Shown one piece after another: positions 1 to 64,000 of a stretch of DNA of 64,000 bases. The notes beneath the pieces are model-generated. The model saw nothing but the letters and a program-made list of their open reading frames with translations, did not search any database and was not told the origin of the DNA. The stretch comes from Ceratobasidium sp. AG-K (lineage: Eukaryota; Basidiomycota; Agaricomycetes; Cantharellales; Ceratobasidiaceae). Position 1 is the stretch's first letter, and every line of letters starts with the position of its first letter. The DNA is taken from assembly GCA_037039685.1 (NCBI GenBank), contig JAWNGF010000009.1, positions 992,001 to 1,056,000 of the forward strand, written 5' to 3'. A program made the translations under genes and the position numbers.

Positions 1-95
1 CGCTCCACGGTTGCCCTGCCCTATTCCCAACCCCACTCGCATACGACTAGTCCGACATACAGCGCCGGAGCATCACCACCCAGTCGCCCATTTAG

Positions 96-2432
96 CCCCA
101 CGTCGCTGCCCCGGCCCCCGAACCCCAGTCGCTCGAGTTTTCGACGCTGCTCCGAGCACGGTCCACCCCTCCCCTCTCGCGCGCCCTGTCCAGTCCCCCA
201 TCGCCCTACTCGCCCCCGCTCACCTCGCGCCCATTTCCTCTCCCGACCTCGCCCCCCATCGACTCGCGCATCGACGCCTCGCAGATTTCCATATCCGACA
301 CCGCCGACTCGATTACCGAATCCACCAACTCGCCGCTCCTGTCCGCCGCCGAGTTTTTCGATCTCGATGCGCAGGAGCCCCAGGATGTGCTCGTGCGCAG
401 TCCGAGTCCGCCCACGGGATTGGTGTCGGCCTCGAGCGGGAGCACGGTGTTTGCGGCCCGGAGCGTCATGGCCCCGGTCGAGGTCGAGACCCACACTCGG
501 CGCAACTGGGAAGACGCATTCCGCATCGCCAGTTTCTCTCAAGGGTGTTTGCTAGAGGAACACTCGACCGTCGCCGACTTGCGCATCCGCCCGGGCGAGC
601 TACTCGAGGTGAGTAATATCGGATGCACCCGGCACTACTAACTCGCCCAGATCCAACGCGTCAACGCAGCGGTCCATCTCTCCCGTCCGACGTATACCCA
701 GCCGTATTTCGAAGCACCGGTATATCTCATCAAGCGCACGCCGATGCATTATCCCCGGCCGCAAACGAGTCATCATCCCCACCCGCTTATCCCCGCCGCC
801 CGACCGCACCAACACCACATTCAACCCATGCGCGACTATGCCCCTCCCATTCCGGAAATCAACCCGCCCATGTCTCCTATTGAAGCTACCACGCGCGTGC
901 GGTCGCGGACGGTCACGGCGCGGGACGTCTATGATAACGTATCGGAAAAGTGGGATGACGATGGGGAGCAAGAGTGGGCCGAGCTCGAGTTGAGTGGGCT
1001 AGAGGGAATCGGGGAGTCGAATGGTCGGGCGAGACCCGTGAATGAGAATCCAGTGCGGAACGAGGGGGATAAGATCGAGTGGAAGGTCCGGTGGTTGACC
1101 TTGCGCGAGGGCATGTTTTCGCTCTCCCGGTCCAGATCGGTGAGTACGTCGTTGTTGGGTGGGATTGTGCTGATTTGGGTGTAGAAACAAGCCCAGCCGT
1201 TGTTTTCGCGTCCGGTTTCGTCGGTGTTGACGGCACAGCAGTTACCGGCTGTACCGTCCATGGGCCATCTCCCGCGCAATTATATCAGCATACACTTTAC
1301 CGGCATCTCGCGTAAAGAACGGGAACGAGAACGGGATTGCGATATTGGAATACGGATGATGGACGGCGCAGGTACGTCTTCTGTTCGCATACACGCCCCC
1401 CATTGATCCCATTCGCATATGCCTCGGCTAACCCCACTCGTACACGCCCGATCAACCCCACTCGCACACATGCCCCGATTAACCCAACTTACATACGCCC
1501 CGATTAACCCACCAGCCCACGCCCACCTCTTCCGGGTCCTCCTCCGAATCATCAACACCCCCGGCACACACACCTTTCTCCACACCGACACGCCCTACTT
1601 TGCCAGCCCCCCACTCCCATCGCAATACCCCGAATGGCGGCAATACATTGTCCAACGCGCCTGGCTCGCCGGACGCGCAACATCCATCATGCACGGACTC
1701 ACCGTCGCCGGGCCGTGGATGCGCTCGCCCTGGCTCGCCTGGACCGACAAGGAAGCCGAATCGTTTCCAGACGACGACACGAGTCAGTACGGCGACGAAT
1801 ACGAAACCGACTCGGACGACGCTAGCCAGCTGTACGAATCCCAAATAGGCGCGATGGAGGGCTTCGACCAGCAACGCGACTCGGACTCCGAGGTCGAGTG
1901 GGACGTGGAAGGCTGGCGCGCGTGGGAGTCGGAGAATGCGTTTGGGAGCTGGACGAGTTCAGCGGTGTGGCTCAAGCACCGGGTCGATGCGGGCGGACGG
2001 CCGCGCTCGAGGTCGTTGGCTGCCCCCAGCAGTCGGAGTTCGTCGATGAATCAGCCGCGGGAGCCTCCCAACTCGACATACCCCTACCCGAGTCAGCATC
2101 CAGAACTCCTCTCACCCGTGTCCACTTCGTCGGATATTTCGACTACTTCGCCCAATACGAGACGGGCGCGGTCGTCGACGATTGCTGTTCCCTCACAGCC
2201 CGAGTCTCCGACTGGCTCGCCCCCCACCTGGTCCCCGACCCTCGGCCAACGACGCCCACTCACTTCGGGCGCAGGGATCGAAACCGTGTTGCGCACGCCG
2301 ACCGCGAGCCAATCCCGCCGGTCTGAACTCGACCGACGGGGGAGTACAAACAGCCTCGAGATGCAGCGCGCGCATCCCCCCAGCAGTCGACGCGCAGTCA
2401 CGAGTCCTCCGCCCGGTGCCAAGTTTCCGTGA
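96..2432 (+). CDS. Serine-rich hypothetical protein, possible PH-like region (5' partial)
   Basis: Exons 96-608, 651-1139, 1185-1371 and 1516-2432 join in one frame (701 residues plus TGA). The splice sites are GT-AG and the phases agree, including a split codon G|CC across the intron at 1372-1515. The AG at 94-95 looks like an acceptor, so the start lies outside the window. The N-terminal part is rich in Ser and Pro. The middle contains KVRWLTLREG, a strand-like segment, and a later Trp-containing helix around EWRQYIVQRAW, which together could be a split PH fold. The C-terminal 250 residues are acidic and then Ser/Pro/Arg-rich and probably disordered. No catalytic motif is visible. The gene converges on CHL1 with 99 bp between stop codons; AATAAA at 2493-2498 may be its polyadenylation signal. 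The PH assignment is weak; the gene model is firm. Confidence 0.7.
1372..1515 (+). repeat. Intron with about four tandem copies of a 24-27 nt unit
   Basis: Within this intron, from about 1395 to the acceptor, a unit resembling ACTCGCACACGCCCCGATTA followed by ACCC recurs about four times with small changes. A single related copy (AACCCCACTCGCATACG) occurs at about 30-46, just upstream of the acceptor at 94-95. Each unit carries a CTAAC- or TTAAC-like branch-point sequence. Confidence 0.6.
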
Positions 2433-2531
2433 ACATTTCAAGTTGTATATACGCATATTGGATATATATTTTATGTTATTTGTGATTGGGACAATAAACG
2501 CATATAGTCCGAGATGTGCGATTGGAGTCGG

Positions 2532-5500
2532 TTACATCGCCTTTTTGCTACGGTAGAATTCGCCGAGGTGTTTGATCGCGTCGCCAAACTTGTCTGTTAC
2601 TTGGAGTTCGGTCCCGATCCAGGCTGGGAGTTTGCTCCGGATGCGCGGGGTGCCGTATCGCTGGTCTATAAATATGATTGCTGCCCAGTCTGCTCGGTGA
2701 CGTATCGCCCGACCTAGTTCTCGGTGAGTACAGGCCGGTTGGTTGGGGGATGCTTACCTATCGATTGGTTCGTTGCGCGCATACACCTAGGACGGGTTAC
2801 CAAACGCACTATCCCAATCCAGTGCACTCACAAGTTTTCGTACAACTCTTTGCCGGCATCGACCCCCGACGAGTTGTGTTCACGCACATACTTCATCCGC
2901 GCCTGGAGCTCTGCCGAACCCAGGTTCGCAAACGGAAGGCCGACGATCGCGACCCCACGCGCGAGCCCGTCGGAAAAGTTGAGGCCTTCAGAGAGTTTGG
3001 CCCCGACCACGGCAAACAATATCGCCCCTGATTGCGACTGGAACGAATTGCCGCGAGCGCTCGGAAATAATTCAAAAACGCACCTCGTCAGGCCTATCAG
3101 CTGCGGCGGAAAACTCTCGCAGCACGTTCTCCACGTCTCCGTTTTCTTGAGGTTCGTAAAAGATCTAGAGATACGTGAGAACGGGCCTGTCTGGTCATGC
3201 GCATACCTTTTTGCGTTTCCCGAGTCGTTCGAGGATCTTGCTCTCAGCTTTCGCCCATGCGGATTTTACGAGGCCTAGGAATGTGTACGAGGGAAGAAAG
3301 ACAACAAAGCCGTTGGGGACAAGGTTTGTGAGGTTTAGAATCGTCTGTCCGAGTTCGTTGATCTAGAGACACACATGGTAAGAACAGTGATAATCATGGA
3401 GCAAAACATACCAGCTCCTCGTCACCCCGCGCACTAAATTTAAACTCGAGCGTCCGACCACGCGGGCCCTTGCCTAGCACAATCGTCTTAATATTCGACT
3501 TGGGCACAACATGCCCACACGAGTACACAACGAGCCTTTCGAGTGGAAGGTACGAAAAGAGTTGCGTATGAAAATCGCCGATCTGGATGTATGCGTGAGC
3601 AATCGCCCCCAGCCGATCGGATGCACCTACCGGACTCATCGTACCCCCTGCGAGCACGACGCTCCTCGCTTGCTCGACGACTTCTCGAAAGTGAGTCGAA
3701 GGATTGAGGAGCTGGTACTTGAGTTGAGCGGTTTCTGCACCTGGGGTACCGGCTCGGGACAAAAAGATGCGACCGTCTTCGTCGGGATTTGCCAGAGCGA
3801 TCAAGAGCGATTCAATCGCATGTAGGGGAGGGGTCGCACCCTTACGGCGGGCATTTGCCGCCCGCTTTGACGGATCTACGGGCCCGAACTTAGTTTCGCT
3901 GTTTGATGATCGAGGAGGCGTACCTGAAGCTGCCGCCGCATCAGCGAGCTTATCACTGTATCCACTGATCTTGGAACACAGCGTTCACGTGAACATCAAG
4001 GGTTTTACGAAGATGCGGCTATCGAACTCACCTTGCGAGCAATCTTGCTCTCTCTCAAGTACCTACGAATGTCAGCTTTAACAAACCGTTGGAACGACTG
4101 GCTTACTTTTCGATCTCCAAGGGATTGATGTTCTCAGCATGCGTACCAAGCATGCGTACGAATTCGGCAACGCCAAACATCTCCTCTTGTGGTAGCTTTT
4201 TCTTCCCACCCTTCCCATCTGGCCGCTCCTTCTCGGCGGAGTCTACGGTACCGCTCAGCCAAGAATCGATAAAGTTTTGTAGTGCGCCGAGTAGAACGCT
4301 TAGGCGCGTGAGATGAACAATATGTTTGGTTTTGAGCCGATTTCTAAACTTGGAACGGTACAGGTCCACTTGTGTCTTGGATACCCGGACTATGGCACCT
4401 GAAACCGGTAGGGTATGGACCGCAAGGATTGTATCAATCAAGTCTACAAACCCGTTAGCTTATCCCGAGGGTCGCCCTATTGAGATACTTACTATGAGCT
4501 TCGTCGACTATGACCTGGAAACAGCATCAGATATCAAAAACACTCCTCATCAAAACAATTTGCTCACGATCTGGTCTGTAAGGTCGATTCCTAGAGCTTC
4601 TCGAGCGCGTTTTTGTAGCAGAAGATTATACGGTAGCGTGACTAGCTTGAATTAGGTGTTAGCCGAGTATTTCAGGGAACAAAGGGCTGCTCACCTCGGC
4701 CTGCTTGATGGCTCGACGGGCACCATAATACGGGCACGTCGAGGTTTGACGACCAAGCGACTCCAAATCCTCAATGTCTTTCGGAGCAGACTGCCCCATA
4801 TTTCAGTTTACAGAAGCAGGAGCAGAAATAAATCATATACCAGAATATGATCCCGCATGTCAATCATTTTGGCATCCTCATCCGGGGGCGGAAGGTGTGG
4901 ACATCGCTTTCCTTCCTTTTCTGCGTCGTTATATGCACTCCATCAGCGTTCAATCTGAGAAGCTATACGAGGGGCCCACCAGTTGCCAGTGCTCTGCATG
5001 CTTCGTCAATATCCGTCCCATATTTTCCCTTGCGGACGTCATCATTGATGCACAAGTTCTTTCGTGATCCGAGTGGCACAGTCCGGGCGTCGGTTTGGTA
5101 GGGCGTCTTCCGTAGCTCTGCTAGGAATTGAGATAATTGGGTATGTGTACGGGATGCGTAATATATCTACATGCTCAAGTTGAGGTAGTTGGTCATTATG
5201 AGGCATACGAAAACATACTTTGGTACAAGTTGGTTCCTCGACTTCAACAGTTGGGTCTGCTTTCCGTCGTGATGCCTCAAGCCTGAAACAGTTATTTGAG
5301 CGGCGGTCCAGCCAGGAAATAACAATACTTACTTTTGCATCAATGCACGAACTGCTGGACTGATATTGTCCTCCTCGTCTGAGAGGTCGCCATCAGGTAG
5401 AAACGTGGCGTCGTCTTCATCACGCTTAACCGGTTCATCCCCGACTACTTTCTACCTCAGCACCCGTAAATTTTTGATAATTTGCGAAGTGAGCCCGATC

Positions 5501-6019
5501 TTACCGCTCGTTTTCGGGCACGGCCTCGTTCCTGCTGCCGCATTTTGTCTTCCCGATCCCTAGCTGTTTGTAGCCTTTCTTCAAGATCAGCTTCGGCCTG
5601 CTCCAATTCCCTCTTATGTTTGTCTAGTATCTGTCGGCTAACCCACTCAGGCTCTATCCAATAGCCATTAGTATTAAACGAGTGGCTATTAAAGTGTTAT
5701 GTACTCACCGTTGTCGGCCTGAATACTAATCTTGAGCGTTTCGAGTTCACCTCGAATGGCCCGTTGTTTATTATCCCGTAGCCATGTCATGGCACCACAT
5801 AGCAAGCTTAAGGATTTTCCCTAGCCATACTCGAGGGTGAGAGAGTAGTCTTTAAACAGACAAGCAACAGACCGTTCCAGTAGGCGACTCCAGAATGGCG
5901 ACTTTACGGTTCTCGAGCGCCGTATACAAGTTCTTCATCAACTCAAGTTGTATATCATAGGGCTGAAACGGAAAGGCGGAGAACAAGTCCGGAGTTGGGA
6001 GATGCAAAGAATCGCTCAT
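2532..6019 (-). CDS. CHL1: ATP-dependent DNA helicase CHL1 (DDX11/FANCJ-like, XPD family)
   Basis: Superfamily 2 Fe-S helicase acting in sister-chromatid cohesion and replication-linked repair in the nucleus. The start at 6019 gives [11 protein letters not shown] followed by the Q-like FPFQPYDIQ and Walker A ESPTGT|GKS, split by an intron at about 5830-5869. Fe-S cysteine regions are readable: SRKNLCIN near 5070 and CPYYGARRA near 4720. The DEAH box is VIVDEAH at 4494-4505. Further along are [13 protein letters not shown] near 3670, [12 protein letters not shown] near 2990, and the terminal [17 protein letters not shown]. The last exon ends [11 protein letters not shown] with TAA at 2532-2534. 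Many short introns interrupt it, so exon ends in the centre are not all resolved. An in-frame upstream ATG at 6196 would add 59 residues not expected in the family; I prefer 6019. Confidence 0.9.
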
Positions 6020-6910
6020 TGCAAAGTAGTGCTGGTAAAGATCCCAAGGAAGTCCAAAGCAGTTTCGAGTAACAAGGACGTATTTGAGGGGTTGAATGTG
6101 TTGATAAACCTCCCGCAGTGGGACTTTTGTGAATGCCGTTTCCCGTGGCGCAAACACCGAGGACCCAGAAAGAGACGCGTTGGACGCGAGGTACAACCAA
6201 AGAAGTGGACGCGCCTACAGCCACGTGATTGTTCACATTTGACCTCGCCTCAGCGCAAACCGCAGTGCTAATTGAGGCTCGTAAGGGCTCGTTTACACAA
6301 ACGAGCCCTTACTAGCACGCGCGGTTTTCGCTGAGGCAACCAACAGAACAATTGGTGAGCACAAGGAAGCTCTCTCCCCTAACCCGCGCATAGCTCGGCA
6401 CATGTCCTGCAAATGAGACAGGATAGAACCCGTACTCCTCCCTCTACCAACCTTGCTGCTCTTATTCCCACTCGAAGCCCGGAGCAGGTGTAAAGCGCTG
6501 AACCCCGACCAGATCACCATAAAGTAGTAAAACGTCATTTTTAACAACAGTAGCGTTTCATTTGTATAAAACCGGTTTCCATCTTGTGATTGGGGCTGAT
6601 AATACAAACTAGGAATGGAGTGGGTTTAGAGATCTATGCAGCGGACTTAGCAGTTCAATAGTAGTACTCGCCCTTTTTATGTTTCATCGAAATCCGTTGA
6701 ATAATGCGTACACATACCACGCACATAGTTATTGTACTGTCGATGACGGCACGACCCAAGTGGGATGCGTCACGTGAAAAGAAGTGGAGTGCCCCTGGGA
6801 CGATGTTTGACGCCAACCACATTGGCACCACGCGCAATCGTGACTCGGAGTAGCCTCGCCTTGATCATCTCTCCACCATCTCACCCTGGAACCGTCTCCG
6901 ATAACTCGAA
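6020..6910. other. Divergent intergenic region, CHL1 / J-like gene 1
   Basis: Presumed promoters of two divergent genes. Apart from the fold-back element at 6247-6337 I see no gene; the short open frames here lack family motifs or splice continuity. Confidence 0.5.
6247..6337. repeat. 91-bp fold-back (hairpin) element
   Basis: A perfect 14-bp inverted repeat (GTAAGGGCTCGTTT, 6281-6294, and its complement at 6299-6312) encloses a 4-nt loop ACAC. It is nested inside outer arms at 6247-6270 and 6314-6337 that pair imperfectly, with GCCTCAGCG at the left tip and CGCTGAGGC at the right tip. Ten unpaired bases (6271-6280) break the left arm. It has the size and shape of a small MITE or fold-back element, but no clear target-site duplication is visible. 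Confidence 0.65.
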
Positions 6911-8555
6911 ATGTCGACAGGAATGGGAGGAAGGCCTAAGCACGGTCGCAAGTCGACAGACGGGGATGACCCCGTGAGCCCAGGCAAGGCTCGCAGTACC
7001 AAGCGTAGAAAAACCGCTCATGTTGAGAATGTACGTGCTATAGGTTGCCCTAACTGGTTAATTCATGCTGAATATTGTTCGTTTAATCTGTTTAGGATGG
7101 AATTGCAGCAGCGTATGCGGAACAGCTCCAAGCGGCCGAGGCCTCTCTGAAAACCGACATGAGTGCTATGGAAGCCCATATGGCGCATGAGGAGGCCATG
7201 TACTCTGCCGCTATGGAGCGCATTGTCAACGCACGACGAGAGGCTGCAGTTTGGCGTGCCGAACGCATGTCGCAATGGGATGCCACTAGACGCGAACTCA
7301 TGGCAAGGCAGCAGGACGCAGAGCTCGCAGCGGAACTCGCACGGATGCGGGTCAAAAAAGCTCGCGAGGCCAAGTCTCACGACAGGATGGACCGACGGAA
7401 AGAACGCATGAAGAAACGAGCCGCAGAGTTGAAAAGAGCCGAGGCGGAGCGTGCGGCGAGACAACAGCCCGAGGTTGTCCTTGAAGACGACATTTGCTTT
7501 CTTAGCGAGTTTGATGACGACTCCATGGGGGCCGAAGACGACACTATGAGTTCGGGCATGGGGGACAACGACAACGACAGCTTGGTTTCCGCCGACACCC
7601 TGTCCGACGATGGAACCGACGACAGGAAATTCCCTAGGTCTCCCATAGGCGAGAAGATCGAAGTTGATCAAGGAGATGAATCAGATGACGACTTGGAGGT
7701 GGATATCGATGTGAGTGAAGACTCAGCCACCACCGAGGGTTTACTCAATTTGGCTGCTAATAGGAGCTTAGCAATCACTCGGACTATGTTACCGACGACG
7801 ATAGCCGCGCACCTACCAGTTCTACCCTCGACCGCGAAGCCTCGGGAAGGAGGGCCTGGGAACGAGCCCAGTATCTGGAACGTCAGGCTCGCGCCCGCGC
7901 GGAGCTCGAGCAGGCAGAAGCAGATCGTGAAAGGCTCCGCCGCGAACGGGAACTGCGGGCAAAGCAAGAAGCAGCCTGGCGAGATCAGCAGGAAAAATTA
8001 CGAAGAGAGCAGCAAGAGCGTTCCAGGCGGGATCAGCAAGAACGGGCGCGACGGGACTACGAACAACAGCAGCAACGTGCAACAGAAGACTCGCGTCGCT
8101 CACAGTCGCGCCGACCTATTAACAGTCTGTCGGGCGCCACTGCAGCTTGGGCCCGGTACACATCCCAGTGGGCAAAGCTTCAAGGAATGGGGGCTTCGGG
8201 AACCAGGACCGCAGACGCCATCCTATACTTTTCAAACATTCCTTGGCCGACTATTCGAGCACCTCGACATCCCGATGACATTACGAAGGAGGCGGTCTCC
8301 GCTCTCGTCTTGTCGAGCTCTCACAGTCACGACAAGAGCACCAAGGCGAGACTAAGGGAGCTCTTGCTACTTTGGCATCCGGACAAATTCGTGGGGCGGT
8401 GAGTTTCGCTGGCATCGAGCTTGATTACCCGTTCTGAAATGATATCCAGGTGGATGTCCTATGTTGTTCCAGCTGACCAACCCGACGTAACCGAAGGTGT
8501 AATGGCCGTCGCGCGCATCGCCAACGAACTCTTGTCCGAGCGCAACCTTCGCTAA
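6911..8555 (+). CDS. J-domain-like (WHPDKF) coiled-coil protein, paralog 1
   Basis: Exons 6911-7030, 7096-7710, 7764-8398 and 8450-8555 give 491 residues, in consistent phase with GT-AG introns. The N-terminus is basic (KRRKT, nuclear-signal-like). Long Ala/Arg/Glu-rich helices, an acidic Asp/Ser stretch, and a second Glu/Arg/Gln-rich coil follow. The last 100 residues contain ILYFSNIPWP, then LLLWHPDKFVGR|W, then EGVMAVARIANELLSE. This resembles helices II and III of a J-domain around the HPD triplet, and also the C-terminus of NF-kappa-B inhibitor-like protein 1. A continuous reading frame through the intron at 7711-7763 is misleading: the homologous coil and J-like end lie in the other frame after splicing. 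Partner and function are unknown. Confidence 0.8.
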
Positions 8556-8961
8556 CCCAAATCATAAATTTATCACCTCACGACCTCATGACCGCCCTGG
8601 ATGATCGCATTGTTGTGTTTCACGCCCGTCGCTTTTTGTTTCAACATCAACTATATCGGATAACTTGCTGTAACGTTAGTGCACGTCTGGTACCCTGGTT
8701 ATATCCTTGAATATATTAATGTTCCTAATTGCGAATAGTTTCTGGGAGCGCCGGCACCGCCACTACCCTTATTTGCCACTGTTTACACTCCTTCCATATA
8801 TGGTGTATTGGATAACCAATGGGACAGGGTCCACTCTCGAGACTATATCATCCACCGCATGCAGCTGCCCCTCTAGAGCTCAACCTCCACCACCCCGCTA
8901 GTCGCAGCAGTGCATTCTCCGCTATCATCCAAGCCTCATATTGATTCCGCGGACTACAGAC
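8556..8961. other. Intergenic, J-like paralogs 1 and 2
   Basis: No gene seen. It holds the 3' flank of paralog 1 and the presumed promoter of paralog 2, with pyrimidine-rich stretches before the ATG at 8962. Confidence 0.5.
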
Positions 8962-9731
8962 ATGCCTGCAACAAGCCGAAGAGAGCAACACGAGCTACGC
9001 CAACAGCATGAGCACGCCGAGGCTCTCAAGCGCAAGGCAGAGCGTCGAGATGCTCATGAGCGCCGAATGAGGCAGAAGGCCGAGGATGCCGCGCAAGTCC
9101 GGGCTGAGCGTGCTCGTCGACACAAGGAACTGAAAGAGGAAGAAGGGCGACGGCGACGCGAAAAGGAGGCTCGCCGTGGTTGGGGCTCGCCGGGTAGCTC
9201 GAGTTCGAGTAGCACGCATTCAAGCTGGTCCGAGCACAACTACAATACACATTACTACTACCGCCCTGAATCGGGCACCGGCGCAAGCCTAAAGCGGGAA
9301 CGGGGGGGCGTCGCGGTCGCCCGCTACGAGGCAAGCTGGGAACGTATGAAGCGGATTGCGGCCGGCGCCGAGGGCCAGCTACGCTTTGCGGACATTCCAT
9401 GGCCATGCGCGCAGCCTATCATGTCCCTCCTTGATATGACGCCGGCAAACGTCAAGTCGTTTTTATCATCTGAAGTGCTGAATGCCGAGAGGGATCAACG
9501 GGCCCAATTACGAGCATTCATGCTTCAGTGGCATCCAGACAAGTTTATTGGAAGGTGAGGGAGCTTCGCTACTCTCCAAGCATCCCACCTACAAACATCC
9601 GGCCTACATTTATTACCCTATACCTTAGGTGGCTGCGGCGCGTATGCGAACACGACCGAGCATCTGTCCAAGAAGGCGTTACGACAGTAGCGTCCGTCGC
9701 TAATCAACTTTTATCTGAACTCGGTCATTAA
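8962..9731 (+). CDS. J-domain-like (WHPDKF) coiled-coil protein, paralog 2
   Basis: Exons 8962-9554 and 9629-9731 give 231 residues. The ATG at 8962 starts MPATSRREQHE; a codon upstream at 8941 is TTG, not ATG. The N-terminal 80 residues are a highly charged helix (HAEALKRKAERRDAHERRMR), then a Ser-rich linker (SSSSSTHSSWSEH), then LRFADIPWP, FMLQWHPDKFIGR|W and EGVTTVASVANQLLSEL. It is nearly the same architecture as paralog 3 (12116-12868) and a short version of paralog 1. The intron splits the Arg codon after WHPDKFIG in phase 2, as in both paralogs. No signal peptide or membrane segment is visible. Confidence 0.82.
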
Positions 9732-11317
9732 TTATATTGACCTCCTTCTGAAACAAAAATTATGACATACCCTGTAACCCGCCCCTATTGTATTTTGATC
9801 TTCGAGCTTCGACTTATTTTATCACGTGATTTTATTACCAGAAACAGCAAGTCGCCTTCTTGTTTAGGACGGATGACGCGGTACCAGTGAAACGATTGAT
9901 TAGAACCTTGGCCTAATTTCACCTGCCCAGCGAGTCTATGCTGGTACTCTGCTCGGAAACGAAGTACTATCCCGCGACCCTACATGTGTTAGAATTACTC
10001 CCGTGCAGCGTTCAAGTGGTATACAGCTTCGGCTAGACTCACCCGCCTCCCTCAATCCAGACGTCCAAGCCTTAGCTTTTCCCCAACGCGCTATTTTTTA
10101 GACCGGGAGCAACGTACGCACGTGAACGCCCCTGCCTTTAAAGATGCCCACAATAGTAAGAGCATTTTACTCCGAGAAGATGGAAGATGGATGCCGATCG
10201 CCCATAACTAAGCACATTTCCTGATTGAATATATATCATCCTAGACCTTGCGCTGTGGCGTAAATTCTCCGAAGACGCCTAGAGGGTAACCCTAAACTGT
10301 GACTAGAGGCGGGGACGGTCTCGGTTCAGATCCACAAACGTGCTGGACGGTGCGCGATGAGCCTCATCCAGCGGGTTTCGGGGGTCCTATGTCATCACCA
10401 TTGGACGATACTTACTTGGACACCATACCATTTTTAGGCGTTGAGGAATTATTGGGTGATGCTGGCCAAAATTATCTCCTTGGAATGGCAGTTCTGATGG
10501 GAGACTACCCTTTTTCAGACGGCTAGCAAGCTTGGATGATGGATGATGGACGATGGACAACTGGTCGAAACATGGCAAAGCGAAATTACTGTGACGATGA
10601 AACAGTGTCTTCGCCAGAGTGACTCATGTTGAGAACTAAAAAGGAGGTTATACTATTTTACTGGAGACTGTGTGAGGCTTAGTGGCCAAATCGCATTCTG
10701 GAACAGATTAGAGTTATCACGGCTTAGCCGAAATAACGGAGCCAGGACCCTCAACCAGATACAATCTTGGCCCTCAGCTTGCACGCTGACGAATGGCGCT
10801 TTTGCTAAACATGCGCAAACACGCGCATTAGTCGTTCGCATTGCCGAGACTCTAGGGCAACACGGGGTTCAGTGAATCTATGCAATATACTCCGAAATAG
10901 TCTCAAGAAATAGATCACATCTTTTTTGGAGGTACATACCGCCCTAGAGACGCTGGAGGCACGTTGAGTGGCAGATTTGTTAGCTGCGCTTCCTGCACTT
11001 CCTGCAAGCTGAGGGGCTGCAAGCTGAGAGACACGACTGTGCAGTAGACTTCCGCTACATGCTTGTTGATGGACCCCAAATTGCGCGCAGCTTCGAACGG
11101 ACCCTCGAGTTTCTGGCTTAGTCAGCGCTTTGTCAGCGTTCTTGTCAGTGCTCCCGCTTTTGGCTTCTTGCTGCACGCAGGCGGGCAGATGTATAGATTG
11201 TGTATACCAGCCGTGTAAATACGACGAAGGAGTGACTATTGTTAATAAAAAAGAGTGCGGTTATGCATTAAGCAAAAAAAAAAAAAAAAACCCCGAAATG
11301 TGAACACAATTACAGCT
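9732..11317. other. Intergenic, gene-poor
   Basis: I see no convincing gene. A 123-codon minus-strand open frame (10805-11176) is Ser/Ala-rich with short local repeats (CTTCCTGCA, GCTGCAAGCTGAG) and has no recognisable motif. A run of about 18 A residues lies at 11273-11290. ATCACGTGAT followed by TTATTACCA at about 9826 is repeated downstream of paralog 3. Confidence 0.45.
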
Positions 11318-11695
11318 TCAAGCGTGCAAAGCACTCCTCCAAGCCCCAGCTATCAGAGCAAATGCCCGTATGTCGCCAGCAGTTCCGAATGGTCTCCTTG
11401 GTGACAAGTCCCCATGTTTGGTGGGCTGGCGCATGCCCTGCAACTGGTCAATCTTGTAGGGGTTCATCACACCCTGTGCATCGAGCTCGAGGGCGTTCCG
11501 ACTCGACAGTTGTCGGTAGTCCGCCTTGAACGTCCGGATGATCCCCGCATCCATCGGTTGGACCCATGCTGTCAAGTTCGGCGGGAGGAAAACAATCTCG
11601 ATGTTCGAGTACGCCGTCGAGTCGTGGCTATGCGAGCTAGCATTATCGCAAAGCAACAGGATGTGGCGGCCGTGACTATATGCGCCACATACTCA
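11318..11695 (-). pseudogene. pogo/Tigger-type (DDE_1) transposase fragment
   Basis: The minus-strand frame reads HGRHILLLCDNASSHSH, then IEIVFLPPNLTAWVQPMDAG and IIRTFKADYRQL. This is the second-Asp region and the following conserved block of CENP-B/pogo-like transposases (LLxDNxxxH ... LPPNxTxxxQPxDxGI). Only about 120 residues survive. The helix-turn-helix and first catalytic Asp should lie at higher coordinates but are absent, and a stop closes the frame near 11695. A poly-A run lies just beyond its 3' end. It is a dead remnant between two duplicated J-like genes. Confidence 0.75.
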
Positions 11696-12115
11696 CACTA
11701 TGGGACTAGTTTTGATTTTGAAAAAATCAGAAAAACTCAGAGATAAAGAGCGAGAGTGGTAGTAGGCTTTTGGGGAGGCTCTAATGGGTCAAATTTCTGA
11801 AGTATCGGAGTGTAAAATTTTTCGTGTTCATTTGCTCGGTTGGCGCTTAAGTATGTGGCTGTGTGATGACGCAACCCAAAAGCGGGCCGGAAAAGCCAAA
11901 TCAAAAGAACCCAGCAACCGCGTTCTGGATGCATCCGAGACGAAGCTCGCCTGGCCCCGACCGTTGTTTCGGGTCCCGCGCTCAAGTATATTATTGGGCA
12001 ACGAATCTCTGGCCTCCAGTTCACTACCCCCACTGGCAGGCCACCCACGACTTGTACATGTATGTGGCATGGTAAAAATCCCGATATATCGATAATGACA
12101 TCAGCGAATGAAAGT

Positions 12116-12868
12116 ATGTCCACGAGTAGACGAGAACAGCACGACCTGCACCAACAGCAGGAGCACGCCGAGGCTCTCAAGCGCAAGGCAGAACGTCGAG
12201 ATGCTCACGAGCGCCGAATGAGGCAACAGGCCGAGAATGCTGCGCGCACTCGAGCGGAACGTGCTCGCCGGCACAAGGAGCTCAAGGAAGAAGAAGAGCG
12301 ACGAAGACGAGAAAAAGAGACTCGCCGCTGGGGCTCATCGGGTGGCTCGAGTTCAGCCAGCACGAATTCGAGCTGGTCCGAGTACGACTATACCGCATAC
12401 AGCCAGCACTATTACCAAAAAGCGCCCCCGAACTTAAACTCAGAGCAGGAACACGCCGCACTCACTCGATATGCAAACGGTTGGGAACGCATGCAGTCAC
12501 TCACATGTAGTGGCATTGGTGGCCAAATGCGCTTCTCAGATATCCCATGGCCGAGCATCCGACTAGTTGCTACATTGAATGACATCACGAAGTCCAACGT
12601 CGAGCTGTTTGTGCTCTCAGCAGCGCTGGGACCGGGCTTGGACAAGCGGGCGCGATTGCGCGCATTCATACTTCAGTGGCACCCGGATAAGTTCATCGGG
12701 AGGTACGAAGCATTACTTATACCAAGCTACAGCTAATTGGCCTAATTTGATAACTCGTGATCCAGGTGGCTGCAATTCGTATACGAGCCAGACCGAGCAA
12801 TCGTCCAGGAAGGCGTCACATTAGTCATGTCTATCCTCAACGAGCTCGGTGCAAACACTACTTTTTGA
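12116..12868 (+). CDS. J-domain-like (WHPDKF) coiled-coil protein, paralog 3
   Basis: Exons 12116-12702 and 12766-12868 give 229 residues. The start at 12116 (MSTSRREQHD) aligns with paralog 2; in-frame ATGs at 12095 and 12062 would add 7 or 18 residues. The layout is the same as paralog 2: charged helix (HAEALKRKAERRDAHERRMR), Ser-rich linker, MRFSDIPWP, FILQWHPDKFIGR|W and QEGVTLVMSILNEL. The C-terminus is slightly shortened (GANTTF). The intron interrupts the same Arg codon in phase 2. High identity to paralog 2, and a shared motif in the 3' flank, indicate recent duplication. The HPD triplet suggests a link to Hsp70 chaperones, but this is inference. Confidence 0.82.
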
Positions 12869-13330
12869 TCATATTTCATATTAAAAACGGGGGTAATATG
12901 GGTATACTATGCTATCTAATATGTAACACTTGTACAACATGAATGCAACTGGTTGCTAAAACTTGCACCCATCACGTGATATTATTACCATATCTAGAGA
13001 CCCACCTGCCGTTTCGGGACGTATCAACACCTTGGGCGTTGCACGACTCACCTTTCAACCATGCTAAGACACACATATCTGCTCGACGCTTATACACCCT
13101 ATCCATAACAATCAAAAGAATGATTTGCATACACAACTCTCACCCTACCTATCTAATGTTAACTATCTACACATCCCACACATAGCGGAATTGATACACT
13201 AATGAAGGCCAAAATAAAATAGAATAGCAATCGAGTTGTGGAGGCGGCATAGATTCAAAGCCCAAGAGACGACATATACGCATAGCGGTTTAAGTTCAAA
13301 ACAACACAAATGTCCAATCGGCTATGCAGT
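12869..13330. other. Convergent intergenic region
   Basis: 3' flanks of paralog 3 (+) and the spindle-pole-body gene (-). A copy of ATCACGTGAT followed by ATTATTACCA lies at about 12974. No gene seen. Confidence 0.5.
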
Positions 13331-16300
13331 TTACTTTGAAGACGTGGGTACGGCCTTGTCGTTAAACTTCAAGAGATCGTATAGAGCAGCGATTTGGTCG
13401 CCCTGGAGATCGAAACAGTGCCTGTCAGCGCCTGATCTAGTTTAGAGAGCACGTTCGACTCACCCTCTTTTCCAATGTATCAATGACTTCTCTCAAGTGC
13501 TCTGCCAGCACGTTTCGTTTCGCCACATTGCTCGCTGGACCAATAATGCGGTACTGATCGGCAAGTTCCACGTATATCCTAGACGCCGAGGTTAGTCAAC
13601 CAAAACCTTCCAAAGTAGGAAAAGCACTCACGCTTTATAATGCGCAAAATCGTCCTCGAGCTCACGCACAACCTTGACAAGTACGGTCTGGGGCGGAGGC
13701 CGACGCGGATCAATCTCGAGCTCGTCCGAGCCCTCGGCGAAGCCCTCGTCGTCTTCCTGGGCCTGGGCGGACCCGCCAAGCCTCCACCCAGCACGTTCTC
13801 GCTCGCGCGCACGCTCGGGCTCGTGTCGATCGTCCCGTGCAACGCGCACCTGTCTCCGCTTGCAACACGTCGTACACGTGCGCTCGTTGTGCTCGGGCGC
13901 AGAAAAGAAGAGCTGCTCGAGCTGGGTACCGCGGATGCGAGGGAACGGTGGAGAGTCGGGAGGGACTTGGCGTTGAGGCGACGAGGGCATGGGAGACCTG
14001 CGTTGGCTCGTGCGAAGGGGATCACGAGCGGTGGTTTTTGTGGGCGATGCCCGCTGTTGGGGTGTTGGGCTCTCGGCTCGAGGAGGTTGAGAGGTGGTAG
14101 CGCGTTGACGACCGGCTTCTGCGTCGTCCGAGCCGCGCCTGGCCAATGGCGACTCTCGCCGGCCAGCAGGAGAGCCTGGGGCAACTCCGGAAGCTCTCGT
14201 CCGGATCATCACAGGTGTGCTCGATCGCGAAGGGACCTAGAATAGTTCATTAGTTGGCTATTCACCAGACGAGACATAAAGCACACACCTGAATACCAGA
14301 ACGCACCGAGCTCTGAGAACGATCCAGCTCGGGGGTAATATCATCCGACTGGCTCGGAGGGGGCTAGGCGAATTATCAACAAACCGCCAGCACCAAAAAC
14401 CTCCAACTCACATCCATAAATCTCAACGTCCTCGACGCACTCCCAACGGTTGCCCGATCAGTCCTCATCTTGCCGCTCCTATACGCACTATCCTCCCCAG
14501 CGAGCTCCGTGACACTCAACAAACTCCTCTGGCCCTCGAGCTCCGTCTCCATCTCGTTGCTATCTTCCTCCTCTTCTTGCACGGCGCTAAGCTCAATCAG
14601 CCCCGTACGTCCGGCAATCATGCTCCCGGCGCCCTCGAAATCACGTTGGCTCCCGCTCGCTTGGAGACTTCCGCCCTCGCGGACTTGGCGGCGCTCACGC
14701 AGGCCTTCTTCGACTACACCTCGGAGACGGTCGCACTCGGCGGCGAGGCGCTCGACTTCCTCGGTAATGGCGGCGACTTCGGCCGTCTTGACTTCGAGGT
14801 CGGCCGTGTCACGCTCGTGCATGGAACGGAGTTCGTCGATTGTGCGCTGGTGTTCTTCCACTTCGGACGTCATCCGAGCGAGGTGGGAACGGAGAGTCGT
14901 CACCAAGGCTTCGAGAGCTGTACAGGGCTGATTAGTGGGCTGAAACAACATCTTAGCTCCTGGACTCACCTTTCTTTTCCTCGACAACTTCGTGATACCT
15001 GTCCTCCCAATCTCTCACAGTATCCTCAGCCTCCCTCACTCGTCGCTCTCGCTCAGCACGCTCGGTTGCAGCTTGTCGCTCATTAGCACGGCTCCGTTCA
15101 GCATCTTGCAAGCTCGCACGAGTGCGCTCACGCTCGACCTCGGCTTTGCAGTATTCGAGCTCAATCTCGAGCTCTCGGACCCGTCGTCGGGCAGTACCGT
15201 TCTCTCGCTCAAGGTCGCGAAGACGGTCAGAGAGCTCTTCCAATTGTTCATTAGCCGCTGTGCCTGAAACACGTAACCTCGTTAATAACTGAGTGGTCAA
15301 GCAACGGGCCAAGAACTTACGATCAGCGTCAAAATCAGACGCAGGCATTCCAACCTGCGCATCCTTGTACTGCATGTTGCCTTTGACAGGGGAGGCAACG
15401 GCAGTAGTAAGACCGGTAATGTCGGGAAGATGAATGCTGAGCCCGCCGCCAAAAACGCTACGATTCCTGGCCTCGTACGGCGACTCGCGAGGGATAGCAG
15501 AGGACTGTGTACGAACGTACACGGGTTGTCGTACACCAGGTGCGTCAAGGCGGGTTTCAGACGAGTCTTGGTAGCTCAGAGCTCGGCGCGTGGGAGCATC
15601 GGCGGGGATTGTGCGAGCATTGGCTGCGGTGTTGGCATTCAAACGGGCCCGCTGTGTTCCGCTTGAGGAAGAAAATGATGTCTCGGTGCGGGTGGGGGCA
15701 TTTGAAGGTCGGGAAGCGAGTAGTGACGTGCTCGGGCGAAGGCTGGCATCTGATAGGCTGACGACCGAGGGTAGCGGTTTGGGTTGGTGACCAGTCGGGG
15801 AGAGCGTCGCCGACGTAGCGGTGCGCGGACGCTTGGGGCTAAAAGCTCCTCCGAGCGCATCGGTGAGACGAGGTTTGCGACGGCTGAACGAGTCGTCGGC
15901 TTCGCTGCGATGGAACGAGGAGCTAGACTCGACATCGGTCCGACGAGACTCATCTTCGGTCGGATGGCGACGGGCAATCCGGGTCTGCGCATGGAGAGCG
16001 TGTTCGGGAATGTGACCGGTCTCTAGGAAACGGTCGAGCTCGGCGGTATCCTCTACGATCAAAGGATCGCTAGAAACCTTTATCCAACATTTTTTTTTAG
16101 CCCCGTATTGTTCACTTTTGCTAAATAAACGCACCTGGATGCTCTTTTTCTTGGGCGCACTGCGGTCACGCACAGTAGTGTTGGTATCATCCAACACGCT
16201 GATCCGACCTCGGCGCTTCAACATGCTCGACAACTCCCGGTCGGGATCATACTCGACTCCAGAGCCAGCACGAGAGAGTGGCCGCGGCCCAGCTCCGTAT

Positions 16301-16671
16301 CCAAGCCCAACTCCAACAGTAACGCCGGATGCATGATGCGCAGTCGTCGACTGAGTATTTCCCCCCTCGTACGAGTCGTCGACGGTGCGGAACGACTGTT
16401 GTCGGTTGCTACGGCGAACATGCGAAGCCTCGCGGGATCGATCCAGATCGCTGTCGTATCGCGCAAAGCTTGCAACGCCTTCAAAGTGCGGGCTTGGGGC
16501 TCCGTGTCGGCCATACTCGAGTGAGAGCGTTGATGAGCTCTGGTCCAAGTCGAGCGAGAGTCCCCCAATCTCTTGCTCCAGACGTATCCTTGCCTCCTCT
16601 TGTGGATCGAATCCAATAGCCGGCTCGATTGGGTTCGCATGGCGCTGCCCAAGGCGGGTAGCGGGGGCCAT
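13331..16671 (-). CDS. Spindle-pole-body coiled-coil protein, Cep57/PPC89 family
   Basis: A cytoskeletal anchor at the spindle pole body or centrosome by family. The start at 16671 (MAPATRLGQRH) leads into a disordered Ser/Arg-rich N-terminal third and then LPDITGLTTAVASP near 15420, a motif common before the coiled coil in basidiomycete members. Long heptad-like Glu/Arg-rich coils follow (15270-14500). The C-terminal Cep57-like microtubule-binding region contains HNERTCTTCCKRRQ near 13870, then DDFAHYKA|IYVELADQYR and TLEKR|GDQIAALYDLLKF, ending FNDKAVPTSSK with TAA at 13331-13333. Introns include 15264-15320 (57 nt, no in-frame stop), one near 14920-14970, two near 14230-14410, and two near 13440-13630. 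A further 57-nt intron may lie at 16078-16134, although its acceptor AAAG is weak. Confidence 0.85.
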
Positions 16672-17159
16672 ATTAATTTTAGGTGTCGCAAAAAAGTAGT
16701 AGTAATAGTCGGTATCGCAATAAGCTATTGACAGTAATGGCCGGTATTAAGCAAGAAGGGCAGCGGAGAAGGTAGGAAAGGGGGTGGGGAGGAGACGGAG
16801 GTGAGACCCAACACCAGTTTGGCCGGAAGTTAGAACATCATCCGAGGCGCGAGTTGGACCTTTCACGTGACCGCAACAACAGCACGTAAACAATAGAGGC
16901 CCTGACACAAATTACCCCAATCGCGAGCGTTCGAGGCTTGTCATGGTCCAGTTTTTCTAGGTACACTGTGCAGCATCGGCTCCAAGCCTCTCGTATTGTT
17001 GTCAAGTCTTGGAAGTAAACAGGGTATTAAAATTTGCAAAAACTTCAGATACAGTGTGCGAAGCGAAGTGTTTATATAATACATAAGATGATAGTTGTCA
17101 CATAAATCAGTGCACTTGGCTCTAAAAGCCCTCTTCACTTCATGGGGCCAGAAACGCGC
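16672..17159. other. Intergenic
   Basis: Upstream region of the spindle-pole-body gene, with GA-rich stretches at about 16750-16800. No gene seen. Confidence 0.45.
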
Positions 17160-17790
17160 ACCGTCCCTATCGAGCTCTTGCCCATCATCGCATTAATCCT
17201 TGCGAGCGGTACATCAAGATGCCTCTGCGCAATCTATGGGTTTCATCATACGTTATAAGCATCGTGACTCACGCCAGGCAAGAGAACTAATACACCTACG
17301 GCTATCTCGCCGGCCAGATTCCTGTTCCAAGCACCGAAAGCAGCAGCAAGCCATCTCGTCCGCACGATTCATCTCGCTAACTTGCACGCCTTGTGCCCTA
17401 CTAGGCTGGGAGCTCTGCGTCTTGGCAGGGATGACAGGGAGACCACCCAACGGAACACAGACCTCATTCTTCACAGGTTCGTCCGGGGATATGCTAGGAT
17501 AATAAAGCACTGGACAAGCTACAGGCTGCACATCCAGCACGCCAATTCCCACACTCGTGCACAACTCAAACTCGACTGACCGTCTTCAATCCCTCATCGC
17601 TATCGTCGTCAATCACAATCACCTCTGGCTTCGGTTTCGAGCGTCGACTAGTCGCAAACGCCCGGAGGTTATTCAGGTGCAATTGCATATTGAGCCCGTT
17701 CTTCCATACACTGCCCTTGCGAGGTCGATGTGCACACACGAGACATCAGTACATGTATGTCACGGGGTCGTACTCAAACTCCTCGGGAGC
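17160..17790 (-). pseudogene. Zinc-finger family copy 1, broken
   Basis: Minus-strand pieces match copy 3 at 19863-20555. EFEYDP is followed by MY, an in-frame TGA (17746-17748) and CLVCAH, where copy 3 has FYRCLLCTH. An acidic stretch and a GTCAGT donor follow, and then VLYYPSISPDEPVKN, CFRCLEQ and a spaced Cys. The expected terminal exon (HLDVP) is present near 17205, but I could not join it in frame. The TGA is most simply an Arg codon CGA changed by C to T. It may be a recently dead copy or carry an unrecognised splice; I favour pseudogene. Confidence 0.6.
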
Positions 17791-18443
17791 TGACACTAGT
17801 TAAACCTGAACTCGAAAACAGGATGGTTGGTACTTACAAAGGATTGTATGGCCCGAAGACCTACGCTTGAAGATATCGCATGGCATGCTGCTCAGTCCTA
17901 ACGGAGACATTGGCCAGGCCCGCTTAAGAGACCAAGGGGTGGTGGCCAGAAGGTCTCTGTCTTAAGACTTCTGGGCCGTCACAAAGAAAAATGGTACGGA
18001 TGACTTACGCTGTCAACCAGCCGGAACGAAAAAATCTGTTCGTAGAAGAGTGGAGTTGACGTGAAACATCTGACTCGGCGATGGCCAGAGTAAACAAATC
18101 GCGTCATGATGCAGGAGTCCCTGATCCAGCAGTGGGAGTAATTAGTGGCATTAATGCGCATACATCTCACTCAACAGCTCTGCAAAGCCAGTGGTGACCG
18201 TTTGCATGCCATGGCAGTCCCCAAGGCGCCAACTCGCTCCGGTTTACTACGAACGATGTGGACCTGAGACGAAGCAATTTGCAATTGCGGCCCGAACGGA
18301 AATTAATGGGTCGCTGGCTCGAGTCTACGCTACATAATAGATAATTTCCTAGCCCAATGAAAACATCTATTTTCGATAGAAGCTACAGCCGAGCATATCG
18401 CGCACTTCGGCCCCTCCGTGCAGTGCGTTCTGAGGATATATCA

Positions 18444-19081
18444 TCACTCTGGGGCTTCGATTGGCAGGTCGAAATGTTTCTGGACAAAATAGTGGTGATA
18501 AGTCACACTTTTAATAATCACAAGGGTAAATCTCACCCGAGTGATCGAAGATTGGCACAGGTCGTTGTGTTGATCAGAGCTGTTTTGATGACACAGCGTA
18601 CAGCGGTAGACCAGCTTGGACGGTTGGCCGCCTTTAGTCGCGGTGGCACGCGCCACAACCTGGTTCGCCCTCAGGAATACCACTCTGAGATAACGAGTAC
18701 CGCCAGGCATTGCACGCAAACCATTCTGGACGGGTTCTTCCGGCGATTCTGTAGGATAATACAACGCCATCCCGCTTTGCTGTTAAAGACATCAATACGC
18801 GGGCCTACTCATAGCTGTACGTTCACCGACTTTTGGTGCCAAAATCGAGAGCTCCTCCGCGGAAACAACTTGAACTGAAGCGACCTTTGTTTGGATGGAT
18901 GCGGCGACCGCCGTGCCCCCGACCTCGCTGCATCAACCAAGTGCCGATGCTTCAGCCTGCAACGCTCGTGCTCAATCATGTTCGCGTTTGTTTTCCAAGC
19001 GAATTTAGGGTGTACGATATTGACGTACGCAAGGCATTGTTATATACCTGTTTCCTGGCTGTATTCGAATATTTCGCGGAC
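18444..19081 (-). pseudogene. Zinc-finger family copy 2, broken
   Basis: The upper part reads REIFEYSQETGI, then TAA (19040-19042), then QCLAYVNIVHPKFAWKTN. It aligns with EHFEYDRATGFYRCLLCTH of copy 3 but has lost the second Cys as well as gaining a stop. A second stop ends that frame near 18815. The lower exon is open: LYYPTESPEEPVQNGL, then YRCTLCHQNSSDQHNDLC, a 57-nt intron, and KHFDLPIEAPE with TGA at 18444-18446. The 3' half is therefore well preserved while the 5' finger is dead. Confidence 0.65.
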
Positions 19082-19862
19082 TAAAAATAGGTAAGTGGTC
19101 GGACCTAGAACTGGAGGCCGAGACTCACATAAATGTTTATTATCAACTAGTGGTGGTTTACGATCGTTGCGCGGAATTATAGTTGACTTCGACTTCTACT
19201 TTGAGTCTCACAGAAATTTCTCTATGGTGGTCCGCATTTGACGAAGCGATTAGCGGGGACTTGAACTTTAACCACTTACACCAGAGGGGATTAGTGAGCT
19301 ATTCTACTCGCAAGGAACCTATCAACATTAAATGATAATGATTACTGCACCTATCTGAGCACAGTCGGGTACCCACGGAATGCGTTCCCGCAATGGTGGT
19401 TCAAAAGAAGTAGGCTGAATTTTCAATTGCCGGGTTTGGCAGGTCGCGTCAAGAAGAACATTGGACCCTGTTTGATCGACCCCGGTGATCAGCCGCATAT
19501 ATTCGTGCTTCCGTCATCCCTGATTGAGGCATAGGTTGGGAATAGAATCTTTTCTGTCGAGAACTGGAGACGAGCGGGACTATTTAGCTTTCGAAATGCC
19601 ATGTTAAAGTGTACTGGGAGCCCAAAAATGAAGGCAGGGGAGGAGCAGAGGATAAGCAGAATCTCGGGCTCGCACATACCGCGCACCGCCATGGAAGGTC
19701 GTGGGGAATCGTGGACGGAGAATTGCTTGATGACACGATCGACGAAAGCTCCGCTTCCTCGTGCAAGCCAAGGCGAGAATGACAGGTAACTAAAGTATAC
19801 AACTTTACCAAAGGGCATAAAAATATCCAAATCAAAGACATAAACAAATTCCAACATAAGCA

Positions 19863-20555
19863 CTACATTGATTTGAACTGGTGTGAGTCGAACACCCATC
19901 GTTGCTCAGGTTTAACCGGAATATCGAAATGTTGCTATAGTCAAATGTCAAGATAAACTCGCGATATAGATGCCGAGATTAGATCTTACCTTGTTGAAAG
20001 AATACTGGCAAATTTCGCTGCGATGCCAGTTAAAGTTATACTGGCCGCATAGTGTGCAGCAAGGGATTGGTTGATCCGGCTGGTCCATTACTCCAGAGCG
20101 TACCCCACGGTTCTCCTGTACCACGGGGTTAAGTGGTTTAACATGACCGGGATTCGCAAACTTCAAGCGAAACCCATTTTGAACTGGCTCGTCCGGAGAT
20201 ACCGTAGGATAGTATAACTCCAGCTCCTCCTTCTGAGATCCAGAAAGATCGCTGAGACACCAGATGCATCCAATAAATCGATAGAGGGGTATTATTCACC
20301 TTTGGTTCTGGAGCGGTTATGGCCTGCTGGCTGGCAATAGTCCGCTGGCGTATCTCAGCTTTCTTGCGAGCCTCCCTTGTTCTGAATTCCTCGGCCAGTT
20401 CCTGGTGTTTGGCGCCCCGCTTATGCGTAAGCATCCCCCCTGCAGTCCTCCAAATGTAATTCGGGTGAACGATATGAGTGCATAAAAGGCATCGATAGAA
20501 GCCTGTGGCACGATCGTACTCAAAATGCTCGGGGCCTACTTTGACGTTAATACCT
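19863..20555 (-). CDS. Zinc-finger protein, LYYPxxSxDEPVQxG family, copy 3 (5' exon unresolved)
   Basis: Best-preserved member of an unnamed family. The visible part starts after an acceptor at about 20555 (INVKVGPEHFEYD). A C2H2/BED-like finger follows: FYRCLLCTHIVHPNYIW, then MLTHKRGAKH. A basic helix (EARKKAEIRQR) leads to an intron near 20238-20300 and LELYYPTVSPDEPVQNGF. A second Cys cluster, CCTLCGQYNFNWHRSEIC, precedes an intron near 19932-19988 and the ending QHFDIPVKPEQRW...FKSM with TAG at 19863-19865. No ATG lies in the first visible exon, so an upstream exon (perhaps within 20690-20900) is needed. Likely nucleic-acid or protein binding through zinc; no named family recognised. Confidence 0.6.
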
Positions 20556-20899
20556 AGGCAACAAACGTCCAGTAGAACGCACAAAAGCTGGTCGATTCTG
20601 GTTGTCTATGTTTTTCAGTGTTACGCGGCATAGTTCTCGAAGCGTGAATTGGCATATTCGGACGAGCAAAAGCTGGGTTTAGCCAAACGTTGGATAAGGA
20701 GGGGCGGGAGATGTGGCTTTCCGATGTCTAAAGCATTTATCAAACGCGGCACAGAATACAAGCCCAAGAGTGCCAACTCACGCGTCGCTCGATATTGACG
20801 AAAGACAGGGAGATATGCAAAGAGCACTCCGGTAAACGAGTTTCGCGATGTCGTCGAAGAGCTATAGTCGTTATTGAGAAGGGGTCATGGGGCCGTCAC

Positions 20900-22957
20900 A
20901 AGGGCTATCAAAGCCGCACTTGCACCTAATCGGACGGACCCTGATTGATCGACGGTCCGTACACATGCACATACAACCCTCACCGGCAATCATGCGTGCG
21001 TATGTGAAGTGACGCTGGGCTGGGAGCGCAGAGGATCACCCGCATCCCTCAAATTGACAATCTATCCATTTCTGGCTCACACCAAGGAGTTCCCATCGTA
21101 TACAGCAACGTATGTTCAAAGTGTTGTGGTTATAGACATGTTGAATAAGTGCTGTTACATTATAGCTCGTTGAGGGTGGACCTTAACAGCTTAATGCGGA
21201 GGTGTGCGCATAATACAACGACTTTAAGTCACATAATACGGGCGACTTTCAAATCAACTGGTGTCCGAAAATGGGACAAACAGACGCGCCAGGAATCATC
21301 CGATCAAGTGAGCCAAGGCCACAGAGCGCTTAACTGATGGTAATGGGGTCCGTAAGTGCAAGCAAATAAGTTACACTACGCAGGAGGTGCGCCGAGTTTG
21401 CTCAAGCTTCGGTGTTCATCAAGATGGGATGTGTGGAGTCCATTAGCGCGCATGATGGCCGATCCGAGTAGGAACTGGGATGGGAGCGCAAGAAGGAACT
21501 GGAAAGGGTGGTGAATTGAGCAGCAGGTGGAACGAGTATCAGCAGGGAGCGCGTATGCATGTAGTGTCCGACTCTAGTAGGAACACGCACAGAAAGTGAC
21601 AACAGCGACAGGGCATGATCCAAAGACGGACACGATAGCGCAGCAATTCTGAATCGAGTGCTGAGAGAAGGCTGAGCAGCAACAACTGAGGACCTAAGTA
21701 CGCAGTGGGTTTGCATGTTCCCTATGAAAGCAAGGCTTTGGAGTAGTGCCCGTGCGACGCCCTCGCAGATCGGCAAACAAGCAGTACGGCGCCAGGTGGT
21801 CAAGGGCCATTCGTAGTCAGCAGTGGTACTCAGCAAAAGCCTAAAATGCTGCGGGGCGCTCCGAAGCTCGGTTTTGCTCGGGAGCGCTCCGTAGGCTCTG
21901 GAGCAGACCTCGGCTCCGGAGCACCCGGGGCATTTTCGAATTTTGCTGAGTAGGTTGAAAAGAGGTAAAGGGCATGCATGCCCTTCATCAGTCGGGGACA
22001 ATAGCATTACTGGGGTGATCAGGCACGGCTTGTCGTGATCCATCTAAGACTTATTCCGGGCTAGTCGTTAAGCTCGGACACACAAATGACCACTCCGAGT
22101 GCCTTAGCTTCATCCCCCCCCCCCACCCCTTCGCCCCCCATTATTCATCCGTGTGACAAGACGCGCCCATCTAATCACTCAGTCCTGGCGCTCGAATGTC
22201 ATGCGGTGGCTGTAACATCTGGCCGGTCCCGTTCTAGTTTTGCATCACTGTCCATGTTGATCCAGCCATGCTATTTCCTTCGATGATGAGCATTTAAATG
22301 CGCAAATATGTATGCCCAATCAAGAATTGATTATGTTTGTGGACATTTTTGTGAATCCCGAGTGCCCTCATGACATATCCCCGATGCTCGCCATCGCCGC
22401 CACACCTCCTAGTGCTTTCAATCAAATGCTACATTACCCTGCGCTCCGGAGCAAACAATACATCTCCGAAGCACTCGGTACCTTGGGCCGGGGTACTTGG
22501 CTCCTAACATTCTGGAGAAATTCCATTTTTGCTGAGCTTCCCTTCTGGACATTTATGCTCACCTCTTGGCGCTTGACTGTGAGGTCAGTAAATCAATGAC
22601 GTCTAAATTCCCCAGGGATTCAGTACCTCTGCCGATTACGCTCGAGAGCACCGATCCGTGCCCGAGCGCTCGTTCATTCACCCAACTTAAAACGCGTCCC
22701 CAAGCACTCGAGAGCACTGGAAGCTCTCAGCAACCCTTACAAGACACAGTCCTTGCTCCGGAAAAGAAGCAGGTTTGGCATCCTTGTTTATTTAGGCACC
22801 TGAGCACTCCCCCAATGGGGTTGCTAGCCCTCGCAGCTAAAGCACATTCTCGGTGCAATTCAGATAATAACAACATTACAAGCAGAACAAACACTATTCT
22901 TGGTCAACACTACAAGCCTAGGGTCCAGAAGTCCCCACTGGGACAGGTTTCAGAGCA
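20900..22957. other. Intergenic, repeat-bearing
   Basis: No gene I can support. A 214-codon minus-strand open frame at 21402-22043 runs through the MITE and has no family motif. Another stretch rich in CTCCGGAGC and CTCGAGAGC words lies at about 22440-22740 and may be a decayed relative of the MITE. Confidence 0.4.
21829..21950. mobile_element. 122-bp MITE with TA target duplication
   Basis: Terminal inverted repeats start CTCAGCAAAA (21829) and end TTTTGCTGAG (21950). They continue imperfectly for about 20 bp, as left AGCCTAAAATGC against the complement of right GCATTTTCGAAT. TA dinucleotides flank both ends (21827-21828 and 21951-21952), as for Tc1/mariner-type insertions. The interior is rich in CGGAGC and GCTCCG words and has no coding capacity. 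Confidence 0.75.
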
Positions 22958-25582
22958 CTACAGAACTGGCGCCAGCTTGCGTCTGGTGCTATCAATCGTT
23001 TCCACTGCCGTTAGTAGCTCCTCGTCCCGTTTATTCAGTTGGCGAACCCCTCGTTTCGCACTTGTGCTGTTACTCTCTGGGTAGATAAATCCGGGCCTGT
23101 GGGGAAAGGAAACAATGTCGGTAGAGCAATACTAGGATAGAGCCTGAAGCTTACTCAGGGTCGCATTGTGTTCCGTTAACGGGGACCGTGCCGTCCACAA
23201 AGTAGTTTCGTATGTGCTTCATGGTACATAGAGAAGGATGCGCAGTCCTGTTGTACCCGCGATAATATTAGTATACGATAGTCCACGCCGAGAGAATGCT
23301 AACTTACGAGCAATGACCGTATCTAAGGCAACTCGGAGTGTCGGTGACAGGGTCGCGTTGTAAAGAATGAAAGTCGCTTACCCATGTTGAACCAGCAGAG
23401 TGGCCGATTCATTGCCAAAGCCTCGGCTCATCTTCACGGCCGATGTCAATGGCGTAACTGGGTCCGCATCCAAGCTGACAAACAAAATTGGGAATCTTGG
23501 GTCGTACCGGGGGTAAATATATCGATAAGAACGTTGAAAAACTAATGTACTGACCTGGTTTTCTTCAGACCCCCTTCAGTTGTCCAGGGTCCTGTGTAGC
23601 GTTGCTTGGCCCGGAAGGGCCACCCACGACAAATACCAACTATGAATGCCCACTGCTCACCGACTGGGCTTATCTTTCCCAACTCACGGAAACTTTCGCT
23701 ACTTGTAAATAGAGCACTTGACATAGCCTAGGAACTCACTATTCGTTGTATGCGTCAACCGAGATGTTAAGTGAAGCAGAGTCGCTGCACAATATAGAAG
23801 CGATGGACTCCCTTGTGGCATAAATCTGCATCGAGCGATTGTATACGTTCTAGAAATGGGTTGGGTTAGTAGAAACCCGATTCGCCTTGCTAAGTGCTTA
23901 CCTCGTTGTAGGGCTTCGGTTGGATTTCATAATTTGAAAAATACAGTGCCGGGTATACATTCGAACCATCCCCCGCTTCAAGTTGGGTAAGAACTATGTC
24001 CCAAATTACGATTTAATCTGATATCAATCCACGTATATGCGCAAGGACTTACGCGCTGCCATATCTGGCCAAAGCTCTGGCGTATACAAAATGCCCAAGA
24101 CGCCACGCTGAACGTCGGTCGCCCTCAAGATTCCGGGACCAGCCAGCGAATCGCCCACAGTCAACGGATCGCTGCTCAGTCTCGAATATATCGCGTCCAG
24201 GCGTTTGCGTAGACTTGCTACAGTCTGTACTTCGTTCGAGCCATCCTTTGGCTTAGCGAACGCGCATTTCTCGGGCCCAGCTTCGATGCATGTCGAAAAG
24301 AAGCCGTCCAAAGTCTAGCTGCTACTTTAGCATCGGCAAGAACTGATAGGACTCGTCAAACCTTATGCGTTTCAATCATGCCGTCTCGTCCCCACTGTAG
24401 TGGGTCGTTAAAATAGGACTCCGCATCTGATACTCCATCGAGCACCATGCGCTTGACCATGTCCGGATAGAGAGCCGCGAAGGTAGCTCCGAGTATGGTG
24501 CCATAAGAGTATCTGACGGATCCACAGTTTAACATCCGAGCTTACGTGGTACAATTCACTACACACTCACCCTAGATAATTCAGTCCGTCCTCTCCCAGC
24601 GCCTCGACGATCCTCGCCATATCGTGGGCGACAGCCACTGTCCCGACGGACTGAAGCATCTGCTTGTTTCCGTTCTCCATACAGGCTAATGGGTGAGCCG
24701 CCTGCAGGGCAGCGATCCTCTTGACGTGTGCCTCTTCGGCGTTGCCACCTACGTGCGGGAACGGCGCGCTGGTGCTTATCATAACAGACCTCAGCGTATA
24801 GAACACGAACACAATGTAAATGTACCTACAGCTGTAACTGGTAGGCATGGTGCAGGAACTTTGCCTCAGTGTTGAAACAAGCGGTTGATGGACCGGTAAG
24901 GTTTACACCACTGTACAATAGCAAACTGAGTACGTTTGGTCTATGATGGTATCTTAAGTCCAGGGACGTACCGTGGATCGAACCCAAGAATGTCATAGCG
25001 ACCTTCTACCTGCGCGCCTGACATATCGAAGTGAGCTTCGAAATACGCATATATCTAGTGAGTTGATATATACTTACTGAGCGCTTCACCGCCGCTTGCT
25101 ATCCAGGCGGCTCCAGAACCGCCGGGGCCCTTGATGTAGGTGTTGGTGAATATTCAGTTGGACTACGGGACGGTACAACTCACTCCAGGATTGGCTAAGA
25201 CAGTCCCTAGACGCTGGTCCGCAGGAACAGTAGCAGGGAACTTGCGCATAAATATTGAGACAGTTGCATTGCTGCTTGGGTCCGAGTACTAGCGTGTTGG
25301 GGTCAGCACCCTGGGTCGATGGCGATCATAGACCACACACGACTTACATCCATAGGCACGTCGAAAAACGCGCACTGGGTTGTGGCGCTGTCTGGGCAGG
25401 CAAACCACGAGATGTTTGCTGCCTGACGCGCGATCGGTACGTGAGCACCACGGACGCTTGACACGAGAGGGGCGATCTAAAGATAATACGTCCACCATTA
25501 ACACGTCTGTATTGTAGGTGATCCGCAAACGTACCATTAATCCGCCGATAATAACTCGCGCCGATAACGCTATAGCTGCCAT
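22958..25582 (-). CDS. Secreted alpha/beta hydrolase, tripeptidyl aminopeptidase-like (TAP-like)
   Basis: The start at 25582 gives MAAIALSARVIIGGLM|IAPLVSSVRGAHV, a plausible signal peptide. The hydrolase core contains ISWFACPD, VPMD|YSDPSSNATV and LGTVLANPG|GPGGSGAAW (oxyanion-hole loop), then GRYDILGFDPRG and GLNYLG|YSYGT (nucleophile elbow, Ser). The C-terminal TAP-like part has ILFVSLDADPVTPLTSA (acidic residue) and LLVQHG followed by the HCS/HPSLC region (His), with MKHIRNYFVDGTVP. It ends ETIDSTRRKLAPVL with TAG at 22958-22960. About ten short introns interrupt it. The family cleaves short peptides from N-termini or acts as an esterase; extracellular nutrient use is the likely role. Confidence 0.85.
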
Positions 25583-26588
25583 GATTGAATATGTTGCTGA
25601 GCTACAAGCTATAGCTGGCTTACGCGTCTTTAAGTATGCCACTCTCGCAGCTGAGGCAGTGCCCGCGGCATGCGAACAGCTGCTATTGCGTCAATGCTAT
25701 GCCCGAATAAACTTTTGTGGACATGCTGGTGAATCTGGCATCAAGTTCTCCACGCAAACATCCTCCGGTCTACGTAATTTCTATGATTATAAATACTGCG
25801 TATTGCATACGGAACGCAGGCCATCGGTACGCCAAGCACGCACGTATGTTATTAGCAAACCTGTGACTGACATCAATGTCGTCTCATTGGTCTCGTTCTG
25901 GCGCCCATGTCCGCTTATGCAGTTGGAATGAGGGGCTATGCTGTAAGAACGCCTTGGACCGCAGTTTATTTCGCTGCGCATATCACTGCGCGTCTATCCA
26001 CGCTCCCTGCAGATATTTTCTGGCACGTTCGTACGACGTGAAGTAACACCATGCGCTTTACGCGTAAAGGAGCTCAGTCAAAACCTGTGATTGGTTTGGC
26101 GTGGTTCTCGAGCTCACTGGTCGACCACGATATCATTTCAAGTTTGCAAGTGGGGTAAGACATGCCCACACGCTTCAGCATATGCTGTTGGCGAGCAGAG
26201 TCCTGCCCAAGTAATGTCTAGGTATGTGTTTGAAGCCATATTGAGAGGAGCGAATATCTCATTACGACGGGTTGGAGCCAGCATGTGGCTATCAAATCGG
26301 CGGCCGTGCGGCTTTCAACGCGTGTCAACGCCTTGTCGCATCGTTCCGAAGTCAAAATAGCAAGCAACAAGGCTTAGCAGCCAGGTACTCGCTCGTTTAA
26401 TGTTAAATCAGATTTGAGGAGCCAAACCCACTACGCACACGATCGTTGGTGGGGCAGATTCATCGATTGGTGACCGTCTTCACCGGTATTGGGTCACGGC
26501 GAATGTGTGCATCAACGTCAGACGAATGGACGGATCATAGGGTATTCCTGAACGAGTAATACCTTCGCACCCAATGATGTAACCTGTT
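25583..26588. other. Intergenic
   Basis: About 1 kb between the hydrolase start and the NudC-domain gene stop, both on the minus strand. The open frames here (25518-25931 + and 26091-26360 +) lack motifs. No gene seen. Confidence 0.45.
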
Positions 26589-28484
26589 CTACATGAAATT
26601 TCGAAGAACAACCATGTGCTTTTCGCATAAGCAACAGATAATGGCACCTTCGCCTTCCCCAAGTGGAATACTTGCAATCCCCAATAATGCACCAGTTGCT
26701 TGAGATGCCACAGATAGAATACTCTGGTACGACCACTGTGCTTTTTGCTTCCCATGCCCTCGGTATATGTAAACATTTCCTGTTCCGTGCGTCGAACCAC
26801 TCTCGAACGCGAGGACCATTCGGTCCCCATCGTGTACCACGAACCTAGTGTCCCGTTTGGAGGCTAATACGAATGAGAGTGCCGAGAACGTCGAGGTATG
26901 TGTCCAAGTCCTTGGTGGTTGAGACTCAAAGAGTAAACCATCAATATCCCTCCGAACAACAAGGGAAGCGCTAGCATCCGACATCCTTGATGTTGAAATG
27001 GGCATCGACAGGATAGACACTTCGTGCTGATCCACTTTCACTTGCCCCGACCCTGCCTCGATGCGCATTACGTTCACTCTCTGACCTACTTGCCCAGGTG
27101 CGTCCAGCTCCTCATCCACATCCGGGTTTGCTAAACTCGGCATCGCACTTTCGCCATCTGCCAGGCCGGTCGTGTATTTCTCCAACGCCTCGCGAATATG
27201 CGCCAGTTCTGACGGGTCGAGCGTCTCTGGAACCTCAGGTTGCCCGGCCGAGTCAGCAAAGACGTGCGACCATCGTGTACCAGCTTCTTTCTTCTCGAGG
27301 TGGAGGGTGAGTAGCCCCACGTTGGATTCTCGTTCGTCCGGGTTGCGTTCCCATGTCCAGAGGCTTGCACCTGGGTCGATGTCGGCCCACCATGGGCATT
27401 GAGCATATTGCGGGAGTGGGACAGAGGATGAGCTCGAGGTAAGAATAGAAAGCGTCAAATGTGGCCTAGCGAGTGTGATTCGAATGGCGGGTTTGGTGGT
27501 GGTAGAAGGAAGGGGGAACATGATTGTTATAGAGTCATGGGTTTGAGTCCAAGAGTACGCGTGTGGTGGAGGTACGGTAGGAACAGCGGGCACATCAAGA
27601 TTCTCGCTTGCTCGTGGGATAGGTGTGATTTCGTCCCTTGTGGGTGTCGGTTCAACTGGCTCGGGCGTCTGTGTTGGATGAAAGACAGATGCCGCAGATA
27701 CAATGTATGCGTTTGTGCCAGCATCAAATTGAACATTCGCCGGAATACTTGTGCCTCGGAGCGACCACAGTTCGGAGATTGTGTTCGCTTGGGGGTCGAG
27801 GCAAAGAGCAACGAGGTCGTACACAGACGGGGGTTTAGAGTTCGGGTCTGACAATCGAGTTTCCTCGACTGCCCGCTTTGTGACTAGGGCAACCAACCCA
27901 GACTGGGTTTCACGGACATGTAAGAGTCGGAGAGGAACGAGCGAACCAGATTCGTTCACAAGTTCGAAGGATGAGGCCGCCTCGGCTGGCCTAGTAGAGG
28001 CGTTCGACTGGTCAAAGACGTAAAAGCGCCCATTGCCATCGGAGACAAGCCATCGACCGAAAGCTATCCCAAGCGCGACAGAGTACTCCCCATCCTCAGA
28101 TTTGGATTGCGAAATCTCTTGTGGAATTTCGAATATCGGACGAAATGACGGCGAGTACGCTTCCTAGCGAGCCCACTCAGAACCAATAGAACTCCAATGG
28201 CGTACTCACGGACTTACATCAATCTTGACTAAAATAACACTGCCATTCTGATCGATGTACACCATCCCATCGCCATTTACTTCGGGGTAGAGATGATTAT
28301 GCTTGATCCGTGCAGAGACTTCGGTAAACGGTACGATACGTCGAGCAGAGACAGTAGATTGTGTAGCACCTGGAGCAGGTAGAGGAAAGCTTCCTACGCA
28401 ATCGTCTTGCTCCAAAAGCTTGAGTTTGTAGCCGTCAAATTTCGGATTGAGCAGAGAAGTGTCGGGGGTAAACGCGGGAGGCAT
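26589..28484 (-). CDS. NudC domain-containing protein 1 (NUDCD1/CML66-like)
   Basis: Exons 28218-28484 and 26589-28163 (54-nt intron) give 613 residues, ending at TAG 26589-26591. The N-terminus MPPAFTPDTSLLNPKFDGYK and a beta-propeller-like first half (GRWLVSDGNGRFYVFD) precede a CS domain. That domain reads YSWTQTHDSITIMFPLP, then IRITLARPHLTLSI, CPWWADIDPGASLWTWE and LTLHLEKKEAGTRWSHVF. The sequence TLDPSELAHIREALEKYT is typical of the NUDCD1 family. The C-terminal half is again beta-rich (VLAFESGSTHGTGNVYIY). CS-domain proteins act as co-chaperones with Hsp90 and dynein-related complexes; a direct function for this one is not shown. Confidence 0.85.
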
Positions 28485-28758
28485 GGTGAGATGTGAGCGA
28501 ACTTAGAAATGTTTATTCGGAGGGTTTCTATTTGGAGTCAGAGTTCGGGTGTATCCAAGAGATCAACGAGACAAACCAGTCGTGGTCCTGCGGCGATTGG
28601 GCACAGGCCAAGCAATGAGCCATGACATAAGCCCATGTGATCAACAAGGTCAAAATCGAGATTTGTGAATGACCAAACCACACACACACACATGCTCAAA
28701 AAATGTCGAATTTCATACAAATTCAAGTTTATTTCAATCGCGATCCTGGTACAAGCAT

Positions 28759-29210
28759 CTACGAAAGCGAAGCTCCAACAAAGGATGGGGCGCTGCTCGC
28801 TCACGACCCGGTGCACCGACTTGGTCGTTGGGTCAACCCAAGCACATTCGCGACTTTCGAGTGTGGTGAATCCTTTTTGTAGACGTCAGAAGCCTTATTC
28901 AAGCAAAGAACATCGAGTGAACGCACCAGGTTGGATAGCCTCGAAAATCTTCTTCTTGGATTCAACTGGCTCAAAGGTTCCTGGCCCGTGAAGCGCTCGC
29001 CTTCAAAGTAGACTTTGTCGCCAGGCTGGGACCCCTCGGGTGGGTTGACGATTTCGATCCCGTGATCCTTGCCGTCCTTGTGGGTGGCCTACGTGATGCC
29101 ATAAGGGATCGAGTAAGGCATATGTAAAGGACAAACTTACACATAGAACCATGACAAAACTTTTGACACCACGCATATTCGCGGGCTTGAGATTACACGC
29201 CTTCGAAGTT
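28759..29210 (-). pseudogene. EMAPII / Arc1-like tRNA-binding domain relic
   Basis: Minus-strand pieces read CNLKPANMRGVKSFVMVLC|ATHKDGKDHGIEIV, then GDKVYFEGERFTGQEPLSQLN, KKKIFEAIQPG|, VYKK, GFTTLESRECAWVDPTTKSV, and finally APSFVGASLS with TAG at 28759-28761. This is the C-terminal OB-fold tRNA-binding domain found in Arc1, EMAPII and some synthetases. Single-base shifts are needed before KKK, before GFTT and before APS, and no N-terminal half is present upstream. Introns are still visible (for example a 3' acceptor before ATHKD). It is most likely a truncated duplicate that decayed; base-calling errors are a less likely alternative. Confidence 0.7.
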
Positions 29211-29997
29211 GTAGTATTTCCCAGAGCGCGATTTTAACCTCTAATGCGGGTCTTGGAGGGAGGAATAATGAGCATGATCTCGCGCCAACCCAGGTTCGAA
29301 TAAGAGTTCGAAGTGAACCGCTAGATTAGGTAGTAGGATCGCTGTCCAACCTCCGAGCTCGTATTTGCACACACCACCGAGGCAACTATGACGCTGCCCC
29401 TCTCCGTGGTCAGCCCGAAATCGAACCCAATCATTACTTACCGTTTTCTAGCTACAAAATCCAAAGCTTCCCCAGGAGTCGCCTATATTATACTCCAAGA
29501 ACGCCGAGCATCCCAACACACAGCAATGTGAAAGCAGTCCAAACGAACTGGTGAGCTTGATGAAAGCTCATAGACTGCAAGGTGGCGAGGATCGATCCTT
29601 GATGATAAGAAGCGCAAGCACCACATAAGCCTGCATACAAGCCGTGACGCAAACACACATCGTGGGTGGGAACCGATCACCGATTGAGTGATCAAATCGA
29701 CATCTGAGAGGCATCCAATGCGCCACGGGACCTTTCGACTAGTGTGTCTACCGCCAATGGGCATGTTGCAAGATACCACTATAGGGAATTGATGCATTAA
29801 CCCCCGAAGCTATCACAAATAATACAAAGTCGACGATAAATGAGACATAATCCTAAGTAAACGTACATACACCGGAAGACATTGACCCGTTCGAGTCCGT
29901 TCATATTTTAATCGATAGCGAGACTGAAGCTTGGACTTATTGGCGGAAGTTATGAAGTTGAATCCTGAGGGCGAATTTGAAGTGTGTTTTCTGCCGA
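29211..29997. other. Intergenic
   Basis: No gene or repeat that I can support; short open frames only. Confidence 0.4.
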
Positions 29998-30719
29998 CTA
30001 AGCAAGCAATGAATGAAATTGTAAGCCTAAAAGATCTCGTCCCGACAAAAAGCTAATGAACATACGGGAGAACGAGACTTTTCTGCAGCTTTTTTGCATC
30101 TCCGGAACTTTCTCTGAGGGGTATCCGGGAGTTTGCACCAGATGCAGGTATAATAGCCATCTGTCTTGTCTGGAGAATACACACATCCTAACGAGTTTGT
30201 ACGAGTATTAGCAGCTCGAACAGCTTATTTGGTTTGCACTCCACTGACCGTCTTCCCTCTGACCACTTTTATTGTTGGTGCTGTTTGGATCCTCTAACGT
30301 GTTTTGGTTCACAGGTTCTCGCATCTCCTCATCAAGCCCCCGGAATTCGACTCGGATCCCACGCTGAACTGGCTCGTCCCATGATTCGCTCGGGTAGTAC
30401 AACACTGGCACTGGACTCTTCGTTCTCTCATTATCCTCTACCAAACCTCCAGCCCTAATTTCCTACTCAAATATTAGCTCTGACTCTTAAACGTCAGGGC
30501 CGGCAACTCACCCGATGCCTCGCATCGGTCCTCCAGTGACCAATCATCGCACTACGTGTCTTCCATAGGTCCTCGTTCGAGCTATGTACGTTACAGACTA
30601 GACATCTATATAGTCCATTCTTGTGTTTTACGTTCTGGGGAGCTGCGATACCGAGTCATGAGCCATCAATCATGAGGTGAGAACAAGAGCTTACAAAAGA
30701 TGTCGTCATCGCTACTCAT
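29998..30719 (-). CDS. Zinc-finger protein, LYYPxxSxDEPVQxG family, copy 4
   Basis: The start at 30719 (MSSDDDIF|SPQNVKHK) leads to a first finger, LYRCLVCNVHSSNEDLW then MIGHWRTDARH. After an intron (donor GTGAGT near 30515) come VPVLYYPSESWDEPVQRG and an acidic/polar linker ending QREDG. A GTCAGT donor sits at the same place as in copy 1. The next exon carries a second cluster, YYTCIWCKLPDTPQRKFRRC. The last exon is uncertain; the frame closes with TAG at 29998. No internal stop interrupts the joined exons, so this copy may be functional. It lies 10 kb from the other three copies. Confidence 0.5.
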
Positions 30720-31026
30720 GGGGCGCCCAGAAACCATCCGAAGCTTGTTGTGCATGAGTACCATGAGCAGAAGAACGAAGGCGTTGAACGATCTGGAGAG
30801 GAGAGTGGACGGTGTCGTGGGTGACAACAGATGTGAACCAGTGAGACATGTGGCGCTCTCGGATCGGCACCAACAGATCACATAAGCAAAAATCCAGGTC
30901 CGAACCACAACGTCTAAATCTTACATCAGTCAGCGAAGAATAAAGAAAACTAGGATTACAGGGCTGTATCCTTACATTACATCTAAGCACAAGAAAGAGA
31001 AAAGATACATAGGAAAAGAACGGTAT

Positions 31027-33337
31027 CTATGACCACACGTCCAACAACAACCTCGACCTCTCCTTCATCGTCTTCAACTCGTCCGCCCCGTTCTTGCCCG
31101 CCTCGTTGAAAATCTGAACCAAGATATCCTCAACCGCCTTGCTCATGTTCTTGGCGTCACCACAAATGTAAACATAGCCACGCTTATCAATGACCGCCTC
31201 CGAGACCGCCGCACGGTCGTTCCAGAGCAGATCTTGGACATAGATCTTGCTGCCATCGGGCTTGCGCGCGCCGCTTCGGGAAAACGCATTGCGCATCGTG
31301 AACTTGCCCTTGAGCTCGGCCTCGTACTCGGGCCACTCAGACTTGTACAAAAAGTCCTCGTTCTCGTCGCGGCATCCGTAGTAGAGCGTAATCTGGCCCC
31401 AGTCGGCGAGGGCGTCGGCGCCATTCTTCTCGATGGCTTTGCGGGCGAGGGCGACACGTTCTTGTACAAAGCCGCGGAAGGGAGCGACGCCCGTACCAGG
31501 GCCGATCATGATAACGGGGGTCTTGGGGTTCGTGGGCAGCCTGAAGGTTGAGCGACGGACATGGATAGGTGCCTTGAATCCGGCATCACCCTTGTAAGAT
31601 GATCGAGGTCCAGAGATCGCATACACGGGGTTGGTAACACTTTCGATACCGTCCTGGGACTGCAGGGGGGCCTCTTCGCCATTAGCCGCCAACTTCAAGT
31701 TCAACAAGTAGTTGGAGCCGACACCAAACACGTACTTGGAAGGCGTACGCTCGGACGCCTCGCTCTCCCACTTGAGCACCACGCATGTAACGTGGATCGA
31801 CGTAGGGTGAAGCTTGGGCGAGGATGAGATCGAGTAGTAACGGGGCTGGAGGCGAGGAATCGCTCCGACAATGACGTCAAATGGAATGTTCCAGACCGAG
31901 GTGTTCTCAGCCGTAGGCCGCGTGTTGAGCGGGTTCCCGGCTACGAGCTGGAGAACTTCGCCGAGCTTAAGACATCCGGCGGCAACCACAGATCCATACA
32001 GAGCCTTGTCGCTTGCGAGTGCGGCGAGGGCTGCGCCGGCCTCGGGGGTTGGCGCGAACTTGGCGAGCTGACCAAGAGTCTGGCGGCCCGCAAGCGCAGA
32101 GATATCGATATAGTGCCTGAGTACCGTCTCATATGTGGTGGGAACGGGGAAGGGAACCTTGGCGAGCTGAGGATCGAGCGATTCGATATCGATCACAGCA
32201 GTCCGGCGTTCGGGAGACCCAAGCCCGAGGGCAAAGAGCAAACGATCGACTTCCAAATCCGGGTTCGAGGGCCAGAGCCCAACGTGATCGCCGTGCTGGT
32301 AGGTAATGCCCGAGCCCTCAATATTGAATTCCGCATGTACGCAGTTGCGATCTCCACCAATCGTAAAGAGCTCCCGGATATTCTGGATTGGCGCAGGATA
32401 TGGGTTTTTGGCATCATGGATGCCACGTGTTTTCGTCAATGCGCGTGCGGAAAGTTCACCTAAATGACACGTGAACAAATTATTACAAAAAAGTGGCACG
32501 ACTTCCAAATCATCGAAAACTTACCAAGGTACACTTTCTCGGGAGGATGTGTGTCAACCTCGGTGACCTTGAAGTCGGGCGTTTCTCCCCCTGCACCTTC
32601 TTCCACGCCCATTATGCGCGCGAATTCGGGCCACATCTTCTCTTTCCACTCGAGATAGTCTTCCTCCATGCTCTTGTCGTCGTCACCTTCTCCGCGCTCT
32701 CCGATACGCTGAGCGCCCATCTCGGTAAGCTTCTCATCGACGTCGCGTGCGATCTTGTTGTAGTGCTCGTACGTCTTGTTTCCGAGGCCGAATACAACGT
32801 ACTTCAAGCCCTCCAAGCGGTGCTCGCCGTTGGAGAACTCGAAATCGGATTCGTTGATGTTGGACATGAATTCGACCGCATTATCTGTCGGCTCGCCTTC
32901 ACCGTACGTGGCCATGACGAACACAGCAGCAGAGCCTTCCGGGAGCGCGTCGAGCTTGTTGAAGTCGTATTCTTCAAGGTCGCATACAAGCGATCCGATT
33001 CCAAAGCGTGATTTAGCCTCCTTGGCAATTCGAATCGCATATTCTTCAGCAGTACCCGTTTGCGAGCCGTAAAAAATGGCCAGGCGCTTTTTCTGTACAT
33101 TGGAACACGCATTAGCTGACATTAATAGATTGAATGCAATGTACGCACGCTGGCAATCATTTTCGCGACAAAATCGCGTGGGTCGCCTTGGTCTGCGAGC
33201 GCCTTGCCTTTGGTAATTGCAGGCACAGACTTGTCTTTCTGCCCGCCAAAGAGCTGCTCGCGAAATATGTAAGCGGTAGTGAGACCAACGCCGACACCGA
33301 TAATGGCCATGTCATTGGGGGAGAGTGCGGGTGCCAT
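31027..33337 (-). CDS. NCP1: NADPH-cytochrome P450 reductase
   Basis: Exons 33149-33337, 32525-33092 and 31027-32459 give 729 residues, ending RLLLDVWS with TAG. The enzyme passes electrons from NADPH through FAD and FMN to microsomal P450s. An N-terminal membrane anchor (MAIIGVGVGLTTAYIF) is followed by a flavodoxin domain with FMN-loop YGSQTGTAEEYA, FVMATYGEGEPTDNA and VFGLGNKTYEHYN. The connecting and FAD domain contains PRLQPRYYSISSS. The NADPH side contains MIGPGTGVAPFRGF, LYYGCRDENEDFLYK and GYVYICGDAKNMSKAV, and the terminal Trp that stacks on FAD is present. Length and motifs match the eukaryotic family. It sits at the endoplasmic reticulum and supports sterol synthesis and xenobiotic oxidation. 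Confidence 0.97.
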
Positions 33338-33860
33338 GTCGTTTATGTTACTGGATGGGCGTGGCGAGCATTTACTCCGGTCAGCTTGGAACCGAGCACT
33401 TGAGACTGTACACACCTCTATAATACGGATTAAGTGTAAATGGGTATTGACGTGTCTAGAAAGGCCAAAGGAAGGCAGGAGGGCGAGACCTGTGGTGGTA
33501 GACTTGGTCAAAACCGTGCTGCTCTGATTTATAGCCCTGATTATGTAATGGCCACTTTGCTCCGAGTCGCGCCGGGCGCCGATGTAGATTTCCGCCCAAC
33601 GACTGGAACGAAGGCACTGCGTCAGGCCGAGAAGCTCAGTATCAACTCGAATTCAGGTTTGGCTTTTGCGCTGTAACCTCCGACGTATATTCTTGCTGAA
33701 CCGCGCGATCCGCTGTCCCTGCACCATCCTGTGCGTGGCACCATCGTGGCGCTTCGATGCTGTGTTGTAGCTCCGCATTTCAGATTCGCCCCCAGAGGGG
33801 CCTTGTCACTCGCAATTGGATTTTTATTTTGCACCATAACATACTATCATATCTCATAGC
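33338..33860. other. Intergenic, upstream of P450 reductase
   Basis: Promoter region of the reductase and 3' flank of the permease gene, both on the minus strand. No gene seen. Confidence 0.45.
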
Positions 33861-36516
33861 TCAATATGCGAATCTAAAGTCGAGGCGTTTATTGCCCTTG
33901 TCGTTGGTCGTTTCCAAATACTTCGTTTGTTCCTGCGAACGCGGCATAAGCCAAAAATGGAAAACATTGGGAAAATGGAGCCCATACCTCTTTGGTCCAC
34001 GAGTTCCAGACCTTGTCCCTCCTCTTGTTCACCGTCCGGTAGAACAAGAAGACAAGCCCGTACAGAGCAATATTCATCGAACAAATCCCAATTAATACCC
34101 TGTTTCCCCGTTTATCTTTAAACACCGCATCAGTCTCATATTTGCATCATCCTGGCTTGCAAAACTCACACAGGGGCTATTTCCAAACCATCACCACGTT
34201 AGTTTGATATATCGACCTGGCAAAGAGCTTGTAACACTTACAGCGTCATCCTTGCGGTAAATATTTGCCTGGCGCGCGGTAGAATCTCGTTAGGTAGAAA
34301 TTGGTTTGTCTTGATAACTCTACTTACGTAGATTACGGCCCCCGCTTGGACAAACATGTTGTATACGGATGCCGAGACTATTGTGAGAACCGAGTTAAAA
34401 TGCGTCTCCGAAGATCATACTTCTCCGGAGATCCTTACCTGTGCGTGTACGAACGCTATACTACACAAATATGGTATTATTCAGCTGATTGTTTGGCAGT
34501 ACTGACTAAACGTGCTTACGCTGTTTCGTGATGCCCAAGCGACTTGGATGGGGTGGATGTAAGGGAATCCAGTGCTATTGCGCGTGCGATATCAGTCCAT
34601 ACTGCTACTGAGGAACAAATGCCTAACCACTCACACCAAAGTTACAACGGCAAAGTACACCCATTGGGACGTACTCTCGTTGAATGTGTAAAGTGCCACC
34701 TGGATACAGCTCATCAAAAATCGGCATGGTTTAACAATTACAGCGTGAACCTACCAGCAACGGCAGCGCCCAAAGCTGTAATACTACAGTTGCAAGGACT
34801 CGTGAGTTGATCGCCTCGCTCAAGAAGCTAGTAATCAGGATTGTAATAATTCCGATTACAACCGAAGGAATGGACAACAAGTTTGCTTCGGTTGTATTGA
34901 AGCCTAGGCGCCGTAGTGAGAGTGTGAGGTACGTTTGAGGAGGGCCAACGGGCATCATATGAACCATTCCAAGAACCTATAAATCATAATTAATCACCGC
35001 CTATCAGAAGTTATAATATACCCTACGTAGAGGGGCCACATGTGCCAATCGCATAGCGAGTCCCAGATCATCTTGGGTGACAAGCCTTGACGGTTGTGCA
35101 TATCCGACTTGGAAGGGTCATCACGTAAAACACTAAAGACATTATAAAGACATTATCGCAGTGTGGTTGCCCAATATCACCCACCGGTTAACCATAACCA
35201 CCTCATCTCTGAAGCGACGTTAGTACCAACATATTTACGCATATATTCAACCGTACCTATCCGTAAACCATCCTTTGGGCCTGAACCACGCCTTGGTCTG
35301 AGTTGGCCCAGCAGGCATGAGGAAAAAGGATGCGATGCCCGCGGCACAAGTGATGCACCCTTGGGCCGCGTCAACCAACTATCTTAGAAATTGGACAAAT
35401 AGTCACGCACCTTCAATGAGGAACAAATACCTCCACCCAGCTCGACCAGCTACGCCACGCATCTGCAAGATACCAGTGGCCAGGAAAGCCGAAACAATGT
35501 CACATGCATAGTTGCTTATCCAGAAAAAGGCAAGGCGAATAGGTACTGTAACCGTGGTCAATGAAGTGTAGGATCAATAACAGCATTACTCACGCTCCGT
35601 TTTAGTGTAGAAGTACGATAAGTACAGGATCACGTCCTTTTAGAGAGTATATGCATGAGTTGTGCCAACGAATCTATATCTTGAAGTTACTCACTGGGAT
35701 GAACCCTCCTTGCAAAAACCCGAGCAAAAACCGACATGCCAAGAATGAACTGCGCCCCGAAAGCCAGAATTGGGATAGTGCAACGACGCTCCAGAGGGTC
35801 ATCTAAGGTGTCCCGTGTTAAAGCGGAGCTTATCTGTCTGCATCGAAATGACATACTTGTGTTGGAATCCAAACGTCCGGTCCAAGGCGTTTAGAGATAA
35901 GCTGGGAGGGAAGCTCAGCGGCGAGGAAAGATGTACGGAAGAGGGTATTTCCGAGGTTAAAGTCGTTGGTAGTAAGTCCAAGATCCTGCAGGAAGTTATC
36001 GGTGTTTGCTTGGGCTAGAGCCAAGGTTTCAGTTGAGGCATAATATTAGCAAGCAGAGGCATGACGTACATATATTTGACCGATCGAGGTCTAAACAGAA
36101 GAACATGATGGATGCCCAGAGCATGATACGCCAGTCGATTTTTCGTACGATTGCCTGTACAACTTTTAAGGCAAGCGAGATTATAAGAGTTGATAGATAG
36201 TCACCTTTTCTTCTCTCCATGTCCATCGAGCGTCAGGATCGAACCGGTGCGCATTTTCATAAGCAGGGGGTGGACGGTATATCTCTAGTGTTTTGGGATC
36301 GTCGAAGACGGATGGTTGAGTTGCAATACCGTCCAAGTCGACGCTGATCTCGTTACGCTTCCACCAGCGGTAGCGATGGCTCTGGGAACGGAGCTGATCC
36401 AAGGGGACACCTAACTCTTTAACGTTCCTTCGAGTGAGAGTTTCTTGAGAACCTTTACGAGGAGTATCGAGACCAGAGCTAGATGTATCTTCTGGGCGAG
36501 TTTTTATGTCAGCCAT
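33861..36516 (-). CDS. MFS transporter, allantoate permease/ACS type
   Basis: The start at 36516 ([10 protein letters not shown]) precedes a cytosolic N-tail of about 100 residues. Membrane segments then appear exon by exon: [20 protein letters not shown] (TM1 with the family DRxNI motif), [40 protein letters not shown] and [19 protein letters not shown]. Later come [19 protein letters not shown] and [16 protein letters not shown]. The C-tail ends [20 protein letters not shown] and then RFAY, with TGA at 33861-33863; this tail is characteristic of fungal anion:cation symporter-family permeases. A TTG at 36543 is not a credible start. More than ten introns interrupt it. Substrate is probably a small organic anion or vitamin-like compound; it cannot be fixed from sequence. 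Confidence 0.87.
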
Positions 36517-37199
36517 GGTTTCGAATCGTGCTACAGAACCCAAGATGAAGGGGCGGTCCTGCGCCTTTCAGTGATTTAACCGAAGCCTTATACCTAGCAC
36601 AAATTTGCCGAGCTGAAATGCATCATAGAGGAGCTTGACTAGGCTCCAAGCCAATGATCATTGTGGCCTGGATCTATCACGGCTTATCGTCAGGGGGAGG
36701 AGATTGACTTTGTACTCATATGCCTTCGCGATGGCGCAATACAGAACCAGACCGGCATGATTGGCGGAACTCGATTTGAGCTAACTGAATAAGTAAGCAG
36801 CCAAGTTAGTTGCGTCTTATAGCGCAATGAGTTAGCCGAGAACGGCAGAATCGTCACACTCGACGGAATGGTCAAAGACGAGAGCACAACGCTCGTTGTT
36901 TGGTAAGTTAGGCACGATGATCACGTGCTCTGCTCAACAATTGGTCATTTCAGTTACAAACCTTTGGTCCTGACCTCAACCTCGGTCGCTGAAATTTCAG
37001 GTCGCTTGCCGTTGGAACGTAGCGTACGGCGTCACGTACCGTCTGCTTGCGCCTCCGATCACAGCAGACACGCATTTGCTAACAATCGGCCAAAATCCCC
37101 GATTGGCCAAGCTGAGCTCACCTGGGCTACTTTAAATTTCGGACCCCAGAGTCCTTTAACTTCTACAAGCTCCCAACCAAACTACCGCCATTCCCCAAC
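36517..37199. promoter_or_regulatory. Divergent promoter region, MFS permease / HIT protein
   Basis: 683 bp between two divergent start codons. A GATCACGTGCTC motif (E-box core CACGTG) lies at about 36920. No open frame with family motifs. Confidence 0.4.
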
Positions 37200-37909
37200 A
37201 TGACCTCATACTTGGTCGACAAATTCGCGCATCGAGCTACACGCATAGAGACTCTAGAACCGACCTGCATCTTTTGTAATATTATCTCTGGTGGACTTCC
37301 TGGTTACAAAATCTACGAGGATGAAAGTGCTATAGCCATACTGGATATTCAGCCCATACGACGCGGTCATGCCCTTGTGATCCCTAAGGCCCACATTAAA
37401 CGGTTGTCTGACCTCCCACCCGAACTTGCAGGAGCTGTTGGAATGATCGTTTCTCGTGTTGCGAGCGCTATATGTCGCGGTATGGATGTGATACTACAGA
37501 CATTTGTCCCTTCCTGAGAAATACGTCACGTTCATATCGGAATAATCTAGCTCTCGATATCGATGGCTTGAATGTTGTCTGTAACCAGGAGTACGCTCAG
37601 GTGCGTTCCTGTGTTCAGTCGAACAAGCGGAAATTAACAATCCGCTTATTTGGTAGGCCGTTCCTCACGTCCAGTAAGCACGTTTTTACTCTACATTCGC
37701 AATGGTCTCACGCAGAGACATCTACCCGTAACAGCTACCATATTGTCCCTGCGCCTTCGTTAACTGACGTGGACACAACGCCAGAACCGGACGCACAGGG
37801 ACAAGCGTTGAGCCATCATTCCGTCTTCTCGCAGGAATTGAAGCGTCGGGGCGAGTTGGATGGCTTGGAGGGCACCATTTTGGCTGAGCAAATAAAAGCC
37901 CGGCTTTGA
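37200..37909 (+). CDS. HIT-family nucleotide hydrolase
   Basis: Exons 37200-37479, 37551-37600, 37657-37673 and 37735-37909 give 173 residues. PTCIFCNIISGGLPGYKIYE opens the HIT fold, then AILDIQPIRRGHALVIPKAH and LDIDGLNVVCNQEYAQ|AVPHVH|YHIVPAP. The catalytic histidine triad HxHxH is assembled only after splicing: the 17-nt third exon supplies AVPHV and two bases of the next His codon. The C-terminal 50 residues are acidic and helical (SQELKRRGELDGLEG). The family hydrolyses adenosine 5'-monophosphoramidates or Ap3A/Ap4A-type dinucleotides; LDIDGLNVV is more like Hint/Hnt1 proteins. Cytosolic or mitochondrial location cannot be decided. Confidence 0.92.
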
Positions 37910-37992
37910 AACTCGTTCTGAGCATGTATCCAAGCTCACTGATTCACGTCAAATAGCCCACGCATAAATATTACAACATAAAACCCAAAGCA

Positions 37993-39140
37993 TTACGTTT
38001 CAAAATACCCATCCGTCAATACGACCGCTTTCTTCTGCCAAACATACTTTGGAGGCGCTCCTCCACCTTCTGCCTCGGATGACCGAAGGCCAAGAGACAC
38101 TGTGGAAAGAATTGGCTCCGCATCTGGCGGGGCGCGTGTTCGATCGATAAGTGACATTGAAGCGGGATCAAATGAAACACTATGCGGAAACATGACTGGT
38201 TGGAAATCAAGTAAAAGAAGTTCCATCTTGGCCATTTGGTTCCATTTATAGGCTTTGGATATGATCGAGGCAAGGGATTGTTCGTGTTTGGAGGGGATGT
38301 ATGCAGCACCCCCGTAAACAGCAGTCAAGAATGGGAGGAGCACATTGTTCACCAGCCCAGTGCGGAGCGAATCGAGCCACCTATGTACCGTCGTTGGAGA
38401 GAAGCCGGATTGGCCAGAGGCAAACGAAGATACACGCCATCGCCCACTCATCACTTGGGGCTCTATAGACCGAATCAATAATAAAATCACATATGGCGGG
38501 TCAACTTACCTCGACGCCTAACCAATTCATACATGCGTGACATGCATTCATTGTCTGATGCGTTCATTAACGGATTGAATGGGTGAAATATGTGAACGTG
38601 CAATTCCTTGTTGATCAGAAACTGGAGTGCGAAATCCATAAACTCCGCTATTGGTCTTCCTGCTCCAGACGCGGATTCGATGAGAGATGGGTTGGCCCCA
38701 TATCTCCCATAGAGTGCCCGTTCAACTCCCACCATATCCCGGACATCCAGAGAAGTATTGATGGCGACGTCAGTACCCAGAGCGCACAGATTGGCCAAGT
38801 CCTCGTTAATGTCTCGACATAGATTATCGATATCTCTGTTGATCGACAGAAATTGGGCGGTAACTTCTCCAGGATCTTTGTCATCCGTAACCTGGAAGTG
38901 AGTCCGTATGAGCACCGAACCGGCCTTGGAGCGCCGGATGGCGCGCTGTGTTTCTTCAATCTCCCGTCGAACTTCGCGTTGTCTTTGTGGAGACGCTTGA
39001 GCTTGGATGTTGCTCAGTTCTTCCAATCGAGACTTGTAGCGATTGATTTCGTGGCCCATATCCGATAGTTGTTGACCCATCTTCTCGTTTCGGTATTCCC
39101 AGTATTTATCGCGTTTTGACGGACTCATTACCAGAAGCAT
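37993..39140 (-). CDS. Coiled-coil module protein A, without G domain
   Basis: Exons 38510-39140 and 37993-38462 give 366 residues ending GYFET with TAA. The start ATG at 39140 (MLLVMSPSKRD) is used; ATG at 39128 is an alternative. A coiled coil (MGHEINRYKSRLEELSN...VRREIEETQRAI) leads to PIAEFMDFALQFLINKEL and IFHPFNP, then across the intron E|PQVMSGRWRVSSF. LLLLDFQPVMFP and ILSTVSLGLRSSEAEGG then lead to the C-terminus KAVVLTDGYF. These blocks are shared with the GTPase genes at 45239, 53820, 56182 and 61476 and with protein B. No P-loop or G domain lies upstream. Function unknown. Confidence 0.82.
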
Positions 39141-39907
39141 AGTTTCTCCTGCTAGCGCTTTTCTGTCGCTCTAGCATGGTATTTGGCTAGGAAAGTAAAC
39201 ACACTTACGGGATTCCGCCTTGGGCGTGTCTGGCGTATCTGTCGCCACCTTCGAGCTACTCGAGTTTCGTTTTTTCGAGCCACTCTAGTGAGCAAACCCG
39301 TTAAAGCTATCCGACAAGCTTGTGGACCAGCATACCGAGACTTTGCGGCGTCGCTGCCCAAGAATTTTGACTACCATGATAGTATTTTGTCGACAGCTAC
39401 GAAGTTAGGACTAGCCAGGCGTCGATCCAGTGCGTAACAATGGTGGTCAGTGATAAACAATTGAAGCAAACACGCGTGTAGCGCCTGTCCGTCAGACGCG
39501 AGGCTGTGACCCCAGGTTCCTGAGTAGGGTTTGCTTCAGTGGAGCACCTTCCATACCGAACACGACCGGACAGAGTGGTGCCCTCGTGGCTGGGATTGCC
39601 TCGTGTGGGAATTTTAATACCGCAAGTAGCCACCAGTCCTCATTTATATCAAATTTGAGAGTTGCCCCAAGTCGTATCCGTATTTAATATTCCGGAAACT
39701 TTTTTAGCGTAAAATCGTGAGCGACTGGATTTTATAGTGTAGAGGACAAAGGCGATGTCTCAGGGCTGGCATCGGGCCGGTTTATCATGGCCAATATTGA
39801 CTGGCAGCGCATACATTCAAATCGTAAAATGTGAGCCGATGCGATATTCTACATAGACAGCACGTTGCAAAAATTTACATCGCTTGGACAATTGAGCTTC
39901 GCTAATT
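39141..39907. other. Intergenic, module proteins A and B
   Basis: Upstream of A and downstream of B. I looked for a hidden G-domain exon (GxxxxGK, DTPG) on the minus strand and saw none. Confidence 0.45.
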
Positions 39908-41598
39908 TTACGAGAAGTACTGGGCCGTTAAAACTTTCGCCGGAATCTGGGTCGTGTGCTCTGCACCTTGAGCCCCCCGTGCCCGAGAGGAATATAGCCC
40001 GAGTTTACTCGTTAGCAAAATGCCCTCAGGACCGGGTATTTTTTTCCCTGGTCCCTCGAGCTGAGCGCCTTCTGGGTCAAATGGCGAGCCAGGAGGGGCA
40101 AAGCCCGGCTGAAAGTCAAGCATAACGACCGAGGTTTTGGACAGGTGGGTCCAATCCAATGCGCTCTGGAATAGCTCCGTGATAGCTCCGAACGCCGTTC
40201 CAATCGGTTCTGCGTACGCCTCCGGTTTGTAGACGTGGTCGCACAACGGGGTCAAGGCATTTTGGCAAAATTCTTGAGCGATCGCTTGAGCGGTCGCTTG
40301 AGGGTAACAACCATGCAAATTGATTGCGTTAAATGTCGAGACCCGCCAGCGACCGGCGATTGTCTGTGATTCTGGAAGTGAGAGGTATGAGGATGGTTAG
40401 AAACAGATTCATTGATGACGGACCTTGTTTCCTAACAGTTCGGTGCATATTCAGGAACAGGTCGTTCTCTGATCGGCCCACTAAGGCTGGATGAAATATG
40501 TTGGGCCCACAGATACGCTCGACCAGCCAATCGTTTAGGAGAGCTCGACAGCCAAAGTCAATAAAATCTTCGGGATCTATGGGGAGTGTGATCACGCCAA
40601 CCTCTCCGAGCTTTTTGCCCGATGATCGTTGTCGTAGAATTGTGACCAAGTCTACGGTCTTTAGTTCACGAATCGCTTGGGAATCGGACAATTTTTCGCC
40701 AAGATCTCGAGAAATATCTTCAACCTTCCTCGTAATTCGTCGGAACTTTTCAGTGATGGTGGACACCTCTTGCATGTCGTTGACCTGCATGTGTTTGCGA
40801 ATGGACAACACTTCTTGTCGATACGGGTCGCTCTCGTAGTATCGGACTTTGTCTTCAAGGGAAGCAAGGTTGTCCTCTCGTTCCTTGATATCGGCGAGCA
40901 ACGACATGACCGTAGCCTCGCGTTTGCCAAGTTGTTTTTCCCACTTGCGGAGGGATTCATCGATGGCTTCATATTGACGGGCTTCACCGTCGCGTCGATG
41001 ATTGTTGTTTTCGTGCCCAGTAGAGCGCCCATTGGGGGGACGAGAGACTCGGGGAGCCGGGGATTCGGTGGATTTTCGTGGGTCGGGGCCAGAGGCAGGC
41101 GGCTGGGTGTGTTGTGCTCGCACCTGGGCGGGAAGCGCCGGGGAGAGTTGGGGAGGCGCCGGCGGAAGGTGGGGAGGCGATTGGGTCGAGGGTTGGGCTT
41201 GATATTGCGCCTGTGGTTGAGCTTGAACTTGGGGTAGTGGTCCATGTCCTCCCGAACTGCGGTCATCGACAGTAGGAGCCCTACTCTGAGACTTTCGCCC
41301 AGGGGGTGGCGGACCGGCCTGAGGGACCGGCGATGCGGCAGTTCCCGTACTAGATGGCTCAAGAGGCGGAAGTGCGGGCTGTTCCCTCTCTGTGCGTGGC
41401 GTGAGTTGCTGTAAAGAGGCAAGGTCAGTCCTGGCTAACCTGAACCAAGGTTCAGACACGTACCGGACTCGCTGTTGGGCGCGTAGCGAGGCCTGGGCGC
41501 GCCGAAGGCGAACTACCAGGGGCCGCTGGGGACGAAAAATGTGTGCTCATAGCAGCCTTGGCTTGATCCTTGACTTGTTTGAGAGCCTGCACCACCAT
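39908..41598 (-). CDS. Coiled-coil module protein B, Pro/Gln-rich, without G domain
   Basis: Exons 41464-41598, 40424-41408 and 39908-40371 give 527 residues ending LTAQYFS with TAA. The first ATG in frame is 41598 (MVVQALKQVKDQ); the more upstream GTG is preceded by a stop. About 150 residues are Pro/Gln-rich (PQVQAQPQAQYQAQPSTQ). A coiled coil (ESLRKWEKQLGKREATVMSL) follows, then DPEDFIDFGCRALLNDWL, IFHPALVG, and after the intron E|SQTIAGRWRVSTFN. SVVMLDFQPGFAPP and LTSKLGLYSSRARG complete the shared module. It is divergently placed from the Hsp70-like gene at 41937 with 338 bp between starts. Confidence 0.82.
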
Positions 41599-41936
41599 CG
41601 GGCGATGCGGTTTCTCGGCTGGATTACTCGTGGTGGCAAAACCGGGGGTTGTCGCTGGGAAGAATGAGTTCACCAAGAAAGATGCAGGCGCTAGTGGTCG
41701 CCACCTAGACACTGCCTCGACCGAAGAACTTGACACGAGGTTCTATATGCATGATCTTGGATAAATGGGGGCACAAAGGGTTGGGCGAGACCGAGAATAG
41801 GTGATCCAGACACAGCCAGGCCCTGACAGGAGCGCGCTAATCGGTATTTGCAAATAGCCACTCGCCCACCCGCCCTCTCCCTCCATATCACCCTCACCAC
41901 CCTTTCTGTCATCATCCAGCAAAACTCGAGCCCAAT
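41599..41936. promoter_or_regulatory. Divergent promoter between module protein B and Hsp70-like 1
   Basis: 338 bp between two divergent ATGs. The last 60 bases before 41937 are C/T-rich (CCCTCACCACCCTTTCTG), as often seen in basidiomycete promoters. I find no clear heat-shock element (alternating GAA/TTC). Confidence 0.4.
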
Positions 41937-44343
41937 ATGAAGGTTTTCGCAGAAGGTCCCTGGAACCGCCCTGCTAAGATTATTCTTGGAATCGATATTG
42001 GAACGACGCAGAGCGCCGTCGCGTTTGCTCATCTCTACCCTGGTGTGTGCTGCTGTCACGCGAGATATTGGACCTACAATTTTACATGTTATTATAGGCG
42101 GTCCACAATCTCTCCATCGTGTGACAGCGTGGCCAGGCCAGGAAGCCCAAAAGGGGGAGAGCAAAATCCCGACCCTCGTTTACTATGATAACGACAACAC
42201 TGTAGGTGTAATTCTTTTCATCCCTCCTTCTTAGTCTAATGAAAATACTTTGGGAAGGCCGTATCATTTGGCGCAGAAGCATTGAAGCCAGAGACCTCGG
42301 AAACGGCTGAAGACGAAAAGTGGCAACTCGCTCGCCACTTCAAACTCCACCTCCACCCTGAATCGATGAAGCAAAAACATAACTTGAAAGCACAACGTGA
42401 GTAACTCTAAACTTTGTGCCCGGTTTATTAAACTGATTACTGCTCCGTATAGCCTTGCCCGTGGGCGTCTCACTACTCAAGATCTATACCGACTTCATGG
42501 TCTATCTCTTGAGGCACACCAAAGACTTCTTCGAGTCTCGAATTATCGACGGCCAGCGCGTCTGGAGCGACCTCCACAAAGACATGACGATTGTCCTGAC
42601 CCACCCGAACGGCTGGGGCGTCAAGGAGCAAAACTTTATGCGCAAGGCCGCCGTTGCCGCGAAATACGTACCTTCGGACAGGGCCATCTCCCAGATTCGA
42701 TTCGTGAGCGAGGCGGAGGCTTCCGTTCATTTCTGCATGTTCCATGGCGACCTCCACAACCGCCTCAGCGTAAGCGCTTGCTACCTGCCGTTTTGACCGC
42801 CGTTGCTAACGGCGCGCGACTCGTAGCCAAACACCACCTTTGTCGTTTGCGATGCTGGAGGATCTACTATTGATACCACCGCATACTCGGTCAAGTCTGC
42901 ATCCCCGATACTCGAGCTTGAAGAGAAAAAGGCATCCGCATGTGAGTCCGAGCGCCATTGTGATGTGGATTATACTCACAAAGGCCATTCATCTAGGCGT
43001 ACAAGCAGGAGGCGTCTTTGTCGATATGGAGTTTGAAACTCACCTTACTCGTATTCTGAATGGATTGGAGCAATTAGATCACGAAGAACGTATCGACTAC
43101 ATCAAGAAGGGTGTCAAGGACTTTGAGGGAACAGCCAAGAAGGCTTTCGAGAGCGCGGACTCTGAACATCGCATCGACTTGGGTGCAGGGCGTTTGACCA
43201 AACCCGAGCTCAAGATTCGACGAGGAACGATTACATTGGACGGGTAAGTCCCGAACGTATTGCCTAATTGTTGTATTTAACTTTTTTTTGCCAGTGCGAC
43301 TATCGAACCCTTCTTCGATAACTGCGTCACCCAAACCGTGGCGAGCGTTCGCCAGCAGATGTCCGGGCTGACCTGCAAGGTGAGACGTTCAGCGCCAATC
43401 ACCGCGCCCCGCGCTAACTTTAAAACGGCAGCATATACTCCTTGTGGGCGGGTTCGGTGACAGCCTCTACCTGCGCAAGGCCCTCATCTCCGAATTCAGC
43501 AAGAATGGCTGCACAGTCAACGTCGCCAATGATTCCACGTACGGATATTCCCATGACCCTCGTTGACACTGATTTTCCAACTGATCGCATGCAACAGGGC
43601 CAAGGCGGTTGCCGACGGAGCTGTGATCTGGTGTGCCAAACTGAGCGTCATCAGCCGTGCCACCCGGGTGCCATACGGAGTTGAAATCAACGACGCGTAC
43701 GATTCGAAAAAGGCCGACCACTCTGGCCGAACCGTACATAGGCACGACGCTGGGTACGACTATGTTACTGGCAAATGGTCTCAGATTGTTGGCAAGGTAT
43801 GTTCCTTTTTGGGTCATTTGCGTATTGCCACTCACGTGGCGCATTCAGGGTGTGGTTATGAATGCTGAAGGGGCCGTGCGCGAGTCATACTGGCGTTCGT
43901 ACAAGACTGCATCCCCGCGTCTGAATAACTTCAAGGTCACAATGTTCGCGTTTAACAACGAGAGGGAGAATCCCAACGACTGGTTGCGTGACAAGAATGG
44001 TTAGTAATACCCGCGTTTGGCTCGCATCGGCCCTAATACCATGCTCGTATAGGCCGTATCAACAGGGGATTCGAAGAGATCTGCGAAGTCGAAGCTGATT
44101 TGAGCGGCATGCGCCAGGCATTGAAGAAGAAGACTGGACGAGATGGTGATTACTGGTACCTAGACTTTACTGTTGCGTTGCAGTTCGGGGGCACAGAGCT
44201 CCAAGCGTTCGTAGAATGGGAGCAAGATGTGAGTGTATCCTCCACTTGTGCGCATACATACTAACACGTCGTGCATCTAGGGGGAGATTCGTACTGGCCC
44301 CGCTTCGATTTTGCCGAGCGCACTTACAAATGCGCGAGTCTGA
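41937..44343 (+). CDS. Hsp70-12-like actin-fold ATPase 1
   Basis: Exons begin 41937-42042, 42098-42201, 42258-42396, 42453-42769 and 42827 onward; the last exon ends SILPSALTNARV with TGA at 44341-44343. Phosphate 1 is IILGIDIGTTQSAVAFAH; phosphate 2 is FVVCDAGGSTIDTTAYS; the adenosine motif is HILLVGGFGDSLYL. Other landmarks are LTHPNGWGVKEQNFM, FVSEAEASVHFC, KKASACVQAGGVF and DGAVIWCAKLSVISR. The chain ends soon after FGGTELQAFVEWEQ, so there is no peptide-binding domain and no EEVD tail, as in the HSPA12 group. Residues for ATP binding look intact. It is likely cytosolic; substrate unknown. It is the only plus-strand member of the 38-64 kb cluster. Confidence 0.9.
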
Positions 44344-45238
44344 AACTTTTCACTGAGAGTCTGAGCGCTTTCCCTATCATCTTGTCTGGCACAAGCCCCA
44401 CATTTCTACTCCTAGTGTGGCCACGTCAAGAGCGAGAATTAACTGCATTTATTGTTAGTCATTGAGTTCTATTTGGTCTTAAAATGCGAAAGGGTTTTGA
44501 AAAGAACGGTTCTACTTATACTGAAGCTTGGTCTCAGTTTGTGAGACGACGGACTTGGCAAATGATACGGTCAAATCTTGGTGCCGCGATCGCGACAGTT
44601 CCATTTTCACAGGAATTTATCATTATCGCGGCGTTTGTCGACACGCGCACAGGTGGGTTATCAGCCTTACTTTATGGGTGCGTACACATGTTATTACTAG
44701 ATACAATTAAAGGCAGAATAAAACTAGTTTAGCTACAGGTAAAGGATGAGTTCATGAATTAGGCTATTCATTATTGTAGTTTAGGCGGGTTCAAGACCCA
44801 TCATAAGACCCTACCCGGCACGTAGACCCTTCCAACTGCGATACGCTTTGGGGACGCGCAGTATAACTTCGGTGGATACTGGAGGCCATGTTTGCCGTGT
44901 CCAATCGTAATAGGGGTGACCGCAATAGCGAGAGTGAGCGAATAAGGTTTCGCAAATCAAGTAAATATCGCAAATGGGGTTTCTTGGTAATTGAAATCGA
45001 GAGGAATCAATTCTGCAGCAATGGATTTCTAGATGCCCTCGAAAGCTGGTTGATATCGTCGAATGCATCCGTGATATGAGCTTGCGCTGGGCTGACTTGT
45101 ACAGTACCCGGAGTGAAATTCTATTTATATTTACGCGGTTGAACCAGGTAAGCGAGACAAAAACAGAATAGAGCTGTACATGTACAAAGCCGAAGAACGA
45201 ATACAACAGCAAGCATAACAACAAATCCAAGCTTCTAC
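44344..45238. other. Convergent intergenic region
   Basis: 895 bp between the convergent Hsp70-like 1 and GTPase C. Short open frames have no motifs; no repeat structure noticed. Confidence 0.4.
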
Positions 45239-47326
45239 CTATTGATACATACTCTCGGTCGCAACCATGGCCTTGCACACCACTGTACTCTCAGGTAGCC
45301 TCCCACCACCAATCGCCCGCGTAGAGATTAAGCCGAGGGCCAGAGTGCACAGGATTTTGTCTACCTTTAGCCCACTTCGCGGCTCAAATTCTTCCTGCCA
45401 AGAAGGCTCGAAAGGTGAAAGCGGTTGGTAATAGGATTGGTAGAAATCCCCCAGCACAACAACATCGGCTTTGAGCATTGCATTCCAGTCCCAAGCGGTC
45501 TGGACGAGCTCCTTTAATTGATTGAATTGTTTATGCTCGAAATGGGTGTTGTGGTCCTCTCCGAAGAAGGAGACGATGAGGGTTGCGAAACCGCTCCCGA
45601 AAAAATCATTGGTGATCTTGTTAATAAGATGAGTTGTCGCGTCTGGACCTTCGCGATAGATGCTTTTAAAGCAGTTCGCGCGCCATTTGCCCGACGAAGC
45701 CTGGGGCTCTGAGTGCGAAACATGCTTTAGTACGGGCTAACAAGCATTAAAATGATCAAATACCTCGGAGTTGTATTTCATCATACATTAGCGCAATAGT
45801 TTTGTTGTGCGAAGGGTCGACACCGGGATGGAAAGGGCTGAATATGCGCTTACAGAGGTGAGAGCAGAGCAAGTAACGGATAGAATAATCGAGGAAGTCT
45901 TCAATCGCCATCCCTATGCCGGATGATGAAGTCACGAGGGAGGCTTGTCCGTCAATATGGGTAAATAATTTTTGGAGAGCGGGTAGGTCTTGAGCGTCCA
46001 AGGTCGTTACATCTCCGGGATCTTTGTCGAACATAGGTTTCACGTGTTTGTCAACTAGATATGCCGCAAACGAGCGACCGATGTCGCCGATACGACGGTT
46101 CAAATCTTTTAAAGCTTGGATGACCTCGCTTTGTTCAATATTTTCCTGGAGCGAAAGTTGAGATCGTAGGGACGAGCATTCTACTCGAGATTGCTGAAGC
46201 TTTTGTCGAAACGCGAGTGCTTCGTACCGCTGTCCAGCAAGCTCATTGTTGAGTTGTTTGTAGGCAACCTCGTACTGCTTAGCGAACAGCTGTTGCTCGC
46301 TCAATGCTGCCTCGAGCGAAGCAATCTTGGCGCGATATGGTCGCGCTGCTAGATCTTTCTCGCGCTGCAACAGCAACTTCATCGAGTCGGTTTCGTAGTA
46401 CCCCAAGCTAGCCTCGATAAAGCTCCGTAGATCGCGAGGAGGATCGCGCTGGATTCGTAGCCTGATAGGGTCCATAGTCGCGTATCTAGCCAATACGTTC
46501 GTGATGTCGCTTTCGTCCAGGTTAGAGACCATACTACGACCCACGTGCTCCTGAATAGGCCGGAAGACCGAGTCGACCAGCTTTTCGATGGACGTAACTA
46601 CTGAGGCCGAGTGCCCGGAACCGCCGGACCCGACTGGAACCACAAGGATAGTCAGATGTGGGAGACAGGACTTTCCAAGGATTCCTGATAGCACTTCCAT
46701 GGTCTGCCTTAGAGCTCTACTTTCAACCGAGTCGCCAGCGTAGTGGATGTATATAATCCCGGTGATCCCAGTGTTAAGCTTCCTGCAATTCCTGGAGTCA
46801 GTTTATGTAGATTGGTCGTTAGAAATAAAACATACTTGTCTAGTAAATAAGCGCAAATCTTTTCGAAAACTTCGAGGTTGCTTCGTTCTGGGTCATCGAA
46901 TCCCGGGGTGTCAATCAACTTGAATTTAAAGCCAGCCACCAACGCCCGCTTGGAGTAGACGTCTTTGGTATTGCCTGTCAGGTACGGCTCGGTACCCATG
47001 GGTGCACGGGCAGCATTGATAAACTAATGCACTACAGTAAGGAACCCGATTTTCTATGCAGGGGGAAGATAGTAGACGTACTTGCGCTTTCGGCGACCCG
47101 AAGCGGCCGAGGATTCTTAAGAAGAACGTCAATCATGGCTTTCATTGAATGCAGATATCGAGAGTTGTACTTACAGAACGGAAATGGGTGCTCCGTACTG
47201 TTCATTATGCTCTATTCTGACTGGTTCGGGCTCACCAGTCAGATACGTGCCCTCCTGCTCTGACAGAGTAGATTCGGACCCCACAACGGAAGAAATCCGT
47301 GTAAAGGCTCCATCAAGGAGGCCCAT
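45239..47326 (-). CDS. AIG1-like G-domain protein C with coiled-coil module; degenerate P-loop
   Basis: Exon 1 47175-47326 (MGLLDGAFTRISSVV), exon 2 47082-47115 (34 nt), then an exon starting at 47023. The G1 position reads ILGRFGSPKAQFINAAR: the invariant Gly before Lys is Pro and Ser/Thr after Lys is Ala, so nucleotide binding is doubtful. G3 is KLIDTPGFDDPERSN. ITGIIYIHYAGDS corresponds to the YLHR-like strand of AIG1/GIMAP-type domains; no TKxD motif is seen (LTILVVPVGSG instead). The C-terminal module has a long coiled coil (LRSQLSLQENIEQSEVIQAL), EDFLDYSIRYLL, IFSPFHPG, and after an intron EPQA..GKWRANCF. VVVLGDFYQSY and LGLISTRAIGGG precede the end TESMYQ. Likely cytosolic. Confidence 0.82.
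47082..47115 (-). other. 34-nt P-loop micro-exon of gene C
   Basis: Exon bounded by an AAG acceptor and GTACGT donor; it encodes ILGRFGSPKAQ plus the last base of the preceding Leu codon. Confidence 0.75.
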
Positions 47327-48131
47327 TGGATTGGAATAGCGAGAGAGGTTCTAGTTGGGGGTGGAGGATTGTGGGAGGCGGGATGACTGGAACTCATGGA
47401 AGGGAGGTGTCGGGTGGTTGTGACCAATTATACCGCGTGATCGCGGGGAACATCTTGCCGGTAAGCATCGGGTTTCCTAATTTGGTAACTGCCTTGAAAT
47501 GAACACAGTTTACCCACTATATGAATATGGTCCCGACGGACCATGCGTCATCCCATCAGTAGCACTTACAACCTGGAACGAATCGAATTGAAATGGCCAC
47601 ATATCTGTAGCTTTGCTTTCTCTTTCTGACTGTACCCAGCACGCCGTCTGGTTGGAGAAGCCGACCGAGCGGTGTCGGGCGAACGCCGGTAAGGCCAACC
47701 TGATACGCATTCACCCAGGCTCTGGATGACGTTGTCGATGATACATCACCTTTCTCACAAGAAATCACTTCCCATCGAGGTTTCTAGTCCCCGACTATTC
47801 CAGAGACGATCGCCAGGGAGGCGCGCGGATTCGATGTAGAATTCGAGCCAGCCTGGTCGCGAATTAGTTCAGGAATGATACAGGCCAAGGTGATGTACAA
47901 CGCGCTGGGGACAATGCGGACAACGAATACAGTAATGCCAACGCAGCATTGGCAGGGATGCTTCCTGTGTTCTGGTCTGTTGTTCGCTCGCCAATGAGGC
48001 TTGGTAGTCCATTAGAAGGTGAATATGACTGCGGGGTGCATTGCGGAGACCTAGTTATTGTACAAAAAATCACATGCGACTGGGGTTCGTGCCTCGGCAC
48101 CATCAGCCCTCCGTACGCCAATGAGCTAAGC
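47327..48131. other. Intergenic
   Basis: Upstream of GTPase C and downstream of Hsp70-like 2. No gene seen. Confidence 0.4.
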
Positions 48132-50550
48132 CTAATCATGCGCTTGTTCTGGTATAATGGTTGCGGCGCTAGTGCGTGTCGTCCCCTGTCGTCTTTGAGT
48201 GAGTTCGTTCTACTCAACAGCCAACGGATACATACCTGTTCTTCCCATTCCAGATACGCCTCCAACTCCGTCCCACCAAATCGTATACAGACGTCAAAGT
48301 GTAGGCGCCAATACATGGCTCCATGGGAACCTATCCTTGGCTGGAGGGCGCCACTAAGGTTCTTCAAATTGGCAGAAATAACGCAAGAGTTTTGGAACCC
48401 TGGAATTAGCTCGCCTTATATTTAGGGTCAGCTTTCAATCCAAGACCGGTTTTATTTTACGCACCCTCTTTATCCAGCATCCAAGTTGGTTCGCCATCTT
48501 TGGCATAAGAAACGAGCGTGACGTCGAAATCTTCTAGATCAGGATGAGGGGTAGAATAAGGACGAGAAAATGACTCCCGAGCCACGGCTTCAGTGTCAAG
48601 CACAACGCCCTGGACTTGATGCATTAGCTAAGGCTCAGAATATAGTGACACGCAAAGCCTAACCTTGGCAACAATTTGGGACCATCTGCCGCCAACCTTG
48701 TCGTGTCCGTCGGCAGAGGAGATGATCTCTCGACCGCGGTGATCAGGGATAACAGGGTTATAGCGAGCCGTGGTTTCAATCCCAAAGGACGAGCGGGGCG
48801 CACGCCCCATGACACTACTTGCAGCGCTCCAAATTACGGCGCCCTCAGCAACTGCCTTGGAACTGAAGGTGGGTCAGCACGCGTCCCAAGTAGAAGAGGA
48901 AATCGCACGTGGAGTCGTTCGTTAGGGTGATTTGGCACCCTTGACTGTCGTACTGATTCTGAAACTCCCGCCGCAGGTACGGGCTGTCTCCAAATCCTCC
49001 CACCAATAAGATATGCTTTAGGTTAAATTAGTCAATCGTCATCGAATTACGTAACGCGATAGGGGAAGACGCACCGAAACTGACAATTCCTTGATTTGTT
49101 GCTCCACGCTGGCCTTGATCTCGTCGACACAAACATCGAAGAATGATTTGACCACAGCTCTGTTACAAGTGTCAGTGTCGTAGATACTGGTCTGTATGAG
49201 TTCATACTCACCCAGGCAGCGTCATTCGTCCACGACGAGTTCTAATAGCCGCATTATTAACTCGTGAGCCAGCAATTTCGACAGTTTTGTCCTCTGCTGC
49301 GTCGCAAAAGTTGCGCTTTGCAGCATTCTCGAAGTCCTGGATCCCTCGTTTTGTATAGTCTTCTACATCATCCGCATTTATGCCCGCGTTTGTCAGTACG
49401 TTATGAATATGCCTCTCTGCTGCGGCGTTGACGAAGATCGCTCCTGCCTGCACGCCTGAAAAACACGTGAGCTCTGGAATTGGAATAGCTTTCGCCTAGC
49501 CTCAACTTACATGCCGAAGCTCGAGCTTCTTCTAACTTCAGCACAGGACGAGCTGTGGTGACAGAGTAGACGGTTGTATCTACGGTCGAACCTCCAGCGT
49601 CACAAACGGCAAACTTTGAGCCAGGCTTCGAGAAAGTGTGATATGAGCACGTGTCCAGAGAAACGATCACCATTGACTTACTTGAAGACGACTCCCAATA
49701 TTGGTATGGTAGATGCAAAAGTGTACCGACGCCTCTGCTTCAGTTACAAAGCGAACGTTGGCGGGCGCCGTGTCAGCCGTCGCGAAACCAGCTTTGACCG
49801 CCGCGGTCCGGAGGAATGTCTGCTCGCGGATTCCCCAGCCGTTGGGATGTGCAATAATAAACTGCATCGTCGCTCGGTGCTTTTGCCATAAGTTCCTGCC
49901 GTCTACGATACGATCTTCGAAATACTTTTGGGTGTGTTGGAGGAGATATCCCAAGAAATCCGAATAGACTTGTCGAAGTGAGACGCCAGATGGCAGTGCT
50001 GCATGAGAGGGTTAGTAGTTGATGCAGGAGTGGACAAAGGAACAAAGATGCATGTACCATCAAGCTTTAGATCGTGCTCAACCTTCATATCGTTTGGGTG
50101 TAGGTGTAATTTGAAGTGCTTGGCCAGTTGCCACCCATTGTCTTCAGCGCTATCCTCTGCCTCTGGGGTTAACGCCTCGGCCCCAAAAGATACGGCCTGC
50201 GGCGAGTTTTTCTCGTGGTTAGCTTGTGCCCCGCTAGTTGATCTACGCGATTACCTTTTTGTCGGAGTCATACCAAATGAGACTGGGTATTTTGCTTTGG
50301 AGATTATGGGCTTCTTGTCCTGGCCACTGTGTCACTCGTTGGATAGACTGGTCAATACCTAATACCCATAGCCGCTGGCATCAGTGAGTCCCAGGCTCGT
50401 AAGGTATCACGTACCCTTTTCGAGGAATGCAAATGCCACACCGCTCTGCGTTGTTCCTATATCGATTCCAATTACAATCTTGTCATCTCCCTCCCATGGT
50501 CCTTGGAAGGGTTTTGGAAAGGAGTTTATGGTTTCATTGAGAGTCGACAT
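48132..50550 (-). CDS. Hsp70-12-like actin-fold ATPase 2
   Basis: The start at 50550 gives MSTLNETINSFPKPFQGPWE; the chain ends SAATIIPEQAHD with TAG at 48132-48134. Motifs: IVIGIDIGTTQSGVAFAF (phosphate 1), FAVCDAGGSTVDTTVYSV (phosphate 2) and HILLVGGFGDSPYL (adenosine). Also HPNGWGIREQTFLRTAAV, FVTEAEASVHFCIYH and ASAC|VQAGAIFVNA. The final exons carry CVISANLKNLSGALQ and CIRFGGTELEAYLEWEEQ|GTTRT, with no substrate-binding domain. About a dozen introns interrupt it. It is the closest relative of the adjacent gene at 50855-53284 (same strand, 304 bp apart), pointing to tandem duplication. The nucleotide site appears intact. Confidence 0.88.
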
Positions 50551-50854
50551 TTCGGAGCTCTACGAATGACAGCGTGTGCAGAGTTTCGTAGGCTCACACT
50601 GGTGGTGGCTTTCGGCAGGTGGAGGACGCTTGCCTTAGCCACGCATCACATGACGTGGGTGCCACCACAACATACGCAAACAAAGTATAGCAACTGAGGG
50701 GGATTATGGTGAGACAAACTTGGACTTCAAGGTCAAGCAGTAAACTAGTTATTCAAGGTAAGCGGCAAATGTTCGATACAGTGCTGGATCAGTGAATCAT
50801 CGCGATTTTCGTCCGTAATGTACGGCGTGATTCCTTCTCCTGCTGAACGATAAT
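50551..50854. other. Intergenic, Hsp70-like 2 and 3
   Basis: 304 bp between tandem paralogs; presumed promoter of Hsp70-like 2. Nothing else seen. Confidence 0.4.
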
Positions 50855-53284
50855 TCAAATTTCAATTGCGTCTTCTGGCACGATGACTACCGGAGAACTA
50901 CGAGTAATGCCCTAGAGTGAATAGGTCAGTGATCTGGGTACACAGACTTCCATAAAAAGACACTAACGCTCTCTTTCCATTCCAAGTATGCTTCGAGTTC
51001 GGTGCCGCCAAAACGGATACAAACATCGCAATTCAAACTCCAGTACGCTCTGCCATGCATTCCTGTCCTCCTCTCCAGCGTAGCCTGGATGTTATCCAGC
51101 CTAGCACTAATCGTGCAGACTTTTCGGAAATTTGGCCTCATAACCCCTAGATTGGATATACTCAAGTGTTAGATCAAGCGGTGTCCTGGCACGGTGGAAA
51201 TACTCACCAAGTTCTTCCCATGCCCACGAAGGCTCGTCGTCACCGGTATAAGCGAACAGTTCCATGCTCAGTGAACCGGATTCTAAAGTAGGCGTGCTGC
51301 GTAGCACAATGAATTCTTTGCGGCAGATTGCCTCGGAATCAAGTGCCACACCCTGGAAAGGATTGAGCAAACGTTAAATCCAGGGTGCTCGGGACGGACC
51401 TTGTGTACGATTTGCGACCATGCTCCTGGAATAATCAACTGGCCGTTGGCGGAAGTAAAAGCTTCCCGCAATTGATGATCCCGCAACCAAGGAATGAATG
51501 GCACAGCGCATACCGCACCAAACGAGGAGCGGGGGGCGCGCGAGGAAACGCTACTAATTGTGTTCCAAATCACCGCGCCATCCGCAACGGCCTTGGAGCT
51601 GTTTTGCGATGTCGGTGAGCTATATGAAGAAGACATAATGTAGCGGCTCACGTAGAGTCATTTGTGATTGTAACCTGGCACCCTTGGGCTCCGTATTGCT
51701 TTTTGAACTCTTGGCGCAGGAAAGGACTATCTCCAAACCCACCTACAAGCAAGATGTACTTGCACTAGCATGAGAATGATTGTCGGTTCAGGAGGCTGAA
51801 ATAACGTACGGGGACAGTCGCGTCCTTGACTTGTTGGTCCACACTACTAATGATTTCTTTGGAGCATACCTCGAAGAATGATTTCATGATTGAGCTTAAA
51901 CAGACATTAGCACAACCGTATTAGACCTAAAGCAACACTCACCCAGGCAAGGTCATTCGACCTCGGCGTGTTCGAATCGATGTGTTATTAAACCTCGTAT
52001 GAGCAACAGTGATTGTATGCTCATTTGTCTCATCCTGAAACGCACGCTTTGCATGGCTCTCAAAGTCTTTAACTCCTGCTTTCGTATACTCCTCGATATC
52101 ATTAGAGGACAATCCAACGCTCGTAAGTACCCTCGCCAAGTACTTCTTGGCCTCGGCATCGACGAAGATTGCCCCTGCTTGCACGCCTATTCCTCTCGTA
52201 TTAGTGAATTCGCAGAGAGGCTGCGACGTACTCACAAGCTGATGCCCGTTTCTCCTCGAGCTCAAGAATTGGATGGGTCGACTTGACCGAATAAAGTGTA
52301 GTGTCGACAGTGGAGCCTCCAGCGTCACAAACTAGGAAATTGGTCCCAGACTATCACGGAGTTACGTCATGGCCATCGTACTCATGTACTAAGTAAAATA
52401 GGTGCGTACCTGCAGCCGGCTTCCCAGATTAGTATGGTAAATGCAGAAATGTACCGATGCTTCTGCCTCGGTCACGAACCGAATCTTCCTTGGCGCGCTC
52501 TCAGCTTGCGCGAAACCGGCGTCTACAGCTGCTGTTCGGAGAAAGGTCTGTTCGCGAATGCCCCATCCATTTGGGTGAGCAACCACAACCTCCATTGTAG
52601 GCCGATAACGCTCCCAAATTTGCTTTCCGTCCAGGATACGATCTTCAAAGTATGCTTGAGTGTGTTTCAGAAAGTATCCCAAGAAGTCGGAGTATATCCG
52701 CCGTAAAGGAACACCGGGTGGCAACTCTACAATAGTGGCATTATAGTGGTTAATCTGATACGCTCAAGTGTAATCTCGGTCTTGTAACTCTTACCATCCA
52801 ACTTCAAATCATGTTTGGCCTTCATATCGTTCGGATGCATGTGCAACTTGAAGTATTTTGCTAAAAACCAACCGTTGTCCTCGGCTTCCTCTTCGGCGTC
52901 GTATGAAAGCGCTTCGGCGCCAAAATACCTGGCCTGTTCGTGACACGTTGATTATCAAGGCCGTGTATATCAAAGATTGTATGCCGTACCACCCCGTCCG
53001 TATCGTACCAGACGATAGTTGGTATCTTTCCTTGCTGATTGTGAGCCTCTTGCCCTGGCCAGCTCGTGACGCGATGTATAATTTGGTCCCCACCTGCGGC
53101 TGATGCGTTAGACGCATGGAAAACACGTAGCGCGTCTACCGCTCTCACCATTTTGAAGGTACGTAAAGGCTACTCCACTCTGCGTTGTCCCAATATCGAT
53201 TCCGATGACGATTTTGCTTTCTCCCTCCCACGGACCACGGAAAGGTTTGGGAGTTGAGTCAATAGATCCTCGTAGTGAAGCCAT
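50855..53284 (-). CDS. Hsp70-12-like actin-fold ATPase 3
   Basis: The start at 53284 gives MASLRGSIDSTPKPFRGPWE; the last exon reads GITRSSPVVIVPEDAIEI with TGA at 50855-50857. Motifs: IVIGIDIGTTQSGVAFTY, FLVCDAGGSTVDTTLYSV and YILLVGGFGDSPFL. Also AHPNGWGIREQTFLRTAAV, RFVTEAEASVHFCIYHTN, KRASAC|VQAGAIFVDAE and VADGAVIWNTISSVSSRAP. The end region CDVCIRFGGTELEAYLEWKE matches its neighbours. It has no EEVD tail or peptide-binding domain. The head-to-tail arrangement with gene 2 and nearly identical motif spacing show recent duplication. Possibly a signalling or stress ATPase, by analogy with the HSPA12 group; unproven. Confidence 0.88.
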
Positions 53285-53819
53285 TGCTAGATATTTCTTG
53301 CACGTTTCACCCTACTTCAGACGGGTTCAAGGTAAAAACGTGTTTCCTCAAGTCAGGAATATGGGCTACCTTAGTGTAGAAAGTAAATTATTTTGTGCGC
53401 AGTGTTTATATAGCCGGAGTTAAGGAGGTGAGCAGAACGTCGAGGCGGCCACTTTGGTCCAAGAGACGAAGTGCGAGATAGCCACTCGTCCGCCACGTGA
53501 CGACAAAGCTCTGTTCAATTTCAAACCCCTGACGAGCCACATCCACCCTTTAAGCGCCACTGCAGTTTCTGATTATCCTAGCACTAGCATGTGCATGGAT
53601 ACGCATTGCATCCGATTTCGAGTCCCAAATGTGTACAATGCGCTATCCATATAAGGCTCTATTGGGGTTTTTCATTACGGGCTAATAGTGTACATGTTTA
53701 TCACGTCCGTATCCATATTCACCATACTATGTATCAAGGGTGGGATCTAATCGCAGATAGCAGAGCTACTCGTCGGATCAAAAAATACAGGAGGCTCGAA
53801 AAGCTATCAACAATTGACT
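53285..53819. other. Intergenic
   Basis: 535 bp; promoter of Hsp70-like 3 and 3' flank of GTPase D. No gene seen and no clear heat-shock element. Confidence 0.4.
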
Positions 53820-55925
53820 TTATTCGTACATGCTTTGAGTTGCAACTGTCGCCTTGCACACCGTCGTATGTTGAGGACGCTGACCGCCCCCTATTGCCCG
53901 GGTAGAGAACAAACCTAGAGCTAGTGTTCCTAAAATTTTGTCAACTTTGACACCTCTTCGAGGCTCAAATTCTTCCATCCACGCGGACTCGAAAGGAGTG
54001 TTGGGATCGTAGCACGTTTGATAAAAATCACCCAATACGATCACTTCCCCCTTGAGCATCGCATTCCATTCCCAAGCCATCTGAACAAGTTGTTTCAGCT
54101 GGTTGAAATGCTTTTCCTCGAGTTCTATCATCTGTTCCTTCCCAAAAAAAGACTGGATAAGCACCGAGAAGTTGCTATTGAAGAAATCGCGAGTGATTCT
54201 ATCAATATGCTCTGCAGTGATGTTTGGTGTTGCAGGACGGTAGATGCTCTTGAAACAATTAGCACGCCACTTGGCTGAAACAGCCTGTGGCTCTGGATTT
54301 TGACTTGATATCAGTTTAGTCGACGGTGAGTAAATTGAATCAAATACCTCGAAGCTGTATGTCATCGTACATGATGGTAATCGCCGCATTATGGGCGGGG
54401 TCGGCACCCGGATGGAATAGGCTAAAGATCTGCCTAGAGAGGTGGATACAGAGCAAACACCGGAGGGCATAGTCAAAGAAGTCTTCGACCATCATTCCCG
54501 CCCCGTTGTCAGAGGCAACAAGGGACGATTGACCCTCAACGTGACCGAATAGCCCTTTGAGCGCCGATAGATCTCGTCCATCCAAAGTGGTCACGTCTCC
54601 GGGATCCTTTTCAAAAATATGTTGCACATATTTGTCGACCAAGTACTCGGCAAAAGAGCGCCCAATGTCGTCGATATTACGGTTGAGGTCTTTCAGAACC
54701 TGAACTATCTCGCTCTGCTCAGTGTTTTCTTGCAGTTGAAGTTGCGAGCGCAAAGAAGAGTATTCGGCTTGTGTTTGTTGGAGTCTTTGACGAAGAGATT
54801 GGTTCTCCTCTCGCTCCCTTGCCAGTTCAGAATTGAGTTGCCGAGACGTGGTTTCATAATGTTTGAGGGCCGCCTTGTGGTCATCAAGAGAAATTTCAAG
54901 CGGCGCAAGTTTTGCGCGATAATGTCGCGCGGCAGAGTCCTTTTCGCGGTCAAGAAGAAGCTGTACTGAATTAGCTTCGAAGTAACCTAAATTGGCTTCA
55001 ATCTGGAGGCGAAGGTCGCGGGGAGGTTCGCGCTGAATATGGAGTCGTATCGGGTCCTTGGTGGCGTACCACTCGAGGATATTAACTACGTCACTCTCCT
55101 CCAGGTTCGAGACCATGGTGCGAATCTCTCCCTTGCGGGGCGACTGGAAGATAGAATAGGCAACAGCCTCTATCTCTGCAGCGATTCTGGCGGAATGCTC
55201 TGATCCCGTAGCATGTAATGGGACGACGAGAATAGTGAGACGCGAGAGCAAGTTTTTGCCGAGTATTACCCCAGACAGAACCTTCATGATTTGCCTCGTT
55301 GACCTGGCTTCGGGAGAATCGCCGGCATAATGGACGTAGACCACACCGCATATGCCATCGTCGCGCTTCCTGAAGTTGGCCGTACTATATTAGGTGATCC
55401 TTGGGCATGCAAATGAACTCACTTGTCAATCAAGTAATTGGAGATTTTTTCAAGCACATCAAGATTGCCACTTTTGGGATCATCTAAACCCGGCGTATCG
55501 ATCAACTGGAATTTGTATCCAGATATCAAGACCTGCTTGGGGGCGACATCGACATGGGCGTCCAGGGCCAATTCCGAACATGTACCTGCCGATGCGCCCG
55601 CAATATTAACGAACTAGCAATCGTGCACAAATTCGGTTGAGAGTATCTGGCGGGTCGGAGGCGAGAACCACATACCCTAGTTTTCGACGACCCAAACCGC
55701 CCGAGAATTCTTGTGGAGGATTAGTGTTACATAACGGAGTGAAAGTGGGAGAATACAGATTACACACAGGATGGGAATGATACGTGTATGTCGCTCTCGC
55801 GGATCGCTTACTGCTGGTTTGGCCTCGGTTTCTCCCTCACGTAAGGCAAGAGGTACCTCCACTGACGAACCAAAAATAGCCCCGCCTACCGCCCCCGACA
55901 CCCGTCGCAGTGTGTCACGGAGCAT
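53820..55925 (-). CDS. AIG1-like G-domain protein D with coiled-coil module; altered P-loop
   Basis: Exon 1 55768-55925 (MLRDTLRRVSGAVGGAIFGS), exon 2 55676-55709 (34 nt), then FVNIAGASAG. The G1 region is ILILGRFGSSKTRFVN: Lys-Thr is kept but the Gly before Lys is Ser. G3 is QLIDTPGLDDPKSGN, followed by GVVYVHYAGDS. The C-terminal module has a coiled coil (LRSQLQLQENTEQSEIVQVL), EDFFDYALRCLLCIHL, IFSLFHPGADPAHN and EPQAVSAKWRANCFKSIYRP. VIVLGDFYQTCYDP, LALGLFSTRAIGGGQ and the end ATQSMYE (TAA at 53820-53822) complete it. It is the closest relative of gene C. Location likely cytosolic; hydrolysis competence uncertain. Confidence 0.84.
55676..55709 (-). other. 34-nt P-loop micro-exon of gene D
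   Basis: Acceptor ACAAG before AATTCTCGGGC and donor GTATGT after ACTAGG; it encodes ILGRFGSSKTR. Confidence 0.75.
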
Positions 55926-56181
55926 TCTGATCTCGGGTCACGTTTGTGAGTCGTGGCAAAGTGGTTTGCTCTGGACGAGGAAAAAGCCCGAATATAAGAG
56001 TAAATGTCACGTGCACCTCGATGACCATATTGCCTGGCTGGTTCTCAGCAGCTTAGTTGTTGAAAAGCAACTTGACATGAAACAGCCCGAAGTTAAAATC
56101 AACAGATTCAAACACACATTATTATTGCCTCGCTCGGTTACTCGAATATACATAACTTTGTACAACCACCTGATGTCAACC

Positions 56182-58289
56182 CTAGGCATACGTGTTGTCT
56201 GTAATAACCAGCGGCTTAAGAATGACGCTCTCTTCTGGAGGCTGCCCCCCACCCAGAGCTCTCTGAGAAATCAAGCCTAGGGCAACAGTACCTAATATAA
56301 CCTTTGCATGAGGTTTGCGAGGATCCGACTCAAATTCTTCCATCAGCCTCGCATCGAAATCCGAGCCAGCAACGTATGCGATCTGTAAGAAGTCACCGAG
56401 CACGATGACTTCACCTTTCAGCTTTGAATTCCAATCCCACGCCCTGGTTGTCAACTTTTGCAATCGACCGATGTGTTGTATTTCCAATGTTATGTCGTTT
56501 TGGCCCAGGAAGATTTCAATAAAGGGGGCAAGGTAATCACGCAGAAACGCTTGCGAGAGCCCCTCTAAAAAATCCGCCATCGAACCAGACGACCCCGGTT
56601 TATAAATACTCTTGAAAGTACTCGAGCGCCATTTGCCTGCGGCTGATTGCGGCTCTGTATATTTCCGTTTGTCAACGCGTGCAACTGCGGTTTATGAGGA
56701 ATCTACATTACCACGGTATTGAATATCCGCGTACGCGGTTAGTAGAGCTGAGCTCAAAGATGAATCGATAGCGGGATGGAATGGTCGGAAGATTGCTGTG
56801 CTAAGGAAAGTGCAGAGAAAGGTACGAATGGTAAAATCCAAGAAGCTCTCCACGTCCATTCCTACGCCCTCAGATGACGCGATCAAGGATGGAACCCCGT
56901 CACTGTGCCGGAACCATTCCTTAAGCCTAGGTAAATCACGGGCATTTAGGGCAGTGATATCGGCGGGATCCTTTTTGAAGACGGCATGGACGAAATTGTC
57001 GGTTAGGTGTTCCGAAATCAGACGACCGATCTCGTCAATTTCACGGTTTATATCTTTGAGCTCTTGAATAATCTCGCTCTGCTCTGAGTTATCCTGAAGC
57101 TGAAGCTGCGAGCGAAGAGATGCATATTCCTGCTGCACTTGTCGGAGCTGTTGACGCAGCACTAGTTCTGCTTCTTGTTGGCTGGCTCGAAGCTTCTCGG
57201 CCTCCCCGTAAGCCGTGGAGAATTGATTGAGCTGAAGTTCTTTATCGTTCAACTGGAGCTTGAGTTCCTGAAGTTCCGACTTGTGATGATGCTCAAGATC
57301 GTTCAAGCGTCGATGCGCCGACTCTTGCTCGCAGTACCACATTATGTCTTCGAGACGGGCTATAGTTTTGCGCGGGCCGTTATCCAAAGCAAATTGTTGG
57401 ATTGGAAGTATGATGGAATCCATAGAGGCGTAGGACATTACAGCCTTCAAGAACGCGGATCGATTGGAACTTGGTATCGCTACTTTGGCGCCTCCAGCGC
57501 ATGCTGCATCAAAGGCCGATCCGGGGTGTCGCAACTCACCAGCAATTACCCTGGGGTCTAACCCTCGAGGGTTAACCTGGGATACGAAAATTGTAAGCCG
57601 AGAGAAGTCCTCTCCGACGAACAAGTTGGACAACAAGGTCACATTTCGTAGTAGGGCCCTGCTTTGGAGTGTATCGCCAGCCTGATGGACATATATAATC
57701 CCGTGAATTCCTTGTTCTGCCGTGGGACTGGAGAACCAAGATATCGTTAGGAGTTTAACAAGTTTTATGCATGTACTCACGGACGCAAGAGATATTTCAT
57801 AATCTTAGTGAACACGTCAATATCACTCAATCCCAAATTGTCGAATCCTGGTGTATCGATCAATTTGAACTTGACGCCAGACAAGGTAATCCGTTCCGAC
57901 ATAACATTCATCGTTTTTTCGTACTTTGGGAGATTGTCGCTCCACTCCGATGGGAGAGTGCACGTGTGATCAATAAACTAGGCGTTGGTGTAAGCTCAAC
58001 GTAATAACAATTGTAACAAGGTTTCCTACGTATGTTTTCCCGGCACCAGAACGACCTAGCACACTGCTTATATTGAGGCACATCCAAAAGTAATATAGAA
58101 GGGCACGCACAGTATAGATATTGGACTTTGATGGGTTGGCGTTCGTTGATCATGAGTGGCTGATTTATTAATCGGATTAGATGCTGGTTGCTTGGATGGC
58201 TGCTGGCTCGACGATGCCGTAGGGCTCGATGGAATATATTTATGCACGGTATTCGAGACTGCATCGGCAAACTCCTGGATTAGACCCAT
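56182..58289 (-). CDS. AIG1-like G-domain protein E with coiled-coil module; intact P-loop
   Basis: Exon 1 58111-58289 (MGLIQEFADAVSNTVHKYIP, then a Ser/Gln/Pro-rich tail), exon 2 58030-58063 (34 nt). G1 is ISILVLGRSGAGKTYFI, a complete GxxxxGKT. G3 is KLIDTPGFDNLGLSD; IHGIIYVHQAGDT and LTIFVSQVNPRG follow, again without TKxD. The coiled coil (LRSQLQLQDNSEQSEIIQEL) precedes VESFLDFTIRTFLCTFL, IFRPFHPAIDSS, EPQSAAGKWRSSTFKSIYKP, VIVLGDFLQIAY and LGLISQRALGGGQPP. It ends TDNTYA with TAG at 56182-56184. It starts 257 bp upstream of gene D in the same direction. GTP binding is likely from the P-loop; target unknown. Confidence 0.86.
58030..58063 (-). other. 34-nt P-loop micro-exon of gene E
   Basis: With acceptor CAG before TGTGCTAGG and donor GTAGGA after ACATAC, the exon is 34 nt and encodes VLGRSGAGKTY. 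Confidence 0.75.
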
Positions 58290-59810
58290 GTGGCTAGTTA
58301 TTTAACCAATAGGTCGACGTTGGTATGTGGCTGTGTGTGGAGAGTTCAATAATAACATGACTCCACGTTATTGAGCCCATTATCACGTGATGCTCTTTTT
58401 TTTGGATACATCTTTAACGAGCTACATGAACACGAGGTCAAACCGCTCGGTGCCGCAAAAGCACAAGACCGAGAAAACAAAGGTACAAAAGTACATGTCC
58501 ACACGGAAGCAAGGCAGGCATACGTGATGCTCTTTTTCCTCTAAGAGACACATATTTAACAAACTACATGCACACATGGACAAACCGCTCGGCCACAAGG
58601 ACAACGACTGCAGGTACAGAGAGAGGGAAAGAGGCCACACTGAGGTTTTTACACAGGAGGTAGAGGCGAGAGGGGCGCCCGAAGGTGGTACAAAGTAAAA
58701 CAAAGACCAGGGTACATGTACATCGAGAAAGCTCGAGCAGGTTACATTAACTAGCTAATGAGGGCAGTGGAGTTGGAGATGAAGGTGAGGATGGCACTGA
58801 GGCCAGTGTCTGAACCGAACAGGTCGGTTCACGCGATGCTCTTTGTGCCAGTGTCACCTTGCTCCAAATACTCCATGGGCTGTACTATAACTGAAAAACT
58901 GAGTCACTCACTATTTTGCAGGTAGGAACGCGTATATGAAAATATATGCATACGTTGTGGTCAATGGTCCCCTGCGCCCCTCTCAAGCCCACAAAGCAGC
59001 GAAATTTTCATTTGGTGGAGCTCAATGGAGCACACTTTGTAGGATAGTTAGATTGGCTTTGTATGGTTGCATTTTGGAATTGAGTTCACTTTTCACTCAG
59101 AGCGACAATATTCACTTTTCCTTGAGCTCTGGGCGGACAACTTGGTTGGGAGTGCAGCCAATATATGCATGCCGCCAGAGTCTGGCCACGACTTTACATG
59201 CAATCAACTGATTGTTTTAGGTAAGCTTTGGTCCCCATTCACACTCAGCCCTCCAGATGTGGCCTCAGTGTACAACACACAGACACTACCACTGCGGCCC
59301 AAACCTGTTCACTAGCCGATAGGTTGTGGGGATATAAATGGCATGCTGTTCGAAAACAAGATTAGGAAGCCTTTTGCACCCAAATTTGGGTGCATTTAAC
59401 TTACGTATAACTGTGCCCGCTTGAATCCTCATATCTCAATGTTTGTTTTGTAGAGGTCAATTTTTGTCCTTGTCGCCTACGGTTCATACAATCATGTCTT
59501 GTGAAGCTGTATAGCTAAGTGATGGTTACATTCACGTTTGTTGCTAGTGTATGACACATGTTTCGTTAGTTTTCCAGTCTGAGGTGTGTGGGTGAGACAG
59601 TTGGCCGCTCTGCCCCAAGTCTGGGCAGGGCGCAATGGCCGTGGCGACCAAGGGCACATTCCTTGAGACCAATGCAGCCGAAAAGGGAAACTGAGACAGC
59701 AATGCTCTTTGCTTCTGCTCTCAAGGGGTTCAGATCCCATATTACGGTCAATATGATAATTCTTTCCCTATATTGTGATAGTAAAATCGGACATGGAATG
59801 CAAAACATAT
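58290..59810. other. Intergenic with direct repeats, upstream of gene E
   Basis: Contains the direct repeats at 58385-58592. A plus-strand stretch at 59050-59310 (for example CMPPESGHDFTCNQLIVLGK) looks protein-like but matches no family I recognise and has no gene structure; it may be a TE relic. Confidence 0.4.
58385..58592. repeat. Two direct repeats of about 66-71 bp
   Basis: Copies at 58385-58450 and 58522-58592 both start ACGTGATGCTCTTTTT, share TTAAC and ACTACATG/GCTACATG in the middle, and end AAACCGCTCGG. A partial third copy (ACGCGATGCTCTTTG) is at 58831. The spacing of the two full copies is 137 bp. Confidence 0.6.
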
Positions 59811-59812
59811 AT

Positions 59813-61402
59813 ACAGTATGCAACAAAATTATACAGACTTTCAGCACTTGTAATGTATACGTGTCATATCAATGGAGCCAGCGATCCAATAAATATATAA
59901 AATTAAGTAAAAGGTATAGAGGCATGAGAAATACATGATAGAAAAAGAACGACATGATTTGGTTAGGAAATGGTCGAGTTATGAGCAAAACAAATCATAG
60001 GGGTTCTCTGTACAATTTAGTAATGGGAAAAATGGCAACCTCGATCAGTAGCAAATAGCACCTCCTTTCCGTTTCAAAACCAGTGCCATCCTCTTTGGCA
60101 TACTCTCAATCAATTTCTGACAATATTCAGGTGCAAACCTGTTCCATTTGTCTTGAACTCGCTCCCAGAGCTTGAGGATCCCGTTGGGCAAGTTTTTGTA
60201 GGTTCCAAGATGCCTTTTCAGCTCTGCCCACAGATTTTCAATTGGGTTGAGGTCTGGTGAGTATGCTGGCCACTCCAGTACCTCCATTCCAGAATCTTCA
60301 AACCACTTGAGACAAATTTTAGCCTTGTGGGCACTTGCATTGTCTTGTTGGAAAATCACCATCTCTGGCTCCAACCCTAAATGCTCAACACTGTCGCTGA
60401 GTTCTTCCTTCAAAATCCGCAGGTATAACTCCTTAGTGAGTGTTCCGTCTATCCTGCACCTGATCCCGGTTCCCTCATATCCTATACACCCCCAGAACAT
60501 CAAAGACCCACCACCAAAATTTCCTGTCTCCACCGTCAGCCTCTCAAACAGCTCCTTCCCTCCACGAACCCAGCCCCATTTGACACCATCGGACCCCAGA
60601 CAATTGATCTTTGTTTTGTCCAACCATAACACCTGTTTCCAATCTTCTATTGTCCAATGCTGGTGTGCCAGGGCAAAGGCAAGTCACTCCCTCCGAGCAC
60701 GTGCGGTGAGCTTTGGTTTCTTGACCTTCTTCATGGCCTTAAGACCAGCGCTTTTCAAGGCACGTCAAACTGTTTGAGGATGCATGGTGACCCCCGTAAT
60801 GTTTGACAGTAATTGCATGGCCTGGGTAGCCAATACTGAATTTCTGTGGGTGACAAGATGCACAGCATGGCGGACTGCAGTTGGGCAAAGTTTGCGGGGC
60901 CGCCCACTTGCAGGCTTTGGGAGGTCAGGACAATGCTTGGCATGTACACTAGTCACTGTACCATGTGCAACGCGGCAATCAGAGACAATTTGAGTGACGG
61001 AGTGTCCAGAATCAAGTCCACAGAGGATAGAATTGAGCTTATGCTCAGAGATTGCTTTGGGCATGATTGATGTGAGAAATGATTGATTTAATGTCTTGTA
61101 GGAACCATTACAATATTTATATACCCCCTAGGCTGGTCAGAAACACTTTACAGTGTTTTGAGGTGGTGGCCTTGCTGCCCGTGAAACACGTTACAAAATT
61201 GTACACACATACTGTGAGTTTTGTTCGATTTATTACTCCGCCGTTTCTGCATGGAACTCCGCGCAACAAACTGGAGCCGTTATCTCACATGTTTTACTAC
61301 CCTTCTGAGTTTTTCATTCAATTATTAGGGGTTTTGGCTGGAGTGTACAACTGAGACATTACAAAGGCGCCCGGCGTTTGTACAAATTTGTTGCAAACTG
61401 TA
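59813..61402 (-). mobile_element. Tc1/mariner-type transposon, 1.59 kb, with TIRs
   Basis: Terminal inverted repeats: left TACAGTATGCAACAAAATT (59813 on) and right, complemented, TACAGTTTGCAACAAATTT, continuing imperfectly to a shared GTAATGT at about 50 bp. TA dinucleotides flank both ends (59811-59812 and 61403-61404). The minus-strand transposase frame spans 60045-61064. Size, TA duplication and ends fit a Tc1-like element inserted between GTPase genes E and F. Confidence 0.88.
60045..61064 (-). pseudogene. Tc1-like transposase with two in-frame TGA codons
   Basis: The N-terminus MPKAISEHKLNSILCGLDSG and HTH-like parts (VTQIVSDCRVAHGTVTSV; KPASGRPRKL) are followed by the catalytic core. 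That core has VLWLDKTKINCLGSDG (first Asp region), MVIFQQDNASAHKAK (second Asp) and AYSPDLNPIENLWAELKRHL (Glu), matching the Tc1 DD34E pattern. The frame ends RKGGAICY. Two TGA codons interrupt an otherwise open frame, at about 60765 (HPQTV-TGA-RALKSAG) and about 60684 (RARRE-TGA-LAFALAH). Both sit where relatives have Arg and are explained by CGA to TGA. The rest is remarkably intact, so the copy is young but inactivated unless TGA is read through. Confidence 0.85.
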
Positions 61403-61475
61403 TACGCAAATTACATAATGGGTGCAAGAGGAACCTTGAGCTACCAATATGTACGCCAGTGAATACCTGCTCTCC

Positions 61476-63674
61476 TCAGTGAAACAGCATCGCCTCGCTG
61501 ACAATCGACGCTTTGCGTAAAATGGCTGGCTGTGGCTCCTGGTTGCTACCCACGGCGAAATACTTGATTAACCCGAGTTCGATGGTTGCAAGGTTGGATT
61601 TGACTTCAAGGTATCCGGTGGTGCTGTTGGATTTCTTCTTGGGTTCGGACATATAATCTGGGATAAAATCGCCTCCATATGGATAAGCAACGGCTTGAAA
61701 ATCCCCGTGAAAGACCACGCCGCCTTTGACCAACTGATTCCAGCTCTCGGCCGTCGAGATCAATTTGGTGAGCATTTCCTGGTGCTCTCCCACCAGTAAT
61801 TTGCTCTTCGGGGCATCGACAAAGATACCTATCAGAACGTATAGAGAATCGACGATCATGGGGTGGATTGTCTTGACACAGTTCGAGCTGCTGTAGCTTG
61901 AACTTTTGGAAATCGAATTAAACGAATCTTTTCTCCAGCGACCCGCCACGGATTGAGGCTCTATGGTAATGGCTAAGTAAACCCCCTGGAGAGACCTAGG
62001 CGACACTGACCTTGACGTGTCATCTGCTTGTAGATTTTCTCAATGAAATCATTTTGAACTTCTTGTTCTTTGTCGGCAAGACTGGGATGAAAGGGTCTGA
62101 ATAATCGCCTGTTTAGCTGTTCACAGAGTATCGCCCGAATGGCGTAAAACAGGAAATCTTCGAGATCTGGAAATGAACCTGTCGACGACTTGACTAGTGA
62201 AGGTTTATCCTGCTGATGCCCGAATAAATTCGATAAATTTTGGAGCCGCGAAGGCTCTAGATCTTGGATTGAGATTAGATCTCCTGCGAAATTATCGACT
62301 ATGTGTTCCGATATCGATTGGCCAAGCTCCTCGATCAAGCGGTTGATGTCGCTGAATGTTTGTGTGATTTGACCGTGTTCCGCAATGTCGCGGTCCTGCA
62401 GATGGGAACGAAGAGATGCATATTCGACTTGAGTTTGTTCGAGCTTGTTCTTCAGCTCCCTAATTTGATCTTTGTATACGGATTCAGTCGTGCTATTATC
62501 GACATCTAACGCAGACTGCTTCAATTCCTCCCCTAGACCCGGGCTATGCTCTGTAAATATTAGCCAACATTGATTAACTTTCCGATATGATGGCATGAAC
62601 GTATCAGTACCTTTATTAGACCCTTCATCCTGCGAATGCACAGAATTCGATGGCTGGGTATCGTCTTTGGGCTTTTCCTGGACGGATTGCCTCGCTAGCT
62701 GATCGCCTCTGCGATCGTCCGCATCGTTGTCAAGCCGCGTTTGAAGATGCTTGGCAACATCTTCAATGCTCCACGTTTGAGCAGTTCCGTTTTGTGTAAA
62801 GTCGGTGGCCTTGTCTTGAGCGTAGAAGCGCTGCGGATCGAGGGAAGCGCATGGCCGAACTATCTCCTCAATCGATCGGCGATCCAACTTGTAAACCAGC
62901 ACCTTGGGGTCCTGGACGTGGCCGTAAAACGAGCGAAAGGGCGAGCCTTCCGACATGATTGATTGACGCAATGTTGCTTCCGGTTGCGTACTGGCCGTTT
63001 GTGGCCGAACCACAATAGTAACACGATCCAGGAAGTCTTCCCCGATCAAGGCACCTAGGAGTTGAAGGTTCCTCCGGAGTGTTTGGCTGCGCAAATCGTC
63101 GGTCGCAGGATGAACGTAGATAATTCCCACCAATCTCATGGGGAGACGCTGCTGCCTTGATTCAAGAATGTGAATCATTGCATAATCAAGCTACGTAGTT
63201 GACTTACGACTGGTCCCCAAGATATTCGACCAACTTCAATAGTGTATCTTTTACATGTGTTGGGTCGCCAAAGCCTGGAGAGTCAATGAACTTGATCTTC
63301 TTATCCCCAATCCAGTAACGATTCGATAATCGAAATTCTGTAGTGGGGCTAAGATTTGTTACTCGCAGCTGCTTGAAGTCGTTGGCCACGAAATTGATCA
63401 GCTAAGGGATGATAATAACATTTGGGCTTTGTGCTTATCAAATCCTGACTGGTCCCACGTACAGTCGTCTTTCCACATCCACGAGGACCAAGCAGTCTAT
63501 GTATGGTTATATGTTAAGTGATACTGTTCAACAACGAAATATTCTCGGGACATACAAAATGTTAGCTACTGCAATGCCTGCATTTGGCTTAGTTTTCCAG
63601 GAACCGCCGGATGGGGTTTCACCTGACGATTGGAGGGCGCCACGGTGACTATCGGTTGAAGAGGTCTTGCTCAT
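61476..63674 (-). CDS. AIG1-like G-domain protein F with coiled-coil module; intact P-loop
   Basis: Exons 63556-63674 (MSKTSSTDSHRGALQSSGET), 63463-63496 (34 nt), 63208-63401, then from 63155 on, with a 60-nt intron at 62551-62610 and one near 61970-62015. G1 is NILLLGPRGCGKTTLINFV, complete. G3 is KFIDSPGFGDPTHVK (Thr to Ser). VGIIYVHPATDDLRS and VTIVVRPQT follow. It has a longer, more polar linker than its paralogs. The module holds LRSHLQDRDIAEHGQITQTF, LEDFLFYAIRAILCEQL, LFRPFHPSLAD, EPQSVAGRWRKDSFNSIS, VVFHGDFQAVAYP and IELGLIKYFAVGS, ending VSEAMLFH with TGA at 61476-61478. It is the most divergent member of the four. Confidence 0.86.
63463..63496 (-). other. 34-nt P-loop micro-exon of gene F
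   Basis: Acceptor ATAG before ACTGCTTGG and donor GTACGT after ACGACT; it encodes LLGPRGCGKTT with the split Leu codon. Confidence 0.75.
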
Positions 63675-64000
63675 TGTGTGCCTTTGGTTTAGTTGTTACG
63701 CACTAAGGAATTAGGATGGAGAGTGAGGGGATGAAGTATTCGCCTAAATTGATATCTGAATCATGTGGCACATCGACCTGGGGTTGTAAAACACGTGATC
63801 AATGGGTGTCCGGCGTGTGTGCGCTTGTAAATCAACCCTGTTACTTTCGTTGTCACAAAATTATAGAACCCTCGACTGCATATATAGAAATAAACCCCTA
63901 ATTTCTTTGCCAACATGTACACGGTCTACAAATTACCGCTTGGCCTCACAATCAATCAAATTTGAGCAGAGTTTGGACTTTGTTAAATTACTGGTGCGTT
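63675..64000. other. Upstream region of gene F
   Basis: Presumed promoter of gene F; an ACACGTGATC motif lies at about 63792. No gene start recognised before the window ends. Confidence 0.4.

What the first reader, a model, noticed from the sequence alone, without database searches (positions are those of the whole stretch)
37993..63674. Interleaved cluster of Hsp70-12-like ATPases and AIG1-like G-domain/coiled-coil proteins
Nine genes in about 26 kb belong to only two families: three truncated Hsp70s (HSPA12-type) and six proteins with a shared C-terminal coiled-coil module, four of them with an N-terminal AIG1/GIMAP-like G domain. Seen directly: motifs, order and strands. Known: AIG1/GIMAP proteins in plants and animals are immune-associated and also occur in tandem arrays. 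Inference: the two families may act together, for example a G-protein scaffold regulated by an actin-fold ATPase in self/non-self or stress response. I know of no described system with this composition.
Basis: partly seen in the sequence, partly recalled or inferred. Interest (0 to 1): 0.9.

Follow-up and report, generated by a model that had tools for sequence, protein, structure and literature searches.

The report
Mixed fungal Hsp70 and GTPase cluster
A stretch of a fungal chromosome carries a dense, intermingled array of two kinds of energy-using proteins, odd Hsp70 chaperones and small-GTPase-like coiled-coil proteins; the same two kinds also sit side by side in related fungi, which suggests, but does not prove, that they work together at an unknown job.

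Summary
The nine genes are there. The three Hsp70s are intact 12-exon genes (602, 607, 610 aa) with a full ATPase domain and predicted SBD-beta, lacking only the alpha lid. Six genes share a coiled-coil/C-terminal module; four of these carry a Toc/GIMAP/septin-like G domain, two with a degenerate P-loop. No canonical G4 was seen in 43 of 43 proteins tested. The cluster runs past the window: 9 Hsp70-12 and 8 G/coiled-coil genes in about 49.4 kb, 16 of 17 on one strand. In this genome all 17 G/coiled-coil loci found lie on one contig within 6.1 kb of an Hsp70-12. So this looks like an old, conserved mixed cluster; the G/coiled-coil family was found only in Ceratobasidiaceae, within a word-based search. 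Joint function, immunity or self-recognition is inference: expression and interaction were not testable. The searches named found no paper describing it.

The parts
37993..39128 (-). gene A: coiled-coil + C-terminal module, no G domain found (362 aa; start codon uncertain)
   Evidence: spliced model; matched by queries B and D
39908..41598 (-). gene B: proline-rich N-terminus + coiled-coil + C-terminal module, no G domain found (503 aa; first exon uncertain)
41937..44343 (+). gene H1: Hsp70-12-like, 12 exons, 602 aa, ATPase motifs present
45239..47326 (-). gene C: G domain with degenerate P-loop (GRFGSPKA) + coiled coil + C-terminal module, 620 aa
48132..50550 (-). gene H2: Hsp70-12-like, 12 exons, 607 aa
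50855..53284 (-). gene H3: Hsp70-12-like, 12 exons, 610 aa (exon 8 is 51652-51764)
53820..55925 (-). gene D: G domain with degenerate P-loop (GRFGSSKT) + coiled coil + C-terminal module, 625 aa
56182..58289 (-). gene E: G domain with intact P-loop (GRSGAGKT) + coiled coil + C-terminal module, 632 aa; strongly diverged from the gene at the matching place of the second copy
61476..63674 (-). gene F: G domain with intact P-loop (GPRGCGKT) + coiled coil + C-terminal module, 658 aa
59810..61404 (.). Tc1/mariner-like DNA transposon between E and F: 29-nt inverted ends (86% complementary), DDE_3 domain; missing from the second copy of the locus

Best explanation
An old, inherited mixed gene cluster of Ceratobasidiaceae encoding a two-family NTPase module that most likely acts together inside the cell. 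SHOWN: intact HSPA12-like ATPases (NBD + predicted SBD-beta, no lid) interleaved with G-domain/coiled-coil/C-terminal-module proteins, the linkage found again in related species, and degenerate-motif members in both families. INFERRED: the G/coiled-coil proteins multimerise through their roughly 110-residue helix, with P-loop-dead members (C, D and kin) as non-cycling partners or caps, in the way GIMAP and septin mixtures do (recalled); the Hsp70-12s bind an exposed segment of these proteins through SBD-beta and use ATP to set their assembly or activity. The faster divergence of the G/coiled-coil side against the more conserved Hsp70 side fits a sensor (G/coiled coil) plus regulator (Hsp70-12) arrangement in stress or non-self surveillance. 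The surveillance role is the weakest step (about 0.25).
For: All 17 G/coiled-coil loci found in the genome are within 6.1 kb of Hsp70-12. Elsewhere 19 of 44 G/coiled-coil contigs carry one of the 120 listed (of 507) Hsp70-12s; 8 of 18 for contigs of 20-200 kb. By locus tag (names) 14 assemblies with sequential tags hold 27 G/coiled-coil proteins: in 6 assemblies an Hsp70-12 is the next gene (12 proteins within 3 tags). Two database proteins fuse the neighbours (P0011 Hsp70 then G; P0025 G then Hsp70). H2, H4 and H5/H6 each group with Hsp70s tagged inside the mixed clusters of R. solani (OPQ81_011669, OPQ81_011679, ACGC1H_005417/005435), so several lineages predate the splits. The P-loop-dead clade C/D includes R. 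solani P0044 (support 100/98). dN/dS of 0.09-0.24 for the six gene pairs tested (H1-H3, C, D, E) shows constraint, not decay. Order G G H G H H G G G H G H H G H H H is mixed, not two blocks.
Against: No expression or interaction data. Linkage can persist without function in a duplicating region. Hsp70-12 arrays also exist with no G/coiled-coil match beside them (C2, C3, C4, C6, C13 and C9:1.78 Mb; 35 of 54 grouped Hsp70-12 matches), so Hsp70-12 does not need the partner. 25 of 44 G/coiled-coil contigs had no listed Hsp70-12; of the 14 tagged assemblies, 3 have the nearest listed one 6, 13 or 16 tags away and 5 (FRC06, FRC09, BN14, RHS03, RSOLAG22IIIB) have none listed near. These gaps are weak evidence because 387 of 507 Hsp70s were not shown and 13 of 44 contigs are under 20 kb. 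No multimer model could be run.
Confidence: 0.5

Rival explanations
1. Neighbourhood only: one founding pair of unrelated genes sat side by side in the ancestor, and repeated unequal exchange in a fast-duplicating region amplified both. They are linked by history, not by joint work.
For: The region is duplicated again on the same contig at about +132 and +212 kb; other DNA of the window is also duplicated (28-29.2 kb at C9:960975, 95%); R. solani AG1-IA is reported to have whole-genome and segmental duplications (PMC9890813, passages read). Hsp70-12 also expands alone on other contigs.
Against: The mixture has survived with the same Hsp70 sub-lineages in several species, and no G/coiled-coil locus found in this genome has left the Hsp70 neighbourhood, although Hsp70-12 itself lies on several contigs.
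Confidence: 0.35
2. Variable non-self recognition (somatic incompatibility) or defence locus: the G/coiled-coil proteins are polymorphic recognition parts and the Hsp70-12s their conserved regulators. (A special case of the best explanation; the odds overlap.)
For: Between the two copies of the cluster five gene pairs have dS 0.015-0.088, but E against its counterpart has dS 0.97 (71% protein identity), with identity already falling in the part of D next to E. Best near-full-length G/coiled-coil hits elsewhere are about 46-48% identical to E, Hsp70 ones 72% to H2. GiMAP-type loci are clustered and respond to immune challenge in corals (PMC3723955, abstract and passage seen).
Against: Whether the two copies are alleles, segmental duplicates or an assembly effect is not known; E and its counterpart show dN/dS 0.18, i.e. 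constraint and not diversifying selection overall. No phenotype.
Confidence: 0.2
3. Assembly artefact: unpurged haplotypes inflate the family.
For: Near-identical copies at about +132/+212 kb, and other intrachromosomal duplicates, also of conserved GTPase genes.
Against: The window genes differ from each other far more than the copies do (C against D 59-64% protein identity), and the mixed cluster occurs in independent assemblies. It could halve the genome-wide count, but cannot create the cluster.
Confidence: 0.03

Closest known systems
HSPA12A/HSPA12B (Hsp70 family 12)
   Same: Divergent Hsp70 ATPase domain; source annotations of relatives; predicted NBD + SBD-beta without lid
   Different: Human HSPA12 sequence was not compared directly; in animals they are not known to me as partners of a G-domain family (recalled)
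AIG1/GIMAP/IAN GTPases (with Toc34/159 and septins)
   Same: N-terminal G domain matching Toc34 and GIMAP2/5/7; clustered genes
   Different: No canonical G4 in 43 of 43, Pfam AIG1 below cut-off in E and F, a long coiled coil and a C-terminal helical + beta module whose named hits were all Ceratobasidiaceae (word-based search)
Fungal NLR/HET incompatibility systems
   Same: NTPase-based, multigene, variable (recalled)
   Different: No NACHT, NB-ARC, HET or repeat domain above Pfam cut-off in the frames and the three full-length proteins scanned (H1, E, F; NACHT and NB-ARC below cut-off in F)

Membership tests
Hsp70 superfamily, HSPA12-like | Hsp70 nucleotide-binding domain with phosphate-1, phosphate-2 and adenosine motifs | tested here: met
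Hsp70 superfamily, HSPA12-like | no alpha-helical lid after SBD-beta | tested here: met
   strands only after residue 430 of the P0058 model; aligned to BiP up to residue 527
Hsp70 superfamily, HSPA12-like | closer to HSPA12A/B than to other Hsp70s | not tested
   only source names; H1 Pfam HSP70 17.4 bits, below the 20.6 cut-off; 0 PDB profile matches at E 0.01
AIG1/GIMAP family (PF04548) | Pfam AIG1 score over the gathering cut-off | tested here: not met
   E 17.4 and F 13.8 bits against 27; F passes MMR_HSR1 (29.5 against 21.9) and, narrowly, AAA (21.8 against 21.2); a few relatives carry PF04548 as precomputed (P0011, P0015, P0018, P0022)
AIG1/GIMAP family (PF04548) | G1 and G3 motifs | tested here: met
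   G1 39 of 43, G3 41 of 43 (7 own proteins and 36 of the 58 relatives); C, D, P0044 and P0023 lack G1
AIG1/GIMAP family (PF04548) | canonical G4 (N/T)KxD for guanine | tested here: not met
   0 of 43 by a pattern search in the expected stretch
AIG1/GIMAP family (PF04548) | fold of the AIG1/Toc G domain | tested here: inconclusive
Functional two-component system | physical interaction or co-expression of the two families | not testable with these tools
   no expression data and no multimer prediction on hand

The most novel reading that the evidence does not exclude
The cluster is a family-specific, fungal two-NTPase surveillance system: fast-evolving GTPase-like coiled-coil sensors, some kept in a hydrolysis-dead form, held and switched by lidless Hsp70-12 ATPases, used in non-self (fusion or mycovirus) recognition; the divergent E interval would be one of its recognition loci.
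Probability: 0.17. Interest if true: 0.88.

Novelty: new variant of a known kind. Interest (0 to 1): 0.62.

Why it matters
Somatic incompatibility is poorly understood in basidiomycetes, with models taken from ascomycetes (abstract of PMC8229728, seen in the listing), and the function of fungal Hsp70-12 expansions is unknown to me. A linked, conserved pairing with a lineage-specific G/coiled-coil family gives concrete gene pairs to test for a chaperone-GTPase partnership, and one interval (E) to test for balanced polymorphism.

Tried and rejected
Rejected: 'truncated Hsp70' (spliced models are complete). Rejected: two tandem blocks side by side (10 runs against about 9.5 expected for 9 and 8 genes at random; arithmetic). 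Rejected: G/coiled-coil family scattered genome-wide. Considered: true Hsp70-GTPase fusion proteins; P0011 and P0025 are more likely gene-prediction fusions of neighbours and are used only as signs of adjacency.

Led nowhere: profile search of the Hsp70-12 alignment against PDB sequences found 0 at E 0.01. Literature searches (titles and abstracts of the listings seen): Rhizoctonia solani + HSP70 + AIG1 (0 papers); HSPA12 + fungi + gene cluster (2); two of R. solani / heat shock protein 70 / gene family expansion (160, 15 listed); HSPA12A + fungal (30, 20 listed); AIG1 + fungi + GTPase + basidiomycete (2); GIMAP + HSPA12 + expansion (3); HSP70 + Agaricomycetes + gene families + expanded (7); four of Rhizoctonia / somatic incompatibility / gene / genome / NLR (387, 12 listed); Rhizoctonia + AIG1 (3). 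None described the cluster. 'Find' in PMC9890813, PMC8028249 and PMC5579035 gave no Hsp70, heat shock or AIG1 passage. Bivalves have an expanded Hsp70 family (PMC8382680, passage); in oyster larvae HSPA12 and GIMAP7 transcripts respond to bacterial treatments, but not described as a pair (PMC7720132, passages).

Limits and dropped rows: 120 of 507 Hsp70-12 hits were listed; contigs are equated by identical length of the longest contig of a protein cluster. One search was given 115 Hsp70 entries chosen from the 135 + 128 matches, and 44 G/coiled-coil entries from the 43 + 21 + 38, some widened by hand; its 54 Hsp70-12 'loci' split and merge some genes, and its 19 G/coiled-coil entries were merged by hand to 17 genes. 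The tag distances were computed for the 9 assemblies with both families on one contig; the other 5 assemblies were counted by hand. One search tested 7 own and 36 of 58 relatives for G motifs; A, B, G8 and the gene at 1183.4 kb (no clear G domain) were left out. dN/dS was not run for A and B. A stretch of the second copy (C9:1164063-1165038) was not held, so B was compared over 588 of 1512 bases. Trees used 47 and 41 chosen rows; F, G17 and H1 are long branches, their places unsure. Models of H4-H9, G7 and G8 come from one guided pass.

Full report
Where it is. The window is contig C9:992001-1056000 of a 53.6-Mb, 17-contig genome. The genome's own species is not known.

Nucleotide motifs. Of 43 G-domain proteins examined (7 own, 36 of 58 relatives), 39 have GxxxxGK[S/T], 41 a G3, none a [N/T]KxD G4. 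C, D and R. solani P0044 share GRFGS(P/S)(K/R) and group together (100/98): an inherited degenerate P-loop, not random decay. Among nine Hsp70-12s, H6 has altered phosphate and adenosine motifs. So both families mix live and probably dead enzymes.

Extent. Outside the window six more Hsp70-12 (H4-H9) and two more G/coiled-coil genes (G7, G8) follow to C9:1,079,415 (ends of these models, above all H5 and G8, are uncertain). Along the contig the order is A B H1 C H2 H3 D E F H4 G7 H5 H6 G8 H7 H8 H9: 16 of 17 genes on the minus strand, and mixed.

Co-location in this genome. Three G/coiled-coil queries give 43, 21 and 38 exon matches, all on C9 between 1.030 and 1.370 Mb. They make 17 loci, each within 6.1 kb of an Hsp70-12 match, while about 0.69% of the genome is within 5 kb of one (lower bound). 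A separate pair lies at 1.365-1.370 Mb (+ strand). Hsp70-12 is not tied the other way: 35 of 54 grouped Hsp70-12 matches are outside this region.

Co-location elsewhere. Equating contigs by length, 58 G/coiled-coil proteins fall on 44 contigs, 19 of which carry one of the 120 listed Hsp70-12s (of 507 found): 8 of 18 for contigs of 20-200 kb, 10 of 13 above, 1 of 13 below. P0011 adds one contig (25,400 bases) because its model begins with an Hsp70 tail. Fourteen assemblies have sequential tags (27 G/coiled-coil proteins; names). In 6 (ACGC1H, OPQ81, FRC07, FRC11, RSOLAG1IB, FRC12) an Hsp70-12 is the next gene; in RSAG8, RhiTH and RhiJN it is 6, 16 and 13 tags away; in FRC06, FRC09, BN14, RHS03 and RSOLAG22IIIB none is listed near. 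Even within the first nine, some proteins (RSAG8_13093, RhiTH_011495, RSOLAG1IB_11617, FRC11_000549, FRC11_014134) have none listed near. The capped list makes these misses weak. In the Hsp70 tree H2, H4 and H5/H6 each group with members of these R. solani clusters, so several Hsp70 lineages were present before the species parted.

Second copy. The span 34.96-58.25 kb of the window recurs, in pieces, at C9:1,159,471-1,182,361, and 58.9 kb onward recurs in pieces at 1,264,659-1,293,802 (92-98% identity; part of the second copy was not held). Other parts of the genome are duplicated too, so alleles, segmental duplication and assembly effects cannot be told apart; R. solani AG1-IA has reported genome and segmental duplication (PMC9890813, passages). 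Five gene pairs have dS 0.015-0.088, but E against its counterpart has 0.97 (dN/dS 0.18), and identity already falls within the part of D next to E. E and its counterpart are nevertheless sisters. This is either an old divergent allele pair or exchange with a lost paralogue.

Mechanism. Shown: the anatomy, the recurring linkage and the constraint. Inferred: multimerisation through the long helix, dead members as partners, control by a lidless Hsp70 ATPase, and a surveillance role. The chief rival is linkage by history alone. The two are not separable with the tools here.

Novelty. Each family is of a known kind; the lineage-specific G/coiled-coil architecture and its recurring company of Hsp70-12 in one mixed cluster were not found described in the papers searched (listings seen, with 'find' in the papers named under Tried and rejected).

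Noticed in passing
window 59810-61404: Tc1/mariner-like element with 29-nt ends and a DDE_3 frame lies between E and F; the second copy of the locus (C9:1265539/1265540) is contiguous there, so the insertion is present in one copy only.
   Followed up: partly
window 55500-58250 against C9:1179.5-1182.4 kb: Identity between the two copies of the cluster falls from about 98% to 71-80% over gene E (dS 0.97 against 0.09 or less in the five other genes tested).
   Followed up: partly
window 28001-29198: 95% identical inverted copy at C9:960975-962181; several conserved GTPase-domain matches of this assembly also occur twice on one contig, some inverted.
   Followed up: partly
C9:1777384-1792451 and C2:104013-119044: A second Hsp70-12 array gives nearly the same matches on two contigs, with no G/coiled-coil match beside it.
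   Followed up: no
window 37116-37909: HIT-domain gene adjoining the cluster; it lies inside the duplicated span.
   Followed up: no
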